Shown: one piece after another, positions 1-64,000 of the stretch
How positions within the stretch are numbered: position 1 is the first letter of the stretch
Layout of the letters: each line of letters begins with the position of its first letter
Source of the DNA: Aromatoleum toluolicum
Lineage (GTDB): Bacteria > Pseudomonadota > Gammaproteobacteria > Burkholderiales > Rhodocyclaceae
NCBI RefSeq assembly: GCF_012911005.2
Contig: NZ_WTVS01000004.1
Coordinates: 1 to 64,000, forward strand
DNA length: 64,000 nucleotides
Direction: 5' to 3'
Position numbers and translations under genes: made by a program
Notes under the pieces: generated by a model
Databases searched by the model: none
Told to the model about the DNA's origin: nothing
Seen by the model: the letters and a program-made list of their open reading frames with translations, nothing else

Positions 1-31
1 ACCCCAACCCTCCCCTTGAAGGGGAGGGAGC
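1..31. repeat. 31-bp repeat with hairpin, copy 1
   Basis: A perfect inverted repeat (8-28; arms CCCTCCCCTT and AAGGGGAGGG around one base) sits inside a 31-bp block that recurs exactly, in reverse complement, at 47366-47396. It lies just beyond the stop codon of the minus-strand gene ending at 45, so it may end that transcript. It has no U-tract. Probably a dispersed genomic repeat of the REP kind (inference). Confidence 0.75.
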
Positions 32-44
32 ACCGGTGCTGCGC

Positions 45-830
45 TCAGCGGAACTGCGCGAAGTTCGGCGGACGCTTGTCGACGAAGGCCTGCTTGCCTT
101 CGGCGCTCTCCTCGGTGCTGCCGAGGAGCTCCAGCGACACGGCCGCCATCTTCACGGCGCCGAAGATCTGCGCGCTGTCGGCGTTGAAGCCGTACTTCAG
201 CGCTTTCAGCGCGGTCGGGCTCATTGCCGCGGCGTCCTTCGCCCAGGCCTTGGCCTCATCGAGGAGCTGTTCGCCCGGCACGACCTTGTTGACGAGGCCC
301 CATTCGAGCGCCTGCTGCGCCGTGTATTGGCGGCAGAAGAACCAGATCTCGCGGGCGCGCTTCTCGCCGATCGTGCGCGCGAGGTACGCCGCGCCCCATC
401 CGGCGTCGAAGGACGCAACGCGCGGACCCGCCTGGCCGAACTTCGCGTGCTCGGCCGCAATCGTCACGTCGCACAGCACGTGGATCACATGGCCACCGCC
501 GATCGCATGGCCGTTGATCGCCGCGATCACCGGCTTCGGGATGTTGCGGATCACCGTGTGCAGCTCGTCGATTTCCCACAGCCCGTTTTCGCTGGTGCCG
601 TAGCTGCCGGTCTCGTTGAAGATCTTCTGGTCGCCGCCGACGCAGAACGCGCGATTGCCGGCGGCGGTGAGGATCACCGCAGCGACGTCGCGCGAGGCCC
701 ACGCACGTTTGAACGCGTGGATCAGCTCCTCGATGGTACGGGCGCGGAAGGAATTGAGGCGGTCCGGGCGGTTGATCGTGATGATCGCGGCGGCATCGCT
801 GATTTCGTAGCTGACGTCTTCGTAGTTCAT
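45..830 (-). CDS. badI: BadI-like 2-ketocyclohexanecarboxyl-CoA hydrolase (ring-opening crotonase)
   Basis: A 261-aa crotonase-fold protein. The oxyanion-hole segment CVGGD is at residues 63-67 and GHAIGGGHVI at 108-117. Residues 135-152 (GPR..SFDAGWGAAYLAR) match the MenB/BadI branch, with Asp142 at the conserved acidic position, rather than hydratases with two glutamates. BadI of Rhodopseudomonas hydrolytically opens the 2-ketocyclohexanecarboxyl-CoA ring to pimelyl-CoA, and that reaction is the best guess here. The ATG at 830 follows GGAGA. It is the last gene of the minus-strand operon that starts at 11703, and a BadH-like dehydrogenase two genes upstream would make its substrate. A ring-opening hydrolase for a substituted alicyclic ring (terpenoid or steroid fragment) is an alternative. 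Confidence 0.8.
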   Translation of the reverse strand: MNYEDVSYEISDAAAIITINRPDRLNSFRARTIEELIHAFKRAWASRDVAAVILTAAGNRAFCVGGDQKIFNETGSYGTSENGLWEIDELHTVIRNIPKPVIAAINGHAIGGGHVIHVLCDVTIAAEHAKFGQAGPRVASFDAGWGAAYLARTIGEKRAREIWFFCRQYTAQQALEWGLVNKVVPGEQLLDEAKAWAKDAAAMSPTALKALKYGFNADSAQIFGAVKMAAVSLELLGSTEESAEGKQAFVDKRPPNFAQFR

Positions 831-865
831 GGTGTGTCTCCGTTTGAAAAATGCAGGTGTGGTAC

Positions 866-2542
866 TCAGGAAAGAAGGATTCGGCCGGGGTCGAAGGCAC
901 GTACCGCGGCGAGTTCGGCCGCCGATGGCGGATCGATCCGGCGCAGGTCGGCGGCCACCTCGACCGGCCAGTCGCACAGCTCGCGGATCTCGCGCACCGC
1001 CTGCCGCTCGCCGCCCGCGTCGCTCATCACCGCGGCGATCTGCAGGTCGCCGCCGGGGCTTGTCGGCGCGAACCACGCGCGGTCGGTCGCAACCCCACGC
1101 AGCCGGTGCGCCGGGCTCGTGACGAAGGGCAGGCGATCGACGAGGCGCCCCGCGCGCAGCGGCATCACGACGATGCAGTCGCCGCCGCCGTTCACCAGGT
1201 CATTCGCGCCGCCCGAGCCGACGATCAGCTGCCCGTTCGCCGCACGCGACGAATTGATGCTGCCGCGCCGGTCGAGCTGGGCCGCGGCAAGGAAGACCAG
1301 CACCCGCTCGGCGCGCGGCCCGGCGAGTGCGCCGAGCATGCGCAGGAAGCTCGAATGCATGAGGCTCGAGCGCGCGTTGGGATAGTTGAAGAGATACGGG
1401 TCGCCCTTGAACGGCCGGAAACCGTACATACCAGTTTCGGCGACGAGTTCGACCGGCACCCCTGCCTCGCGGCAGCAGGCCTCGGCCGCCCACGCGGCGA
1501 GGTGCGACAGCCCGATGCCGGCGAAGAAGGCATCGTGCGAGCCCGATTTCGCCGCCGCGATGGCCTCGCGCATCGCGACCACCGCGGCGCACTCCTCGAC
1601 CGTGACCTCGTCGGCCCGCACCGCCTCGGCCGCGGGCGGCGTCATGTCGTGCAAGGCGGCAAGCCGCTCACGCCCGACGCGCTCGAGGTAGCCCGCGTGA
1701 TCGAGCCCGAACACCCACTCCTCGACCCACGCGCGCATCGCCGCGGGGTCGCGCGACAGGCTGCGCAGCTCCTGCCGCAGCGCGTAGTCCTCGGCATACG
1801 GCGCGACGCCGTCGGCCTCGTTCCACACGAACTGCGCCTGCGGATGCGCGCCGTAGGGCGCCTCGACCACCGCCGTCACGCAGTGTCCGGGCAGGCCCGG
1901 TCGCGGCCCGAGCGCGCGCAGGGCCTCGGGCGAGACGACGCGTTCGGCCGTGACGACCACGCGCCGCGCCGCGAGCGCGCCCCACAGCTCCTCGGCATCC
2001 GGCCCGTACACCACCGCGTTGCCGTCGGTGTCGGCAAGCGCGGCATGCACGAAGGCGACGTCCGGATTGAGCGGTGCGAGCAGCATCGCCTCGCCGTCGC
2101 CGAACGGATTGCGGATGCGGGCCCGCCCCTCGCCGCGTTCGAGATCGCTGCCGGCAAGACTCGCGGTCGGCACGAAGGGCCAGCCCAGCGCCCCCGCCAT
2201 CAGCCGCAGCGTCATCGTCAGGTTGGTCCAGTGCGGATCGCTGTCGGCGTACTGCTCGAAATGCCGCACCAGGACCTTCGACGGCGACGGCGACGGATAG
2301 GTGTTGCCGGCGAAGGCGCTCTCCAGCGCGCCGACCGCGCCCGCCGCGCACAGCACGGTCGCGTACTCCAGCAGCCCGGTCGCCACCAGGCGCAGGCTGC
2401 CCTGGTCGCGAAACTGCCTTGCGACCTCCCACACCGCCGCGTGCGAACGGTTGTGCGAGAACACGAAGTGAATCGTGTCGCCCGCGCGAACGCATTCACC
2501 GATCGCGCTCGCGAGGCTGCGTTGTTTGCTGTGCGTCGTCAT
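866..2542 (-). CDS. Fused two-domain CoA-transferase (family I)
   Basis: A 558-aa protein that joins the alpha and beta halves of a glutaconate/3-oxoacid-type CoA-transferase. The N-terminal half has the alpha-like start with GDTIHFVF near residue 21. The C-terminal half has ETGMYG with Glu369 as the probable covalent catalytic residue, and the GSGGANDLVNGGG loop at 442-454. It would move CoA between an acid and an acyl-CoA, saving ATP on activation of a ring acid or recycling CoA from a ring-opened dicarboxylate. The IpdAB steroid-ring hydrolases belong to the same fold, so a hydrolytic C-C cleaving role cannot be excluded. Between the BadI-like and BadH-like genes, 23 bp from the latter; its own ribosome site is weak, suggesting translational coupling. 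Confidence 0.75.
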   Translation of the reverse strand: MTTHSKQRSLASAIGECVRAGDTIHFVFSHNRSHAAVWEVARQFRDQGSLRLVATGLLEYATVLCAAGAVGALESAFAGNTYPSPSPSKVLVRHFEQYADSDPHWTNLTMTLRLMAGALGWPFVPTASLAGSDLERGEGRARIRNPFGDGEAMLLAPLNPDVAFVHAALADTDGNAVVYGPDAEELWGALAARRVVVTAERVVSPEALRALGPRPGLPGHCVTAVVEAPYGAHPQAQFVWNEADGVAPYAEDYALRQELRSLSRDPAAMRAWVEEWVFGLDHAGYLERVGRERLAALHDMTPPAAEAVRADEVTVEECAAVVAMREAIAAAKSGSHDAFFAGIGLSHLAAWAAEACCREAGVPVELVAETGMYGFRPFKGDPYLFNYPNARSSLMHSSFLRMLGALAGPRAERVLVFLAAAQLDRRGSINSSRAANGQLIVGSGGANDLVNGGGDCIVVMPLRAGRLVDRLPFVTSPAHRLRGVATDRAWFAPTSPGGDLQIAAVMSDAGGERQAVREIRELCDWPVEVAADLRRIDPPSAAELAAVRAFDPGRILLS

Positions 2543-2565
2543 GGCCGCGGTCCCGGTTCGTGGGC

Positions 2566-3312
2566 TCAGCCGGCCATCGTCAGGCCGCCGCTGATGCTGA
2601 TCACCTGGCCGGTGACGTAGCTGCAGCGGTCGCTGGCGAAGAAGGTCACGGCGTCGGCGACTTCCTCGGGCTTGGCGAGACGGCGGAACGGGATCGCGTT
2701 GATCAGCGCTTGCTGCGCCTTCTCGGTGTGGGTGCGGAAGAGCGGCGTGTCGGTCGGTCCGGGGCACACGCAATTGACGTTGATCGAATAGCGCGCCATC
2801 TCGCGGGCCAGCGACTTCGTGAAGGCGATCACGCCGCCCTTCGCGCCCGCATACACGCTCTCGCCGCCGCTGCCGACGCGGCCCGCGTCGCTCGCGATAT
2901 TGACGATCTTCCCGCTGCCGGCCTCGGTCATCTTGTCGAGGAAGGCCCGCGTGAACTTCACGACGCCCATGAAGTTGATCGACATGATCTTGTCCCAGTA
3001 TTCCGGGGTGTTCTTCACGAACGGCTCGATGATGTCCCAGCCGGCGCCATTGACGATGATGTCAGCCTTGCCGGCGCGCTGATGCACGACGTCGGCGTAT
3101 TCCTTGATCGCCGAATCCTTCGTGATGTCGAGGAACACGAACTCGGCAGCGCCGCCGGCTGCGCGGATCTCGGCCGCGACCGCTTCGCCCTTGACGCCGT
3201 CGATGTCGCCGACGAATACGCGTGCGCCCGCCTTCGCGAGCTCGATGCAGGTGGCGCGGCCGATGCCCGAACCGCCGCCGGTGACGACTGCAACCTTGTT
3301 GGTGAGCTTCAT
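2566..3312 (-). CDS. badH: BadH-like 2-hydroxycyclohexanecarboxyl-CoA dehydrogenase (SDR)
   Basis: A 248-aa classical short-chain dehydrogenase: TGGGSGIG at 11-18, NGAG at 88-91, Ser141, and Tyr154/Lys158 as the catalytic YxxxK. Beyond the general fold it shares BadH-specific strings as I remember them: AGWDI after NGAG, NIASDA.RVGS, VCPGPTDT, and a C-terminus GQV.S.SGGLTMAG. BadH oxidises 2-hydroxycyclohexanecarboxyl-CoA to the 2-keto ester with NAD+, which BadI then opens. Having both types in one operon supports a cyclohexanecarboxylate-like route. The ATG at 3312 is preceded by GGAGATCA. Confidence 0.82.
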   Translation of the reverse strand: MKLTNKVAVVTGGGSGIGRATCIELAKAGARVFVGDIDGVKGEAVAAEIRAAGGAAEFVFLDITKDSAIKEYADVVHQRAGKADIIVNGAGWDIIEPFVKNTPEYWDKIMSINFMGVVKFTRAFLDKMTEAGSGKIVNIASDAGRVGSGGESVYAGAKGGVIAFTKSLAREMARYSINVNCVCPGPTDTPLFRTHTEKAQQALINAIPFRRLAKPEEVADAVTFFASDRCSYVTGQVISISGGLTMAG

Positions 3313-3370
3313 GATGTGATCTCCGTGATTGAGGGGTGCTGCAAGTGGTGCAGGTGGAAGAGCGCGCGCC

Positions 3371-4129
3371 TCAGCGCCGCTGTGCGAAGAAAGCTTTCAC
3401 GCGCGCCCGGGTGTCCTCGAGCGCCATCAGTCCGTGGGTGCCCTGTAGTTCGCCCTCGTAGCCGGCGCGCGACAGCGGCGCGACGCGGGCGATGCAGCGC
3501 TTCGAGACGAGCAGCGACGCGGCCGACAGGCTGCCGATGCGCTCGGCCAGTGCCGCCGCTTCATTGGCGAGCTCGGCGCCGGGCACCGCCCACTGCACCA
3601 TCCCCAAGCGGCGGGCCTCGGCGCCATCGACGATGTCGCAGGCGAGGATGATTCGGCTGGCAGTGCCGGGGCCGCACAGGCGGGTCAGGCGTTGCGTGCC
3701 GCCCGCGCCGGGGATCAACCCGAGGCGCGCTTCGGGCAGGCCGAGCTTCGCGTCCTCGGCCGCGATCCGGAGGTCGAACGACAGCGCGAGTTCGAAGCCA
3801 CCGCCGAAGGCCGTGCCGCCGATCTCGGCGAGCGTCACGCAGGGCAGGTTCTCGATGCGGTCGAAGAGGCGATGGAATTCGCGGATATCGCGCACCATCA
3901 CGTTCGCGCCCTCCTCCATCGCGAAGCGCGTCTCGACCTGGGCGAGGTCCGCGCCTGCACAGAAGGCGCGCTGGTCACTGCGCACATGCAGCACGGCGAC
4001 ATCCGCGCGGCCTTCGATGTCGTCGAGCACGCGATCGAGGGCGGCGATGAAGTCGTTGTTGAGGGCATTGACCGGTGCGCGCTGCATCGTCACGCGCACG
4101 ACGCGGCCGAGGTTTTCGACTTTGAACAT
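3371..4129 (-). CDS. Enoyl-CoA hydratase (BadK-like position)
   Basis: A 252-aa crotonase with AFCAGADL at 55-62 and both hydratase glutamates, Glu113 in FGGGFELAL and Glu133 in GLPEARLGLIPGAGGTQ. Both acids argue for a true hydratase rather than an isomerase. In a cyclohexanecarboxylate pathway it would hydrate the cyclohex-1-ene-1-carboxyl-CoA-type ester, giving the substrate of the BadH-like enzyme next door. It lies 2 bp downstream of the ligase and 58 bp before the dehydrogenase. Confidence 0.8.
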   Translation of the reverse strand: MFKVENLGRVVRVTMQRAPVNALNNDFIAALDRVLDDIEGRADVAVLHVRSDQRAFCAGADLAQVETRFAMEEGANVMVRDIREFHRLFDRIENLPCVTLAEIGGTAFGGGFELALSFDLRIAAEDAKLGLPEARLGLIPGAGGTQRLTRLCGPGTASRIILACDIVDGAEARRLGMVQWAVPGAELANEAAALAERIGSLSAASLLVSKRCIARVAPLSRAGYEGELQGTHGLMALEDTRARVKAFFAQRR

Positions 4130-4131
4130 TG

Positions 4132-5748
4132 TCAGGACTCCATGAGGTCTTTAAGTTCTTGGCGCAGCTTGAATTTCTGGATCTTTCCGCTCGGCGTCGT
4201 CGGCACCGCCTCGCGCAGCACGAGCTTTTCGGGCAACTTGAAGCGCGCGACGCCGCGGTCGATCAGGAAGCGCTTCATGTCCTCCAAATCGAGCCGCTGC
4301 CCGGGCTGGCAGACGACCACCGCGGCGCAGGTCTCGCCGAGACGGGGATGAGGGATGCCGACCACCGACACGGTCTGGCAGGCGGGGTGCTCGAGCAGGA
4401 TGTCCTCGACCTCGCGGGCGGAGATGTTCTGGCCGCCGCGGATGATCATGTCCTTGATGCGGCCGACGATCCGCACCGAACCGTCGGCGCCGACCTGCGC
4501 GAGGTCGCCCGAGTGGTACCAGCCGTCAGCGTCGAGCGAACGCGCCGTCAGTTCCGGTTCGTCGAGATAGCCGATGAAGGTGTTCGGGCCGCGCGACCAC
4601 TGCTCGCCCTCCTTGCCCGGCGCGAGTGGCCGGCCGTTTTCGTCGGCCGCACGCACCTCGATGCCCGGCAGCGTCCGCCCGTCAGCGAGCCACGCGCACT
4701 CGACCGGATCGTCCGGCCAGGTCACCGTGTGCGGCGGGCTCTCGGTCGAGCCGTAGATGCTCAGCACGCGCACGCCGACCGCCAGCGCGCGGCGCACGAC
4801 GACCTCGGGGATCGGCGCGCCGCCACACAAGAAGTAGCGCAGATCGGGCAAGCGCCGGGCGCTCTTCTCCATCGCCTCGACGACGTCGCCGAGGAAGGGC
4901 GTCGCGCCCATCGTCCAGGTCGCGCGGCTCGACGCCATTTGCGCGAGCGCGTCCTCGCCGCTGAAGACGTCGAGCAGCGACACCGTCGAGCCGAGCATCA
5001 GCGTCATCAGGATGCCGTGCATGAAACCGCTGGTATGCGACACCGGCGACGCCATGAAGCAGATGTCGCGATCGGTGAGGCGCAGCGTTTCGGCGAGCGC
5101 CCGTTCGCCGTAGATCGCGGTGTTGTGCGTATGCACGACACCCTTCGGCTTCGACTCCGAGCCCGACGTGAAGAGCACCAGCGAGGGCTCGTCGGCGGCC
5201 GCGTAACGGTCGTTCGCGAGCCGCGGCCCGGCGACCGCTTCGGCGAACGGCGTACCCAGGTCCACCTTGCCCTCGCCGATCACGACGATCGCCGGCTTCA
5301 CGACCAGCTCGTCGCGGATGCGGTCGAGATGCTCGGTGTAGTCAGCGCTGCGAAAGCGCCCCGGCACGACGACCGCCTTCGCGCCGCACTTGTTCATCAC
5401 GAACGCGAGATCCTTCCAGCCGTAGGTCGGCGGCAGCGGGTTGATCACCGCGCCGAGCTTGAAGCTCGCGTAGGTCACGACGACCGTCTGCCACCAGTTC
5501 GGCAGGTGCATCGTCACTACGTCGCCGGCGCCGACACCGCGCGCCGCAAGGAAGCCAGCGAAGCGCGAGGCCAGGTCTTCCAATTCGCGGTAGGTGATCG
5601 CGTGGCCCGATGCATCCTGCACCGCGAGCTTGTCGGCGTGACGCTCGACGCTCGCGGCGATCAGCTGGCCGAGCGAGTTTTCCTGCCAGTGGCCCGCCGC
5701 GTAGTGGCGTGCAAGGGCCTCCCGTGAGGGCTTCATGTGAATCGTCAT
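4132..5748 (-). CDS. Acyl-CoA ligase, AMP-forming (AliA-like, cyclohexanecarboxylate type)
   Basis: A 538-aa adenylate-forming enzyme. FTSGSESKPKG (193-203) is the P-loop, YGSTES (332-337) and GWYHSGDLA (409-417) are the A5 and A7 motifs, and Lys522 in SGKIQKF is the adenylation lysine. Such enzymes activate carboxylic acids to CoA thioesters with ATP. Length and local strings (LPNWWQ, FxxGxxINPLPP) recall AliA and medium-chain FadK-like ligases. Operon partners suggest an alicyclic acid as substrate (inference). The first ATG is at 5748; a second in-frame ATG at 5736 is possible. 4 bp separate it from the upstream SDR. Confidence 0.8.
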   Translation of the reverse strand: MTIHMKPSREALARHYAAGHWQENSLGQLIAASVERHADKLAVQDASGHAITYRELEDLASRFAGFLAARGVGAGDVVTMHLPNWWQTVVVTYASFKLGAVINPLPPTYGWKDLAFVMNKCGAKAVVVPGRFRSADYTEHLDRIRDELVVKPAIVVIGEGKVDLGTPFAEAVAGPRLANDRYAAADEPSLVLFTSGSESKPKGVVHTHNTAIYGERALAETLRLTDRDICFMASPVSHTSGFMHGILMTLMLGSTVSLLDVFSGEDALAQMASSRATWTMGATPFLGDVVEAMEKSARRLPDLRYFLCGGAPIPEVVVRRALAVGVRVLSIYGSTESPPHTVTWPDDPVECAWLADGRTLPGIEVRAADENGRPLAPGKEGEQWSRGPNTFIGYLDEPELTARSLDADGWYHSGDLAQVGADGSVRIVGRIKDMIIRGGQNISAREVEDILLEHPACQTVSVVGIPHPRLGETCAAVVVCQPGQRLDLEDMKRFLIDRGVARFKLPEKLVLREAVPTTPSGKIQKFKLRQELKDLMES

Positions 5749-5752
5749 GGTG

Positions 5753-6547
5753 TTATCGCTCCGTGGCGGGACGTCCCGGGATCAGGCCCTGCACGGCGTC
5801 GAGCAGACCGCCGTCCGCGAGCAGGTTCTGACCGGTCATGTAGGTGGCGGCGTCGCTCAGCAGGAAGGCGACGACGCCGGCGATGTGCTCGGCGGGGTCG
5901 CCGATGCGGTGTAGCGGGATCAGCGCCTCGCGGCCCGCGCGGACCGCCGGATCCGCGTACACCCGCGCCGTCAGCGGCGTATGGATCAGGCCCGGCGACA
6001 CCGCATTGACGCGGACGCCGTCGGCCGCCCATTCCTGCGCGAGCACGCGGATCAGCATCAGCAGCCCCGCCTTGCTCGGGCTGTAGGCGCCCATGCCCGG
6101 GTAGGGCTGCACGCCCGACATCGAGGCGACCGAGACGAAGCTCCCGCGGCTCTCGCGCAGCGCCGGATAAGCCGCCTTGGCAAGCAACCAGGGCGCGCGC
6201 AGATTCACGCCGAAGAGGAACTCCCAGTCCGCGAGTTCCATCTCGGCGAGCGTCGAGGGACGCGACACGCCGGCATTGCCGACCACCGCATCGAGCCCGC
6301 CGAGCGCTGCCTCGGCCTCGGCCACGAGCCGTGCGGGCGTCGCCGGGTCGGACAGGTCGCCCAGCAGCGGCACGACGCGGCCGCCGGCGCGGCCGGCCTC
6401 CTCGACGACCGCCGCCAACTCGTCGCCGTGCGCCGAGCCGCAGGCCGCGATCGTCGCCCCCTCGGCGGCGAGCCGCAGGCAGATCGCGCGGCCGATTCCC
6501 CGGCTGGCGCCGGTCAGCAAGACGCGTCTGGAAGTCGCCTTCGACAT
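5753..6547 (-). CDS. Short-chain dehydrogenase/reductase
   Basis: A 264-aa classical SDR with TGASRGIG at 12-19, NAG at 91-93, Ser142 and Tyr155/Lys159. The ATG at 6547 is chosen because GGAGGAA lies just upstream; the frame is open for 19 more codons but without such a site. It probably oxidises or reduces an alcohol/ketone on a substrate brought in by the neighbouring importer. The substrate is not identifiable from sequence. Confidence 0.78.
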   Translation of the reverse strand: MSKATSRRVLLTGASRGIGRAICLRLAAEGATIAACGSAHGDELAAVVEEAGRAGGRVVPLLGDLSDPATPARLVAEAEAALGGLDAVVGNAGVSRPSTLAEMELADWEFLFGVNLRAPWLLAKAAYPALRESRGSFVSVASMSGVQPYPGMGAYSPSKAGLLMLIRVLAQEWAADGVRVNAVSPGLIHTPLTARVYADPAVRAGREALIPLHRIGDPAEHIAGVVAFLLSDAATYMTGQNLLADGGLLDAVQGLIPGRPATER

Positions 6548-6560
6548 CACGCTTCCTCCA

Positions 6561-7748
6561 TCAGAGCTTGCAGTTGCTGGGGGTCGCCGCGACGATCGAG
6601 GCATCGAACGCCGTCTCGATGACCGGGCGCAGCTCGCCGCCGACCCGCTTGACGCGGCCGAAGTAATTCGGCTTCACGAGCTGGTGGTCCTCGGCGCGCA
6701 TCGTCGCCTGCCCCCAAACCGTCTCGAGCGTCGCGCCCTTCAAGGCTGCGGCGACCGCGGTCGGCTTGACGCTGTCGGCCTTGGCGACGCCCTGCAGGAT
6801 CACCTGGATGCCGTTGTAGCCCGCGACTTCGTTCTCGTTCGGGTCACGACCGAACTTCTTGCGCCACGCTGCGACGTAGGCCTTGTTCTTCGGCGTGTCG
6901 ATCTCGGGCGCGTAGTTCATCACGCCCCACACGCCGTCGGTCGCGCCCTCGGTCGCCTTGACGACGAAGTTCATGATGTAGGCGTGGCCGATGATGCGCT
7001 TCGAGGTCGTCAGTCCGAATTCCGCCGCCTGCTTCGCGAACGCGATCAGGTCGCGGCCGACAAGGGCGACCCACACCGCTTCGGCGCCGGAGTTCTTGAG
7101 CTGCGCGATGTAGGGCGCGAAGTCCTTCGTCCCGGTCGGGGCATAGAGCGTCACATCGACCTCCTTGCCGAGCTTCTGCACCGCCTTCGTGAAGGACTCC
7201 GCCGAATCGCGGCCCCACACGTAGTCGTTGGCGAGGATCGCGAAGCGCTTTTCCTTCGCGTTCTCCTTGAGCCAGGGCTGAACGATCGCGAGGTCCATCG
7301 CGTCCGAATGGTTGGCCTGGAACATCCGCGCGTTGCAGGCGTCGCCGGTGATACGGTCGGACTTGCTCAGCGTGCTGACGTACAGCGCGTCCCAGCGCTG
7401 CAGGTTCTGTCCGAGCGCGAGACTGATCGACGACGCGATCGGCCCGACGAGCAGGTTGTAGCCGCTGCGCGCGAATTTCTCCGCGACACGCCGGCCCGCC
7501 TCGGGCGTGCTCTCGTCGTCGCCGATCTGCACTTCGACGGGCCGCCCCGCCGCGCCCCCGGCGGCGTTCGCTTCGTCGACCGCGAACTGCATGCCGCGCA
7601 ACGAATCCTCGCCCTGGGCGGTGAAGCCGCCCGACTGCGAATTCACGATGCCGATGCGCACCGGCTCCTTGGCCTGTGCGAGCGCGCTGCCGCACAGGGC
7701 GGCGAGCGCCGCGGCGACGAGAATGTGTCCGATTTTCCTTGTTTTCAT
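6561..7748 (-). CDS. ABC importer substrate-binding protein (LivK/HAAT family)
   Basis: A 395-aa periplasmic binding protein. Residues 1-24 form a signal peptide (MKTRK, hydrophobic core, SALA cleavage region). The mature part has the family start EPVRIGIVNSQSGGF and a Type I periplasmic fold. In aromatic- and alicyclic-acid degraders such proteins often bind the organic acid rather than leucine, and the operon supports that here. The ATG at 7748 follows AAGGAGAC. It comes after the four membrane/ATPase genes and before the catabolic genes. Confidence 0.85.
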   Translation of the reverse strand: MKTRKIGHILVAAALAALCGSALAQAKEPVRIGIVNSQSGGFTAQGEDSLRGMQFAVDEANAAGGAAGRPVEVQIGDDESTPEAGRRVAEKFARSGYNLLVGPIASSISLALGQNLQRWDALYVSTLSKSDRITGDACNARMFQANHSDAMDLAIVQPWLKENAKEKRFAILANDYVWGRDSAESFTKAVQKLGKEVDVTLYAPTGTKDFAPYIAQLKNSGAEAVWVALVGRDLIAFAKQAAEFGLTTSKRIIGHAYIMNFVVKATEGATDGVWGVMNYAPEIDTPKNKAYVAAWRKKFGRDPNENEVAGYNGIQVILQGVAKADSVKPTAVAAALKGATLETVWGQATMRAEDHQLVKPNYFGRVKRVGGELRPVIETAFDASIVAATPSNCKL

Positions 7749-7768
7749 GGTGTCTCCTTGAGCTCCTC

Positions 7769-8467
7769 TTAAACAACGATGTGTTTGTGCAACTGCTCGA
7801 TATCGAGGCCTTCGAGTGCGCCTTCTTCGATGATCGAACCCTTCGCCATCACGTACAGGCGGCGCGCGACGCGCGTGATCAGGCTGAGGTTCTGTTCGAT
7901 GAGCAGCAGCGCGGTGCCGGCATCCGCGAGCCGGTTGAAGATCACCGCGAGCTGATCGACGATGACCGGGGCGAGGCCCTCGCTCGGCTCGTCGAGCACC
8001 AGCAGCGAGGGGTTGGCCATCATTGCGCGGCCGATCGCGAGCATCTGCTGCTGCCCGCCGGAGAGCGCCGTGCCGGGGGTATGCGCGCGTTCGCGCAGGA
8101 TCGGGAACAGCTCGTAGATGCTGGCGAGGTTCCACGGCCCCGGCCGTTTCACCGCACCGCCGAGCAGCAGGTTCTCCTCGATCGTCAGGTTCGCGATGAT
8201 CCGGCGCCCCTGCGGCACCACCGCGATGCCGGCGCGCGCCGCGGTGTAGGTGCGCAGGCCCTGCTGCGCGCGGCCGTTGAACTGCATCGTCCCGCCGCGC
8301 AGCGACGCGAGATTGAGGATGGTATTGACCACCGTCGTCTTGCCGACGCCGTTGCGCCCGACCAGCGCCACCCGCTCGCCCGCCTCGACGTGCAGACTCA
8401 CGTCGTGCAGCACGTGCGCCCGGCCGTAATAGGCGTTCACCGCCTCGAACTTGAGCAGTCTCGTCAT
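7769..8467 (-). CDS. livF: ABC importer ATP-binding protein LivF-type
   Basis: A 232-aa ATPase with Walker A GRNGVGKT (37-44), signature LSGGQ (135-139) and Walker B LLVLDEP (155-161). It is the second ATPase of a branched-chain amino acid/organic acid (HAAT) importer at the inner membrane. Its start overlaps the stop of the livG-type gene by four bases (ATGA), so the two are translationally coupled. Confidence 0.9.
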   Translation of the reverse strand: MTRLLKFEAVNAYYGRAHVLHDVSLHVEAGERVALVGRNGVGKTTVVNTILNLASLRGGTMQFNGRAQQGLRTYTAARAGIAVVPQGRRIIANLTIEENLLLGGAVKRPGPWNLASIYELFPILRERAHTPGTALSGGQQQMLAIGRAMMANPSLLVLDEPSEGLAPVIVDQLAVIFNRLADAGTALLLIEQNLSLITRVARRLYVMAKGSIIEEGALEGLDIEQLHKHIVV

Positions 8468-9174
8468 GCCGCGCTCCCCAGATAGGCCTCGCGGACCTTC
8501 GGATGCGCGCGGACCTCGTCCGGCGTCCCTTCCGCGAGCAATTTGCCGGTCTCGAGCACCGTGATGCTGTCCGAGATCCCGAAAACCACTTCCATGTCGT
8601 GCTCCACCAGGAGCACCGACACGCCCCAGTTGCGCGCGAGATTGCGCAGGTGCCGCGCGAGCTTCATCGACTCCTCGACCGACAGCCCCGCCATCGGCTC
8701 GTCAAGCAGCAGCACACTGGGCCGGCCCACGAGCGCCAGCGCGATGTCGAGCCGGCGCTGGTCGCCGTAGCTGATCTCGTCGGCGACGCGGCCGGCGAGG
8801 CGGTCCAGACCCAGCTCGCGCATCACCTCGTCGGGGTCGGCGTCGGGGATCTTCGACGCCGCCAGTTCCATCTGCACGCCGATGCGCATACCCGGGAAGA
8901 TGCTGGTGCGCTGGAAGGAACGCGACAGCCCGAGAAGCCGCCGCTCGACGACGCCGAGCGCCGTGATGTCGCTGCCCGCCAGATGCACGCTGCCCGCGGC
9001 GATCGCACGCCGTCCCGACAGCGCATCGATGAACGTCGACTTGCCCGCGCCGTTCGGCCCGATCAGGCCGCGAATCTCGCCCTGCGCGAGGTGCATCGAC
9101 ACCCCGTCGTTGGCCGTCACGCCACCGTAGCGCACCGACAAGTCCCGTGCTTCGAGTGCGTAGTTAGCGCTCAT
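8464..9174 (-). CDS. livG: ABC importer ATP-binding protein LivG-type
   Basis: A 236-aa ATPase with Walker A GPNGAGKST at 39-47, signature ISYGDQRRL in place of LSGGQ, and Walker B VLLLDEP followed by MAGL. It pairs with LivF to power the importer. The start at 9174 (MSANYALEARDLSV) overlaps the stop of the livM-type gene by four bases. Confidence 0.9.
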   Translation of the reverse strand: MSANYALEARDLSVRYGGVTANDGVSMHLAQGEIRGLIGPNGAGKSTFIDALSGRRAIAAGSVHLAGSDITALGVVERRLLGLSRSFQRTSIFPGMRIGVQMELAASKIPDADPDEVMRELGLDRLAGRVADEISYGDQRRLDIALALVGRPSVLLLDEPMAGLSVEESMKLARHLRNLARNWGVSVLLVEHDMEVVFGISDSITVLETGKLLAEGTPDEVRAHPKVREAYLGSAA

Positions 9175-10196
9175 GCCAGCCTCCTCGCGGCGGCCCGCTG
9201 CAGGGACGTCGCCGCGCGCATCACGCCGCCGGCGATGCCGGCCGGCCACAGCACGATCACCGCGATCAGGCTCACGCCGAAGATGCTCATCCAGTGCGTG
9301 GTGTGCTCGCCGACGAAATCGCGGAACAGGTAATAGACGACCGCACCGACGGCCGGGCCCCACAGCGTGCGGCTGCCGCCGAGCACGACCATGATCAGCA
9401 CCGTGCCGGACACCGACCAGTGCAGCGACTCGGGCGACACGAAGCCGGTGTAGAGCGCCGACAGCACGCCGCCGACCGCCGTCACCATCGCCGAGACCGC
9501 GAACACCGCGGCGCGCGGCAGCAGCGTGCGGAAACCGATGAAGCGCGCGCGCTCCTCGTTCTCGCGGATCGCCTCGGTCAGCGGGCCGAAGCCGGTGCGC
9601 AGCAGCAGCGCAAGCAGCAGCACCAGCGCGACGAGCACCAGCCAGCAGATCAGGAACATGCTCGACGGATTCTGGAAGCTCGCGAGCTCCATGCCGAACA
9701 CCTGCGCCGGGAAGTTGATGTTCATCCCGTCGGCGCCGCCGGTGAAGCCCCGCGACTTCGACACCAGCACGTAGAAGCTCTGCCCGATCGCGAGCGTCAG
9801 CATGCCGAAGGCGATGCCCGGCACCCGCACGATCACCAGGGCCAGCCCGAACGCGAACATTCCGATCGCGGCCACCGTCAGCACCACCACCATGCCGACC
9901 GGCCAGCCCGTCAGGGTGACGGCCGCGCCGACGAGATAGCCCGCCATGCCGAAGAAGAGCGCGTGGCCGAAGCTCACCATGCCGTTCTGCTTGAGCAGGA
10001 AGCCGAGACCCAGCGCGAACACCGCGTAGATCGTCGCCTGGGTCAGCAGCGACATCAGCCCGTTCGACGTCACCGACATGTTCACCGTGAGGCCCACGGC
10101 CACCGCCGCCGCTGCCATCGCGCACAGGCGCATAACGCCCGGATTACGCTTGACTTGCGTGTCTTCCAACGCAGTCGCTGTGATGATCGCGCTCAT
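9171..10196 (-). CDS. livM: ABC importer permease LivM-type
   Basis: A 341-aa multi-spanning permease. A polar 22-residue N-terminus is followed by hydrophobic segments typical of LivM, including the conserved string FLLKQNGMVSFGHALFFG. It forms the inner-membrane channel with LivH. The ATG at 10196 overlaps the stop of livH by four bases. Confidence 0.88.
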   Translation of the reverse strand: MSAIITATALEDTQVKRNPGVMRLCAMAAAAVAVGLTVNMSVTSNGLMSLLTQATIYAVFALGLGFLLKQNGMVSFGHALFFGMAGYLVGAAVTLTGWPVGMVVVLTVAAIGMFAFGLALVIVRVPGIAFGMLTLAIGQSFYVLVSKSRGFTGGADGMNINFPAQVFGMELASFQNPSSMFLICWLVLVALVLLLALLLRTGFGPLTEAIRENEERARFIGFRTLLPRAAVFAVSAMVTAVGGVLSALYTGFVSPESLHWSVSGTVLIMVVLGGSRTLWGPAVGAVVYYLFRDFVGEHTTHWMSIFGVSLIAVIVLWPAGIAGGVMRAATSLQRAAARRLA

Positions 10197-11044
10197 ACCC
10201 GGCTCCCGGAGAGGCCCGACGGACGCCAGATCAGCACCGCGGTCATCAGCGCGAAGGGCAGCAGCGCCGCGAGGTCGGGAAGATAGACGGCGCCGAGCGC
10301 CTGGACCTGGCCGAGGATCATCGCGGCGACGAACGCGCCGGCGAAGCTCCCGAGGCCGCCGATCACGACGACGACGAAGGAATCGATCAGGATGTCGCTG
10401 CCCATCGTCGGCGACAGCGACAGGAAGGGACCGGACACCACTCCGGCGAGCCCGGCGAGCGCCGCGCCCACTGCGACGACGCCACCCGACAGCCGGTCGG
10501 TATTGACCCCCTGCATCGCGGTCGTCACCGGGTCGGTGCTCGCGCCGCGGATGAAGAGGCCGATCCGGCTGTAGCGCAGCCACCCGACGAGGCAGGCCGC
10601 GACGAGCGCGCCGACCGCGACGATCGCCAGCCGATACACCGGGAAGGGCGAACCGAACAGGTCGACCGTGCCCTGCAGCGCCTCGGGCGCTGCCAGCGAA
10701 TAGCTCTGCTTGCCCCATATCGACTGGACGACGTCCTCGAACACCAGCAGCAGCCCGAAGGTCACCAGCATCACCGTCAGCGGATCGCGGTCCTGCAGCA
10801 GGCGGAAGCCGAAGCGGTCGAGGCAGAAGCCCACCGCCGCCAGCGCCGCGACCGCCGCCAGCAGCCCGCCGCCGAAGCCGAACTGCAGCGAGGCCGCATA
10901 GGCGATGTAGGCGCCGAGCATGAACAGCGAGCCGTGCGCGAAATTGACGACCCGCCGCAGGCCGTAGATCAGCACCAGGCCGGACGCCACGATCATCAGC
11001 AGCGAGCCGTACACCAGGCCATTGAGAATCTGGATCGCGATCAT
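10193..11044 (-). CDS. livH: ABC importer permease LivH-type
   Basis: A 283-aa permease with the LivH signature near the N-terminus (LNGLVYGSLLMIVASGL, then VVNFAHGSLFMLGAY). It forms a heterodimer with LivM. It follows the TetR gene with a four-base ATGA overlap, so the regulator and the importer share one transcript. Confidence 0.9.
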   Translation of the reverse strand: MIAIQILNGLVYGSLLMIVASGLVLIYGLRRVVNFAHGSLFMLGAYIAYAASLQFGFGGGLLAAVAALAAVGFCLDRFGFRLLQDRDPLTVMLVTFGLLLVFEDVVQSIWGKQSYSLAAPEALQGTVDLFGSPFPVYRLAIVAVGALVAACLVGWLRYSRIGLFIRGASTDPVTTAMQGVNTDRLSGGVVAVGAALAGLAGVVSGPFLSLSPTMGSDILIDSFVVVVIGGLGSFAGAFVAAMILGQVQALGAVYLPDLAALLPFALMTAVLIWRPSGLSGSRV

Positions 11045-11703
11045 TTCGTGCCCGTCCTCCGTTCCGGTTGCTGGTAATGACTCCATCCGGCGGGGGTCAT
11101 CAGCGCGTTCAGGAAGAGGTCCAGCCCTTCCTCGATGTAATCCTCCAGGGTCACGAACTGCTGCAGCCGCCACGCCTTGAGCGCCCAGCCGTGGGCGAGC
11201 AGCACGATGCGATAGGTCAGCAGCTCGATATTCACCGGCCGGAAGTAGCCGGCCGCGAGGCACTCTTCGATGCGGTCGATGATCAGACGGTTGGTCTCGA
11301 GCTCCATGCGCTTGATCACCGCCTGGTACTCGGGGTTGAGCGACTTCGTCTCGCGATATGCGAGCAGCGTCGCGTGCGGCTTGTCGCCGATCACCCGGCA
11401 GTAGGCGCGCACCGTCGCGCAGAAGCGCTCGACCGGCCCGTCGGCGTTCTCCAGCGCCAGCGGAATCTCGTGCAGGTAGGACGTGAGGACGTTCTCGAGC
11501 ACCAGGAAGAGCACGTCCTCCTTGCTGCGCACGTACGAATAGATGAGCCCGGTGCTGAGGCCGGCGCCCTGTGTGATCTCCCGGATGGTGGTCTTGTGGT
11601 AACCCTTGCGTGCAAACAGCTCGCCGGCTGCCTTCACGAACTGGCTGCGCCGCATCTCCACCAGGGCCGGATCGTCAACGTTACTGACTACACTCGGCTG
11701 CAT
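11041..11703 (-). CDS. TetR-family regulator, first gene of the alicyclic-acid operon
   Basis: A 220-aa TetR repressor. The N-terminal helix-turn-helix covers about residues 20-66 (AAGELFARKGYHKTTI, then GAGLSTGLIYSYVRSKEDVL). The C-terminal half is the usual variable ligand-binding part. As first gene of a transcript running to position 45, it probably controls its own operon in response to a CoA ester or the free acid. An imperfect palindrome at 11741-11754, just upstream, is its likely operator. It differs from the palindromes found in the rest of the window. Confidence 0.85.
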   Translation of the reverse strand: MQPSVVSNVDDPALVEMRRSQFVKAAGELFARKGYHKTTIREITQGAGLSTGLIYSYVRSKEDVLFLVLENVLTSYLHEIPLALENADGPVERFCATVRAYCRVIGDKPHATLLAYRETKSLNPEYQAVIKRMELETNRLIIDRIEECLAAGYFRPVNIELLTYRIVLLAHGWALKAWRLQQFVTLEDYIEEGLDLFLNALMTPAGWSHYQQPERRTGTK

Positions 11704-11740
11704 TTTTGGTCTCCTCCTCGCCGCTAAATCTGTTGTCCAG

Positions 11741-11754
11741 CGTTCAATTGGACG
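11741..11754. promoter_or_regulatory. Candidate operator of the TetR-liv-bad operon
   Basis: CGTTCAATTGGACG is a 14-bp palindrome with 6 of 7 base pairs matched. It lies 38 bp upstream of the TetR start and 100 bp from the divergent AraC start. Its half-sites do not resemble the ACCGACC half-site used elsewhere in the window. A role in autoregulation is inferred from position only. Confidence 0.5.
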
Positions 11755-11853
11755 TTCATTCAGTGGAGACGATTCTGAGGGGGGACCTTCAACGGGAAAG
11801 TGCAGATTCGGGCGAAAAGCAGGACAATTCGTGCATCAGAACAGGAGGGACGA

Positions 11854-12786
11854 ATGAAACGCAGCATCCCGAACTACGCGCTGTACGGCGACCAGGCCCA
11901 GCCCGGGTGGATCGACTCCTTCAACATCGAGTGGATTCCGCAGCGATCGAAACCCTATAACTGGCATATCCGTCCCCACATCCACGACGCGTTCCTGCAG
12001 ATCCTGTACCTGCAGAGCGGGGGAATGGAGCTGCTGCTGAACGACGTGAAGTGGTCGGCGGTGGCGCCCTGCCTCGCGGTGATCCCGGCACAAACCGTGC
12101 ACGGCATCGATTTCATACCCGATACCGACGGGCCCGCGGTGACGGCCGCGCAGAAGCAGCTCGAGTCGATGGCGAGCCTCGTGATGCCCGAACTGCTGCA
12201 GGTGATCCGCACGCCGGCGGTGATCGCGATGCCGGCAGAGAACTCGCATTCCGCGTCGCTGATGACGCTCTTCCGCGAGGTCGAGCGCGAATGGCGAATG
12301 CACGCCGTGGGGCAAAGCGCGGCGGGAATGTCGCTGCTGATCACCGTGCTCGTGCAGATCGCACGGATCGGCAACGCGCTGGGCCCGACACCGACGGTAT
12401 CGAACCCGCGCAAGGCTGGCCAGGTGGAGAAATTCCGCACCCTGGTCGACAAGAACTTCCGCAAGCGGCTACCGATCGAGGCCTATGCGCAGGAGCTTGG
12501 CGTCACCCCCGGCCAGCTGTCGCGACTGTGCCGCGACGTGCTTGGCGTGTCGGCGCTCAACGTCATCAACGCGCGTATCGTGCACGAGGCGCAGCGCGAA
12601 CTGGTCTACGGTGGTACCAGCGTCAAGCAGATCGCTGCCACCCTCGGTTTTGCGGACGAAGACTATTTCGGGCGCTTCTTTCGCAAACAAACCGGAATTG
12701 GCCCGAAAATGTTCCGCGATCAGGCGCGAGCGAAGCTGATCGACGGCGAGAGGCATCCACAGGTGGCAAGGCCGCCGGGATTCTAG
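11854..12786 (+). CDS. AraC-family transcriptional regulator
   Basis: A 310-aa protein with an N-terminal cupin-like sensing part (HIRPHIHDAFLQILYL near residues 42-57) and a C-terminal pair of helix-turn-helix motifs (from about residue 200, with PIEAYAQELGVTPGQLSRL and SVKQIAATLGFADEDYFGRFFRK). The layout recalls PobC/PobR-type activators of hydroxybenzoate genes. The ATG at 11854 has a strong AGGAGGG site. Divergence from the TetR-liv-bad operon suggests it activates that operon or the genes to its right. Confidence 0.85.
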   Translation: MKRSIPNYALYGDQAQPGWIDSFNIEWIPQRSKPYNWHIRPHIHDAFLQILYLQSGGMELLLNDVKWSAVAPCLAVIPAQTVHGIDFIPDTDGPAVTAAQKQLESMASLVMPELLQVIRTPAVIAMPAENSHSASLMTLFREVEREWRMHAVGQSAAGMSLLITVLVQIARIGNALGPTPTVSNPRKAGQVEKFRTLVDKNFRKRLPIEAYAQELGVTPGQLSRLCRDVLGVSALNVINARIVHEAQRELVYGGTSVKQIAATLGFADEDYFGRFFRKQTGIGPKMFRDQARAKLIDGERHPQVARPPGF

Positions 12787-12855
12787 CGCCCCCGACCCAG
12801 GCCCGGATGTATCAACTCTTCGGCAAGCGTGGCCCCACTGCTCGGCGAATTGAAC

Positions 12856-13560
12856 TCACCCCCCCTTGAATTGCGCCGAGATGCGCTCCATCACCGTGTG
12901 ATGGTTGGCGTGTGCTGCAAGGTTGTAGGCCGTCAGATTTGCCGCGCGGATGAACGCACGTTCGACCTGTCCGGCGGCGACATCGATGTCGATGATGTTG
13001 ATGCAGGCGGGTTCCTGCTCGAAGGCTTTCAGGCCGTGCAGCGACGCCCCGACGACATGGCTCAGGATGACGCGATTGACCGCGTCGTGGGCGACCACCA
13101 GCAGGTTGGCCCAGTCGTCCGCCCGCACGAGTTCGAGCCAAACTTCGAGCACGCGCCGCTCGAAGTCCGCCCAGGATTCGCCGCCGATGAAGCTCGCGCC
13201 CGGCTCGGGGGCCCGCTCGTAGGCGCGGGTGATGATCTCGTCGCGCCGCTGCGGCGGAACCTCAGCGAGGCGGCCGGCGCGGATTTCCTTCAGGCGCGGC
13301 TCCTCGCGCACCGGCAGGGTCCGCCCGTCCAGCACCAGGCTCGCCGTGCGGGCGGTGCGCGGCATGCCGGAGATGAGCGCGCCGTCGAACGGAATCTCCC
13401 GCAGCAGCGCGCCCGCCGCGCGAGCCTGCTCGCACCCGTGCTCGGTGAGGGTCACGTGGCGCGGGTCGATGGGGCGCCCGGCGGCATCGAAGTACTGCAC
13501 CTCGCCGTGGCGCATCAGATAGACGCGTCGGCGACGATCCGTGCCCGCCAGGCGGCTCAT
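12856..13560 (-). CDS. Histidine phosphatase family protein (phosphoglycerate mutase-like)
   Basis: A 234-aa protein with the phosphohistidine motif LMRHGE (His18) near the N-terminus and a second conserved histidine in VVAHDAVNR. Family members remove phosphate from small molecules or proteins. It is the last gene of the thiolase-to-phosphatase operon, its ATG sharing one base with the upstream stop (TGATG). Co-occurrence with an APH-type kinase and a dehydrogenase that may handle a phosphorylated acyl-CoA raises the chance of a metabolic or repair role there; this is inference. Confidence 0.8.
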   Translation of the reverse strand: MSRLAGTDRRRRVYLMRHGEVQYFDAAGRPIDPRHVTLTEHGCEQARAAGALLREIPFDGALISGMPRTARTASLVLDGRTLPVREEPRLKEIRAGRLAEVPPQRRDEIITRAYERAPEPGASFIGGESWADFERRVLEVWLELVRADDWANLLVVAHDAVNRVILSHVVGASLHGLKAFEQEPACINIIDIDVAAGQVERAFIRAANLTAYNLAAHANHHTVMERISAQFKGG

Positions 13561-13961
13561 CAGCCCTGCTCCCCGAGATATTTCGGGTTGCTTTCCATGA
13601 CCTTGGTGCGGATGGTTTCCAGCAGATGCTGCCGCGCCGCATCGCGCCACGCACCGGCGTCGCCCCGACCGGCACGGATCGCGTGCGCGAACTCGCGGTC
13701 GAGTTCCGTAAGCCGCCGCCGCAGTTCGGCCCCGCCGGCCGGTTCGTCGCGCCCGGCGTGACCCAGCAAGGACTGCAGCGATCTCAGTTCCCTGCGCTCG
13801 CCATCCTCGCCGTTCTTCAGCTGGCGCATCGCGATGATCATGGCGTTGGCGATCATCAGCGCGGCGTGCTTCCGCTCGGGCGGCAGCGCGGGCAGGATCT
13901 CTTCCCGCAACACGTTCCGCGCGGTCTCGAGCAGTTGTTCGCCGATCGGTTCGTCGCGCAT
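13560..13961 (-). CDS. DUF6285-like small protein (LvaB-like position)
   Basis: A 133-aa protein rich in helix-forming residues with no cofactor motif. The string KHAALMIANAMIIAMRQL and the C-terminal KVMESNPKYL fit, from memory, the DUF6285 family found beside APH-type kinases. In Pseudomonas putida the small protein LvaB is needed by the kinase LvaA to phosphorylate 4-hydroxyacyl-CoA. The same gene order here suggests a kinase partner. Its stop and start each share one base with the neighbouring genes (TGATG), so tight co-translation is likely. Confidence 0.65.
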   Translation of the reverse strand: MRDEPIGEQLLETARNVLREEILPALPPERKHAALMIANAMIIAMRQLKNGEDGERRELRSLQSLLGHAGRDEPAGGAELRRRLTELDREFAHAIRAGRGDAGAWRDAARQHLLETIRTKVMESNPKYLGEQG

Positions 13962-14971
13962 CAGCGGGCCTCCGTCATGGTCAGGATTTCGTATTCGAGT
14001 TCCGGTACGATGTGGCCGGTCAGCGCGAGCATCAGCGAGGTCTCCTCGCCGGAGAGGTGACGCTCGGCCTGCTGCACGGCGATCACGGCCCAGTTCAGAT
14101 GCGCCATCACTTCCCAGTAGTGGATGTCCTCGTCCTCGAGGCGGCGCCCGGTGACGGCTGCATAGCCGCGATAGAAGTCCTCGCGCGCCCCCACTCCGCC
14201 CGCCTCGCCCTTGCCGCCGAAACGCCAGCACTTGGCGCAGAACCAGCCGACATCCTCGAGCGGGTCGCCCCAGCCGGAGAACTCCCAGTCGAGGATGGCG
14301 GTGAGACCGTTCTCGTCCACCATGTAGTTGCCAGTGCGGAAATCGCGATGGCACAGGACGAGCTCGCCGCGCTCGGGCGCATTGATTTCGAGCCAGCGCA
14401 GGCCCCATTCCAGCGCGGGGTGGGCGGTGCGATGGCCGTCGAGGAAGCGGCGCAGCCGTGCGACGTGCTGCAGCGCGGGCGACGAGCCCGGGGACGGCAG
14501 GAACGCGAGATCCTCGCGCGGCGGACGGATCGAATGGATGCGGCCGAGCTCGGCGCCGAGGCGTTCGAGCAGCACGCGGCGGTCACCGCCCAGCTTCGCG
14601 TCGCGCACGACGACGTGGGAGGCCGCAACGCCGCCGACGAAGCGCATCACGAAGAACTGCTTGCCGATGAGGCTCGCGTCGCGGCACAGCCACAGCGGCT
14701 CCGGCACCGTCACGCCAGCGGCGTGGGCGGCCTTGAGGAGCGCGAACTCCTCGGCGCGGCAGTGGCTGCCGGATACTCCCGACGGCGCGTCGGTGCGCAC
14801 GACGAGCTTCAGTTCGGGGGCGAACGCGCCGCCCGCGACCTCGGCCTGGATGAACCAGTTTTCCTGGATCGAGCCCCCCGAGAGGAGCTTCGCTTCCGCG
14901 ATCGATACCCGGTCGGCACCAGCCTCCCGTCGAATGAATTCTTCCAGCGCGCCGCGCATCTGTTCGTTCAT
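13961..14971 (-). CDS. APH-type kinase (LvaA/ACAD10-11 kinase-like)
   Basis: A 336-aa phosphotransferase of the aminoglycoside/choline kinase fold. The catalytic motif HRDFRTGN has His208, Asp210 and Asn215, and the Mg-binding motif is DWE at 228-230. In the lva operon and in human ACAD10/11, kinases of this type phosphorylate the hydroxyl of 4-hydroxyacyl-CoA so that an acyl-CoA dehydrogenase-fold partner can eliminate phosphate. Such a partner is the next gene upstream. The ATG at 14971 is chosen; a GTG three codons earlier is also possible. Antibiotic resistance is unlikely given the operon. Confidence 0.78.
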   Translation of the reverse strand: MNEQMRGALEEFIRREAGADRVSIAEAKLLSGGSIQENWFIQAEVAGGAFAPELKLVVRTDAPSGVSGSHCRAEEFALLKAAHAAGVTVPEPLWLCRDASLIGKQFFVMRFVGGVAASHVVVRDAKLGGDRRVLLERLGAELGRIHSIRPPREDLAFLPSPGSSPALQHVARLRRFLDGHRTAHPALEWGLRWLEINAPERGELVLCHRDFRTGNYMVDENGLTAILDWEFSGWGDPLEDVGWFCAKCWRFGGKGEAGGVGAREDFYRGYAAVTGRRLEDEDIHYWEVMAHLNWAVIAVQQAERHLSGEETSLMLALTGHIVPELEYEILTMTEAR

Positions 14972-15017
14972 GTTCTGCACACTCGTCCGTGGTTCGGAAA
15001 TGCGTTCGCCCGGCGCA

Positions 15018-16190
15018 TCACACTTCGCGCGCGATGCCCTTGATGACCCGCTTCGCGATGCTCCAGCGGTGCACCTCGGACGGGCCGTCGTAGATGCGGA
15101 ACGCCCGCATGTCGGCGAAGATTTGCGCCACCGTGGTCTCGCGCGTCACGCCCTGCCCGCCGAGGATCTGCACGCAGCGGTCGACGACGCGCCAGCAGGC
15201 TTCCGAGACCAGGACCTTGGACATGCTCGAGTCGTGGATCGCGAGGTGCCCCTTGTCGAGCACCCAGGCGGTGTGCCAGATCGCCAGGCGCGCCGAGTGG
15301 ATGTCCATCTCGTTGTCCGCGAGCATGAAGCCGACGCCCTCGTGGCTGCCCAGCGGCTTGCCGAAGGCGTGGCGTCGACGGGCGTAGTCGGTGGCGATAT
15401 CGTGGGCGCGGCGTGCGGCGCCGAGCCAGCGCATGCAGTGCGTGAGGCGCGCCGGCGACAGGCGGACCTGCGCGTACTTGAAGCCCTCGCCGAGCTCGCC
15501 GAGGATGTTCGCGGCGGGCACGCGGACGTCGTCCAGGCGCACGACGCCGTGTCCGCCGGGGAAACAGGTGTCGAGGGTGTCCATCGAGCGCTCGACGACG
15601 AAGCCGGGCACGTCGGTGTCCGACAGGAACATCGTGGCGCGCCCGTCCTCGAGCTTGGCCATGATGATCGCGAACGCGGCGCCGTCGGCACCGGTGGTGA
15701 ACCATTTGCGCCCGTTGATGACGTAGTCGTCACCGTCGCGCACCGCGGTGGTCTGCAGCATCGAGGGGTCGGAGCCGGCGCCGGGGGTCGGTTCGGTCAT
15801 GCAGAAGCACGAGCGCACCTTGCCGGCGGCGAGCGGGCGCAGCCAGCGCTCCTTGTGCTCGGGCCGGGCGACGACCTCCATCAGGTGCATGTTGCCCTCG
15901 TCCGGCGCCGCAATGTTGAGCGCAACGGGACCGAGCAGCGAGTATCCGGCCTCCTCGAAGAACACCGCCTTCGCGCGGTGATCGAGGCCCAGGCCGCCGA
16001 ATTCCTTCGACACGTGCGCGGACAGCAGCTCCGCCGAGCGCGCCTTGGCGATCAGTTCCGCACGCAGCTCCTCACTCGGCCCGTGCGCGGTCCGGCGCGG
16101 GTCGCGCTCGTAGGGAATGATTTCCTCCGCGATGAAGCGGCGCACCTTCTGCTGCAGTGCCGACAGTTCTTCCGACAGATCAAAGTTCAT
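15018..16190 (-). CDS. Acyl-CoA dehydrogenase family protein, ACAD10/11 (LvaC)-like
   Basis: A 390-aa flavoprotein of the acyl-CoA dehydrogenase fold, with CFCMTEPTPGAGSDPS in the FAD/substrate region and LGGQGVTRETTVAQIFADMRAFRIYDGPSEVHR near the end in two conserved pieces. At the position of the usual catalytic glutamate of the YEG motif it has Asp368 (YDG), which I recall as typical of the ACAD10/11 group. With the kinase beside it, phosphate elimination from a phosphorylated acyl-CoA is as plausible as plain dehydrogenation. The ATG at 16190 is the only good start. Confidence 0.8.
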   Translation of the reverse strand: MNFDLSEELSALQQKVRRFIAEEIIPYERDPRRTAHGPSEELRAELIAKARSAELLSAHVSKEFGGLGLDHRAKAVFFEEAGYSLLGPVALNIAAPDEGNMHLMEVVARPEHKERWLRPLAAGKVRSCFCMTEPTPGAGSDPSMLQTTAVRDGDDYVINGRKWFTTGADGAAFAIIMAKLEDGRATMFLSDTDVPGFVVERSMDTLDTCFPGGHGVVRLDDVRVPAANILGELGEGFKYAQVRLSPARLTHCMRWLGAARRAHDIATDYARRRHAFGKPLGSHEGVGFMLADNEMDIHSARLAIWHTAWVLDKGHLAIHDSSMSKVLVSEACWRVVDRCVQILGGQGVTRETTVAQIFADMRAFRIYDGPSEVHRWSIAKRVIKGIAREV

Positions 16191-16224
16191 GCTTGGCTGA
16201 CTCCCGCGAGATGGTTCGCCGATT

Positions 16225-17076
16225 TCAGGCGTAGTTGAAGAAGCCGCGGCCGCTCTTGCGCCCGAGGAAGCCGGCGTCGACCATTTCCTTGAGCAGCGGC
16301 GCGGGTCGGTACTTGGGATCATTGAAACCGGCGTGGAACATCTCCATCACCGACAGCATCGTGTCGAGGCCGATGAGGTCGGCGAGCGCCAGCGGGCCGA
16401 TGGGCTGGTTGCAGCCGAGCTTCATGCCGGCGTCGATGTCCTCGGCCGAGGCGAGCCCTTCCTGCAGCGCGAACACCGCCTCGTTGATCATCGGGCACAG
16501 GATGCGGTTCACCGCGAAGCCCGGGCTGTTCTTCGCGACGATAGCGGTCTTGCCGATCGCAGCGACGAATCCCCGCGCGGCGTCCACGCTCGCGGGCGAG
16601 GTGCACAGTCCCGGCACCAGCTCGACCAGCGCCATCAGCGGCACCGGGTTGAAGAAGTGCATGCCGACGAAGCGCTCGGGGCGTTTCGTCGCCGCCGCGA
16701 GGCGCGTGATCGACATCGACGAGGTGTTGGTGGCGATCAGCGCGTCCGGGCCGACGACCGCGTCGACCTGGGCGAGGATCTTCAGCTTGAGCGCCTCGTT
16801 CTCGGTCGCCGCCTCGATCACGAGGTCGACCCGCGCGAGGTCCGCGTAATCGGTCGTGCCGCGGATGCGGTCCAGGTATTCGTCCTTCTGCGCGGCCGTG
16901 AGCTGCCCCTTCTTGATCAGGCGGTCGAGGCTACCGGAGATCGTCGCGATCCCCTTGCCCACCGCATCGGCCGAAATGTCGACCATGACGACGGACAATC
17001 CCGCCGCCGCGCACACCTGGGCAATGCCGTTGCCCATCGTTCCCGCCCCGAGGACGCCTACCGTGCTGATACCCAT
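16225..17076 (-). CDS. 3-hydroxyacyl-CoA dehydrogenase (Hbd/PaaH type)
   Basis: A 283-aa single-function enzyme with the NAD-binding GAGTMG at 10-15, Ser119 and catalytic His140 in MHFFNPV. It oxidises (S)-3-hydroxyacyl-CoA to 3-oxoacyl-CoA with NAD+. Length equals the usual size of the Hbd/PaaH group. It lies between the thiolase (47 bp upstream) and the acyl-CoA dehydrogenase in one operon, the order expected for beta-oxidation. Confidence 0.88.
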   Translation of the reverse strand: MGISTVGVLGAGTMGNGIAQVCAAAGLSVVMVDISADAVGKGIATISGSLDRLIKKGQLTAAQKDEYLDRIRGTTDYADLARVDLVIEAATENEALKLKILAQVDAVVGPDALIATNTSSMSITRLAAATKRPERFVGMHFFNPVPLMALVELVPGLCTSPASVDAARGFVAAIGKTAIVAKNSPGFAVNRILCPMINEAVFALQEGLASAEDIDAGMKLGCNQPIGPLALADLIGLDTMLSVMEMFHAGFNDPKYRPAPLLKEMVDAGFLGRKSGRGFFNYA

Positions 17077-17123
17077 GCTTCGCTCCCGCTCTGAATGCTG
17101 AAAATGTCCCGGCCGCGCGCGTC

Positions 17124-18311
17124 TTACAGCCGCTCGAAAATCGCCGCGATGCCCTGTCCGCCGCCGATGCACATCGTCACCAGCGCGTAGCGCCCGCCGG
17201 TGCGGTGCAGTTCGTAGATCGCCTTGGTCGTGATGATTGCGCCGGTCGCGCCGACCGGATGGCCGAGGGAGATGCCCGATCCGTTCGGGTTGACCTTGCG
17301 CGGATCGAGACCCAGTTCGCGCGTCACGGCGCAGGCCTGCGCCGCGAAGGCCTCGTTCGATTCGATGACGTCGAGGTCCTCGACCTTGAGGCCGGTGCGC
17401 TCGAGCACCAGGCGCGTCGCCGGCACCGGGCCGATACCCATGTACAGCGGTTCGACACCGGCGTGGGCGTAGCCCACCAGGCGTGCGAGCGGCTTCAGGC
17501 CGAGCGCCGCCGCACGGCCCGCTTCCGCGAGCACCACCGCGGCCGCGCCGTCGTTGAGGCCGGAGGCGTTGCCCGCCGTGACCGTGCCGCCCTCCTTGCG
17601 GAAGGCCGGCTTCATCGCTGCGAGCGATTCGAGCGTCGCGCCGGAGCGCACGTGCTCGTCGGTGTCGAAGCGCGCGATGCCGTTCTTCGTCTTCACTTCG
17701 ACGGGGACGATCTGATCCCTGAAATAGCCCTCGACGATGGCGACCGAGGCCCGGCGCTGGCTTTCCAGCGCGAGCGCATCCTGCATCTCGCGCGTGATGC
17801 CGTAGCGCTCGGCGACGTTCTCGGCGGTGATACCCATGTGCACCGACTTCCACGGATCGTGCAGGATGCCGTTCATGTAATCGACGAGACGCGCATCGAG
17901 CATGCGCGCGCCCCAGCGCAGGTTCGGCACGGTGTAGGGACCGCGCGACATCGACTCTGCACCGGCGCCGATCGCGAGGTCGCAGTCGCCGAGGCGGATC
18001 GCCTGCGCCGCCGAGACGATGGCCTGCAGGCCCGAGCCGCACAGGCGATTGACGTTGAACGCCGGGACCGTCTCGGGGATGCCCGAATCGATCGCGGCGA
18101 CGCGGCTCAGGTAGGCGTCGCGCGGCTCGGTCGGAATGACGTTGCCCATCACGACATGCCCGATCGCGTCCGGCGCCGCGCCGGAACGCTGCAGCGCGGC
18201 CTTCACCGCGATCGTGGCCAATTCGGTGAGCGGAATGTCCTTCAGGGTTCCGCCATACGTTCCGATGGGAGTCCGTGCAGCTCCCAGCACGACAACTTCA
18301 CGCTGCGACAT
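17124..18311 (-). CDS. Acetyl-CoA acyltransferase (thiolase)
   Basis: A 395-aa thiolase with nucleophile Cys91 (RLCGSG), His351 in GHPVGATG and Cys381 in MCIGGGQG, so all catalytic residues are present. It cleaves 3-oxoacyl-CoA to acetyl-CoA and a shortened acyl-CoA. It is the first gene of the minus-strand operon running to 12856. The ATG at 18311 has AGAGGCG upstream; a TTG three codons earlier is less likely. A palindromic operator and a promoter lie at 18384-18433. Confidence 0.9.
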
Positions 18312-18383
18312 CGCTTTCAACGCCTCTTAAAGGTTATCCGTGGATTCCATGTGTCGTTCCCGCATCCGCTTGGGCACATCCGG

Positions 18384-18433
18384 CCCGACCGGTCGGTCGA
18401 GCAAATACTAAAACATCGGCGCGCGGACAACAA
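18384..18433 (-). promoter_or_regulatory. Promoter and operator of the thiolase operon
   Basis: On the minus strand TTGTTG (18433-18428) and TAGTAT (18410-18405) are 17 bp apart. The palindrome CCCGACCGGTCGGT (18384-18397) lies just after the -10, over the expected transcript start. A bound repressor there would block initiation or escape. This is one of nine related sites in the window. Confidence 0.65.
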
Positions 18434-18524
18434 GCCGTTTATGAAGACCGCCTTCGGCCCGACACGCGAACCCGGTCCGGTTACACCCGGATAGCCTTGA
18501 TTGCGCCGCTCTCGACGAGCGACC

Positions 18525-18568
18525 GGGAAAAAGAAAAGCCGTCCGGCAGACTGAGGTCGCCGGACGGC
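18525..18568 (-). terminator. Intrinsic terminator, minus strand
   Basis: A perfect 10-bp stem (GCCGTCCGGC at 18538-18547 with GCCGGACGGC at 18559-18568) and an 11-base loop, followed on the minus strand by TTTTCTTTTT. It points away from any annotated minus-strand gene, so it either ends a short unannotated RNA starting near 18600-18700 or blocks antisense reading into the thiolase promoter. Confidence 0.7.
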
Positions 18569-18681
18569 AAAAAGCTTCGACGCAGGTTGCGTGGAGAGAG
18601 GAGGCGCAATCGTCGAAGTGAGACACCACAAAAAAGAGCAGAGGAGCATTCGCGCACCACCGCCAACCGGTCGGGCCTCGC

Positions 18682-18710
18682 TTGACACCCGACCGGTCGG
18701 TCGATACGCT
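18682..18710 (+). promoter_or_regulatory. Promoter with operator in the spacer, SDR operon
   Basis: TTGACA (18682-18687) and TACGCT (18705-18710) are 17 bp apart, and the palindrome CCCGACCGGTCGGT (18688-18701) fills the spacer. Such placement predicts repression by steric block. It drives the plus-strand genes from 18810 to 23664. Confidence 0.72.
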
Positions 18711-18809
18711 TGAGCCGAATGTTAAGTGAGTCGATCACGGATGACAAGCCCCCCACCGACACAGCACGACGACGAGGCGGCAGGAACATCCGGTTCCCAG
18801 GAGATCCCG

Positions 18810-19700
18810 ATGCAGGAACTGGCCGGACGCGTTGCGGTGATCACAGGCGCTGCCAGCGGCATCGGCGCGGCCATAGCGCGGCGCTTCGCCCGCGCAGGCA
18901 TGAAGATCGTCGCCGCGGACGTCGACGAGGCGGCGCTTGCTGCGGTGTGCAAGGAACTCGTCGATGCGGGCCACAGCGCGATCGGGGTGCGTACCGACGT
19001 CGCCAACGCGGCAGCGGTCGAGGCGCTTGCCGAGCGCGCATATGCGGTCTTCGGTGCCGTCCATCTGCTGTGCAACAACGCGGGCGTGGTCCCGTCCGGG
19101 CGCTACCGGGCGGTGTGGGAATTTCCGCTCGAAGACTGGCACTGGTCGCTCGACGTGAATCTCTACGGCGTCATCCACGGCCTGCGCAGCTTCATCCCCC
19201 GCATGCTGGACGCGGGCGAGGAAGGCCACGTGCTGACGACGGCCTCGGTCGCCGGGCTGATCAGCGGCTCGGGCTCGGCGGTCTACAGCGCGGCCAAGCA
19301 CGCCGCGGTGCGGGTAACGGAGGCCTTGTACGCGTCGCTGCGCGAACGCAATGCGCCGATCGGCGTGAGCCTGCTCTGCCCGGGGCTCGTGAACACTCGC
19401 ATCTACGAGTCCGAGCGCAATCGCCCGGACGGCCTGCGCCCGACGGACGGCGCGGCGCCGGAGACCGCGGAGCTGCAGGCGGTCGCGGCGAGCCTGTATG
19501 CGGGAGCGATGTCTCCCGAGGAAGTCGCGGAGATCGCCTGCCAGGCCGTGCTCGACGACCGCCTCTACGTGCTCACCACCGACAGCTTCGATGACGCGAT
19601 CCGCGAGCGCATGGAGGCCATCCTCGAACGCCGCAATCCGCAGTTCGCGACCCTGCTCGCGCTGAGCCGGCGCGACGTCGGCGAGCGGGAGTCGGCGTGA
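18810..19700 (+). CDS. Short-chain dehydrogenase/reductase
   Basis: A 296-aa SDR, longer than usual by a C-terminal tail of about 40 residues. TGAASGIG at 12-19, NNAG at 89-92, Ser146, Tyr159/Lys163. The ATG at 18810 is preferred because AGGAG lies upstream; an earlier ATG at 18741 would add 23 residues without SDR content. First gene of the operon, overlapping the next gene by one base. Confidence 0.8.
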   Translation: MQELAGRVAVITGAASGIGAAIARRFARAGMKIVAADVDEAALAAVCKELVDAGHSAIGVRTDVANAAAVEALAERAYAVFGAVHLLCNNAGVVPSGRYRAVWEFPLEDWHWSLDVNLYGVIHGLRSFIPRMLDAGEEGHVLTTASVAGLISGSGSAVYSAAKHAAVRVTEALYASLRERNAPIGVSLLCPGLVNTRIYESERNRPDGLRPTDGAAPETAELQAVAASLYAGAMSPEEVAEIACQAVLDDRLYVLTTDSFDDAIRERMEAILERRNPQFATLLALSRRDVGERESA

Positions 19701-20461
19701 TGAGCGGGCGTCTGGCACGCAAGGTCGCGCTAGTGACCGGCGCAGCCTCCGGCATCGGACTCGCGACCGCACGACGTTTCGCGGCGGAAGGCGCCGAAGT
19801 TGCGCTCGCCGACCGCAACGCGAACGGCCTCGCCTCGATCGAGGCGGAACTGCGCAGCGGCGGCGGCAACCCGCTCGCGATCACGATGAACGTCACGCAG
19901 GAGGCCGACTGGAACCGCGCGATCGACGCCGTCACGGCGAACTTCGGGGGCCTCGACATCCTCGTGAACAACGCCGGGTTTGGCCGCTTCCGCTCGATCG
20001 CCGACACCACCCTCGCCGAATGGCGCGCGACGCTCGCGGTGAACCTCGACAGCGTGTTCCTCGGCACCCGCCATGCGCTGCCGCTGCTCACACGCTCGGG
20101 CCGCGGGGCGATCGTCAACATGTCGTCGATCCGCGGGCTCGTCGCCGGGCCGAACGCGGGCGCGTACAGCGCGGCCAAGGCCGGTGTGCGCCTGTTCACG
20201 AAGGTCACCGCGCTCGAATGCGCCGCGGCCGGCAACGGCGTGCGGGCGAACTCGGTGCATCCCGGCCACGTCGAGACGCCGCTGACCGCGCCGGCCTACG
20301 CAAACCCGGAGCTCGCACGCGAGTTCCTCGCCGAAACGCCGCTCGCGCGCTTCGCCCGGCCCGAGGAAATCGCCGATCTCGTCGTGTATCTCGCGAGCGA
20401 CGAAGCCGCCTATGTCACCGGCGCCGAATTCACCATCGACGGGGGCCTGACCGCGCGTTAG
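19700..20461 (+). CDS. Short-chain dehydrogenase/reductase
   Basis: A 253-aa classical SDR: TGAASGIG at 13-20, NNAG at 90-93, Ser142/143 region, Tyr156/Lys160, and the C-terminal GAEFTIDGGLTAR expected of family members. Its ATG shares one base with the TGA of the preceding SDR gene. Two adjacent SDRs may act on different hydroxyl positions or opposite stereoisomers of the same ring (inference). Confidence 0.85.
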   Translation: MSGRLARKVALVTGAASGIGLATARRFAAEGAEVALADRNANGLASIEAELRSGGGNPLAITMNVTQEADWNRAIDAVTANFGGLDILVNNAGFGRFRSIADTTLAEWRATLAVNLDSVFLGTRHALPLLTRSGRGAIVNMSSIRGLVAGPNAGAYSAAKAGVRLFTKVTALECAAAGNGVRANSVHPGHVETPLTAPAYANPELAREFLAETPLARFARPEEIADLVVYLASDEAAYVTGAEFTIDGGLTAR

Positions 20462-20511
20462 ACCAACCAGCCCCCTCCCCTCCTCCTCCATTCACGACAA
20501 GGGAACCGAAC

Positions 20512-20940
20512 ATGCCCCACCCCGTTCTTGCCAGTCCGGACCTGATCCGGTTCGAAGGCGACACGCCCCATCTCGTCGGCAGCCGCTGCGACGAATGCGG
20601 CGAGCTGTACTTCCCCGCCACCGACAGCTGCACACGCTGCACCGCGACGCGTATGAGCCCGCACGACCTCGGCCGCCGCGGCACGCTGTGGTCGTGGACG
20701 ATCCAAGGCTTCCTGCCCAAGGCACCCTACGACAGCGGCGAAACGCCCGAGACCTTCCGGCCCTATGGCGTCGGCTACGTCCAGATGGAGAGCGGCCTCA
20801 AGGTCGAGTCGCGCCTGACCGTCGCCGACGAAACGCAGCTGCAGATCGGCATGCCGCTCGAACTGACCCTGATCCCCTATCGCACGACCGGCGACGGCGA
20901 GGTGTTCACCTTCGCCTTCCGCCCGTCCGCATCCGCCTGA
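20512..20940 (+). CDS. DUF35 OB-fold/zinc-ribbon protein, partner of thiolase-like protein
   Basis: A 142-aa protein with a rubredoxin-like zinc ribbon (Cys26, Cys29, Cys40, Cys43) followed by an OB-fold. DUF35 proteins form complexes with SCP2-type thiolases or thiolase-like aldolases, as in the Ltp2-ChsH2 aldolase of steroid side-chain breakdown. Its partner is almost certainly the thiolase-like gene that starts 14 bp downstream. The ATG at 20512 follows AAGGGAAC. Confidence 0.85.
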   Translation: MPHPVLASPDLIRFEGDTPHLVGSRCDECGELYFPATDSCTRCTATRMSPHDLGRRGTLWSWTIQGFLPKAPYDSGETPETFRPYGVGYVQMESGLKVESRLTVADETQLQIGMPLELTLIPYRTTGDGEVFTFAFRPSASA

Positions 20941-20954
20941 AGAGGAATTCACCC

Positions 20955-22103
20955 ATGGCTCAAGACGTCGCCATCATCGGCATCGGCCTGCACCCCTTCG
21001 GCCGCCACGACACACTCACCGGCCGAGCCCAGGGGGCGATCGCGCTACGCGCCGCACTCAAGGATGCCGGCATCGGCTGGGAGTCGGTCGGCATCGCCTA
21101 CGGCGGCAGCCACGACGCCGGCAACGCCGACGCGCTGTGCAACGATCTCGGCCTCACCGGCCTGCCCTTCATCAACGTCGCCAACGGCTGCGCCACCGGC
21201 GGCAGCGCGCTGGCAAGCGCGGTCGCGGCGATCCGCTCGGGCAGCGCGGAGTTTGCGGTCGCGGTCGGCTTCGACAAGCACCCGCGCGGCGCCTTCAATC
21301 CGCATCCGCGCGACTGGGGTCTGCCCGACTGGTATGGCGAGACGGGCCTGATGCTGACCACCCAGTTCTTCGCGCTGAAGACGCGGCGCTACATGCACGA
21401 GCACGGCATCACCGAGGACTCGCTCGTGCGCGTCGCCCAACGTGCCTTCCGCAACGGCGCACTGAACCCGCAGGCGTGGCGGCGGCGCGAGATGAGCTAT
21501 GCGGAGATCGCCGAATCGATGCCGGTGAACCTGCCGCTGCGCCAGTACATGTTCTGCAATCCGGCCGAAGGCGGCGCGGCGCTCGTGCTGTGCCCGGCGG
21601 AAGTCGCGAAGCGCTACCACCCCAAGCCGATCATCGTGAAAGCGGCCGTCGTGCGCACGCGCCACCACGGCTCCTTCGAGGTCTTCAGCCCTGCGCTCGC
21701 CGCGCAGCAGGCGCCCGCCCCGACCGTTACCGCCTCGCGCGCGGCCTTCGAACAGGCCGGTGTCGGCCCGCGCGACATCGACGTGCTGCAGCTGCAGGAC
21801 ACCGACTCGGGGAGCGAGATCATCCACATGGCGGAAAACGGCTTCTGCGAGCACGGCGAACAGGAGCGGCTGCTGCGCGACGGCGAAACCGAGATCGGTG
21901 GGCGGCTGCCGATCAACACCGACGGCGGCTGCCTCGCCAACGGCGAGCCGATCGGCGCTTCGGGCCTGCGCCAGGTGATCGAGATCTGCACGCAGCTGCG
22001 CCAGGAAGCGGGCGCGCGGCAGGTGCCCGGCACTCCGCGGCTCGGCTACACCCACGTCTATGGCGCGCCGGGGGTCAGCGGCGTGACGATCCTGCAGCGG
22101 TAG
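20955..22103 (+). CDS. SCP2/Ltp-type thiolase-like protein, possibly an aldolase
   Basis: A 382-aa thiolase-fold protein. Cys79 in NGCATGG sits at the nucleophile position. The normal GHP motif near the C-terminus reads GEP (Glu331 in NGEPIGASG), so the histidine that thiolases use is missing. Tyr365 and Tyr369 in GYTHVYG recall the tyrosines proposed as catalytic in Ltp2 aldolases. With a DUF35 partner beside it, a retro-aldol cleavage of a beta-hydroxy acyl-CoA is more likely than thiolysis. Start ATG has AGAGGAA upstream. Confidence 0.78.
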   Translation: MAQDVAIIGIGLHPFGRHDTLTGRAQGAIALRAALKDAGIGWESVGIAYGGSHDAGNADALCNDLGLTGLPFINVANGCATGGSALASAVAAIRSGSAEFAVAVGFDKHPRGAFNPHPRDWGLPDWYGETGLMLTTQFFALKTRRYMHEHGITEDSLVRVAQRAFRNGALNPQAWRRREMSYAEIAESMPVNLPLRQYMFCNPAEGGAALVLCPAEVAKRYHPKPIIVKAAVVRTRHHGSFEVFSPALAAQQAPAPTVTASRAAFEQAGVGPRDIDVLQLQDTDSGSEIIHMAENGFCEHGEQERLLRDGETEIGGRLPINTDGGCLANGEPIGASGLRQVIEICTQLRQEAGARQVPGTPRLGYTHVYGAPGVSGVTILQR

Positions 22104-22130
22104 GCGCGCGCGGTGCTGTGGCGCAGGCAA

Positions 22131-22895
22131 ATGGCGGACATCCCCTTCGAGGGGATCTACCGCCGCCAGATCGACCTCGATGCCCCCGACGCGCAGACCG
22201 TCGTCGGGTGGCTCGAGGACGAGTCGCACCACTTCGGGCTCACGCTCGTGCATGACGGCGCGCGCGTCCGCGAAGTGCGCATGACTTCGCCGCGCTACCC
22301 GTGGACGACCTGCGCGGAGGCAGGCGAGCCACTGCAGGCGCTGGTCGGCCAGCCGCTCGTCGCGCGGGCCTCGCAGCTCGGCACGCTGGTCGACATGCGC
22401 CTGCAATGCACGCATCTCTTCGACCTCGCGAGCCTGATGGTCGCCCACGCGCATGCGGGCCGCGGCCATCGCCGCTACCACGGCACGGTCGAGCCGCTCG
22501 CCGCCGTCGTGCCCGGCGCCCCCGACGGCGCACAGCGCGCGACGCTGCAGTGCGATGGCGCCGTCGTGCTGCAGTGGGATCTCCACGACGACCGCATCAT
22601 GGCGCCGGACGCGCACGCCGGGCGCACGATCTACCACGGCTTCCGCGAGTGGACCGAATCGCTCGACGCCGAGGAGGCCGAGCAGGCCCTCGTGCTGCGC
22701 CGCGTCGCGTTCGTGTCGAACGGGCGGCGGATCACGATCGAACACCTCGGCTCGGCCGCCGAACTAGGCCAGGCTGCCGTGTGCCATTCCTTCCAGCCGG
22801 CGCAGCGCGAACACGCGATTCCGATCCCGAACTCGCGCCGGCGCTACGACACCACCCCTGGGGACATGCTCGCGCTGGTGCGCCAGCATCCCTGA
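22131..22895 (+). CDS. DUF2889-like protein of unknown function
   Basis: A 254-aa cytosolic protein with no membrane segment. Strings RYPWTTCAEAGEPLQALVG and MRLQCTHLFDLASLMVAHA fit the DUF2889 pattern as I remember it. DUF2889 genes occur in aromatic and steroid catabolic clusters, but no reaction is established to my knowledge. The ATG at 22131 is chosen; a GTG at 22113 is the alternative. It sits between the thiolase-like gene and an SDR, in the same operon. Confidence 0.65.
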   Translation: MADIPFEGIYRRQIDLDAPDAQTVVGWLEDESHHFGLTLVHDGARVREVRMTSPRYPWTTCAEAGEPLQALVGQPLVARASQLGTLVDMRLQCTHLFDLASLMVAHAHAGRGHRRYHGTVEPLAAVVPGAPDGAQRATLQCDGAVVLQWDLHDDRIMAPDAHAGRTIYHGFREWTESLDAEEAEQALVLRRVAFVSNGRRITIEHLGSAAELGQAAVCHSFQPAQREHAIPIPNSRRRYDTTPGDMLALVRQHP

Positions 22896-22920
22896 ACCCG
22901 ACCACAGGAGATAGCGGGCG

Positions 22921-23664
22921 ATGCAGAACTACATCGATTTCACCGACAAGGTCGTGCTGATAACAGGCGCCAGCCGCGGGCTGGGTCGGGCGATGGCGCT
23001 CGGTTTTGCCGAATGCGGCGCCAACATCGTCGCAACGAGCCGTTCGGCGGAGAGCTGCGCCGAGGTCGTCGCCGAAGTCGAGCGCCTGGGTCGCCGTGCG
23101 GTCGCCATCGGCTGCCACGTCGGCAAATGGGACGATCTGCCGCGGCTCGTCGAAGGCGCGCTGGAGGCCTTCGGCCGCATCGACGTGCTCGTCAACAACG
23201 CGGGCATCGCGCCGGTCGCCGAATCGTCGGCCGCGGTAAGCGAGGAGCTGTTCGACAAGATCATGGCGGTGAACCTCAAGGGCCCCTTCCGCCTCTCCGC
23301 GCTGGTCGCCGGGCACATGCGCGCGAACGGCGGCGGAGCCATCATCAATATCACCAGCACCGCGGCGATCCGGCCGGAGCCGGTCTATCCGGTGTATGCC
23401 GCGGCAAAGGGCGCGCTCAACATCGTCACGCGCTCGCAGGCGATGGAGTTCGGGCCTACGGTGCGCGTCAACGCGATCATGGCCGGTCCGTTCTGGACGG
23501 ACATCTCGCGCAGCTGGCGCGAGGACTACGATCGCAACGCGCCGTCGGCGGCGAAGCGCATTGGCCGGCCGGAGGAGATCGTGTCGAGCGCGCTCTATCT
23601 CGCGAGTCCGCGCTCGAGCTACACGACCGGGGCGATCATTCAGCTGGACGGGGGGATCCCGTAA
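22921..23664 (+). CDS. Short-chain dehydrogenase/reductase
   Basis: A 247-aa classical SDR: TGASRGLG at 15-22, NNAG at 92-95, Ser146, Tyr159/Lys163. The start at 22921 has AGGAGATAG upstream. It is the last gene of the plus-strand operon. Its last 29 bases overlap, tail to tail, the 3' end of the MFS gene on the other strand, so there is no room for a terminator between the operons. Confidence 0.85.
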   Translation: MQNYIDFTDKVVLITGASRGLGRAMALGFAECGANIVATSRSAESCAEVVAEVERLGRRAVAIGCHVGKWDDLPRLVEGALEAFGRIDVLVNNAGIAPVAESSAAVSEELFDKIMAVNLKGPFRLSALVAGHMRANGGGAIINITSTAAIRPEPVYPVYAAAKGALNIVTRSQAMEFGPTVRVNAIMAGPFWTDISRSWREDYDRNAPSAAKRIGRPEEIVSSALYLASPRSSYTTGAIIQLDGGIP

Positions 23665-24871
23665 GGCGCAGCGTCACCAGGGCGGCAGCCCCCAGCAGCA
23701 CGTAGGCCGCCAGCAGCGGCCGCACGCTGCCGTCGAAGCACTGTCCCACGACGCCTCCCAGCGCCGCGCCGACCGTGACCGATACGAAGCCGTACATCGA
23801 CGACGCGGTGCCGGCGATATGGCCCAGCGGGTTCATCGACATCGCGGTGAGGTTCGGCAGCAGCAGCCCGAATGCGAACATGTTGCAGGCCTGCACGACG
23901 AGGAACAGGGCCAGCGGGACCGCTCCGGTAACGGCGAGCGCGAACGCGGCCGCATTGATGGCGACGACACCGCACAGCATGCGCCGGATCAATGCCGCAC
24001 TGCCGACGCGGCGCACGAGGCGCGCGTTGGCCAGCGACGCAGCGGACATCGCCAGCGAGACGGCCGCGAGCAGCAGCGTGAACCCGAGTCCGGCGCCGAA
24101 GGTGATCTGGAAGATCGCCTGCGCGGACGACAGGAAACCGAGATGGGCGCCCATCACGAGGCCGCATACGAGCATGCTGACGATGGCTTCGCGCGTGCCG
24201 ACGACAGTACGGTAATCGGCGGCCACCGCTCGCAGCGAGATTGACCCGCGCGGCCCGCCCGGCACCGATTCCTCCAGCCGCAGCACGACCCACACGAGCA
24301 TGCAGGCGGCGACCAGGCCGACCGCGGCCATCAACCAGCGCCAGGACCCGGCGAGCAGGATCAGTTGCCCCAGCATCGGCGCGACGATTGGCTCCAGCAG
24401 CACGACAGACATCGCGAGCGACATCACCCGCGCCATCTGCGGCCCGGAATGGTGGTCGCGCACGATCGAGAAGGTCACGACCCGCTGCGCGCCGGCGCCG
24501 ATGCCCTGCAGCAGGCGCGCCGCGAGCAGGGTGCGGAAATCCGGCGCAATGGAGGCCAGCACGCTACCGGCGAGGAAGATCAGCAGTCCCGCGATCAGCA
24601 CCGGCCGGCGACCGTAGCAGTCGCTCAGTGGCCCCAGCACCAGTTGCGGAAAGCCGACGCCCAGCAGATAGATGGCGATCACCGCCTGGCTGGGGTTGGT
24701 GCCCCCGAGCCCGAACTCATTCCCGATCGGCAGCAGCGCCGGCAGGACCATGTCGACGGCGACCGCACCGACGACGAGGCTCAGCGCGACGAAGGCGACG
24801 AACTCGACCGGTCCCATTGCCCGCGGGCCGATTGCGAGCTCGCACTGGCCGACTTCGTCGCCGCTCGTCAC
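23636..24871 (-). CDS. MFS transporter, Bcr/CflA-type
   Basis: A 411-aa membrane protein with about 12 hydrophobic segments. The loop 2-3 motif reads LGPLSDCYGRRPVLIAG, the MFS signature. The closest group by look is the Bcr/CflA drug-efflux family. In this operon it may export or import a pathway acid or keep CoA-free intermediates from building up. The ATG ends one base before the crotonase stop; no separate promoter is visible. Confidence 0.8.
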   Translation of the reverse strand: MTSGDEVGQCELAIGPRAMGPVEFVAFVALSLVVGAVAVDMVLPALLPIGNEFGLGGTNPSQAVIAIYLLGVGFPQLVLGPLSDCYGRRPVLIAGLLIFLAGSVLASIAPDFRTLLAARLLQGIGAGAQRVVTFSIVRDHHSGPQMARVMSLAMSVVLLEPIVAPMLGQLILLAGSWRWLMAAVGLVAACMLVWVVLRLEESVPGGPRGSISLRAVAADYRTVVGTREAIVSMLVCGLVMGAHLGFLSSAQAIFQITFGAGLGFTLLLAAVSLAMSAASLANARLVRRVGSAALIRRMLCGVVAINAAAFALAVTGAVPLALFLVVQACNMFAFGLLLPNLTAMSMNPLGHIAGTASSMYGFVSVTVGAALGGVVGQCFDGSVRPLLAAYVLLGAAALVTLRLTGSPRPAE

Positions 24872-25669
24872 CTAGTTACCGCGGAATTCCGGCTTGCGCC
24901 GGCCGAGGAAGGCCGCCACCGCCTCGGCAAAATCCTGCGACGCAGCGCCCGCGACGAAGGCCTTGCGCTCGGCTTCGAGCTGCGTGGCAAGGTCGTTTTC
25001 GAGCGAGGCATTGAAAAGCCGCTTGGTGCGGCCGAACGCGCCGGTGGCCTGCCCGGCGAGGCGCTGCGCGAGTGCCATCGCCTCGTCCTCCAGCGCGGCG
25101 TCGGCGACGACCTTGCTGACCAGCCCCAGTTCGAGGGCACGCGCAGCGTCGATGCGCTCATCCAGCAGCGCGATCTCCATCGCCTTGCGCACGCCCACGA
25201 GACGCGGCAGCGTGTGGCTGCCGCCGCCATCGGGCGACGCCGCGATCTGGCAGTACGCGAGCTTGCAGTTCGTCGTGTCGCTCGCGATGACGAGGTCGCA
25301 CGCACACATCAGCGAGAAGCCGAAACCGGCCGCCGCGCCACGCACCGCGCCGATCACCGGCTTGGCCATCGTGCGCAGGCTGTTCACCGCGGCGCTGACG
25401 TCGGCGATCAGCGCACCGAGATGCGCATCCCGTTCGGCCGGCGGCAGCTCCAGCCACTCCGCGAAGCAGCGGATGTCACCGCCGGCCATGAAGTGCGGCC
25501 CGGCGCCGGTGACGATCACGCAGCGCACCGCCGGGTCCTCGGCCACCTCCGCGGCGACGCGGGAAAATTCGCGTGCCATGTCCGGTCCGATCGCGTTCAG
25601 CGCCTCGGGCGCATTGAGCACGATGCGCGCAACTGCGCCCTGCCGTTCGACCAATACCTTCGCCGTCAT
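24872..25669 (-). CDS. Enoyl-CoA isomerase/hydratase family (PaaG-like)
   Basis: A 265-aa crotonase with the oxyanion segment MAGGD at 61-65. The first hydratase glutamate is replaced (Phe118 in GFGFSLM) and the second site reads SPDGGG with Asp147. Loss of both glutamates with an acid near the second site resembles PaaG-type double-bond isomerases. It probably moves a double bond in an unsaturated or cyclic acyl-CoA. It lies 36 bp downstream of an SDR. Confidence 0.75.
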   Translation of the reverse strand: MTAKVLVERQGAVARIVLNAPEALNAIGPDMAREFSRVAAEVAEDPAVRCVIVTGAGPHFMAGGDIRCFAEWLELPPAERDAHLGALIADVSAAVNSLRTMAKPVIGAVRGAAAGFGFSLMCACDLVIASDTTNCKLAYCQIAASPDGGGSHTLPRLVGVRKAMEIALLDERIDAARALELGLVSKVVADAALEDEAMALAQRLAGQATGAFGRTKRLFNASLENDLATQLEAERKAFVAGAASQDFAEAVAAFLGRRKPEFRGN

Positions 25670-25705
25670 TGCCTAGTCCTTGGTTATCCGTTCATCGGAC
25701 CACTA

Positions 25706-26497
25706 TTACAACGTATTGACGGTATGTCCGCCATCGACGACCAGCACGGAACCGGTCATGTAGGACGAGGCATCGGACGCGAGCAGCAACAGCGGGCCCG
25801 TGAGTTCGCCGCCGCGGCCCAGGCGCCGCAAGGGGATGCGCTTGATCAGGGCCTTGCCCGCGTCGCTCGCGAAGAAGTCCGCGTTCAGCGGCGTCTCGAC
25901 GTAGCCCGGCGCCAACGCATTGACGCGGATGCCGTAGCGCGCGAGCTCCAGCGCCATCGCCTTCGTGAGCTGGATCAGCGCGGCCTTCGACGCCGCATAC
26001 GCCGGCAGTTGCTGCGCAACGCGCAGGCCGAGGATGGACGAGATGTTGATGATGCTGCCGGCCTTGCCTGCGTCCTTCATCGCACGCGCGACACGCTGCG
26101 CGACGCGCCACGAACCGTTGAGGTTTACGTCGATGATGCCGTTCCAGTCCTGCTCGCCGACTTCCAGCAGGGGCTTGGTCTGGGTCACGCCCGCGTTATT
26201 CACGAGGATGTCGGGCACGCCGACGCTCGCGACGATGCTCGCGAGTGCGTCCTCGACGCTTTCCGCTCGCGTGACGTCCATCGCCACCGCATGCGTGCGG
26301 ATGCCCTCTTCGGCGAAGCGCGCGGCGACCTCGCGCCCCTGCTCGATGCGGCGGCCGGCGAGGACGATGGTGGCGCCGGCGCGGCCGAGGTCGTGGGCGA
26401 AGTCGCGCCCGAGTCCGCCGAAGGCGCCGGTCACGAGAGCGATCTTGCCCGAGATGTCGAACAACGCGGCCGGAGCCGCGGCAGGTGCTTGCGTCAT
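25706..26497 (-). CDS. Short-chain dehydrogenase/reductase
   Basis: A 263-aa SDR with TGAFGGLG at 23-30, NNAG at 100-103, Ser153 and Tyr167/Lys171. Its ATG overlaps the stop of the acyl-CoA dehydrogenase small subunit by four bases. Likely oxidises the hydroxyacyl-CoA made after dehydrogenation and hydration, given the order of genes in this operon. Confidence 0.84.
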   Translation of the reverse strand: MTQAPAAAPAALFDISGKIALVTGAFGGLGRDFAHDLGRAGATIVLAGRRIEQGREVAARFAEEGIRTHAVAMDVTRAESVEDALASIVASVGVPDILVNNAGVTQTKPLLEVGEQDWNGIIDVNLNGSWRVAQRVARAMKDAGKAGSIINISSILGLRVAQQLPAYAASKAALIQLTKAMALELARYGIRVNALAPGYVETPLNADFFASDAGKALIKRIPLRRLGRGGELTGPLLLLASDASSYMTGSVLVVDGGHTVNTL

Positions 26498-27612
26498 GCG
26501 GGGATGCCCTCCGGGCTGGAATGCGTGGTGGCGGCGAGGAAGCGTGCGAAGTGTTCGTCACGGCTGCCGAACAGGGCGGCATTGACCATCAGCCGCCGGA
26601 AATAGTGGCTCACGTCGAGCTCCTCGGTGATGCCAAGGCCGCCGTGCATCTGCACTGCCTCGTTCGCGACCTTGCGCGCGGCGCTGGAAATGTAGGCCTT
26701 CGCACCGCTGATGATGCGCGCGCGTTCGGCGGCGGGCCGCAGCAGCGCCTCCTGCGCCGAGCGCGTGAGGGCGGCGATCTCCTCCTGCAGCAGGAACATA
26801 TCGACCGCACGGTGCTGAAGCGCCTGGTTGGTGCCGATTGCACGGCCGAACTGCTTGCGGATCTTCAGGTACTCGCAGGTCGTCGCGACCAGCGCACGCA
26901 CGATGCCCAAGGCCTCGGCGCAGGAGGCGACCGTCGCGTGGTCGAGCACGTCGGCGATCGCGGTGGCCGCCGGCGTGCCGTCGTCCGGGTCGAGTCGCTC
27001 GGCCGGCACGCCGGCGAAGTGCAGGTTCGCCGCGCCGCGACCGTCGACGAAGCGGTAGTGCCGCCGCTCGATCTCCGCCGACTTCGCGTCGACGAGAAAC
27101 AGGCGGCGCTCGCCGCCGTGATCGGCATCCGCCGCGGAGACGATCAGCCGGTCGGCGATGTCGCCTTGCAGCACCGCGATCTTGCGTCCGCTGATGCGCC
27201 CGGCGCGGACCTGGCACCGAGGGTCCCCCGCCGCCTCGGCATCCGCGAACGCGAGCTTCACCGAGCCGTCGGCAAGCTGCGGCAGCAGCGCGTCCTGCTG
27301 CGCGGCGCTGCCCTGGCTGCGCACGAGCCCGGTACTAACGAGCGCACTCGCGAGCACCGGCTCCATCAGCAGGCGGCTACCCACCACTTCCATCAGCGCA
27401 CCGACCGCGAGCGGGTCGGCATCGAGGCCGCCGTGCTTCTCGGGCAGGCGCAATGCGAGCCAGCCCAGCTCGGCATAGTCGCGCCACGCCTTCCCGCTGT
27501 AGCCCGCCGGGTCCGCGAGCACCGCGTGGCGCTGCAGGAAATCGTAATTGTCGGCCGCGTAGCGCGAGGCGCTGTCGCGCAGCATCCCGGCCGTTTCGAG
27601 GTCCATGTTCAT
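26494..27612 (-). CDS. Acyl-CoA dehydrogenase, small subunit (PimD/FadE-beta-like)
   Basis: A 372-aa acyl-CoA dehydrogenase-fold protein with a degenerate N-terminal half but a typical C-terminal FAD-binding string (RKQFGRAIGTNQALQHRAVDM) and QMHGGLGITEELDVSHY. Such subunits pair with a second dehydrogenase to form alpha2beta2 enzymes, as for PimC/PimD (pimeloyl-CoA) or FadE pairs of steroid degradation. The start at 27612 overlaps the stop of its partner by four bases, which supports a 1:1 complex. Confidence 0.83.
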   Translation of the reverse strand: MNMDLETAGMLRDSASRYAADNYDFLQRHAVLADPAGYSGKAWRDYAELGWLALRLPEKHGGLDADPLAVGALMEVVGSRLLMEPVLASALVSTGLVRSQGSAAQQDALLPQLADGSVKLAFADAEAAGDPRCQVRAGRISGRKIAVLQGDIADRLIVSAADADHGGERRLFLVDAKSAEIERRHYRFVDGRGAANLHFAGVPAERLDPDDGTPAATAIADVLDHATVASCAEALGIVRALVATTCEYLKIRKQFGRAIGTNQALQHRAVDMFLLQEEIAALTRSAQEALLRPAAERARIISGAKAYISSAARKVANEAVQMHGGLGITEELDVSHYFRRLMVNAALFGSRDEHFARFLAATTHSSPEGIPA

Positions 27613-28796
27613 AGCCCCAGCACTCCCTTCGCAACGATGTTGCGCTGGATCTCGGACGCCCCGCCGAAGATGGTCGCGGCGCGGTTGTAGAAGTGATCCT
27701 TGACGATGCCGCCCGCGTCCTCGGGCCCCAGCGGCGGCGCGCTCGCGGCGTGCAGCGCGGCCGGATCCCACGCGACGCCGGCAAACCCCAGCAGGTCGAT
27801 CGCGGCTTCGGCGATGTCCTGGTAGAGCTCGGTGCCGCGCAGCTTGATCAGCGAGGCCTCGCCGCCATGGTCGGTGCCGCGCATCATCGATTCGACGGCC
27901 TGGTAGGAGGCCGCCTCCAGCGCCAGCAGGCGCAGTTCCAGCTCGCCGATGCGGGCGGCGGTGCGTTCGGGCGAGGCGGACGGTTTCTCCTGCGCCAGTG
28001 CCTTCAGCCGTTCCAGCGCATGGCAGGCCATGCCGAGCAGCGCGCCGGCCGTGCGCTCGTTCTTGAGCAGGTACTTGGCGTAGGTCCAGCCCTCGCCTTC
28101 CGCACCGACGAGGTTTTCGGCCGGCACGCGCACGTTTTCCAGCCACACCTCGTTCACATGCACGTAGCCGTCCATCGTCGGGATCGGCTTCACCGTCACG
28201 CCGGGGCTCTTCATATCGATCAGCACGAAGGAGATCGACTTCTGCGCCTGTTCGCCGCGCGCGGTCTTGACGAGGCAGAACAGCCAGTCCGCCCACTGCG
28301 CGTAGGTCGTCCACACCTTCTGGCCATTGACGACGTAGTGGTCGCCCTCCCGGATTGCCTCGGTGCGCAGCGCCGCGAGGTCGGAGCCGGCACCGGGTTC
28401 CGAATACCCCTGCGCCCAGAAATCCTCGGTCGTCGCGATGCGCGGCAGGAAGCGGCGCTTCTGTTCCTCGCGGCCGAAGGCGTAGATCACCGGGCCGACG
28501 TATTTCACGCCGAAGGGGATCACCCACGGGCAGCCCAGGCGCGCCAGCTCGTCCTCGAAGGTGAAGCGCTCGAGCAGCGACCAGCCCTGCCCGCCATGCT
28601 CCTTCGGCCAGTGGCCGATCGCCCAGCCCTGGTCGTTGAGCAGGCGCATCCAGCGCACGTAGTCGTCCTTGTCGAGCACCTGATGCAGGTGCGACTTCCT
28701 CTTCAGGTCGTCGGGCATCACGCGCTCGTGGAAGCTGCGGATGTCGGCCCTCAGGCGTCGGGCCTTGTCGCGGGCTTCGTCTAGCTGATCGGTCAT
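27609..28796 (-). CDS. Acyl-CoA dehydrogenase, large subunit (PimC-like)
   Basis: A 395-aa acyl-CoA dehydrogenase with WPKEHGGQGWS near residue 63, AQGYSEPGAGSDLA in the FAD/substrate region and FGGASEIQRNIVAK near the end. At the site of the usual catalytic glutamate it has Gly378 (FGG), so the base must come from another position or from the partner subunit. Resemblance to PimC suggests a dicarboxylyl-CoA or branched substrate. Together with the next gene it forms a heteromeric dehydrogenase. Confidence 0.84.
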   Translation of the reverse strand: MTDQLDEARDKARRLRADIRSFHERVMPDDLKRKSHLHQVLDKDDYVRWMRLLNDQGWAIGHWPKEHGGQGWSLLERFTFEDELARLGCPWVIPFGVKYVGPVIYAFGREEQKRRFLPRIATTEDFWAQGYSEPGAGSDLAALRTEAIREGDHYVVNGQKVWTTYAQWADWLFCLVKTARGEQAQKSISFVLIDMKSPGVTVKPIPTMDGYVHVNEVWLENVRVPAENLVGAEGEGWTYAKYLLKNERTAGALLGMACHALERLKALAQEKPSASPERTAARIGELELRLLALEAASYQAVESMMRGTDHGGEASLIKLRGTELYQDIAEAAIDLLGFAGVAWDPAALHAASAPPLGPEDAGGIVKDHFYNRAATIFGGASEIQRNIVAKGVLGL

Positions 28797-28844
28797 GGCG
28801 TTTCCTGCGCGATGGTCATGAAGGAATCCGGTTCGTCCGGCGCG

Positions 28845-30143
28845 TCAGCGCGGCACCGGACATGGGGTTGCCGCGCTCACCTCCTCGGGCGCCCCACTGC
28901 CCGAGAGATGCCGCGCAGCGACGAGGAACAGCACGCCGCCGGCGACCGAGAGCAGCGTCGCCGAGCACAGCGCATAGCGGATGGAGTCGGTCGCGACGTC
29001 GAGACGGGTGGCCAGCAGGTCGCTGAGCAGGCCGGTGCAGACCGGCCCGAGCCCCAGTCCCAGCAGGTTGAAGGTGATGATCACCACCGCCGACGTCAGC
29101 GCTCGCATCCCGGGCGGCACCAGCAGCTGCGGAACCGCAACGATGGGGCCGAAATAGAACATCATCAGGATCGACGCGAAGGCGCCGAAGACGATCGACA
29201 GCGTCGGCGATGCCACGAGGTACTGCGCCAACGCGAACGGCACCATCGCCAGCAGCGCCCACGCGACGACGCGCAGCCGCCCGCCGTTGTCGTGCCGCCC
29301 GGCGCGATCCGACAGCCGGCCGCCGAGGTACATGCCGATCGCGCTGCCGAAGCCGTTGAGCAGCGCGAGATAGATCGAAACATCCGTCAGCGCCATGCCA
29401 TGCACCCGCCCATAGAAGGGCGCGTTCCAGTTCATCGTCGCGTACACCGCATAGGCGTGGCAGGTGCCGGCCAGCACCAGGTAACGGAAGGCCTTCAGCT
29501 GCCACAGATGGCGCAGCGCCGCCTTCAGGTCGGCACCTTCCGCCGCATGCTGCGCCGGGGCGTCGAAGCGTCCGCGCAGCGGTTCGCGCATCGTCCATAG
29601 CACCAGCGGCGCCAGCGCGATGCCGGCGAGCCCGATGACGAGGAAGGTGCCGCGCCAGCCGATCATGCGTTCGAGCTGGCCGGCGAAGAGGTAGCCGTAG
29701 GCCATGCCCGCGGGCAACGACAGGCCCCACAGCGCGAGCACGGTGGCACGTTCGCGCGCCGGATAGAGGTCGGCGATGATCGAATGCGTGGACGGCACGC
29801 TGCCCGCCTCGCCGACCGCGACGCCGATGCGCAGCATCACCAGCGTCATGAAGCCGCCCGCGAAGCCCGTCAGCGCCGTCATCGCGCTCCACAAGGCGAG
29901 CGAACCGGCGACGATGCGCGTGCGGTTGCCGCGGTCGGCCCAGCGCGCGACCGGCAGGCACAGCGTCGAATACACGATCGCGAAGGACAGGCCGGTGAGC
30001 GCGCCGAGTTGGGCATCCGACAGCGCGAGGTCGCGCTTGATCGGCACCTGCAGGATCGAGATGATCGTCCGGTCGATGTAGTTGAACATCGACACCAGGA
30101 ACAGCAGGAGCAGCGTGTAGCGGCGCTGCAGATGCCCGGTCAC
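28845..30143 (-). CDS. MFS transporter, spinster-like
   Basis: A 432-aa transporter with about 12 membrane spans. The N-terminal string NYIDRTIISILQVPIKRDLALSD is typical of spinster-type MFS carriers that handle organic acids or lipids. The GTG at 30143 (VTGHLQRRYTLL) is chosen as the only start that leaves the first span complete; the frame upstream is open but without transporter sequence. It probably moves a pathway substrate across the inner membrane. Confidence 0.8.
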   Translation of the reverse strand: MTGHLQRRYTLLLLFLVSMFNYIDRTIISILQVPIKRDLALSDAQLGALTGLSFAIVYSTLCLPVARWADRGNRTRIVAGSLALWSAMTALTGFAGGFMTLVMLRIGVAVGEAGSVPSTHSIIADLYPARERATVLALWGLSLPAGMAYGYLFAGQLERMIGWRGTFLVIGLAGIALAPLVLWTMREPLRGRFDAPAQHAAEGADLKAALRHLWQLKAFRYLVLAGTCHAYAVYATMNWNAPFYGRVHGMALTDVSIYLALLNGFGSAIGMYLGGRLSDRAGRHDNGGRLRVVAWALLAMVPFALAQYLVASPTLSIVFGAFASILMMFYFGPIVAVPQLLVPPGMRALTSAVVIITFNLLGLGLGPVCTGLLSDLLATRLDVATDSIRYALCSATLLSVAGGVLFLVAARHLSGSGAPEEVSAATPCPVPR

Positions 30144-30166
30144 GGCGGCGTCCTCCGGCCTGCCCG

Positions 30167-31315
30167 TCAGCTTGCGCCGCCGTCGCGCGCGAACTGCCAC
30201 GCCGCGGTCGCGAGCGGACGGATGTTCGCGGCGATCTCGGCCGCGTTCATCGACGCGGCGTTGCCGCTCTGCAGGCGGTGCGCGATGCCCTGCAGGATCG
30301 CGGCGGTGCGGAACAGGTTGAAGGCGCGATAGAACGGATGGGTCGCATCCACGTCGAAGCCGGTGCGTTCGCAGTAGCGGGCGACGTAACGCTCCAGCGT
30401 CGGAATGCCGAGGACCGCAAGATCCGCATCCTGCAGCGTGCCGCGCGCGTCCACCCCGGGCGGACGATACCACTCCATCGCGTGGTACATCAGGTCGCCC
30501 AGCGGATGGCCCAGCGTCGACAATTCCCAATCGACGACGCCCACCACCTTCGGCTCCGTGGGATGGATCAGCAGGTTGTGGAAGGAATAGTCGCCGTGGA
30601 TGATCGACGACAGCCCGTCGTCGGCCGGCAGGGCTTCGGGTAGCCACGCGATCAGCTTGTCCATCTCGGGGATGTCCTGCGTGCGCGACTGGTCGTACTG
30701 CTTCGACCAGCGCGAGATCTGGCGCGAGAAGTAGTTGCCGGGCTTGCCGAAGTCGGACAGGCCGAGCGCGGCGTAATCCACCGTATGAAGGCGCGCCAGC
30801 GTCTCGTTCGCCGAATCGAACACGGCCGCACGATGCGCCGGATCCAGGTCGGGCATGCGGCAGTTCCAGAAGATCCGCCCCGGCACGTGGCGCATCACGT
30901 AGAACATGCTGCCGAGCACCTCGCGGTCCTCGCACAGGACAAAAGGCGCGGGAACGGGAAAGCCGGGAACGTGCGACAGCGCCTGGATCACCCGGAACTC
31001 GCGGTCCACCGCGTGCGCCGACTTCAGCAGCACGCCGGGCGGCTGCCGGCGCAGCACGTATTTCTGCCCGGGCGTCTCGAGCAGGTAGGTCAGGTTCGAC
31101 TGGCCGCCCTGGAATTGCTTCACGACCAGCGGCCCGCGGAATCCGGGCAGATGTTCGCGAAGGTATTCCCCTAGGCGCCCCTCGTCGATCAGCGCGACCT
31201 GACGGATCTCGCCGACCTCCCCGATGTAAGCCTTGGGTTCGCTGGCGACCGCCACTTCGTCGGCGACTGCCTCCTCCTTCATCACGCTGCTCGTCATTTC
31301 ACCCATGGCATTCAT
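30167..31315 (-). CDS. APH-type kinase (ACAD10/11 phosphotransferase-like)
   Basis: A 382-aa phosphotransferase with HGDYSFHN (His240, Asp242, Asn247) and the metal motif VDWE (Asp262). The string FQGGQSNLTYLL is the family nucleotide loop. It is a second, diverged copy beside acyl-CoA dehydrogenase genes and heads the minus-strand operon ending at 23636. The ATG at 31315 has only a weak ribosome site; a good AAGGAGGAG lies 35-40 bases inside, so the true start may be somewhat later and the acidic N-terminus may not be translated. Confidence 0.78.
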   Translation of the reverse strand: MNAMGEMTSSVMKEEAVADEVAVASEPKAYIGEVGEIRQVALIDEGRLGEYLREHLPGFRGPLVVKQFQGGQSNLTYLLETPGQKYVLRRQPPGVLLKSAHAVDREFRVIQALSHVPGFPVPAPFVLCEDREVLGSMFYVMRHVPGRIFWNCRMPDLDPAHRAAVFDSANETLARLHTVDYAALGLSDFGKPGNYFSRQISRWSKQYDQSRTQDIPEMDKLIAWLPEALPADDGLSSIIHGDYSFHNLLIHPTEPKVVGVVDWELSTLGHPLGDLMYHAMEWYRPPGVDARGTLQDADLAVLGIPTLERYVARYCERTGFDVDATHPFYRAFNLFRTAAILQGIAHRLQSGNAASMNAAEIAANIRPLATAAWQFARDGGAS

Positions 31316-31484
31316 TTGTCCATTTGTTGTGCCGGACGGGCACCGCTGGTGCCGTCACGTCTGTCTCCGCCGGATTCCGCGAAATCCGGCATCGCCCGAT
31401 TTCCGCGCCGCATTCCCGTCCGTCCAGGCGGTCGATTCATTGACAATATTCAGCCGTGATAGTCTGGAATCGACCGTTGGACCC

Positions 31485-31514
31485 AAGATACTCGACCGAC
31501 CGGTCGGCTGTCAA
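31485..31514 (-). promoter_or_regulatory. Promoter with operator, kinase-to-MFS operon
   Basis: On the minus strand TTGACA (31514-31509) and TATCTT (31490-31485) are 18 bp apart, and ACCGACCGGTCGGC (31495-31508, plus strand) lies inside the spacer. It controls the genes 31315 to 23636. Confidence 0.72.
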
Positions 31515-31565
31515 CGCACAAAAATGGGTCCAGCCAACACGGGAAGCCGAGATCGCACGCTGCCA

Positions 31566-31594
31566 TTGACACCCGACCGTCCGGTCGGTAGGCT
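31566..31594 (+). promoter_or_regulatory. Promoter with operator, CMD-to-thiolase operon
   Basis: TTGACA (31566-31571) and TAGGCT (31589-31594) are 17 bp apart. ACCGTCCGGTCGGT (31576-31589), one base off the consensus, lies in the spacer. It controls the genes 31718-36825. Confidence 0.72.
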
Positions 31595-31717
31595 TGAAAC
31601 GAAATGGCTGCGGCACGCTGAGAGGACGCCTGCTGCCACCTTCCGGAAGCGGTCAGCCAAACGGCTTGCGGGAGGCGCAAACTTGGCGACACACGACAAT
31701 TCTCTTGGAGACTCAAG

Positions 31718-32437
31718 GTGAGGGACAGGAACGCGTTGTTCAACTCCGAGCTGCTGAAGGAGCTCGCACCATTCACGATCTCGGGCTACGACCTCTTCCG
31801 CGAAGTCATCGAGACCGATGGCGCCCTGCCGGCGAAACTGAAAGGCCTGTTTGCCGCCGTGGTGGCCTGCAACCGCCGCTACCCGGCGCTCGCCCGCAAG
31901 GAACTCGACCGTGCCGCGCGCCTGGGCCTCACCCGCAATGAAGCGGCCGCCGGCCTGATCCTGCTGAGCAGCCTGCGGGGCGAAGGCGCGGCGCTGGCCT
32001 TCGATGCCACCATCCGCGAAATCTATCCGCCCGCCTGCGACGGCAACGCAAGCCCGCCGCGACACCCGTCGTCGCGCCAGCCCGAGCTTGTACGCGCGGC
32101 GCCGGGCGAGGCGGAGGCAAACTTCAAGGCCTACTTCGGCACGGTCCCGCCCGCGCTGGCGACGCTGCTGCGCCTCGCCCCGAAAGGCGCCGACGGCTAT
32201 TTCCTGATGCGCAAGGGGACCATCGACTGCAACCAGCTCGACCGCAAGGCGGCCGAACTGATGCTGATCGCGGTGCTCGCGTCCGATTACAGCCCCCAGG
32301 CGGCGACCCACATCCGCGCGGCCCGCGCCGTCGGCGCAACCGACGAAGAGATGGCCGAGGCCATCCTGTGCGCGGTTCCCTCGGCCGGCATCGCCGCGTG
32401 GATGGCGACCGGCGTACTCCTGGAGCCCCAACAATGA
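31718..32437 (+). CDS. Tandem carboxymuconolactone decarboxylase (CMD)-like protein
   Basis: A 239-aa protein made of two CMD/AhpD-like helical repeats (about residues 30-90 and 140-225). The AhpD active-site pattern CxxC...H is absent, so no peroxidase activity is expected. It has a paralogue at 41191-41880 with the same layout. Function unknown; decarboxylation or lactone chemistry is only suggested by the family name. GTG start at 31718 with TTGGAG upstream. First gene of its operon; its stop overlaps the next ATG (ATGA). Confidence 0.7.
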   Translation: MRDRNALFNSELLKELAPFTISGYDLFREVIETDGALPAKLKGLFAAVVACNRRYPALARKELDRAARLGLTRNEAAAGLILLSSLRGEGAALAFDATIREIYPPACDGNASPPRHPSSRQPELVRAAPGEAEANFKAYFGTVPPALATLLRLAPKGADGYFLMRKGTIDCNQLDRKAAELMLIAVLASDYSPQAATHIRAARAVGATDEEMAEAILCAVPSAGIAAWMATGVLLEPQQ

Positions 32438-33459
32438 ACCCGAACAGCAATCGCCAGTGGCTGCTGCGCCGTCGCCCGCAGGGCCAGGTTGGCCGCGACG
32501 ATCTCGAACTCGCGACCTCCGCGGTCCCCACGCCGGCAAAAGGGGAAGTCCTCGTCCGGGTCAAGCTACTGTGCATGGACCCGACGATCCGCAACTTCAT
32601 GGATCCCGACCCCGGCTACGGCGTTCCGGTCGCGGTCGGCGGCGTGATCCGCGGCGTCGTCATCGGCGAGATCGTCGAATCGCGCGACGAAACACGCGCG
32701 ATCGGCGAGCTGGTGTGGGGCTTCGGCGAGTGGAGCGACTACGTCGCAGGCCCCGCCGCGCAGTTCTTCCCGCTGCCGACGCGCTTCGGCCATCCGCTGC
32801 CGGCGTATACCCACGTGCTCGGCACGATCGGCCTGACCGCGCATTACGGCCTGCACGACGTAGCCGGCATCCACCCCGGCGCCACGGTACTGGTGAGCGG
32901 TGCAGCAGGCGCGGTCGGTTCGCTCGTCGGCCAAATGGCACGCATCGCCGGCGCCTCGCACATCGTCGGCATCGCGGGCGGCACCGACAAGTGCCAGCGT
33001 GCGGTCCAGCGCTACGGCTACGACCAGTGCCTCGACTACAAGGGCGACACGAAACTGGACGCCGCGCTCGGCGAGGCTTTCCCGGACGGCATCGACATCG
33101 TCTTCGAGAACGTCGGCGGCGCGATCCTCGAGGCCGCGCTGAACCACCTGCGCAAGAACGCGCGCGTCGCGCTGTGCGGGATGATCGCCCGCTACGGCGC
33201 CACCGAGACGGTGCCGGGCCCGCGCAACCTGTGGAACCTGGTCGTGAACACCGCACGCATCGAGGGCTTCCTCGTCACCGACATCCTCGGCGACCCGGCT
33301 CGGTCCGACAAGGCGCTGCGCGAAATCGACTCGTGGATCCGCGACGGGCGCCTGCATTACGACGTCGACGTGCGCACCGGCTTCGAGAACATCCCGGACA
33401 TCTTCAACTGCCTGTTCACCGGCGCCCACACCGGGCGGCTGGTCGTGCAGATCGACTGA
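32434..33459 (+). CDS. NADPH-dependent MDR oxidoreductase (CurA/prostaglandin reductase-like)
   Basis: A 341-aa zinc-free medium-chain reductase. CMDPTIRNFM near residue 46 and TVLVSGAAGAVGSLVGQMARI around 150 (NADP-binding) are typical of the CurA/leukotriene-reductase group, as is DIVFENVGG. These enzymes reduce enone double bonds with NADPH, here perhaps an unsaturated ring ketone. A paralogue lies at 44189-45208. Four-base overlap with the CMD gene upstream. Confidence 0.82.
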   Translation: MNPNSNRQWLLRRRPQGQVGRDDLELATSAVPTPAKGEVLVRVKLLCMDPTIRNFMDPDPGYGVPVAVGGVIRGVVIGEIVESRDETRAIGELVWGFGEWSDYVAGPAAQFFPLPTRFGHPLPAYTHVLGTIGLTAHYGLHDVAGIHPGATVLVSGAAGAVGSLVGQMARIAGASHIVGIAGGTDKCQRAVQRYGYDQCLDYKGDTKLDAALGEAFPDGIDIVFENVGGAILEAALNHLRKNARVALCGMIARYGATETVPGPRNLWNLVVNTARIEGFLVTDILGDPARSDKALREIDSWIRDGRLHYDVDVRTGFENIPDIFNCLFTGAHTGRLVVQID

Positions 33460-33471
33460 GGCGCCACAACG

Positions 33472-35559
33472 ATGACGCAAGTCAGCTACACCCGCCACGG
33501 TGACGTCGCCGTCGCCACCGTCAATAACCCGCCGGTCAATGCCCTAAGCCTCGGCGTGCGCCAGGGGCTGATGCAGGCCATCGAGGCGAGCCGCGCGGAC
33601 AGCGCCGTGCGCGCCCTCGTGATCATCGGCGGCGGCAGCACCTTCGTCGCTGGCGCCGACATCAACGACTTCGGCAAGCCCTACGAGGAACCGAGTCTCT
33701 ACGCGATCATCGACGCGCTGATGGCGAACCCCAAGCCCGTGATCGCCGCGATCCACGGCAGCGCCTTCGGCGGCGGGCTGGAACTCGCGCTCGCGTGCCA
33801 CTGGCGCATCGCGAGCCCGGACGCGCAGATCGGCCAGCCCGAGGTCAAGCTCGGCCTGATGCCCGGCGGCGGCGGCACACAATGGTGGCCGCGGATGGCC
33901 GGTCCGGCGGTCGCGCTCGAAGTGACGACCAGCGGCAACCCGGTCGCCGCGCGCCAGGCGCACGAATGGGGCGTCATCGACCGCATCGCCGAAGGCAAGC
34001 TGCTGGAGGACGCACTCGCGATGGCGCAGGACGTCGTCAGCGGCGCCCTGCCCGCGCGCAAGCTCAGCGAATCGACCGACAGGATCCGCGACGTCGATCC
34101 GGCGCTTTTCGACGAATTCCGCAAGAAAAACGCGCGCAAGTGGAAGGGCCAACTGGCGCCGTGGAAGATCGTCGATTGCATCGAGGCCGCGTGCCGACTG
34201 AGCTTCGACGAAGGCTTCAGGATGGAAAAGGACGCCTTCCGAGAATGCGAGCACAGCTACCAGAGCCGCTCGCTGATCCACCTCTTCTTCGCCGAACGTG
34301 CGGCCGGCAAGCTGCCGGACGTCAGCGCGGCGCCCGTGCCTGTCGCCTCCGTCGCGGTTGTCGGCGCCGGTACGATGGGCGCCGGCATCGCGATGAGCTT
34401 CGCCAACGCCGGACTGTCGGTGACCCTCCTCGACAGCTCCGACGAAGCGCTCGCGCGCGGTATGAAGACGATCACCGGCAACTATGCCACCTCGGTGAGC
34501 CGCGGCAGCATGCCGCAGGCGCGCGCCGACGCCGCGCTCGCCTGCATCAGCGCGACGACCGACGACTCGGTGCTTGGCGACGCGGACCTCATCGTCGAAG
34601 CGGTGTTCGAGGACATGGAGATCAAGCAGTCCGTGTTCCGTCGCCTCGACGCCGTCGCCAAGCCCGGCGCGATCCTCGCGACCAATACCTCGACGCTCGA
34701 CGTCGACGCCATCGCCAGCGTCACCTCGCGCCCGGAAAGCGTATTGGGCCTGCACTTCTTCAGCCCCGCCAACGTGATGCGCCTGCTCGAAGTCGTGCGT
34801 GGCCCGCGCACCAGTGCGGCGACGCTCGCCACCGCGATGGCGGTCGCGCGCAAACTGCGCAAGATCGCCGTCGTCTCCGGCAACGCCTACGGCTTCATCG
34901 GCAACCGCATCCTCGCCGCCTACGGCCGCGAAGCCGACTTCCTGCTGGAAGAAGGCGCCACGCCGTGGCAGATCGACCGCGCACTGACCGACTTCGGCTT
35001 CCCGATGGGTCTCTTCGCGATGCGCGACATGGCCGGCCTCGACGTCATCTGGCGCATCCGCCAGCAGGAAAACACGACGCGCCCCGCGCACCTGCGCTAT
35101 TCACCGATCGCCGACCGCATCTGCGAGATGGGCCGCTTCGGGCAGAAGACCGGCCGCGGCTACTACCTCTACGACGGCCGCACGCCCATCCCCGACCCCG
35201 AGATCGAGAGCCTCATCGTCGGCGTGTCGGCCGAACTGGGCATCGCACGCCGCGAGATTCCGGACGCCGAGATCCTGCAGCGCCTGCTGTGCGCGATGGC
35301 GAACGAAGGCGCGCGCATCCTCGAAGAGGGCGTCGCGCTGCGCGCCGGCGACATCGACATCGTCTATACGAACGGCTACGGCTTCCCGGCCACGCGCGGC
35401 GGCCCGATGTGGTGGGCTCGCGAGGCGGGACTCGCCTCGATCCGCGACGCCGTCGCCGCCTACCACCGCCAGCACGGCGACTACTGGACGCCCTCGCCGC
35501 TGCTCGCACGGGCCGCCCAAGCGGGCGGCGACTGGGATGTCGCGCTTGCTGCCAACTGA
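33472..35559 (+). CDS. Bifunctional enoyl-CoA hydratase/3-hydroxyacyl-CoA dehydrogenase
   Basis: A 695-aa fusion. The N-terminal crotonase half has FVAGAD (58-63) and both glutamates, Glu104 (GGLELAL) and Glu124 (GQPEVKLG). The second half starts near residue 296 with the NAD motif VVGAGTMGAG, then LHFFSPANVM with the catalytic histidine. It hydrates enoyl-CoA and oxidises the hydroxyacyl product, as FadJ/FadB or PimF do. It lies 12 bp after the MDR gene and 63 bp before the thiolase, completing a beta-oxidation set. Confidence 0.9.
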   Translation: MTQVSYTRHGDVAVATVNNPPVNALSLGVRQGLMQAIEASRADSAVRALVIIGGGSTFVAGADINDFGKPYEEPSLYAIIDALMANPKPVIAAIHGSAFGGGLELALACHWRIASPDAQIGQPEVKLGLMPGGGGTQWWPRMAGPAVALEVTTSGNPVAARQAHEWGVIDRIAEGKLLEDALAMAQDVVSGALPARKLSESTDRIRDVDPALFDEFRKKNARKWKGQLAPWKIVDCIEAACRLSFDEGFRMEKDAFRECEHSYQSRSLIHLFFAERAAGKLPDVSAAPVPVASVAVVGAGTMGAGIAMSFANAGLSVTLLDSSDEALARGMKTITGNYATSVSRGSMPQARADAALACISATTDDSVLGDADLIVEAVFEDMEIKQSVFRRLDAVAKPGAILATNTSTLDVDAIASVTSRPESVLGLHFFSPANVMRLLEVVRGPRTSAATLATAMAVARKLRKIAVVSGNAYGFIGNRILAAYGREADFLLEEGATPWQIDRALTDFGFPMGLFAMRDMAGLDVIWRIRQQENTTRPAHLRYSPIADRICEMGRFGQKTGRGYYLYDGRTPIPDPEIESLIVGVSAELGIARREIPDAEILQRLLCAMANEGARILEEGVALRAGDIDIVYTNGYGFPATRGGPMWWAREAGLASIRDAVAAYHRQHGDYWTPSPLLARAAQAGGDWDVALAAN

Positions 35560-35622
35560 GCGCCGGCTGAACTCCGGCCCACCATCTTCCTCACCCACCA
35601 ACCACTACAGGGAGCGCACCAG

Positions 35623-36825
35623 ATGCGTGACGCAGTAATCGTTTCCGTCGCCCGCACCCCGATCGGCAAGGCCTATCGCGGTGCATTCAACAACACCCAA
35701 GGCCAGGCACTCGCCGCGCACGTCGTGCGTGCCGCGCTGGATCGCGCCAAGGTCGAATCCGACGCCGTCGACGACGTCGTGCTGGGCTGCGCGATCCAGC
35801 AGGGCACCACCAGCTTCAACGTCGCCCGCCAGGCCGCGCTGCGTGCCGGTCTGCCGGTCAGCGTCCCCGGCATGACGGTCGATCGCCAGTGCGGCTCGGG
35901 CCTGATGGCGATCGCCACGGCGGCCAAACAGATCATCGTCGACGGCATGAATGTCGCGGTCGCCGGCGGCGTGGAGTCCGTGTCGCTGGTGCAGAACGAG
36001 CACTACAACATGTTCCGCATCATGGACCCCGTGCTCGAGGAGCGCGTCCCGGCGCTCTACATGTCGATGCTGGAAACGGCCGAGATCGTCTCGCAGCGCT
36101 ACGGCGTCAGCCGCGAACGCCAGGACGAATTCGCCCTGCGCTCGCAGCAGCTCACCGCCGTGGCGCAGGCCGAAGGGCGCTTCAAGGACGAGATCGTGCC
36201 AATGGAATCGGTCATGGCGCGCTTCGACAAGGCGAGCGGCAGCACCGTGTTCGAGACCGTCACCCTCGACCGCGACGAAGGCAACCGGCCGCAAACGACG
36301 CTGGAAGACCTCACGAAGCTGGAGCCCGTATTCAAGGGCGGCCAGATCCTCAAGGAAGGCCGCTACGTCACCGCGGGCAACGCCTCGCAACTCTCCGACG
36401 GCGCCGCGGCGCTGGTGCTGATGGAAGCCGGCGAAGCGGCGCGGCGCGGGCTCACGCCACTCGGGCGCTATCGCGGCATGGCGGTGGCCGGCTGCAGCCC
36501 CGACGAGATGGGCATCGGCCCGGTGCTCGCGGTACCGAAGCTGCTCGCGCAGGCGGGCCTCAAGGTCGAGGACATCGACCTGTGGGAACTCAACGAGGCC
36601 TTCGCGTCGCAGGTGCTGTATTGCCGCGACACGCTGGGCATCCCCGACGAGCGGCTCAACGTCTCAGGCGGCGCGATCGCCGTCGGCCACCCCTACGGCA
36701 TGTCCGGCGCGCGCATGACCGGCCACATCCTGCTGGAAGGGCGTCGCCGCAAGGCGAAGTACGGCGTCGTCACGATGTGCGTCGGCGGCGGTATCGGCGC
36801 GGCGGGCCTGTTCGAAATTTTCTGA
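35623..36825 (+). CDS. Acetyl-CoA acyltransferase (thiolase)
   Basis: A 400-aa thiolase with all catalytic residues: Cys90 (RQCGSG), the NEAFA loop, His356 (VGHPYGMSG) and Cys386 (MCVGGG). It releases acetyl-CoA from the product of the bifunctional enzyme immediately upstream. The ATG is preceded by AGGGAG. It ends the operon that starts at 31718; the next gene has its own promoter. Confidence 0.9.
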
Positions 36826-36835
36826 AAGCACGGCA

Positions 36836-36889
36836 TTGACAAATATCGTTGCCGTGGTAAGGTTTCACTTAACCGACCGACCGGTCGGG
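36836..36889 (+). promoter_or_regulatory. Promoter and operator of the crotonase-to-ligase operon
   Basis: TTGACA (36836-36841) and TAAGGT (36858-36863) are 16 bp apart. ACCGACCGGTCGGG (36876-36889) follows the -10 by 12 bases, so it covers the start of the transcript. The half-site is repeated once more directly upstream (ACCGACC at 36872-36878). Confidence 0.7.
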
Positions 36890-36953
36890 TGCTAAATGAG
36901 GCCCGGGGCGAACCCGGGCTCGACTCGAAATTCACACAGGAGCGGATACAGCC

Positions 36954-37751
36954 ATGGAATTGGAAAAGGACGTCATTCAGTACGAAGTTGCCCCCAACGG
37001 CGTTGCCACGATCTGGCTCAATCGCCCGCACAAGCGCAACTGCGTGAGCCCCCAGCTGCTGAAGGAACTCGAGAAGGCCGTCGATCGCGCCTCCGAGGAC
37101 AAGGAAGCCCTCGCCGTCGTGTTCCGCGGCCGCGCCAACACCTTCTGCTCGGGCGCCGACCTCGACCTGCTGGTCAGCCCGGTGCTGCAGGAGACGACGA
37201 CCTCGCTACAACTGGCGATCGATTCCGCACGCACCTTCGACAAGATCTTCAACATGAAGAAGCCCACCATCGCCGCTGTTGAAGGTTTCGCGGTTGCAGG
37301 CGGTTTCGAGCTGATGATCTCCTGCGACTTCGCACTCGCCGCCAACGAAGCCAAGATCGGCGACTTCCACATCCGCCGCGCGCTGTTCGGCGGTGCAGGC
37401 CCGATCTACCGCCTGCCGCGCATGATCGGCATGCGCCGCTCGAAGGAGCTGATGCTCACCGGCAAGCTGCTCACCGGCGTGCAGTGCGCCGATTGGGGCC
37501 TGGTTAACGCCGCCGCGCCGCAGGCCGAGTTCGACAAGCTGATCCAGGACTTCTGCGCGCCGCTGATCGACAAGAGCCCGTTCTGCATGTGGATGACCAA
37601 GATGGCGTTGAACCGCGGCCTCGACGCGGACACCAACTCCCTGATCACCCTCGAAACCATGACCTGCAACGTGGTCCATCACTCGGAAGATGCCAAGGAA
37701 GGCGTGCGCGCCTTCCTCGACAAGCGCGCTCCGAAGTGGACCGGTCGCTAA
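36954..37751 (+). CDS. Enoyl-CoA hydratase/isomerase family protein
   Basis: A 265-aa crotonase with FCSGADL at 64-70 and the first glutamate, Glu119 (AGGFELM), but at the second catalytic site GDFHIRRAL in place of the usual PE. One glutamate only suggests isomerase or hydrolase-type chemistry rather than simple hydration. It opens the operon 36954-40456 (possibly to 41190). AGGAGCG lies upstream of the ATG. Confidence 0.78.
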   Translation: MELEKDVIQYEVAPNGVATIWLNRPHKRNCVSPQLLKELEKAVDRASEDKEALAVVFRGRANTFCSGADLDLLVSPVLQETTTSLQLAIDSARTFDKIFNMKKPTIAAVEGFAVAGGFELMISCDFALAANEAKIGDFHIRRALFGGAGPIYRLPRMIGMRRSKELMLTGKLLTGVQCADWGLVNAAAPQAEFDKLIQDFCAPLIDKSPFCMWMTKMALNRGLDADTNSLITLETMTCNVVHHSEDAKEGVRAFLDKRAPKWTGR

Positions 37752-37772
37752 TCCGCGGAGGCAGATAGGCAC

Positions 37773-38108
37773 ATGTCAGCAAGCTTGGTCATCCTGGCGA
37801 CCCGCCCCCCCGAATGGTCGCGCGAGCAATTCACCACCTGGTGGCGCAGCGAGCACGCGGACTACGCGAAGAAGCTCCCCGGCCTCGCCGCCTACCGCCA
37901 CGGCGAGGTGACGTTCGACTACGATCACCCGGAAGGACCCGCCTGGGATGGCCATGCCGTGCTGACCTTCGCCTCGCGCGAAGTGCTCGATGCGGCACTT
38001 CATTCCCCCGAGTGGGCCGCCGCGGTGGCCCACGTCGGCAAGATGAAAGGAAAACGGATCGCCCTGATCACCGAGGAGCTCGATCTCCTCGCCGGTCACG
38101 GCGCCTGA
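37773..38108 (+). CDS. EthD-like dimeric alpha-beta barrel protein
   Basis: A 111-aa protein of the EthD/dimeric ferredoxin-like barrel type: WWRSEHADYAKKLPGLAAYRHGEV at the N-terminus in two conserved stretches, and a central hydrophobic strand. Family members range from accessory proteins of ether-degrading P450s to small lyases. There is no oxygenase here, so the role is open; a cyclase or isomerase helper is possible. 21 bp after the crotonase gene. Confidence 0.7.
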   Translation: MSASLVILATRPPEWSREQFTTWWRSEHADYAKKLPGLAAYRHGEVTFDYDHPEGPAWDGHAVLTFASREVLDAALHSPEWAAAVAHVGKMKGKRIALITEELDLLAGHGA

Positions 38109-38133
38109 AACCCGGCATCGCAAGGACAACAAG

Positions 38134-38931
38134 GTGAGCGAAAACTTTACCCCGGGCTTCGTCGCCCGCCAGTTTCGCCTCGACGGCAAGGTCGCACTCA
38201 TCACCGGAGGCCGCGGCGCGCTCGCCGAGGCCATCGCCGCGACGCTTGCCGACCTCGGCTGCAAGGTCGCACTGGCCTCGCGCCATCAGCAGGAATGCGC
38301 TGACATGGCTGCGAGCCTTGCCGAGCGCTTCTCGACCCAGGCCATCGGCCTGCGCTGCGACATCGCCAAGGAAGAGGACGTCGAGGCAGCCGTTGCGGCG
38401 ACGGTCGAGCAGCTCGGCGGCCTCGACATCCTGATCAACAATGCGGGCGCCTCCTGGTGGGGGCTGCCCGAAGAGATCCCGCTGTCGGGCTGGCGCAAGG
38501 TCATCGACGTCAACCTCACCGGCACCTTCCTCGCGTGCCGCCATGCAGCCCGCCACATGATCGGCAAGGGCGGCGGCTGCATGGTCAATATCGCCTCGGT
38601 GGGCGCCTTCCTCTCCTACCGGCCGGACGCCGGCCAGGTCGTGCCCTACACGACGAGCAAGGCCGCGATGGTGCATCTCACCAGCGACCTGGCCGCGCAG
38701 TGGGCCCACCACGGGATACGCGTGAATGCCGTCGCGCCGGGCTCGGTCGAGACCGGCATGACCGAAACGCTCACCGAAGGCATCCAGCAGAAACTCCTCG
38801 ACGGCATCCTGCTGCACCGCTTCGGCAAGCCCGCCGAAGTCGCGCCGACCGTCGCCCTGCTCGTCTCGGAAGCCGGTAGCTTCATCACCGGCCAGACATT
38901 CCTCGTCGATGGAGGCCAGTCGATTGCCTGA
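38134..38931 (+). CDS. Short-chain dehydrogenase/reductase with altered glycine motif
   Basis: A 265-aa SDR. NNAG at 102-105, Ser155 and Tyr172/Lys176 are intact, but the nucleotide motif reads TGGRGALA (24-31) rather than TGxxxGIG. Such a change is seen in some gluconate-5-dehydrogenase-like SDRs and need not abolish binding. GTG start at 38134, with AAGGACAACAAG upstream. Its 3' end overlaps the ligase start region by 23 bases if the ligase starts at 38909. Confidence 0.8.
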   Translation: MSENFTPGFVARQFRLDGKVALITGGRGALAEAIAATLADLGCKVALASRHQQECADMAASLAERFSTQAIGLRCDIAKEEDVEAAVAATVEQLGGLDILINNAGASWWGLPEEIPLSGWRKVIDVNLTGTFLACRHAARHMIGKGGGCMVNIASVGAFLSYRPDAGQVVPYTTSKAAMVHLTSDLAAQWAHHGIRVNAVAPGSVETGMTETLTEGIQQKLLDGILLHRFGKPAEVAPTVALLVSEAGSFITGQTFLVDGGQSIA

Positions 38932-40456
38932 CCGCACCCCCACCCAACACAGAGCGGACGGCCTGACCTGGACCGATGAAACGCTGTGGGCGCAGTTTTC
39001 GCGTCTCGCAGATGCCGCCCCCGAAGCGCTCGCGGTAGTCGGTGCCGACGGGCGTCGCTGGAGCCGCGCCGAGATGCGCGAGATGGCACACGCGGTGCGC
39101 GACGCGCTCCTCGCCGGCGGAGTCCGCCCCCACGACCGCGTGATGCTGCAGGGGCGCAAGACCGCCCCCGTGCTCGCCGCCGCGCTGGGAATCTCGGTGG
39201 CGGACGCCATCATCTGCCCCTACACGCCCGACCTCGGCATCGCCGAGCGCACCGTGCTCAACGAACGCCTCGACCACATCGCCGTCATCGGCGACGCAGA
39301 GGGCGAACCCATCCCGGGTGTCGCGGACCTGCGCCTGCAGTTGCGCAGCCGCAACCCTGACCTCGTCCCGGACGAGCGCAATGCGCGCACCGCGCTGATC
39401 GGCTTCACCTCCGGCACCACGGGCGTGCCGAAAGGCGTGATGCACTCCCCCGCAGCGATGAACTACACCGTGCGCGCGTGCGAACATATCGCCGGCCTCT
39501 TGCCGGGCGACACGATCCTCGGCGTGGTGCCGCTGGGCAGCGCGCCCGGCTTCACCTTCTCCGTCCATTTCTCGCTCTCGCTCGGCCACCCGCTCGTGAT
39601 CGTCGATCCCTGGGATCCGCTCGCGACGCTGCAGAAGATCGCCGAGCACGACGTGCGCTGGGGGATCTGCGTGCCGACCCACCTCGCGACCATGGTCGAG
39701 CTCGCGCGCAAGGGACAGTGGTCCGCGCCCAGCCCGCTCAAGGCCCTCGGTGTCGGCGGCAGCTCGATGACGCCCGAGCTCATCCGCGACGCGCGCGAGC
39801 TGCTGGACATCCGCGCGCTGCGCATGTTCGGCATGTCCGAATGCATGGGGCACGCCTCCACGCGACCCGACGATCCCATCGACCGGCAGTGCCATTCCGA
39901 CGGCAAGTCCTTCCCGGGCACGCAGGACGAAGCCTTCGACGCCGAGCGGCGCATGCTCGCGCGCGGCGAACGCGGCCAGGCCGGCGTGCGTGGCCCCTCG
40001 CTCTTCCTCGGCTATTGCCGCGGCCTCGGCGACAGCGAATTCCAGCTCACGCCCGACGGCTTCTACCTCACCGGCGACGAGATCATCTGCGGCGCCGACG
40101 GCTACCTGCGCGTCGTAGGGCGCATCAAGGATCAGATCATCCGCGGCGGATATAATATCGACCCGGCGGAAGTCGAAGCGGCATTGCTTCGGCACCCGGC
40201 GATCGACCAGGTCTCCGTCGTTTCCGTCCCCGAACCGCGACTCGGCGAACAGGCATGCGCGCTGTGTTCCGTTCGTGACGGTTACGGCAAACCGACCCTG
40301 GATGACATCAAGCAACACCTCGGCGAAATCGGCCTGTCGAAGAAGAAATGGCCTGAGCACCTCTTGATCATCAACCATTTCCCATATACAACGACCGGCA
40401 AGGTTGACAAGAAACGCATGGCCAGGATGGCCATCGCCGAGCTGGGGCTCGGATGA
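38909..40456 (+). CDS. Acyl-CoA ligase, AMP-forming
   Basis: A 515-aa adenylate-forming ligase: TSGTTGVPKG (167-176), the FGMSE adenine-site motif, GFYLTGDE and IIRGGYNIDPAEVE, and Lys498 in TTTGKVDKK. It activates a carboxylic acid with ATP and CoA. It is distinct in sequence from the ligase at 4132, so two acids or two stages of degradation are probably activated. The start is uncertain: ATG 38909 lies inside the SDR gene and TTG 38924 is an alternative. Confidence 0.85.
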   Translation: MEASRLPDRTPTQHRADGLTWTDETLWAQFSRLADAAPEALAVVGADGRRWSRAEMREMAHAVRDALLAGGVRPHDRVMLQGRKTAPVLAAALGISVADAIICPYTPDLGIAERTVLNERLDHIAVIGDAEGEPIPGVADLRLQLRSRNPDLVPDERNARTALIGFTSGTTGVPKGVMHSPAAMNYTVRACEHIAGLLPGDTILGVVPLGSAPGFTFSVHFSLSLGHPLVIVDPWDPLATLQKIAEHDVRWGICVPTHLATMVELARKGQWSAPSPLKALGVGGSSMTPELIRDARELLDIRALRMFGMSECMGHASTRPDDPIDRQCHSDGKSFPGTQDEAFDAERRMLARGERGQAGVRGPSLFLGYCRGLGDSEFQLTPDGFYLTGDEIICGADGYLRVVGRIKDQIIRGGYNIDPAEVEAALLRHPAIDQVSVVSVPEPRLGEQACALCSVRDGYGKPTLDDIKQHLGEIGLSKKKWPEHLLIINHFPYTTTGKVDKKRMARMAIAELGLG

Positions 40457-40545
40457 GGACATCGTTCCAGGACCCTTTTCTGCATATGCAAACGCATGGC
40501 ACGAGGGTATCGCGTCGCCGCTAACTTTCAGAACATGGGAGTCAC

Positions 40546-41190
40546 ATGAAGAGTCCGGACAAGAAGGCAGCTGCGCCAAAGAAAAAGAACGGCCGCGCAA
40601 CATCGGCCGCCCATGACGAAAAACGTCATGAAATCATCGGGCACTGCGCTTCGCTTTTCGATCGGGTGGGCTATCACGGCACCTCGATGCAGATGCTCGC
40701 CGACGAAGTGGGGCTCGGCAAGCCTACGCTCTACCATTACTTCGCGAGCAAGGGTGACATCCTGTACGAGATGCACCAGCTGCATATCGACTCGATGATC
40801 GGCGGCCTCGAACGCGACTCCCAAATCGAAGGGATCCAGCCCGCCCAGCGTCTGGAACGCGCCTGCGCCTCGACGCTGCGCGAGATCGCCCATCACCCCG
40901 GCTACGTGCGCGCCTTCATGGACCACTACGCCGAGCTGGAAGATGAGCAGCGCGAGGAAATGCGCCTGCGTCGACGCGAATACTTCACGCGTGTGACCGA
41001 TATCATTCGCGAGGGCATCGACACCGGCCAGTTCGCCAACGTCGATCCCCAACTCGCGACGCTCGCCTTCGTCGGCATGTGCAACTGGGCCTACAAGTGG
41101 TATCCCCGCATGGCGCAGGAAGTGCCGCCGGAGAAGATGGCAAAGCAGCTTTGCCAGCTTCTCCTCAACGGCTTGAACGTCCGCCCCTGA
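40546..41190 (+). CDS. TetR-family regulator, candidate controller of the palindrome regulon
   Basis: A 214-aa TetR protein with a Lys-rich N-terminal extension (about 25 residues), the DNA-binding helices at about 27-70 (VGYHGTSMQMLADEVGLGKPTLYHYF) and a C-terminal domain of the fatty-acid/steroid-regulator style (WAYKWYP near 184). Being the only TetR gene inside the zone of nine ACCGACCGGTCGGT sites, it is the likely repressor, with an acyl-CoA as inducer. No such site precedes the gene itself; it is 89 bp after the ligase and may be read through. GGGAG precedes the ATG. Confidence 0.82.
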   Translation: MKSPDKKAAAPKKKNGRATSAAHDEKRHEIIGHCASLFDRVGYHGTSMQMLADEVGLGKPTLYHYFASKGDILYEMHQLHIDSMIGGLERDSQIEGIQPAQRLERACASTLREIAHHPGYVRAFMDHYAELEDEQREEMRLRRREYFTRVTDIIREGIDTGQFANVDPQLATLAFVGMCNWAYKWYPRMAQEVPPEKMAKQLCQLLLNGLNVRP

Positions 41191-41880
41191 TCAGCCCGGC
41201 GCGTCCATTGCAGTCGCGCCACTGACCCACCCCGACAGTCCGCTGGTCGCCACCGTGCACACGATCGCCTCGGCGATCTCGGACTCGCTGGCGCCGGCGG
41301 TCCGTGCGCCTTTGATGTGCACCGCCGCGAGCGGACTGTAGTCCGCCGCGAGCACCGTCACCAGCAGCAGCTCGGAATACTTGGGCCCCAGCGGCGTGCC
41401 GTTGATCGTGCCTTCGCGCATCAGGTAGTACGCTTCCGCGCCGAGCGGGATCAGGTCGATCAGCTTGCCGAGCGAAGGCGGCATCGTGCCGAAGTAGGCG
41501 AGGAAATTCGCCTCGACCGCTCCCGGCTCCACTGCGATCTCCGGGGAGGCGTCGTCACCGCCGGTACGCCCCGGATACACCGCCTCCAAGGTGTCGAGGT
41601 AGGACAGCGCCGCCCCTTCGCCGCGCACGCTGCTCAGCACGATCGCGGCGGCGGAAGCCTCCTCGAACGTCAGCCCCAGCTCCCGCGCGCGCGTCAGCTC
41701 GCGCAGCGCCATCTCGCGATAACCCTTGGTGGTCGCCGCCACGGCGAGGTACAGCACCTTGATGCGGCCCGGCAGCGCGCCATCGTCCTCGATCACGCGC
41801 CGGAAGCGCGAATAGCCGCCGAGCGTCTTCGGCGCGATACGTCGCAGCAGCGGCGAAGCCAGCAGATTGTTTCCCGTCAC
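41191..41880 (-). CDS. Tandem CMD-like protein, paralogue of 31718
   Basis: A 229-aa protein with two CMD/AhpD-like repeats. It matches the 31718 protein along its length (for example LSSVRGEGAALS against LSSLRGEGAALA, and LAADYSPLAAVHIKGART against LASDYSPQAATHIRAARA). It too lacks the CxxC of AhpD. Its stop abuts the TetR stop, tail to tail. The start ATG at 41880 is 72 bp downstream of the aldehyde dehydrogenase, with which it is probably co-transcribed. Confidence 0.72.
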   Translation of the reverse strand: MTGNNLLASPLLRRIAPKTLGGYSRFRRVIEDDGALPGRIKVLYLAVAATTKGYREMALRELTRARELGLTFEEASAAAIVLSSVRGEGAALSYLDTLEAVYPGRTGGDDASPEIAVEPGAVEANFLAYFGTMPPSLGKLIDLIPLGAEAYYLMREGTINGTPLGPKYSELLLVTVLAADYSPLAAVHIKGARTAGASESEIAEAIVCTVATSGLSGWVSGATAMDAPG

Positions 41881-41952
41881 GTCACATCCTCTTCATTACG
41901 GCATGGAAGCCCCGGCGCGCACGCGCAGGGGCTTCGAATGCGGCTCCGTTTC

Positions 41953-43458
41953 TCAGGCCAGGTTGATCCACACGCTCTTCACGTGGGTAAATTCCTCGAC
42001 CGAAACCGCACCGAGACTGCGGCCGAAGCCCGAGAACTTGACCCCGCCGTAGGGTACCGAGGTTTCGTTGAGCTGGTAGGCGTTGATCCACACCGTGCCG
42101 ACCTTGAGCCGCTGCGAGGCGCGGTGCGCGCGCACGACGTCGCGAGTCCATACGCCTGCGGCGAGGCCGAAGTCGGTGTCGTTGGCAATCGCGAAGGCCT
42201 CGTCGTCGCTCTCGAACGGAATCACCGACATCACCGGCCCGAAGATCTCCTCGCGCGCGATCGTCATGTCGTTGCTTACGCCGGTGAAGATCGTCGGCTG
42301 GAAGAAATAGCCCTCGTCGCCGTGGCGCGCGCCGCCGAGCGCGACCTTCGCGCCTTCGTTCTTGCCGATCTCGACGTAGCGGTTCACCTGGTCGAGTTGC
42401 TGGCGCGAGATCACCGGCCCCACCGCCGTGTCGGCATCAAAGCACGAGCCGATCTTCAGCGCGCGCGAGGCCTCGACCATGCGCTCGACGAATTCGTCGT
42501 GGATCGAGCGATGCACCAGCACGCGCGAGCCCGCGGTGCAGATCTGCCCGGAATGGCCCCACACCGCCCACGCGGCCGCCGGCGCAGCGCGGTCGAGGTC
42601 GGCGTCGGCGAACACCATCTGCGGGCTCTTGCCGCCCAGCTCCAGCGACACGCGCTTGAGCCGCGTCGCCGCGGCCGCCTGGATGCGGCGCCCGGTTTCG
42701 ACCGAGCCGGTGAAGCTGATCGAATCGATCTCCTTGTGCTCGACGATGCCTGCGCCGACCACATGACCGAGCCCATGCACGACGTTCACGACGCCCGGCG
42801 GCACGCCTGCCTCGAGGCACAGCTTGCCGAACAGCAACGCCGTCAGCGGCGTATGCTCCGCGGGCTTGAGCACCACCGAGTTGCCGCAGGCGAGCGGCGC
42901 GACGACGCCCAGCGGCACGGCCGACGGTGCGTTCCACGGCATGATCACGCCGCACACGCCGATCGGTTCGCGCACCTGCTGCACGACCAGGTTCGAGCCG
43001 GTCGGTGACATCGCGCCCTCAATCTTGCTCGGCCAGCCGGCGTAGTAGTTGGTGACGTCGATGCCGAACTGCACGAAGAACGGCGTCTGCGCGCGAATGA
43101 TGCCGCCGTCGAGCATGTCGAGGTCCATCAGCACCTCGCGATGGTCCTCCAGCAGCGCGGCGAGCCGGCGCAGCACGGCTTCCTTCTGCATCGGCGGCAG
43201 GTTGCGCCAACGCCCGTCCTCGAAGGACTGCCGCGCGGCGCGTGCGGCGCGGTCAACCTCGGCCATCCCGCCCTGCGCCACGCGGGCGAATTCGCGCCCC
43301 GTGTTCGGATCGACGACCGGCATGGTGGCCTCGTCGGCCGACATCACGATCTCGCCGTCGATCAGGTGTCCGAGCCGGGTTTCATCCAGGAAACGCCGGG
43401 TCCTTTCCGACAGCGCGTAGTCGCTCAACGACGCCTTTTCTCTCACCGCATCTTCCAT
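41953..43458 (-). CDS. Aldehyde dehydrogenase (NAD(P)+)
   Basis: A 501-aa ALDH with all key residues: Glu273 (LELGGKSP), Cys307 (GQICTAGS), FTGS at 249-252 and the PWN motif at 174-176. It oxidises an aldehyde to a carboxylic acid, which a ligase could then activate. The ATG at 43458 follows GGAGACG. Its promoter is the strongest seen here (perfect TTGACA and TATAAT), held by an operator. Possible substrates are perillaldehyde- or citral-like aldehydes if the pathway is terpenoid (inference). Confidence 0.88.
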   Translation of the reverse strand: MEDAVREKASLSDYALSERTRRFLDETRLGHLIDGEIVMSADEATMPVVDPNTGREFARVAQGGMAEVDRAARAARQSFEDGRWRNLPPMQKEAVLRRLAALLEDHREVLMDLDMLDGGIIRAQTPFFVQFGIDVTNYYAGWPSKIEGAMSPTGSNLVVQQVREPIGVCGVIMPWNAPSAVPLGVVAPLACGNSVVLKPAEHTPLTALLFGKLCLEAGVPPGVVNVVHGLGHVVGAGIVEHKEIDSISFTGSVETGRRIQAAAATRLKRVSLELGGKSPQMVFADADLDRAAPAAAWAVWGHSGQICTAGSRVLVHRSIHDEFVERMVEASRALKIGSCFDADTAVGPVISRQQLDQVNRYVEIGKNEGAKVALGGARHGDEGYFFQPTIFTGVSNDMTIAREEIFGPVMSVIPFESDDEAFAIANDTDFGLAAGVWTRDVVRAHRASQRLKVGTVWINAYQLNETSVPYGGVKFSGFGRSLGAVSVEEFTHVKSVWINLA

Positions 43459-43597
43459 GCTTACGTCTCCATCGTGAACCAACTGACTCCGAAATTCCCG
43501 CCTGGCGGGAAAGCTGCGCGACCGGTCACCAGAGCGGCAAATCCCCATTGAGGGGATCCGCTTGGCGCGACATGGACGCCGGCGCATCCGTTATCCG

Positions 43598-43654
43598 ACC
43601 GACCGGTCGGGCCACATAACAGGCAAATTATAGTCGCGGCCCGAACCCTGTCAA
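43598..43654 (-). promoter_or_regulatory. Consensus promoter and operator of the ALDH gene
   Basis: On the minus strand TTGACA (43654-43649) and TATAAT (43632-43627) are 16 bp apart, both perfect. The palindrome ACCGACCGGTCGGG (43598-43611) lies 16 bases after the -10, over the early transcript. A full consensus promoter with an operator implies tight repression when substrate is absent. Confidence 0.78.
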
Positions 43655-43738
43655 TGCTCGCCTCGCCAAGACGCCGACCGGTCTTTCGCCATCCCCGGAT
43701 GGAATAAAAAATCGTCGAAAATTCATAAAGAAACAGAA

Positions 43739-43767
43739 TTGCGCCGTAACTCCATGTGGATTAATAT
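43739..43767 (+). promoter_or_regulatory. Candidate promoter of the 98-aa orphan
   Basis: TTGCGC (43739-43744) and TAATAT (43762-43767) are 17 bp apart, 36 bp before the start codon. The upstream half-conserved operator at 43673-43686 is too far for a simple spacer block. Confidence 0.4.
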
Positions 43768-43803
43768 TGCACTGCACAATGCGAATATTTCAGGGAGAAC
43801 GCT

Positions 43804-44100
43804 ATGAACGCACCGATGATTCTGCCTTGGCTGGCACGCAAATGGGGGGTCAGCGAGGAGCGCACGCTGGCCTTGTGGAACGAAGCCTGCGTCGATGCGG
43901 ACCACGTGATCGGCGCGAACCGCGACTCGGCCTATTGGGGCCATGCGAAGGCCCGCTGGATCGACCTGCTGGACCAGGACGTGATCGCCCGCTATCCGGT
44001 TACGGAAACGCCGTGGATCATGATGCGCCTGAACCTGCTGCGCCTGCTCGCCAGCGTGCGCATCTGGTTCGTCGGGCACGGGTTCGCCAGCGCCTACTGA
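43804..44100 (+). CDS. 98-aa protein of unknown function
   Basis: I do not recognise this protein. It is 98 aa, rich in Trp and Arg, with no signal peptide; residues 70-92 (IMMRLNLLRLLASVRIWFVG) form one amphipathic to hydrophobic helix that might touch the membrane. A good GGGAG site precedes the ATG and codon usage fits the neighbours, so it is probably real. It lies between ALDH and the second MDR reductase, inside the operator zone. Confidence 0.6.
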   Translation: MNAPMILPWLARKWGVSEERTLALWNEACVDADHVIGANRDSAYWGHAKARWIDLLDQDVIARYPVTETPWIMMRLNLLRLLASVRIWFVGHGFASAY

Positions 44101-44138
44101 GCGACACCGGTATCGCAGTCAACTCCTCGCGAATATGG

Positions 44139-44161
44139 CACAATTCGACCGTCCGGTCGGG
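44139..44161 (+). promoter_or_regulatory. Operator and weak -10 of the MDR reductase gene
   Basis: CACAAT (44139-44144) could be a -10, with no clear -35 (CAGTCA at 44116-44121 is 17 bp upstream). ACCGTCCGGTCGGG (44148-44161) follows at once and ends 27 bp before the start codon. Confidence 0.55.
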
Positions 44162-44188
44162 CGCCACACATCTTCGCGAGGAGCAACG

Positions 44189-45208
44189 ATGAACACACCC
44201 CAGAACAAGCAGATCCTGCTTCGGCAACGCCCCGAGGGCACCCTGCGCGAAAGCGATTTCACGCTGGTGACGCGCCCCGCGCGCGAACTCCGCGACGGCG
44301 AGTGCCTCGCACGCAACCTCTACTTCTCGCTCGACGCCGGCTTCCGCAAGTGGATGAACGCGGGCGCCGACGACAACTACCTGACCGCGATGGAGCTCGG
44401 CGCGCCGGTGCAGAGCATCGTGCTGGGCCGCATCGAAGCCTCTCGTCATCCCGATTACCCGGTCGGCAGCCTGGTGCTGGGGCGCAGTTCGTGGGAGGAG
44501 TTCAGCGTCTTCGACGGCAGCGACTTCCTCCAGAAACTCGACCACGACGGCAGTTTCCCGCTGCACGAGTATGTCGCGACGCTCGGCCCCACCGGCATGA
44601 CCGCCTACTTCGGCCTGATGGACATCGGCCGTCCGCGCACGGGCGACACCGTGCTCGTGAGCGCGGCCGGCGGCGCGGTCGGCTCGGTGGTCGGGCAGAT
44701 CGCACGCATCCTCGGCTGCCGCACCATCGGCATCACCAGTTCGGAAGATAAGTGCCGCTGGCTCGTCGAGGAGCTGGGCTACGACGCGGCGATCAACCAC
44801 CGCGCGCCGGGCGGCCTCGCAGCCGGCATCCGCGAGCACCTGCCGGACGGCTTCGACATCTACTTCGACAACGTCGGCGGCCCGATGCTGGACCAGGCCG
44901 TCCAGCACATGAAGCTCGGCGCGCGCGTCGTGCTGTGCGGCGCGATCGCCGACTACGATCAGAACGACCGCGAATCGGGCGTGTTCCACATGTGGCAGTT
45001 CATCGTGAAGCGCGCGAGCGCGGCGGGATTCATGTTCTCGGACTACGTCGAGCGCTACCCGGAAGCGGTGCAGGCGCTGTCGAAGTGGCTCGCCGAAGGC
45101 CGGCTGAAGACCGTTGTCGATATCCGCGAAGGGATCGAGCAGACGCCCAAGGCGTTCTGCGACATGCTGGAAGGAAAGAGCCGCGGCAAGTGCATCGTCC
45201 GCCTCTGA
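44189..45208 (+). CDS. NADPH-dependent MDR oxidoreductase, paralogue of 32434
   Basis: A 339-aa zinc-free medium-chain reductase of the CurA/prostaglandin-reductase group, with VLVSAAGGAVGSVVGQIARI (NADP site) and FDIYFDNVGG. It aligns end to end with the 32434 protein but is clearly diverged, so it probably reduces a different enone. ATG 44189 follows GCGAGGAG. Alone in its plus-strand unit, followed by a gene on the other strand. Confidence 0.83.
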   Translation: MNTPQNKQILLRQRPEGTLRESDFTLVTRPARELRDGECLARNLYFSLDAGFRKWMNAGADDNYLTAMELGAPVQSIVLGRIEASRHPDYPVGSLVLGRSSWEEFSVFDGSDFLQKLDHDGSFPLHEYVATLGPTGMTAYFGLMDIGRPRTGDTVLVSAAGGAVGSVVGQIARILGCRTIGITSSEDKCRWLVEELGYDAAINHRAPGGLAAGIREHLPDGFDIYFDNVGGPMLDQAVQHMKLGARVVLCGAIADYDQNDRESGVFHMWQFIVKRASAAGFMFSDYVERYPEAVQALSKWLAEGRLKTVVDIREGIEQTPKAFCDMLEGKSRGKCIVRL

Positions 45209-45263
45209 AGGGGCGGAGTGCGGTGCCGCGCAGGGCGCGCGGCACCGCTATCTTCCTACTTCT

Positions 45264-46046
45264 TCAGTACTTGTAGGACTGTCCGCCGTCGATGGGAATC
45301 ACCGTGGCATTGATGAATGACGCCTGGTCCGAGAGCAGGAAGGCGACGACGTAGGCGACTTCCTCGGGGCGGCCGAGGCGCTTCATCGGATTCACGCTGA
45401 CATACTCACGCCCCACCGCCTCCCAGTCGTCGCCGCCGATCTGGCGCAGCGCGCCTTCGACCATCGGCGTCATGATCGCGCCAGGGGCGACCGCGTTGAT
45501 GCGGATGCCGAACTGACCGTACTCCACGCCGGCATTGCGCGTCAGCCCGACCACCCCATGCTTGCTGGCCGCATAGCCGGCCTGGTTGCCGACGCCGCGG
45601 ATGCCGCCGACGGAGGCGGTATTCACGATCGCACCGTACCCCTGGCGGTGCATCGCCTGCAGCACGTACTTCATGCCGACGAACACACCGTCGAGGTTGA
45701 CCGCGACGACCTTGTGGAACTCGTCGATCCCGTAGTCCTCGGTCGGGTTCTGCTTGCCCTCGATGCCGGCGTTGTTGAAGAAGCCGTCGATGGCGCCGAA
45801 GCGCGCAACGGTCTGGTCGACGAAGCCGCGCACCGCCTGCTCGTCGGCGACGTCCGCCGCGATCGCGAGGATCTCGACATTTGGCGCCGCCGCGCGCAGC
45901 GCACCCTGGGTTTCCTCCAGCGCGGCCCCGTTGCGATCGACGATCGCCAGCTTGGCCCCTTCCTGCGCGAGCTGCAGCGCGGTCGCCCGCCCGAGGCCCG
46001 AGGCGGCTCCGGTAATCAGCACCACCTTGTCCTGAAAACGCATCAT
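45264..46046 (-). CDS. Short-chain dehydrogenase/reductase
   Basis: A 260-aa SDR with TGAASGLG at 12-19, NNAG at 91-94, Ser145 and Tyr158/Lys162. The ATG at 46046 is chosen because GGAGGTGAAGGA ends directly before it; the frame is open 12 codons further without a site. It ends with IPIDGGQSYKY, a usual SDR tail. Last gene of the minus-strand operon starting at 48940. Confidence 0.83.
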   Translation of the reverse strand: MMRFQDKVVLITGAASGLGRATALQLAQEGAKLAIVDRNGAALEETQGALRAAAPNVEILAIAADVADEQAVRGFVDQTVARFGAIDGFFNNAGIEGKQNPTEDYGIDEFHKVVAVNLDGVFVGMKYVLQAMHRQGYGAIVNTASVGGIRGVGNQAGYAASKHGVVGLTRNAGVEYGQFGIRINAVAPGAIMTPMVEGALRQIGGDDWEAVGREYVSVNPMKRLGRPEEVAYVVAFLLSDQASFINATVIPIDGGQSYKY

Positions 46047-46078
46047 TCCTTCACCTCCCTGTTCCCCCTTCAAGCTGC

Positions 46079-46522
46079 TCACAGCAGCATCGGGCCGATG
46101 TCGCCATCGACCTTGAACACTTCGAGCTCGCGATGGACGATGCGCCAGCCCTCGGGGCGACGCTCGAGCCGGTCACGGTACTCGCCCCACACCGTCATGA
46201 TGTTCTGCGCGTAGTCGCCGAGCCCGAGGTGGATGGCCTGCAGGTAACACTTGGCGGTCGCCTTGTCGCCATCGATGATGATGCGGTAGTTGCCGAGCAG
46301 GTGCTGGGTGCGGCCGCAACGTTCGAGTGCGCTGCGCACCATGTTGCGGATCCCGTCGCGGCCGGTGAAGTCGCCGATGCCGTGATAGGTCGCCGTCGCC
46401 TCGGGCACGAAGACCTCGTCGAGGCCGGCCCACTGATGCTCGTCGAGATCGACCGCGTAGCGGATCAGGATCTGTTCGATGTCGCGCTGGTCGCGCAGGA
46501 CTTGCACGTCTGTCTGGTTCAT
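46079..46522 (-). CDS. SnoaL-like / nuclear transport factor 2 fold protein
   Basis: A 147-aa protein of the SnoaL-like type (N-terminal helices with DIEQILIRYAVDLDEHQW, then ATYHGIGDFTGRDGIRNMV). The fold includes ketosteroid isomerase, scytalone dehydratase and aldolase-like cyclases. In this cluster a dehydratase or isomerase acting on a ring alcohol or enone is plausible. It lies between two SDR genes, 32 and 21 bp away. Confidence 0.72.
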   Translation of the reverse strand: MNQTDVQVLRDQRDIEQILIRYAVDLDEHQWAGLDEVFVPEATATYHGIGDFTGRDGIRNMVRSALERCGRTQHLLGNYRIIIDGDKATAKCYLQAIHLGLGDYAQNIMTVWGEYRDRLERRPEGWRIVHRELEVFKVDGDIGPMLL

Positions 46523-46543
46523 TTCGTCTGGAGTCCGGTGAAA

Positions 46544-47305
46544 TCAGAAGCTGGTATAGCCGCCATCGACGGCGACGGTGCTGCCGTGGATGAAGCTCGC
46601 GTCGTCGCTCGCGAGGAAAGCCACGACGGCGGCGACCTCCTCCGGCTGACCGGCGCGCCCGGCCGGCGCGCGCAGCATCTTCTGGTAGTCCGCGCTGGCG
46701 TCGAGGAACTCCTGCGGAATGCTCGCGACCATCGGCGTCATGATGATGCCCGGCGCGATTGCGACCGCGCGGATGTTCTGCTGGCCGTACTCGTAGGCGA
46801 TCTCGCGCGTCATGCCGACCACCGCGTGTTTCGCGGCGGTGTATTCGATGCCCGCCGCGGTGGCCAGCACGCCGGCGGTCGAGGCGATGTTGATGATCAC
46901 GCCACCGCCCTGCTGCACCATCTGCGGGATCACCTGCCGGCAGAACAGGAAGACGCTCTTGAGGTTCACGTTGAGCACGCGATCCCACGATTCGTCGCTC
47001 ACTTCCGCCGTCTTCACGAACTGGCCGACGATGCCGGCGTTATTGACCAGCACGTCGATCGCGCCATACTGCGCGAGCGTGTCAGCCGCAATGCGCGCGA
47101 CGTCCTCGCGGCTGGCGACGTCGCCCTGCATCGCGACGGCCTCGCCGCCAGCCGCGACGATCGGCCCCACGGTATCGCGCGCGGCGGCGATATTGAGGTC
47201 GGCCGCCACCACCCGCGCGCCCTCGGCCGCGAGGCGCACGCACATCGCGCGGCCCAGCCCCGAGCCACCACCGGTGACGATCGCCACCTTGCCTTTCAGT
47301 CTCAT
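46544..47305 (-). CDS. Short-chain dehydrogenase/reductase
   Basis: A 253-aa SDR: TGGGSGLG at 11-18, NNAG at 88-91, Ser142, Tyr155/Lys159. ATG 47305 has GGAGACAAGG upstream. It probably acts in sequence with the SDR at 45264 and the SnoaL-like protein, in one operon. Its 5' side is separated from the alcohol dehydrogenase by a repeat hairpin. Confidence 0.84.
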   Translation of the reverse strand: MRLKGKVAIVTGGGSGLGRAMCVRLAAEGARVVAADLNIAAARDTVGPIVAAGGEAVAMQGDVASREDVARIAADTLAQYGAIDVLVNNAGIVGQFVKTAEVSDESWDRVLNVNLKSVFLFCRQVIPQMVQQGGGVIINIASTAGVLATAAGIEYTAAKHAVVGMTREIAYEYGQQNIRAVAIAPGIIMTPMVASIPQEFLDASADYQKMLRAPAGRAGQPEEVAAVVAFLASDDASFIHGSTVAVDGGYTSF

Positions 47306-47365
47306 CCTTGTCTCCTATTAGCCCGGCAAGCGATTACGTGATGTCCGATTGAGTGGTGCACGGTC

Positions 47366-47396
47366 GCTCCCTCCCCTTCAAGGGGAGGGTTGGGGT
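47366..47396. repeat. 31-bp repeat with hairpin, copy 2
   Basis: Exact reverse complement of positions 1-31, with the perfect hairpin at 47369-47389. It lies 14 bp past the stop of the alcohol dehydrogenase (minus strand) and before the SDR at 46544, so it may attenuate transcription inside the operon. Both copies follow the stop codon of a minus-strand gene in the same orientation relative to it. Confidence 0.75.
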
Positions 47397-47409
47397 GGGG
47401 ATGGGTTAT

Positions 47410-48459
47410 TCAGTCGAGGTCGGGCACCAGCACGGCGCGCCCCATGATCTTTCCTTCGCGCAGTTCCTGCAGCACGCGCGGCCCCTCGTTGATGCCGAAG
47501 TAATGGGCATCGACGTGGATGCGGCCGCTCTGCGCGAGCGCGATCACTTCCTGCAGTTCGGCGCGCGTGCCCCACAGCGGCGTGCATACCGAGCAGCCGA
47601 AGGGCAATGTCAGCTGGCTTAGCTGGATCACACCGCCGCCCACGCCGACGACCGTGAGCTGACTGTTGCGCCCGACGATCTGCACCGCGAGATCCAGCGT
47701 CGGCTGCGCGCCGACGCAGTCGAGCACGAAGGCCGCGCGGCGCACGCCGGTGAAGGCGCGGATGCGCTCAGCGGCGTCCGCCCCGTCGCGCGAATTCACC
47801 GTGAGTTCGGCGCCCAGTTGCCGCGCATGCTCCAACCTGCGCTCGTCGACATCGACGGCGACAACGCGCACCCCCGTCAACGCCCGCAGCAGCTGCACCG
47901 CCATGTGGCCGAGCCCGCCGACGCCGATCACCACCGCCGTCGCATCCGGCGTCAGCAGCGGCAACGCGCGCTTGATCGCGTGGTAGGGAGTCAGCGCCGC
48001 ATCGGTGAGCGGCGCCGCATCGCGCGGCGCCAGCTTGCCGAGCGGCACCAGCAGCCGCGGAGACGGCACCAGAAGGTAATCCGCCATGCCGCCGTCGGCA
48101 CCGAAACCGCCACCGGGGTTGGGCAGGTTGTCGGCGTTCTCGCAGTAGTTCTCCATCGACTGCTGGCAGGCATGGCAATGGCCGCAACCCCAGTGGCCGT
48201 ACACCGCGACCGGATCGCCCTCCTTCCAGCCCGTGACGCCGGCGCCGACAGCCGCCACCCAACCCGCGTTCTCGTGCCCGAGAGTGAAGCCGCGGCACTC
48301 GCCAGCACCAGCAACACCATGGTCGAGCACATGCAGGTCGGAATGGCACACGCCGGCCCCGCCGATCTTCACCAGCACCTCGCCCGGGCCCGGTACCGGG
48401 ACAGCGACATCCGCGACTACCGGGGGCCGCCCCGGCTCGATGAATCGAACGGCCTTCAT
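47410..48459 (-). CDS. Zinc-dependent alcohol dehydrogenase
   Basis: A 349-aa medium-chain dehydrogenase. Catalytic zinc ligands Cys38 (GVCHSD) and His61 (GHE), structural zinc Cys92, Cys95, Cys98 and Cys106, and a Rossmann motif GVGGLGHMA. It oxidises a primary or secondary alcohol with NAD+. Together with the aldehyde dehydrogenase at 41953 it could take a terpene-like alcohol to the acid. 28 bp downstream of the SRPBCC gene. Confidence 0.86.
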   Translation of the reverse strand: MKAVRFIEPGRPPVVADVAVPVPGPGEVLVKIGGAGVCHSDLHVLDHGVAGAGECRGFTLGHENAGWVAAVGAGVTGWKEGDPVAVYGHWGCGHCHACQQSMENYCENADNLPNPGGGFGADGGMADYLLVPSPRLLVPLGKLAPRDAAPLTDAALTPYHAIKRALPLLTPDATAVVIGVGGLGHMAVQLLRALTGVRVVAVDVDERRLEHARQLGAELTVNSRDGADAAERIRAFTGVRRAAFVLDCVGAQPTLDLAVQIVGRNSQLTVVGVGGGVIQLSQLTLPFGCSVCTPLWGTRAELQEVIALAQSGRIHVDAHYFGINEGPRVLQELREGKIMGRAVLVPDLD

Positions 48460-48487
48460 GCGCGTTTCTCCGCCTGACTCGTGGACA

Positions 48488-48940
48488 TCAGGCAGTCGCC
48501 CGGGCGGCCGCGTCCGCGACCCCGCGGAACATCAGTGCATAGGCCATGCGCAGCCATGCGTCCGCCTCGTCGGGCTTGCCCGATTCGGTTGTGAACTCGC
48601 TCGAATAGCTGAGGCGGCTGCGCCCTTCGCCGAGGCTTTCGATGCGCCCGGTGGCCTGGTAGTGAGTGATCCCCACCGGCGGACGGCCGACGATCGACAG
48701 CTTGTAGGTCATCGTCGCCGGATCCTGGAAATCCAGCCGCTCGCTGACCGGGTCGGGATAGCCGACGTTGTAGATGTGGCGGATCTGGCCGATGCCTTCG
48801 CCCACCAGATCGACATGGTCGATCTGCACCGCTGGGTCGTGCGTCGGCCACCAGCGTTCGATGTGCGCGAAGTCCCGCAACATGTCCCACACCAGCTCGG
48901 CCGGCGCGTCGAAGTCGTGACTGATCTTGATGTAGTGCAT
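48488..48940 (-). CDS. SRPBCC (START-like) family protein
   Basis: A 150-aa protein of the polyketide cyclase/START fold: MHYIKISHDFDAPAELVWDMLRDF is split between strand 1 and the first helix, and RLSYSSEFTTE is a later strand. The fold makes a deep hydrophobic cavity and may bind or cyclise a lipid-like substrate. ATG 48940 is chosen; an upstream ATG at 48976 would add 12 residues. First gene of the minus-strand operon down to 45264. Confidence 0.75.
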   Translation of the reverse strand: MHYIKISHDFDAPAELVWDMLRDFAHIERWWPTHDPAVQIDHVDLVGEGIGQIRHIYNVGYPDPVSERLDFQDPATMTYKLSIVGRPPVGITHYQATGRIESLGEGRSRLSYSSEFTTESGKPDEADAWLRMAYALMFRGVADAAARATA

Positions 48941-49020
48941 GGTCGCCTTGTCCCTCAGAAATGGTTTGATCGGCATCGGTTGCGGGCACGCGGCCCAGGG
49001 TGATTCGGACGTCCCCAGAA

Positions 49021-49046
49021 TAGACGACCGATCGGTCGGTCGTCTA
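49021..49046. promoter_or_regulatory. Extended operator upstream of the SRPBCC operon
   Basis: A 26-bp palindrome with 12 of 13 pairs matched (outer arms TAGACGACC and GGTCGTCTA). Its centre, ACCGATCGGTCGGT (49027-49040), differs by one base from the regulon consensus. It is the longest symmetric version of the site in the window. No clear -35/-10 pair was found on the minus strand here. Confidence 0.68.
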
Positions 49047-49103
49047 GTGGCTTGCGCTGATTTTCATCTTCGCATTTGACCCCGACACGAATGTGGAAAT
49101 CGG

Positions 49104-49132
49104 TTGACGCCCGACCGGCCGGTCGATATTCT
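49104..49132 (+). promoter_or_regulatory. Promoter with operator, molybdoenzyme gene
   Basis: TTGACG (49104-49109) and TATTCT (49127-49132) are 17 bp apart. GACCGGCCGGTC (49113-49124), a perfect 12-bp palindrome, fills the spacer; as a 14-mer it is ACCGGCCGGTCGAT, two bases off the consensus. Confidence 0.7.
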
Positions 49133-49257
49133 GACCCGACGCTAGAACACACCATGGCGCTACCGGAAACGACCGGCTTGCGAGGTCCGCGCAATGGCCG
49201 TCCACCACGCCCGTGAAGCTCCATGCAAAGCCTATTCACAGCGAGGAGACACGCAGC

Positions 49258-51417
49258 ATGATCGAGACTCACAAGTCGTTTTGCCGGTTCTGCCACGTAT
49301 TCTGCGGCATCCAGGTGGATGTCGATAAGGACGCGAATCGCGTCGTGGCAGTGCGTCCGGATCGCGACAACCTGGTATCGCAGGGCTACACCTGCCCCAA
49401 GGGCCGTGCCGAGATGGAGCGCCTCTACCACCCGAACCGGCTGCTCTCGAGCAGGAAGCGTGTCGGCGACGAATTCGTCGATATCGGCAAGCGGCAGGCG
49501 CTCGATGAGGTCGGCGCGAAGCTGCGCGAGATCATCGACCAGCATGGCCCCGAGTCGGTCGCGGTGTACATCGGCGACGCCGGGCACCGCATGTCGGCCT
49601 CGGGCCCGTGGTTCGTGCGCAAGTGGCTCGACGCGATCGGCTCGCGCGGCTTCTATACCTCCTACACCGTCGATTCGCCCAGCCTCGTCGTCGCGATGCA
49701 GCGCCTGTGGGGTTCGCTGATGCCGTTCAGCCTGTTCGACATCGATCACGCCGACGTGTGCATGTTCATCGCGACCAACCCCGTCGTCTCGCACATGCTG
49801 ACGATGCCGCAGTCGAACCCGTCCAAGCGCCTGCGCGACGCCCGCAAGCGCGGCATGAAGCTGATCGTGATCGATCCGCGCCGCTGCGAAGTCGCCAAGG
49901 TCGCCGACATCCACCTGCAGGTGAAGCCGGGCGAGGACGCGACCCTGCTCGCCGCGCTGATCAAGGTGATCCTCGACCGCCGCCTCTACGCTCAGGATTA
50001 TGTCGCGCAGTTCGGCAGCGGGCTCGCCGAGCTGCACGATGCGGTCGGCAGCTTCGACCTCGACTACGCCTCGCGCCGCACCGGCGTGCCGGCCCAGCTC
50101 ATCGAGGACGCCGCGGTCGCCTTCGCCACTGCCGGCAGCGGCGCCGCGACGAGCGGCACCGGCCTGCACATGGCGCGCCACCAGAACCTCACCACCCAGC
50201 TGGTGATGACGCTCAACGCGCTGTGCGGCCGCTACGACCGCCGCGGCGGCATGCTCGCGATGCCCGGCGCGCTGGCGCCCGAGATGCCGGAAGACTCGGG
50301 ACCGATCCCGTTGCCGCTGCACCCCGGCCCGGTGTCGCGCGTGCGCGGCATCCGCGCGCTCACGAACTGGCTGGGCGCCGAGGAGATGCCGTCGAACACC
50401 CTCACCGACGAGATCCTGACCCCGGGCAAGGGCCAGATCCGCGCGCTGATCGTGCACGGCGGCAACCCGGCGCTGGTCTTCCCCGACGAGACCGACACGG
50501 TGAAGGCACTCAAGAGCCTGGACCTGCTGGTCGTCAACGAACTCTTCATGTCTGCGACGGCGAAATACGCCGACTACGTGCTCGCATGCCGCCACCCCTA
50601 CGAGCGCGCCGACGTGCCGCGCCTGATGGACGCCTTCTTCCCCTTCCCCTACTCGCAATACACGCCGCCGCTGGTGCAGGCGCCGGACGAGGTGTTCCAG
50701 GAATTCGAGATCTTCTGGGACCTCGCCCGCCAGCTCGGCGTGCCGCTCGATGTCCCTGGCATCTCGATGGAGCGCCAGCCGACCGCCGACGAGATGCTCG
50801 ACGGTCTCAACGCCGGTTCGCGCATCCCGATGGACGCGATCCGCCAGCATCCGGAAGGCCGCATCTGGGGCGACACCGTGAGCCGCGCCGGCCACATCCT
50901 GCCGGGCATGATCGGCAACGCCAACAAGCGCTTCGATCTCGCCCACCCCGAGGTCGTCGCCGAGTTGCGCGACGTGCAGGCGGAATACTGGTCCGAGGGC
51001 GGCGGCTACGCGCCGGGCGAGCAGCATTCCTTCCGCATGATCACCTACCGCGAGGACGACGTGTATTGCACGCAGGGCCAGAACCTGCCCGACCTGCGCC
51101 GCCGCATTCCGTACAACCCGGTGATGATGAACCCCGAGGACATGGCGACGCTGGGGCTCGCGGACGGCGACGCGGTGAAGGTGGCGAGCAACTACGGCTC
51201 GGTCGAGGGGCTCGTCGCGGGCGGCGTCGAGTTCCCGCGCGGCGTAATCGGCATCGCACACGGCTGGGGCGACCCGGCCGAACCCGGCGGCCCGCGCGAG
51301 AAGGGCATCAACGTGCAGCGCCTGATCCCCGACGACAAAGACTTCGACCCGATCACCGGGTTGGCACAGATGTCGGCCATCGCGGTGAGTGTCGAGCGGA
51401 TCGCGCTGGTGCATTGA
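49258..51417 (+). CDS. Molybdopterin oxidoreductase (DMSO reductase superfamily), single subunit
   Basis: A 719-aa enzyme with a [4Fe-4S] site at the N-terminus (Cys9, Cys12, Cys16, Cys46 followed by PKGR) and bis-MGD domains. No signal peptide, so cytoplasmic. No iron-sulfur or membrane subunit follows, unlike formate dehydrogenases or ethylbenzene dehydrogenase. Where FdhF and NapA carry the metal-binding Sec/Cys, this protein reads TVDSPS (137-142), with Asp139 or Ser140 as the nearest possible ligands. Hydroxylation, hydration or reduction of a pathway intermediate are all possible. ATG 49258 follows GCGAGGAG; the frame is open upstream to 49213 without such a site. Confidence 0.85.
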   Translation: MIETHKSFCRFCHVFCGIQVDVDKDANRVVAVRPDRDNLVSQGYTCPKGRAEMERLYHPNRLLSSRKRVGDEFVDIGKRQALDEVGAKLREIIDQHGPESVAVYIGDAGHRMSASGPWFVRKWLDAIGSRGFYTSYTVDSPSLVVAMQRLWGSLMPFSLFDIDHADVCMFIATNPVVSHMLTMPQSNPSKRLRDARKRGMKLIVIDPRRCEVAKVADIHLQVKPGEDATLLAALIKVILDRRLYAQDYVAQFGSGLAELHDAVGSFDLDYASRRTGVPAQLIEDAAVAFATAGSGAATSGTGLHMARHQNLTTQLVMTLNALCGRYDRRGGMLAMPGALAPEMPEDSGPIPLPLHPGPVSRVRGIRALTNWLGAEEMPSNTLTDEILTPGKGQIRALIVHGGNPALVFPDETDTVKALKSLDLLVVNELFMSATAKYADYVLACRHPYERADVPRLMDAFFPFPYSQYTPPLVQAPDEVFQEFEIFWDLARQLGVPLDVPGISMERQPTADEMLDGLNAGSRIPMDAIRQHPEGRIWGDTVSRAGHILPGMIGNANKRFDLAHPEVVAELRDVQAEYWSEGGGYAPGEQHSFRMITYREDDVYCTQGQNLPDLRRRIPYNPVMMNPEDMATLGLADGDAVKVASNYGSVEGLVAGGVEFPRGVIGIAHGWGDPAEPGGPREKGINVQRLIPDDKDFDPITGLAQMSAIAVSVERIALVH

Positions 51418-51429
51418 TCGGCAGACAAG

Positions 51430-51455
51430 GGGCCGTCAAACGACGGCCCTTTTTT
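51430..51455 (+). terminator. Intrinsic terminator after the molybdoenzyme
   Basis: Perfect 8-bp stem GGGCCGTC (51430-51437) with GACGGCCC (51442-51449), four-base loop and six T residues. It ends the transcript from 49104 and separates it from korAB. Confidence 0.9.
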
Positions 51456-51576
51456 CTGCCCCTCCGCGCGCGGCGACTCACCGCGCAGCCGACCTCCGTT
51501 TTTCTCCTCCGACCCGGCGGCAATCGCGGTCGCCGCCTGTGCCCCGGTTCCCCCAGTCCGCTATTAGGCATCTCGC

Positions 51577-53457
51577 ATGGATACCCGAACACTTGTCGTG
51601 GAAGACGCCACGATCCGCACGCCGCGCATGTCGCAGCCCCGCCCTGTCGAAGAAATCCGGAGTGTCGTGATCCGCTTCGTCGGCGATTCCGGTGACGGCA
51701 TGCAGCTCACCGGCAACGAATTCTCGAAGTCGATCGCCCGCGCCGGCCACGACTTCGCCACCCACCCCGACTACCCGTCCGAGATCCGAGCCCCGACCGG
51801 CACGCTGTTCGGCGTGTCGGGCTACCAGATCCAGTTCTCGTCCGGCCAGGTGTTCACCTCGGGCGACGCGCCGGACGTACTCGTCGCGATGAACCCCGCC
51901 GCGTTGAAGACCAACCTCCCGGACCTCAAGCACGGCGGCATCATCATCGCGAACAGCGGGGCCTTCACCGACGGCAACCTGCAGAAGGCGGGCTATCAGA
52001 CCAGTCCGCTGGAAGACGGCAGCCTCGCCGATTTCCGCCTCTACGCCATCGACATCGCGGAATTCACGACGCAGGCCCTGCAGCACACCGGCCTGTCGAG
52101 GAAGGAAGTCGGGCGCTGCAAGAACTACTATGCGCTGGGCCTGATGCTGTGCCTCTACGGCCGACCGCTGGAGTCCGAGGAAGAGGACATCCGCGCCAAG
52201 TTTGCGAAGAACCCCGACATCGCCGAAGCGAATGTCATCGCACTGCGTGCCGGCCATGCCTATGCCGAGTCGGCCGAGATGTTCGTCAGCACCTATCAGG
52301 TGCGCGCGGCCGACATCACGCCCGGCACATATCGCAGCCTCACCGGCAACCATGCCGCCGCCCTCGGTTTCGTCGCCGCCTCCGAGCTCGCCAAGGTGCC
52401 GCTCTTCCTCGGCTCCTACCCGATCACGCCGGCCACCGACATCCTGCACGAGCTCTCGGGGCTCAAGCACTACAACGTCACCACCTTCCAGGCCGAGGAC
52501 GAGATCGCCGGCATCTGCTCGGCGATCGGCGCGGCCTACGGCGGCGTGCTCGGCCTGACCACCACGTCCGGCCCCGGCATGGCGTTGAAGACCGAAGCGC
52601 TGGGCCTCGCCGTGATGCTCGAACTGCCGCTGGTGATCACCAACGTGCAGCGTGGCGGTCCGTCGACTGGTTTGCCAACGAAGGTCGAGCAGTCCGACCT
52701 CTTGCAGGCGGTGTACGGCCGCAACGGCGAATGTCCGATCCCGGTCATCGCCGCGCGCTCGCCGGCCGACTGTTTCGACTGCGCGATCGAGGCCTTCCGC
52801 ATCGCGGTCAAGTACATGACGCCCGTGATCTTCCTGTCCGACGGGGGCATCGGCAACGCCACCGAACCGTGGCGCATTCCCGATCCGGCGAGCCTGCCGC
52901 CGCTCGAAGTGAACTTCCGCACCAACCCGGACGGCTTCCAGCCCTACGCCCGCGACGAGCATCTCGCCCGCGCGTGGGTGCGGCCCGGCACGCCGGGCAT
53001 GGAGCATCGCGTCGGCGGTCTGGAAAAGGATTTCCTCACCGGCAACATCTCGCACGACCCGAACAATCACCAGCGCATGGTCGAGGTGCGCGCCGCGAAG
53101 GTCGCCGGCGTCGCGCAGGACATCCCGCCGCTCACGGTGGAAGGCCCGTTGTCGGGCGACCTGCTGATCGTCGGCTGGGGCAGCACCTATGGCTCAATCG
53201 TGCAGGCCCGCGAACAGGCGGAACTCGCAGGCAAGTCGGTCGCGCACGTGCATCTGCGCCACCTCAATCCCCTGCCCGACGATCTGGGCGAAATCCTGTC
53301 CCGCTACAAGACCGTACTCGTCCCCGAACTCAATCTCGGCCAGCTCTCCCGGCTGCTGCGCGAACGCTATCTGCGCGATGTCGTCGTGATGTCAAAGGTG
53401 CAGGGAAAGATGTTCAAAGTCTCCGAGATCCGCGACCGCATCCTGGAGCTGTGCTGA
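51577..53457 (+). CDS. korA: 2-oxoacid:ferredoxin oxidoreductase, fused gamma-alpha subunit
   Basis: A 626-aa subunit. The gamma domain starts near residue 28 (SVVIRFVGDSGDGMQLTGNEF) and the alpha domain near 252 (GNHAAALGFVAASELAKVPLF, then YPITPATDILHEL). With KorB it decarboxylates 2-oxoglutarate, or another 2-oxoacid, to the acyl-CoA and reduces ferredoxin. In Thauera aromatica a similar enzyme feeds electrons to benzoyl-CoA reductase. No operator of the regulon is seen upstream, and the ribosome site is weak. Confidence 0.88.
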   Translation: MDTRTLVVEDATIRTPRMSQPRPVEEIRSVVIRFVGDSGDGMQLTGNEFSKSIARAGHDFATHPDYPSEIRAPTGTLFGVSGYQIQFSSGQVFTSGDAPDVLVAMNPAALKTNLPDLKHGGIIIANSGAFTDGNLQKAGYQTSPLEDGSLADFRLYAIDIAEFTTQALQHTGLSRKEVGRCKNYYALGLMLCLYGRPLESEEEDIRAKFAKNPDIAEANVIALRAGHAYAESAEMFVSTYQVRAADITPGTYRSLTGNHAAALGFVAASELAKVPLFLGSYPITPATDILHELSGLKHYNVTTFQAEDEIAGICSAIGAAYGGVLGLTTTSGPGMALKTEALGLAVMLELPLVITNVQRGGPSTGLPTKVEQSDLLQAVYGRNGECPIPVIAARSPADCFDCAIEAFRIAVKYMTPVIFLSDGGIGNATEPWRIPDPASLPPLEVNFRTNPDGFQPYARDEHLARAWVRPGTPGMEHRVGGLEKDFLTGNISHDPNNHQRMVEVRAAKVAGVAQDIPPLTVEGPLSGDLLIVGWGSTYGSIVQAREQAELAGKSVAHVHLRHLNPLPDDLGEILSRYKTVLVPELNLGQLSRLLRERYLRDVVVMSKVQGKMFKVSEIRDRILELC

Positions 53458-53467
53458 GGAACCGACC

Positions 53468-54490
53468 ATGAACCAATTGACCGAACTCAAGCCCCTGACC
53501 AAGAAGGACTTCGAATCCGACCAGGACGTGCGCTGGTGCCCCGGCTGCGGCGACTACGCCCTGCTCGCGCAGATGCAGAAGCTACTGCCGACCCTGGGCA
53601 TCCCGCGCGAGAATTTCGCCTTCATCTCCGGCATCGGCTGCTCGAGCCGGTTTCCGTACTACATGGAAACCTACGGCATGCACAGCATCCACGGCCGCGC
53701 GCCGGCCATCGCGAGCGGCTTGAAGCTCGCGCGCCCGGAGCTGTCGGTGTGGGTGGTGTCGGGCGACGGCGATTCGCTCGCGATCGGCGGCAACCACTTC
53801 ATCCACGCGATGCGGCGCAATATCGGCCTCAAGATCATCCTGCTCAACAACCGCATCTACGGCCTGACCAAGGGGCAATACTCGCCGACCTCCGAATTCG
53901 GCAAGAAGACCAAGACCACCCCGCACGGCAGCATCGACCGCCCCTTCAGCCCGATCTCGGTGGCGCTCGGCGCCGGTGCGACCTTCGTCGCCCGCACCAT
54001 CGACAGCGACTTGCAGCATCTGCAGCAGACCCTCAAACGCGCCGCCGAACACCCCGGCACCGCCTTCGTCGAGGTGCTGCAGAACTGCATCGTCTTCAAC
54101 GACGGTGCCTACGACGACATCAGCGGCAAACAGACTCGCGCCGACGCCCGCATCCTGCTCGAACAGGGCAAGCCGCTGCGCTTCGGCAAGGACGGTAGCA
54201 AGGGCATCCGCATGCGCGGCTTCGAACCCGAGGTGGTCACGGTCGGCGAAAACGGCATCACCGAAGCGGACTTGCTCGTCCATGACGAAGCGGCCGCAAA
54301 CGGCGGCCTGGCCTTCTTCCTGTCGCAGTTCGCGGCCCCGTTGCCGGTGCCGATGGGCGTGTTCCGCGCTGTGGAGGCCCCCTCCTATGACGAGCTCAAT
54401 GCCGAGCTCGCCGCCGACGCCCGCGCGAAGAAAGGCGACGGAACGCTCGAACGGCTCTTCAACAGCGGCGACACCTGGGTCGTGAACTGA
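53468..54490 (+). CDS. korB: 2-oxoacid:ferredoxin oxidoreductase, beta subunit
   Basis: A 340-aa thiamine-diphosphate subunit. Cys24, Cys27, Cys58 and probably Cys207 bind the [4Fe-4S] cluster. The ThDP/Mg motif is GDGDSLAIGGNHFIHAMRRN from residue 99. It starts 10 bp after korA with GAGGAACCG upstream. Together they give a low-potential electron source. Confidence 0.9.
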   Translation: MNQLTELKPLTKKDFESDQDVRWCPGCGDYALLAQMQKLLPTLGIPRENFAFISGIGCSSRFPYYMETYGMHSIHGRAPAIASGLKLARPELSVWVVSGDGDSLAIGGNHFIHAMRRNIGLKIILLNNRIYGLTKGQYSPTSEFGKKTKTTPHGSIDRPFSPISVALGAGATFVARTIDSDLQHLQQTLKRAAEHPGTAFVEVLQNCIVFNDGAYDDISGKQTRADARILLEQGKPLRFGKDGSKGIRMRGFEPEVVTVGENGITEADLLVHDEAAANGGLAFFLSQFAAPLPVPMGVFRAVEAPSYDELNAELAADARAKKGDGTLERLFNSGDTWVVN

Positions 54491-54519
54491 AAGGGGGATG
54501 GCCACTGGCCATCCCCCTT
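54491..54519. terminator. Hairpin after korB
   Basis: A 13-bp perfect stem (54491-54503 with 54507-54519; AAGGGGGATGGCC arms) and a three-base loop directly after the korB stop. It has only a short T-run, but its strength and position between convergent genes suggest a bidirectional terminator. Confidence 0.75.
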
Positions 54520-54523
54520 CTCG

Positions 54524-54551
54524 TCCGCCCGCCCGACTTCCGCCGGGCGGA
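54524..54551. terminator. Hairpin after the ferredoxin gene
   Basis: Arms TCCGCCCG (54524-54531) and CGGGCGGA (54544-54551) just beyond the ferredoxin stop on the minus strand. No U-tract follows; likely a secondary stop or 3'-end stabiliser. Confidence 0.45.
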
Positions 54552-54560
54552 AAGTCCTCC

Positions 54561-54827
<267 letters not shown>

Positions 54828-54852
54828 TTAAACAACAACGACGCCGAGAGCG

Positions 54853-55611
54853 TTACTGTGCGACCCAGCCGCCATCGACCGAGATCAGCGAACCATGCAC
54901 GAAGCCGGCCTGCTCCGAGGCCAGCCACAGCACGCAGTTCGCGACGTCCTCGACCGTGCCGAGGCGCCCGATCGGGTGCAGCGCGACGAGGCTCTGTTCC
55001 AGTTCGGCGGCGTTGGGCAGGTTCATGAGCAGCGGCGTGCGGATGACCCCGGGGCAGACTGCGTTGATGCGGATGTTCTTGCCGCCGTATTCCACCGCGG
55101 CCGTTTTCGTGAGGCCGGCGACGCCGTGCTTGCTGGCGATGTAGGCCGAGGAACCAGGCAGGACGCGGTGGCTCAGCGCCGAGGCGGTGTTGATCACGAC
55201 TCCGCCGCCCTGCGCCAGCATCTGGTTGATCGCGTATTTCATGCCGAGCCACACGCCCTTCAGGTTCACCGCGATGACGCGGTCGAAGTCGGCCTCGGTG
55301 GTCTCGGCGGTCAGGGCGTTCTCGTTGGTGATGCCGGCGTTGTTGTGCAGGATGTCGAGCCGGCCCCAGCGCGCGACGACGTTCGCGACCAGCTGCTCGA
55401 CATCGGCGGCCCTCGTGACGTCGACGCGGTGGAAGTCCGCCGTGCCTCCGGCGGCGCGAATCTGGGCGACGGTCTGCTCGCCTTCGGCAGCCGAGATGTC
55501 GGCCACCGCAACGCGCGCGCCCTCGCGCGCGAAGGCGAGCGCGGTGGCACGCCCGATGCCCGTCCCGGCGCCGGTGATCAGAACGACCTTCTGGTCGAAT
55601 TGTGCAGTCAT
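54853..55611 (-). CDS. Short-chain dehydrogenase/reductase
   Basis: A 252-aa SDR with TGAGTGIG at 13-20, NNAG at 90-93, Ser144 and Tyr157/Lys161. The tail GSLISVDGGWVAQ is typical. It lies 25 bp downstream of the cytochrome gene, apparently as the third gene of the flavoprotein-cytochrome-SDR unit. ATG 55611 has AGGAGGAGAC upstream. Confidence 0.84.
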   Translation of the reverse strand: MTAQFDQKVVLITGAGTGIGRATALAFAREGARVAVADISAAEGEQTVAQIRAAGGTADFHRVDVTRAADVEQLVANVVARWGRLDILHNNAGITNENALTAETTEADFDRVIAVNLKGVWLGMKYAINQMLAQGGGVVINTASALSHRVLPGSSAYIASKHGVAGLTKTAAVEYGGKNIRINAVCPGVIRTPLLMNLPNAAELEQSLVALHPIGRLGTVEDVANCVLWLASEQAGFVHGSLISVDGGWVAQ

Positions 55612-55636
55612 GGCAGTCTCCTCCTTGTTGTCCCTG

Positions 55637-56020
55637 CTAGTTCTTGCGCGCTCCGGCGGCGATCCACGCGCGCACGCGCGCGCGGATCTCGTCGGACAGT
55701 TGCGGAAAGCCGAAGGGCATGCGCTCGCCCTGCCCTTCGACGTCGAGATGCGTCCCGTCGAGCTTGTGCATCAGGTAGCTCTCGTCGGGCTGGCCCGGCT
55801 TCACGCGCGCCAGGCGGCTTTCGACCGAAGGCACATTCACGAGCGACGCATAGGCGCCGCCCGGATGCAGCTTCATACCGCCCGGCTCCTGCCCGGTCAG
55901 ATGGCAGCTTGCGCAATTGTCGCGCAGCACGGGCACGATATCGCGTTCGAAGCTCACCGCGTCCGCGGCGACGGCGACCGCCGGCAAGGCGACAGCCAGC
56001 AGCGCGACGACGGACTTCAT
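55637..56020 (-). CDS. Periplasmic c-type cytochrome
   Basis: A 127-aa secreted protein: signal peptide 1-19 (core VVALLAVALPAVAVAA) and one haem site CASCH at 36-40. The likely distal ligand is Met in GERMPF near residue 99. The N-terminal SFERDIVPVLRDNCASCH is usual for Planctomycete-type cytochrome domains. Its ATG overlaps the flavoprotein stop by four bases, so it is very likely its electron acceptor. Confidence 0.82.
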   Translation of the reverse strand: MKSVVALLAVALPAVAVAADAVSFERDIVPVLRDNCASCHLTGQEPGGMKLHPGGAYASLVNVPSVESRLARVKPGQPDESYLMHKLDGTHLDVEGQGERMPFGFPQLSDEIRARVRAWIAAGARKN

Positions 56021-57765
56021 GCCTTGCCCCCGCCCGCCACGGCGTGCAGCGCGGCGAGGTAGCCGAAAGTGAGCGCCGGGCCGATGGTCGCACCGGCCCC
56101 GAAGTACGCCGCCCGCGTCGGGGCGCTGATGCAGTTGCCCGCACCGTAGAGGCCGGGGATCGGCTTGCCGCGCGCATCGAGGACCTGCGCGTGCTCGTTC
56201 ACCATCGGGCCGCTGCAGGTATCGAGCGCCCCCGGGCCGAGGATCACCGCGTAGTACGGTCCGGTGTCGGCGATCGGGTGCATCGTCAGGTTGGGCATCG
56301 GGTTGCGCGGTTGCGCAGTGCCGGCACGCAGCGGCGAGGACATCTCGTGCCAGTCCACGTCGTAGGCCGTCCGCCCGCGATCGAAGTCGAGGTCGCGCCC
56401 GGCGCGCGCGAAGCCGTTGAAGCGGCCCACGGTGTCCCTGAGGGTCGCGGCGAAATCCGGTGCGAGGCGCACGCCCCCGGTGTGCGCGGCGATCTTCGCG
56501 AGGCGGGTCTGGATCGCCTCGGCGAGCTCCTCGAAGCCCGCCCCCTGGATCACGAAGCGCGAGTTGCGGCGGTCGGCGGGGATCGGGAAGGCACCGCCGA
56601 AGGCGTCCATCGAGCGCTCGTCGAAGACCATGAACTGCACGTAGGCGGGAAATTCCTTGCCCACGGCCTCCCAAATGAAGTGCGAAGGGGTGCGATCCTG
56701 GTAGTTGAGCTTCTCGTTGACGACGCGCTTGCCGAGGCGGTTCACGACCACCATCGAATCGCCCGGGATTTGGAACGCACACATCGCCAGCGCGCGGTTC
56801 GCGATCGCCTCCTCCAGCACGACCTGGGTGCGGAAGGCGTTCGAGAGCACGCCCATACGGGCACCGGCCTCTTCGGCGATGGCGATGAAGTCGCCGGTCG
56901 AGCCCAGCGTCGCACAGGAACCGTAGAGCCCGGGCTGGTAGCGCTTGATCAAGTCTACGCCGTGGGCGTAGCCGCCGGTGCCGAAGACGACGCCGCGGCG
57001 GGCGCGGATGCGGACGGTGCGATCCCCGTGCAAGGCCTCGACGCCGACGACGCGGTCGCCATCCTTGATCACACGCGTCACCGCGTGCTCGACGAGCACC
57101 GGCGCGCCCTTGCCGCGCAGCCAGTCGATCATCCCGTTGGCGAGCGTGCGGCCGCCCTGCAGCGGCAGGCCGCCCGTCGATTCGAGGGCGCGCCCGCGCG
57201 GCACCTTGTTCTCGGGGAGGTGATCGGCGTAGTCGGTCGCGATGCGGTCGATGTTCGGCAGCTTGAATTCCTGGAAGCGCACCGCGCCGACCTTCTCCAG
57301 ATGCTCGACCGCCGGCGAGGCGTTGTCGTAGTAGGCCTCGAGGCGGCGGTAGTCCTCCGGCGGCAGGCCCAGGGTCGGGCTGTCGGGCACATAGTCGCGC
57401 GGAGATGAATAACGCGCCATGTAGCGCAGGCAGTCGGCCTTCTCGTCCTGGATACCACGCTGACGGAGGAAGACGTTGTTCGGGATCCACGCGACCCCAC
57501 CCGATTTGCTCGTCGTGCCGCCGGTCAGCGGCAGCTTCTCGACGACGATCACGCGCGCGCCGCGGCTCACTGCGGTCACGGCGGCCGAGCAGGCCGCGGC
57601 GCCGGAACCGATGCACACGACGTCGGCCTCATGGTCCCACTTGAGCTTCGCCGGCGCGGCCTCGGCGCGGGCCGTCACGCCCAGCGTCGCGAGCCCGCCG
57701 AGCGCGGCGCCGCCGCGGATGAGGGCCTCGCGCCGCCCCATCGATTTTGGTTCGGAACTGCCCAT
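56017..57765 (-). CDS. Tat-exported KstD-like FAD dehydrogenase
   Basis: A 582-aa flavoprotein of the fumarate reductase/3-ketosteroid dehydrogenase group. Residues 11-36 are a twin-arginine signal (RREALIRGGAALGG, ending AEA). FAD contacts are GSGAAA (53-58) and TGGTTSKSGG (81-90). The C-terminus keeps the KstD pattern with Tyr554 and GAGATIGPALTFGY (556-569). KstD enzymes remove two hydrogens next to a ring ketone. Export and a cytochrome partner point to oxidation in the periplasm, feeding electrons to the respiratory chain. Known KstDs are mostly cytosolic. Confidence 0.82.
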   Translation of the reverse strand: MGSSEPKSMGRREALIRGGAALGGLATLGVTARAEAAPAKLKWDHEADVVCIGSGAAACSAAVTAVSRGARVIVVEKLPLTGGTTSKSGGVAWIPNNVFLRQRGIQDEKADCLRYMARYSSPRDYVPDSPTLGLPPEDYRRLEAYYDNASPAVEHLEKVGAVRFQEFKLPNIDRIATDYADHLPENKVPRGRALESTGGLPLQGGRTLANGMIDWLRGKGAPVLVEHAVTRVIKDGDRVVGVEALHGDRTVRIRARRGVVFGTGGYAHGVDLIKRYQPGLYGSCATLGSTGDFIAIAEEAGARMGVLSNAFRTQVVLEEAIANRALAMCAFQIPGDSMVVVNRLGKRVVNEKLNYQDRTPSHFIWEAVGKEFPAYVQFMVFDERSMDAFGGAFPIPADRRNSRFVIQGAGFEELAEAIQTRLAKIAAHTGGVRLAPDFAATLRDTVGRFNGFARAGRDLDFDRGRTAYDVDWHEMSSPLRAGTAQPRNPMPNLTMHPIADTGPYYAVILGPGALDTCSGPMVNEHAQVLDARGKPIPGLYGAGNCISAPTRAAYFGAGATIGPALTFGYLAALHAVAGGGKA

Positions 57766-57853
57766 TCTCGTCTCCTTCCATCCTTCTTATGCGCAAAGGG
57801 AAGACCGGCCCGCGGTCCGCAGGGTGCGGGAGTCGATCGACACAAGCGGGGAT

Positions 57854-57879
57854 GCCGGCCCCGCGTTGCGGGGTCCGGC
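57854..57879. terminator. Hairpin after the RND/MMPL gene
   Basis: An 11-bp stem with one bulge (57854-57864 with 57868-57879; core CCCCGC/GCGGGG) between the MMPL stop and the flavoprotein start. No U-tract. It may slow or partly end the envelope operon before the flavoprotein genes. Confidence 0.5.
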
Positions 57880-57892
57880 AGCGGGCACCGGC

Positions 57893-60346
57893 TCAGACTT
57901 CGGCCAGCGCCTCCTCCGGCAGGGTGGCCTCGTCCGGCTTGACGGTGCCGCGGCGGGTTTCACCCTGCAGCAGGAAGTGCGACAGCGCGGGGATCAGGAT
58001 CAGCGCGCCGAGCATGTTCCACAGGAACATGAAGGTCAGCAGGATTCCCATGTCGGCCTGGAACTTGATCGGCGACCAGGCCCAGGTCACCACACCGGCG
58101 GCGAGCGTCACGCCGACCAGCGCAACGACCTTGCCAGTGAAGGCTACCGCGCGCTGGTACGCCTGGCCGAGCGAGAAGCCCAGCCGCTGCTGCGCGAGCT
58201 GCACAGAGAGGAGATACAGCGCGTAGTCCACCCCGATGCCGACGCCCAAGGCCACCACCGGCAGCGTCGCGACCTTCACGCCGATACCGAGCTTGACCAT
58301 CAACGCCTCGGCCAGTACGGAGGTCAGGATCAGCGGCAGCACCGCCACGACCACCGCGCGCCAGCTGCGGAACGCGATCGCGCACAGTACGATGACCGAT
58401 GCATAGACGTAGATCAGCATCGTGCGGTTGGCCTCCGCGACGACGATGTTGGTCGCCGCGTCGATGCCGGAGCTGCCGGCCGCAAGCAGGAACTTGCGGT
58501 CGCCGTTGTTGTGCTTCTCGGCGAATGCGCTCGCGACCTTGACCACTTCGTCCAGGGTTTCGGCCTTGTGGTCGGTCAGGTAGGCGAGCACCGGACTCAG
58601 CGAGCACATCGTGTTGAGGAACTCCGAGTTCCACGAGATCGCGTTGTTGATCTGTCCATCGACGATCGACTGGTTGTCCGGAATGGTCAGCCACTTCGGA
58701 TTGCCTTCCGTCGATCCGCCGATGTAGGCGCGCATCGTGTCGGCGAGCGAACTCGCGCGCTGCACGCCCGGCACCTGTTCGAGCGTCGCGCTCAGCCGGT
58801 CGATCTCGGTGATGGTCTGCCAGTCGCGGCAACCCTCGGGCGCGGTCTTCACCATCACCGCGAACACATCGCTGGAGATCTGGTAGTTGCCGGTGATGAA
58901 CGCGTTGTCGCGGTTATAGCGCGAATCCGGGCGCAGCTCGGGGGCGCCGGCATCGAGATCGCCGACCTTCAGGTCGAGCGCGACGACATAACCGCCGACC
59001 GCCATCGCGATGCTCACCACGATGGCTGCGGTCGCCCAGCGGCGCTCGGTGAAGTGGTCCAGAAGCAGCCACACCTTGCCCAGGCCGCGTCCTTTCACTT
59101 CTTCCGTCTCCTCGGCGAGGCTGCGCTTGGCTGCGGCAGGGCTGACCCCGACATACGACAACAGCACCGGCAACAGGATCAGGTTGGTAAAGATCAGCAC
59201 GCCGACACCGAGGCTTGCAGTCATCGCGAGCTCGCGGATGACGGGGATGTCGATGATCATCAGCACCGCGAAACCGACCACGTCGGCGAGCAGCGCCGTC
59301 ACCCCGGCGATGAACAACCGGCGGAAGGTGTAGCGGGCGGCCACCCATTTATGCGTGCCGCGGCCCACGTCCTGCATGATGCCGTTCATCTTCTGCGCGC
59401 CGTGACTCACGCCGATCGCGAAGACGAGGAAGGGCACGAGGATCGAGAACGGGTCCAGCCCTTGCCCGAGGACCACGAGGCTGCCCAATTGCCAGACCAC
59501 GGCCACCAGCGAGCACGCCAGCACCAGTACCGTGCTGCGCACGCAGCGCGTGAAGAGGTAGATGATGAAGGCCGCCACTGCCGCCGCGAGCAGGAAGAAG
59601 GTCATGACCTTCTGGAGGCCGTCGATGAGGTCGCCCGCCATCTTCGCGAAGCCGATGATGTACATGCGCACCGGCGCCCCTTCGCCGGAATTCGTCGCGT
59701 ACTTAGAGCGGATGTTCTCGAGTGCCGTCGACAGCTTATTGTAGTCGAGCGAATTGCCGGCGCCGTCAGTCGGCATAAGGGGCACGACGATCATGCTCGA
59801 GTGCAGGTCGTTGGAAACGAGGCTGCCGGTGACGCCGGCACGCCCGACGTTGATCCGCAGATCCTCGATGGACTTGGCGCTGCCGTTGTAGTCCGTGGGC
59901 AGCACCGGCCCGCCCTTGAAGCCTTCCTCGGTGACCTCGATCCAGCGCACCACCGGCGTGAAGATCGACTTCATCCATGCGCGGTCGACACCGGGCAGGA
60001 CCAGGATCTCGTCGTTTATTTTCGCGAAGGTCGCGAGAAACGCGGGATCGAAGATGTCGCCGTTGGGGTTCTCGATGACCACGCGCACCGAATCGCCCAG
60101 GCCGCGCAACTCGCCGCGGTTCTCGATGTAGTTCTGAATGTAGGGATGGCTCTGCGGAAGCATCTTGTCGAAGCTCGCATTGACCACCAGTCCGCGCATC
60201 TGGAAGCCGAAGAATGCGGTCAGCAGCACGCACACCGCGACCAGCACCAGCCGGTTGTTGAAGATCAGGCGCTCGACGATGTTGCCCGACCGGTCGTCGA
60301 AATCCTTGGGGTCCGATATCACCTGCAGTACGTGCCGCTCGTTCAT
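57893..60346 (-). CDS. RND superfamily transporter (MMPL/patched-like)
   Basis: An 817-aa inner-membrane protein with two repeats of a large periplasmic loop and about six spans each. The first span is near residue 30-50 (LVLVAVCVLLTAFFGFQM) and a sterol-sensing-like block lies near 260-400. Proteins of this MMPL type next to DUF1302/DUF1329/YCF48 genes occur in clusters for hydrophobic substrates and are thought to move lipids or steroid-like molecules. The ATG at 60346 follows GAGGAGAC; the frame is open nine codons further. Confidence 0.8.
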   Translation of the reverse strand: MNERHVLQVISDPKDFDDRSGNIVERLIFNNRLVLVAVCVLLTAFFGFQMRGLVVNASFDKMLPQSHPYIQNYIENRGELRGLGDSVRVVIENPNGDIFDPAFLATFAKINDEILVLPGVDRAWMKSIFTPVVRWIEVTEEGFKGGPVLPTDYNGSAKSIEDLRINVGRAGVTGSLVSNDLHSSMIVVPLMPTDGAGNSLDYNKLSTALENIRSKYATNSGEGAPVRMYIIGFAKMAGDLIDGLQKVMTFFLLAAAVAAFIIYLFTRCVRSTVLVLACSLVAVVWQLGSLVVLGQGLDPFSILVPFLVFAIGVSHGAQKMNGIMQDVGRGTHKWVAARYTFRRLFIAGVTALLADVVGFAVLMIIDIPVIRELAMTASLGVGVLIFTNLILLPVLLSYVGVSPAAAKRSLAEETEEVKGRGLGKVWLLLDHFTERRWATAAIVVSIAMAVGGYVVALDLKVGDLDAGAPELRPDSRYNRDNAFITGNYQISSDVFAVMVKTAPEGCRDWQTITEIDRLSATLEQVPGVQRASSLADTMRAYIGGSTEGNPKWLTIPDNQSIVDGQINNAISWNSEFLNTMCSLSPVLAYLTDHKAETLDEVVKVASAFAEKHNNGDRKFLLAAGSSGIDAATNIVVAEANRTMLIYVYASVIVLCAIAFRSWRAVVVAVLPLILTSVLAEALMVKLGIGVKVATLPVVALGVGIGVDYALYLLSVQLAQQRLGFSLGQAYQRAVAFTGKVVALVGVTLAAGVVTWAWSPIKFQADMGILLTFMFLWNMLGALILIPALSHFLLQGETRRGTVKPDEATLPEEALAEV

Positions 60347-60412
60347 GTCTCCTCGCTCCCGGTGCTGTGCCATTGCCTGGCTCGCCTGGTTCTGATTGTC
60401 TGTGACCGGTGT

Positions 60413-61477
60413 CTAGCGCACCGTCTCGCTCCGCATGCCCTCGGCACCGGCCAGGATCAACTGGCCGGCAGGCCCGGGGAACACCCCGTAGTAGGACATC
60501 GGCGTCTTCGGCTTGAGCGGCGTGAAGGAACGCCCGTGGTCCCGACTGATTTCCATGCCGCCCGCCTGAGTCACGAGCACCACCGCCCCGTCGGGCAGAA
60601 GCGCACCGTTGGTGACCCCGGCAAGCGACGACATCGCTGTCCGCTGCCACGCGGCGCCCGCATCGGTACTGCGATAGACGCTGCCGCGCATGCCGTACGC
60701 AAGCACGGTCGTCGACGAGATTGGCAGGAGGCCGAAGAGCGTGCCGCTGTATCCGGTCGGCGCGCGCACGAAGCGTCCGCTCGCGGCGTCGAGCCGCCAG
60801 ACCATGCCCTGCTCGCCGGCAAGATAGACGTTGCCGCCGCGACCGGCGATCGCATTGAAGTGCAGGCCGTCGGGGTTGTCGGTCCGATCCATCCATGGCA
60901 CCCATGTGCTCCCGCCGTCTTCGGTGCGGAAGATGCGGTTGAAGGTGCCCACCACGTAGCCGACGCGCTCGTTCTCGAAGTACAACCCGAGGAAGGGCTG
61001 CGTTCCGCCGCCGTCGACGAACGAGCGCTCCTCGGCGAGCAGGCGCTCGATCGCCGGCCCTTCCGCGAGCCTCCGCTCGAATGTCTCGACGGCTACTTGC
61101 GCCGCCTGTCGGCCGTCGAACTGCTTCACCCACTTGGCGCCACCATCGGTGGTGTGCAACACGACCCCGCCGTGCCCCACCGCCCAGCCCAGTTTGTCCG
61201 TCGCGAACGTCACAGCGACCAGGTCGGTGCTGACCGGGACGCTTGCCTGGGTCCAGGTGCGCCCCTCGTCGTCGGAATACACCACCAGCCCGCGGTAGCC
61301 CACGGCCACCATTCGCTGACCGGCGCCGGTCACCGCGAGCAGCGTGGAGCGCGCGGCGAGGCGGTTTCGCATCGCCGGCTCGTCGAGCGGATGCACGAAG
61401 GCCTTTGCCCACCCCGGCGTCGCAGCCGCGGCTGCCGCCCCCAGGACCTGCAGGATGAAAGTGCGACGGTTACCCAT
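60413..61477 (-). CDS. YCF48/photosystem II assembly-like BNR repeat protein, exported
   Basis: A 354-aa secreted beta-propeller of the YCF48/Hcf136 type with repeated DxGxxW blocks (for example SDDEGRTWTQA, TDGGAKWVK, EDGGSTWVPW). The N-terminus MGNRRTFILQVLG...WAKA resembles a Tat signal. In such clusters it is thought to help assemble or scaffold envelope proteins; the function is not settled. It lies 66 bp upstream of the RND gene. ATG 61477 is chosen over the longer open frame. Confidence 0.78.
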   Translation of the reverse strand: MGNRRTFILQVLGAAAAAATPGWAKAFVHPLDEPAMRNRLAARSTLLAVTGAGQRMVAVGYRGLVVYSDDEGRTWTQASVPVSTDLVAVTFATDKLGWAVGHGGVVLHTTDGGAKWVKQFDGRQAAQVAVETFERRLAEGPAIERLLAEERSFVDGGGTQPFLGLYFENERVGYVVGTFNRIFRTEDGGSTWVPWMDRTDNPDGLHFNAIAGRGGNVYLAGEQGMVWRLDAASGRFVRAPTGYSGTLFGLLPISSTTVLAYGMRGSVYRSTDAGAAWQRTAMSSLAGVTNGALLPDGAVVLVTQAGGMEISRDHGRSFTPLKPKTPMSYYGVFPGPAGQLILAGAEGMRSETVR

Positions 61478-61561
61478 GAAACGCAATCTCCAATTTCGCA
61501 CAACAAGGTGATGGTGAAGCCGTGGGCAAGCCACGGCCCCACCAGTCCCACCGGATCCGGT

Positions 61562-62938
61562 TTACCTCACGCCAGAGCCGGCCAGCGCCTCCGGCGAGTA
61601 GAAGTGCTCGGGGTGCGGTGCCACGACCTCCCAGCCCTTCGGATCGGTCGAGTACATCTGGTTCGTGTAGTAGCCGTTCGACAGGTCATACACCACGAAC
61701 GGGTCCGTGCCATGCCCTTGGCCTTCGGCCTCGTAGAACGTGACCGGAATCGAATGCACCGTCCGGTACAGTTGCCCCGCCGCGTCGTAGCTGTCCGCCA
61801 GACCGACGCCCGGCAGATCCTCGTCCCAGTAGAAGGTACGCTTCGGGTACATGTGACGCTGGCCCGGCTTGACGGTCGCCTCGACCACCCAGACGCGGTG
61901 CAACTCCCAGCGCACGCAGTCCGGATTGAGATGGAGCTTCTTGTTGATCGTTTCCGGCGGGCACTGCTTGAGGTCGCGTGCCTTGTAAGCGTTGTACGGG
62001 ATGTACATCTCCTTCTTCCCGACCAGCTTGAAGTCGAAGCGATCGAGCGCACCGTAGAACACCGCCGAGTCGTCGACCACCGCTGCCGTACCGCCGGTCG
62101 GGCTGGGGGTGTCGTAGGCGACGTCGGGCGACAGTTTCACGCGCCGCTGGCCCGGCAGATACGACCACGCCTGCCGACCGATGCTCACCATGTCGACGTT
62201 GTCGTGGATGACGAGCTTCTCGCCCGCCTTGCGCGCCGGGTTCCAGTAGTCGATGCGGATCTTCTCGTACGGATCCTTCGCGGCGATGACCCCCGTCTTC
62301 TTCGGATCGAAGATCGGGTAATAGGACGTGAAGTCGTACAGACCCGCGATCGTGACGTTGCCTTGCGGATCGACCAGGAAGCTCACCAGCCCCTTCACAT
62401 CCGTCACGTGGTTGTCGTACTTGAGCAGCCGGTTCCACATCACCTCGTTGCCGGTCTTCGGAATCGGGAACGGCGTGCCAGCGTAGCAACCGTCGATCTT
62501 CAGCTCGTTGTCCGTCGTCTTGCAGGCGGTGGCGTTCTTGACCGCGTTGTCCAGGAAGAACTTCGGATAGTTCGCGGTGCGGTGGGTCGGATAGACGTCG
62601 ATGCGGTAGCTAGGATACTTCTTCAGCATCGCCTTGACGCCCTCGCCCAGCTTGTCCGCGTACTTGTCCACGTTCTTGCCGTCGATCGAGAGCACCGGCT
62701 TCTCGTTCGCGAACGGATCCGGCCGCGCGCCGGGGACCTTCGGATCGTAGTTCGCGGCCTTCACGGGGCCGGTCCACTCGGGAATCGTGCCTTCCTTGTT
62801 GCCAGCCTTCTCGGCGCCCCACGGCAGCAGCGTGGTACCGAGCTTCTTCGCCTCTTCGGCGGTCACGGCGGCAATAGCGCCGCCAGCGTAGGCGGCGACG
62901 ATCAGGGCCGCGAGGGTAATCTTGGTGCGGTGGATCAT
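61562..62938 (-). CDS. DUF1329 envelope protein
   Basis: A 458-aa protein with a clean signal peptide (residues 1-23, core LAALIVAAYAGGAIA) and the DUF1329 opening VTAEEAKKLGTTLLPWGAEKAGN. DUF1329 proteins are LolB-like outer-membrane-associated proteins linked to uptake of hydrophobic compounds. It is 22 bp downstream of the DUF1302 gene and 84 bp before the YCF48-like gene, the usual order. Start at 62938 with GGAGATATAGG upstream. Confidence 0.85.
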   Translation of the reverse strand: MIHRTKITLAALIVAAYAGGAIAAVTAEEAKKLGTTLLPWGAEKAGNKEGTIPEWTGPVKAANYDPKVPGARPDPFANEKPVLSIDGKNVDKYADKLGEGVKAMLKKYPSYRIDVYPTHRTANYPKFFLDNAVKNATACKTTDNELKIDGCYAGTPFPIPKTGNEVMWNRLLKYDNHVTDVKGLVSFLVDPQGNVTIAGLYDFTSYYPIFDPKKTGVIAAKDPYEKIRIDYWNPARKAGEKLVIHDNVDMVSIGRQAWSYLPGQRRVKLSPDVAYDTPSPTGGTAAVVDDSAVFYGALDRFDFKLVGKKEMYIPYNAYKARDLKQCPPETINKKLHLNPDCVRWELHRVWVVEATVKPGQRHMYPKRTFYWDEDLPGVGLADSYDAAGQLYRTVHSIPVTFYEAEGQGHGTDPFVVYDLSNGYYTNQMYSTDPKGWEVVAPHPEHFYSPEALAGSGVR

Positions 62939-62960
62939 TTCCTATATCTCCTGTCGATTC

Positions 62961-64000
62961 TCAGAAGGTCGTCTTGAAGGTCACGGACAACCAGCCGCGG
63001 TCATGCAGGGGCGCCATGCCGCCGCTGGCCGTACCCATCACGACCGGGCTGATGCCGGGCACGAAGGCGAGCGGGTTGGGGCCCTTGTTGTAGTCACCGA
63101 AGTAGTCAGTGTAGGCAATGTCGAGCTTGTACTTGGCCTGATAGTCGAAGCCCAGACCGATGCTCCAGCTGCCATTGCCCTCGTTGCCGCCCGCCGGTAC
63201 AGGCGAGTTGCCTTTGATGCCGGTATCGAAGTGGATCGGCATCGTGAGGTCGGTTTGCGGCAGGACGGCGAACCAGGTCGGCGTGAAGGTCACGCCGAAG
63301 CCCCACGCGTCACGCGTCGAGCACCCGTCGTCCCTGCCGCCGCGACCGCCGAACGAGTCGGCACACGCGTGACCGACGCCGGCATAGAAGGCCTTTGTCT
63401 TGCTGTCGAGGCTGGCGAGCCGACTGTAGGTAACTTCCCCCAGAAGGGTCGCGGAATCGAACAGCGCGGTCTTGCCGATGTACGCGATCGCATTCGCCAG
63501 CGCATGCCAGGTGTCGCCGCGTGCGATTTCGGGCGAACCGAAGGCAGTGTTCAGCGCGGTGTCCTTGCGATGCACGATTTCCGCACCGATTGCCGTACCG
63601 CCGACCAGCGTGGACATGCTCAGACCGATCAGCTTGACGTCTTCGGCGTAGGCATTGTGCAGCTCGCCGAAGGTTCCCCCGGTGCTCAGCACCGCCGGAA
63701 TCTTGTCGTCGAACCTGCGGTAATAGACGCCGAACGTCCCCAGCTCGGTTGCCAGCTTGGCATTGACGCCCCAGCTGCCGGTGTCATCCGGAATCTCGTG
63801 CGGCCCGGACTTCAGGTTGCCGTGGTACGGAATGCCGAGGAAGTTGGTGCCGCGCTGGAAGAGCGGATCGAAGGTGTTGAAGTAGGTGCTGCCTTCGGCC
63901 AGGCGATAGGGCTTCCACTCGAGGAAGTACTGACCGGCGATCGACAGCTTGTCCGTTACCTGCGCCGCGAACGAAAGCTGATTGAGCGGCAGGAATAGCT
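62961..64000 (-). CDS. DUF1302 outer-membrane protein, 5' end outside the window
   Basis: The C-terminal 346 codons of a DUF1302 protein; the frame stays open to the right edge, so the start is not in the window. The visible part is rich in alternating beta-strand motifs (for example SIAGQYFLEWKPYRLAEGSTYF) and ends WLSVTFKTTF, with the aromatic last residue of outer-membrane barrels. DUF1302 proteins are thought to be porins for hydrophobic molecules. First visible gene of the envelope operon. Confidence 0.85.
   Translation of the reverse strand, partial: LFLPLNQLSFAAQVTDKLSIAGQYFLEWKPYRLAEGSTYFNTFDPLFQRGTNFLGIPYHGNLKSGPHEIPDDTGSWGVNAKLATELGTFGVYYRRFDDKIPAVLSTGGTFGELHNAYAEDVKLIGLSMSTLVGGTAIGAEIVHRKDTALNTAFGSPEIARGDTWHALANAIAYIGKTALFDSATLLGEVTYSRLASLDSKTKAFYAGVGHACADSFGGRGGRDDGCSTRDAWGFGVTFTPTWFAVLPQTDLTMPIHFDTGIKGNSPVPAGGNEGNGSWSIGLGFDYQAKYKLDIAYTDYFGDYNKGPNPLAFVPGISPVVMGTASGGMAPLHDRGWLSVTFKTTF

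Follow-up and report, generated by a model that had tools for sequence, protein, structure and literature searches.

Palindromic operators of a catabolic island in Aromatoleum toluolicum and their most probable TetR-family repressor

Palindromic sites distributed over a catabolic island of ~68 kb in Aromatoleum toluolicum are very probably operators of a TetR-family repressor, most probably the product of the gene at 40546-41190, which would control the island. This reading is drawn from sequence comparisons. We conclude that the regulon is real and conserved, larger than the first-pass annotation had claimed, and most likely run by this TetR; it is a further example of an already known repressor-operator type. 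The window, the whole stretch of 64,000 nucleotides that was analyzed, corresponds to positions 1 to 64000 of contig C234 in a host genome of 6,159,496 bases and 289 contigs. Coordinates below refer to this contig unless another is named.

Operator motif and promoter context

The first-pass annotation listed nine sites with 0 to 2 changes relative to the 14-mer ACCGACCGGTCGGT, which is also the published operator core of Burkholderia cenocepacia PaaR (see below). All nine are present, none as an exact copy: seven have one mismatch (18384, 18688, 31495, 31576, 36876, 43598, and 49027) and two have two mismatches (44148 and 49114). The seven window matches with ≤1 mismatch compare with a first-order Markov mean of 0.02; at ≤3 mismatches there were 25 matches versus a shuffle mean of 6.98, and 25 was reached in 0 of 100 shuffles.

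The proposed palindrome register proved to be wrong: its dyad axis is displaced by 2 bp, and CGACCG-N2-CGGTCG is the better motif. We dropped the earlier axis on the basis of column variation in 90 aligned sites and of exact-match counts. In the alignment, made of sites with ≤2 mismatches taken from fetched stretches of seven genomes, CGACCG-GN-CGGTCG stands out as the conserved block; column 10 is variable (T in 51 sites), and columns 15 and 16, which lie beyond the 14-mer, reach 83/90 and 85/90. The exact-match counts are the better evidence for the register, because the orienting of the 90 sites favors one side and the alignment includes a few weak matches within picked ORFs. CGACCGNNCGGTCG is matched without mismatch by all nine window sites and by no other window position, and with ≤1 mismatch by 12 positions versus a mean of 1.96. 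When the half-site was permuted (60 permutations; contig positions 12856-80755), CGACCG gave 12 matches and the next best half-site gave 1.

The sites had been placed mostly within the spacers of TTGACA-type promoters or just past the −10. This stood for five of the nine window operators: four are in such a spacer and one is past the −10; no promoter was called at the other four. The spacer operators lie at 18690-18703 (TTGACA-17-TACGCT; plus-strand unit from 18726), 31493-31506 (minus-strand promoter before 31315), 31574-31587 (plus-strand promoter before 31718), and 49112-49125 (TTGACG-17-TATTCT; molybdoenzyme gene, 49213-51417). The operator at 36874-36887 is 10 bp past the −10 of the operon 36954-41190, whose last gene encodes the candidate TetR. 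A promoter search gave no −35/−10 call at 18386-18399 (upstream of the minus-strand unit from 18320 to 12856), 43596-43609 (upstream of the minus-strand unit from 43587 to 41191), 44146-44159 (upstream of a zinc-type dehydrogenase gene, whose longest ORF is 44135-45208 and whose start is likely near 44189), or 49025-49038 (upstream of the minus-strand unit from 48976 to 45264).

Counting the whole island, which has 12 exact operators, the promoter calls put seven within a −35/−10 spacer and one immediately beyond a −10, and at the remaining four there is none; a palindromic operator overlapping a promoter, as is typical of TetR repressors, was therefore found in 8 of 12 cases. Over seven genomes, a −35/−10 call was obtained at 49 of 70 operators versus 17 of 1,500 random positions and 124 of 1,000 intergenic island positions. 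At three promoters aligned over these genomes, the invariant operator columns were 14/14, 14/14, and 13/14 (the first two at 31493 and 36874, the last at 31574), versus 79/120, 35/120, and 29/120 invariant columns in the flanks.

The candidate repressor and co-resident TetR proteins

The first-pass annotation had pointed to the TetR at 40546 as the repressor, and we regard it as the best candidate: it appears to be the sole regulator of the island by domain content, it co-occurs with the sites, and operators surround its homologues. The gene (40546-41190, plus strand) is the last of the operon from 36954; its product carries TetR_N (PF00440, 49.4 bits) and TetR_C_24 (PF17932, 95.5 bits), both above cut-off, as in a TetR repressor. 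A Pfam scan of 56 island proteins, which left out a few small or antisense ORFs, placed a DNA-binding regulator domain in 40546-41190 only. The best PDB relative, 3dcf, bears only a generic name; the second is PfmR of Thermus thermophilus (TTHB023, PDB 3VPR; E = 8e-22), and KstR2 is also among the relatives. The 3VPR structure is identified as PfmR in PMC10636190 and PMC6657595, and PMC7022988 gives TACCGACCGNTNGGTN as the PfmR consensus and TGACYrnnyRGTCA as the operator of Thermus SbtR. PfmR resembles the role proposed for TetR 40546 in repressing several promoters through a similar, though not identical, operator; it differs in controlling phenylacetate and fatty-acid genes, in belonging to a distant phylum, and in having asymmetric, A/T-flanked sites.

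Orthologues of TetR 40546 occur in 6 of the 16 other genomes of the genus. Among the 17 genomes including the host, the 7 with this TetR (74-100% identity) hold 9 to 12 sites with ≤1 mismatch, versus 0 to 4 in the other 10, which have distant TetRs only; with the exact corrected motif, the two ranges are closer (9-19 versus 2-8). Co-occurrence within the genus cannot tell TetR 40546 apart from the other island genes; loci outside the genus appear to do this better. Seven named loci came from a search with the protein (Aromatoleum diolicum 22Lin, A. tolulyticum, A. toluclasticum, Azoarcus sp. Aa7, two metagenome-assembled genomes [MAGs], and Erythrobacter), all of which were scanned for the operator site. 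In the two Burkholderiales MAGs, which are perhaps close kin and thus not independent, the TetR is 67% identical and accompanied by three exact operators each. In an uncultured Erythrobacter, an alphaproteobacterium (L103, 343-20400), the TetR is 50% identical and there are four exact operators in 20.6 kb; sites with ≤1 mismatch number four versus a Markov mean of 0.003, and the genes are partly shared with the island, in rearranged order. The helix GLGKPTLYHYF is identical in the TetRs of the two MAGs and Erythrobacter. For four distantly related TetRs from the same order or family (27-34% identity; L050-L053), the 2.2 to 3.6 kb of each locus contained no match at ≤2 mismatches.

Two other comparisons contributed little. 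When 24 host TetR helix-turn-helices were ranked by similarity to PfmR, TetR 40546, whose slice was five residues short, came third (119 versus 127 and 126) and a PaaR-like protein sixth, so this ranking does not single out TetR 40546. A proximity control over 24 TetR loci of the genome (~3 kb each) found a ≤1-mismatch site at 0 of 24 and a ≤2-mismatch site at 1 of 24 (L021); it carries no information, since even the 40546 locus scores 0, the operator of its operon lying 3.7 kb upstream.

The PaaR-like protein offers another explanation: it might read the island operators, alone or together with TetR 40546, in which case the island would belong to the phenylacetate regulon or be cross-regulated with it. 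In the literature searched, the exact 14-mer was printed in two papers. In B. cenocepacia, PaaR (BCAL0210) is described as repressing paaA through ACCGACCGGTCGGT between the −35 and −10, with mutation of this operator relieving repression (PMC2770484). The island system is likened to it by operator, not by protein sequence: both have a TetR-type protein, as repressor or candidate repressor, and the 14-mer, which the nine window sites match within one or two changes, but PaaR controls phenylacetate genes. The name PaaR does not in itself fix an operator, because Thermus PaaR (TTHA0973) is reported to have AACnAACGTTnGTT (PMC6651687). No PaaA-type oxygenase was found among the island proteins scanned. 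In the host, paaA is on another contig (C244) with a different TetR, the PaaR-like one, whose gene lies downstream (31212-31853); a T/A-flanked site, TTGACCGGTCGGTCAA, lies at 22923-22938 of that contig (L106, G000:C244), before the plus-strand row of genes that holds paaA. This TetR is only 23% identical to TetR 40546, yet the two are alone among the 24 host TetRs in having a KPxLYHY recognition helix, and their operators are nearly identical, sharing the inner GACCG-N2-CGGTC. In the corrected register, the paa site reads TGACCG-GT-CGGTCA versus CGACCG-N2-CGGTCG in the island (TGACCGGTCGGTCA and CGACCGGTCGGTCG, respectively), and the TGACCG-N2-CGGTCA form occurs once, upstream of the paa operon. 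We infer that the outer base pair (C/G versus T/A) keeps the island and paa regulons apart. The paa-type 16-mer TTGACCGGTCGGTCAA is present in exact form in all 17 genus genomes (once in 16, twice in G010), and paaA was present in 11 of the 11 searched for it, whereas the island site set is confined to the 7 genomes with a TetR 40546 orthologue. With the difference at the outer position and an island that encodes its own TetR, we consider it unlikely that the PaaR-like protein reads the island operators, alone or jointly.

That some other TetR takes this part is very improbable. The one at 11041-11703, beside the left operon, is near the island and has a partial TetR_C_24 match, but the island stretches of six relatives, all of which keep the operators, contain nothing that matches it, and its recognition helix (GLSTGLIYSYV) is different; on these two grounds we ruled it out.

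Genome-wide distribution and extent of the island

In the whole genome, the exact corrected motif has 19 matches versus 1 for the control. Twelve are within one 60-kb stretch of the island, and seven are elsewhere; among four of these seven that were opened, three are in picked ORFs and one is outside. Similar sites scattered at random through the genome had been named as evidence against a regulon, but the 7 off-island matches are about the background of the ten genus genomes lacking this TetR (2 to 8 each). Allowing ≤1 mismatch to ACCGACCGGTCGGT gave 11 matches versus 0 for the reversed pattern; 10 fall between 18.4 and 78.3 kb of C234, and the remaining one is on C237, within a picked ORF. 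Looser matches alone carry little weight, because at ≤2 mismatches signal and reversed-pattern control are equal (54 versus 51). Chance matching in G+C-rich DNA, to which this last total would lend itself, is a negligible explanation given the concentration of ≤1-mismatch matches on one contig, the excess of exact matches, and the conservation of the sites at orthologous promoters above that of flanking DNA.

We compared the proteins of positions 1-100000 of the contig with fetched stretches (60 to 90 kb) of six relatives having the TetR. Apart from the pair 51577-54490 and the flavoprotein at 56017 (see below), genes from 12856 to ~80755 are closely matched in some or all of the six. The part of the island inside the window runs from 12856 to 64000, and the island continues beyond it: exact operators are present at 64860, 69799, and 78248, and three weaker sites (64748, 69881, and 78644) have equivalents at corresponding positions in three, four, and five of the six relatives, respectively. 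The extent of 38 kb proposed earlier, with a functional limit at 51417, must therefore be abandoned. Because synteny and operators run to ~80.8 kb, some 29 kb farther right, that limit reflects the end of the window. To the right of 80755, the gene at 80796 is the only one closely matched, and that in a single relative (G016).

On the left, the earlier limit agrees with our data: the operon 45-11703 has no operator of this type and is not in the syntenic island, and neither its genes nor the AraC-type gene at 11800 have more than distant family matches, if any, in the six relatives. The left stretch (45-12786) has its own TetR (11041-11703) and AraC-type regulator (11800-12786). The region from 51577, described as uncovered by operators, is only partly so: the pair 51577-54490 clearly has none of its own, but the minus-strand genes 54853-64664 have the one at 64860, just beyond the window. 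The pair, which encodes a 2-oxoacid:ferredoxin oxidoreductase, had no counterpart in the stretches of the six relatives; because of this and the lack of its own operator, it looks like an insertion, lying within the island in the present genome only. The flavoprotein at 56017 has best matches of 49-56% in relatives, in G013 to the counterpart of 67912. In G014 and G012, most of 41.9-51.4 and 65-76.9 kb is without close counterparts, and each has seven exact operators. G003 has one extra site with ≤1 mismatch (9796), on the same contig but outside the fetched stretch.

Island contents and proposed regulation

The island encodes acyl-CoA dehydrogenases, thiolases, SDRs, APH-type kinase-like proteins, and an acyl-CoA ligase, as well as ketosteroid-dehydrogenase-like flavoproteins, DUF1302/DUF1329/MMPL envelope proteins, and molybdopterin oxidoreductases. 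This gene set points to a pathway that oxidizes a hydrophobic compound of alicyclic, terpenoid, or steroid-like type; NCBIfam scores for the flavoproteins 56017 and 67912, the ligase 38909, and the aldehyde dehydrogenase 41953 were below curated cut-offs. In two units (13961-16322 and 27609-31315), Pfam places APH-type kinase-like genes close to genes for acyl-CoA dehydrogenases. Such pairing resembles pathways that remove a hydroxyl group via a phosphate. A steroid kinase has been described (PMC8449060), and atcABC and kshAB are reported in Aromatoleum and Azoarcus (PMC9980454). Literature searches on Aromatoleum TetRs and clusters, steroids, 22Lin/cyclohexane, and the operator CGACCGGTCGG returned no title or abstract on the island, which does not prove that none exists.

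Binding and repression by TetR 40546 we infer as follows. A dimer would occupy CGACCG-N2-CGGTCG within the −35/−10 spacer of island promoters, or immediately beyond it, and exclude RNA polymerase; through the site at 36874, the protein would repress its own operon as well and so be autoregulated. The repressor would be released by an intermediate of the pathway, an acyl-CoA being the likeliest, and this would turn on the whole island of ~68 kb (contig 12.86-80.76 kb). The choice of effector is by analogy with KstR2 of actinobacteria (4w97, 4w1u), a homologous TetR (E = 4.5e-13) that controls a multi-operon catabolic cluster and is likened to TetR 40546 by sequence kinship. KstR2 has a different operator and a steroid-ring acyl-CoA as effector.

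The fuller picture, to which we give moderate credence, is that one TetR controls an island of ~68 kb and ~50 genes for a hydrophobic alicyclic compound, that regulator and operators have been kept together between Alpha- and Betaproteobacteria, and that a single base pair in each half-site (C/G versus T/A) distinguishes its operator code from the one used by the co-resident PaaR. If so, ~50 genes, many of them broadly annotated, would be joined as one inducible unit with natural limits, which would narrow the search for the substrate, and the two TetR regulators would provide a simple test case of how almost identical operators are kept apart in one cell.
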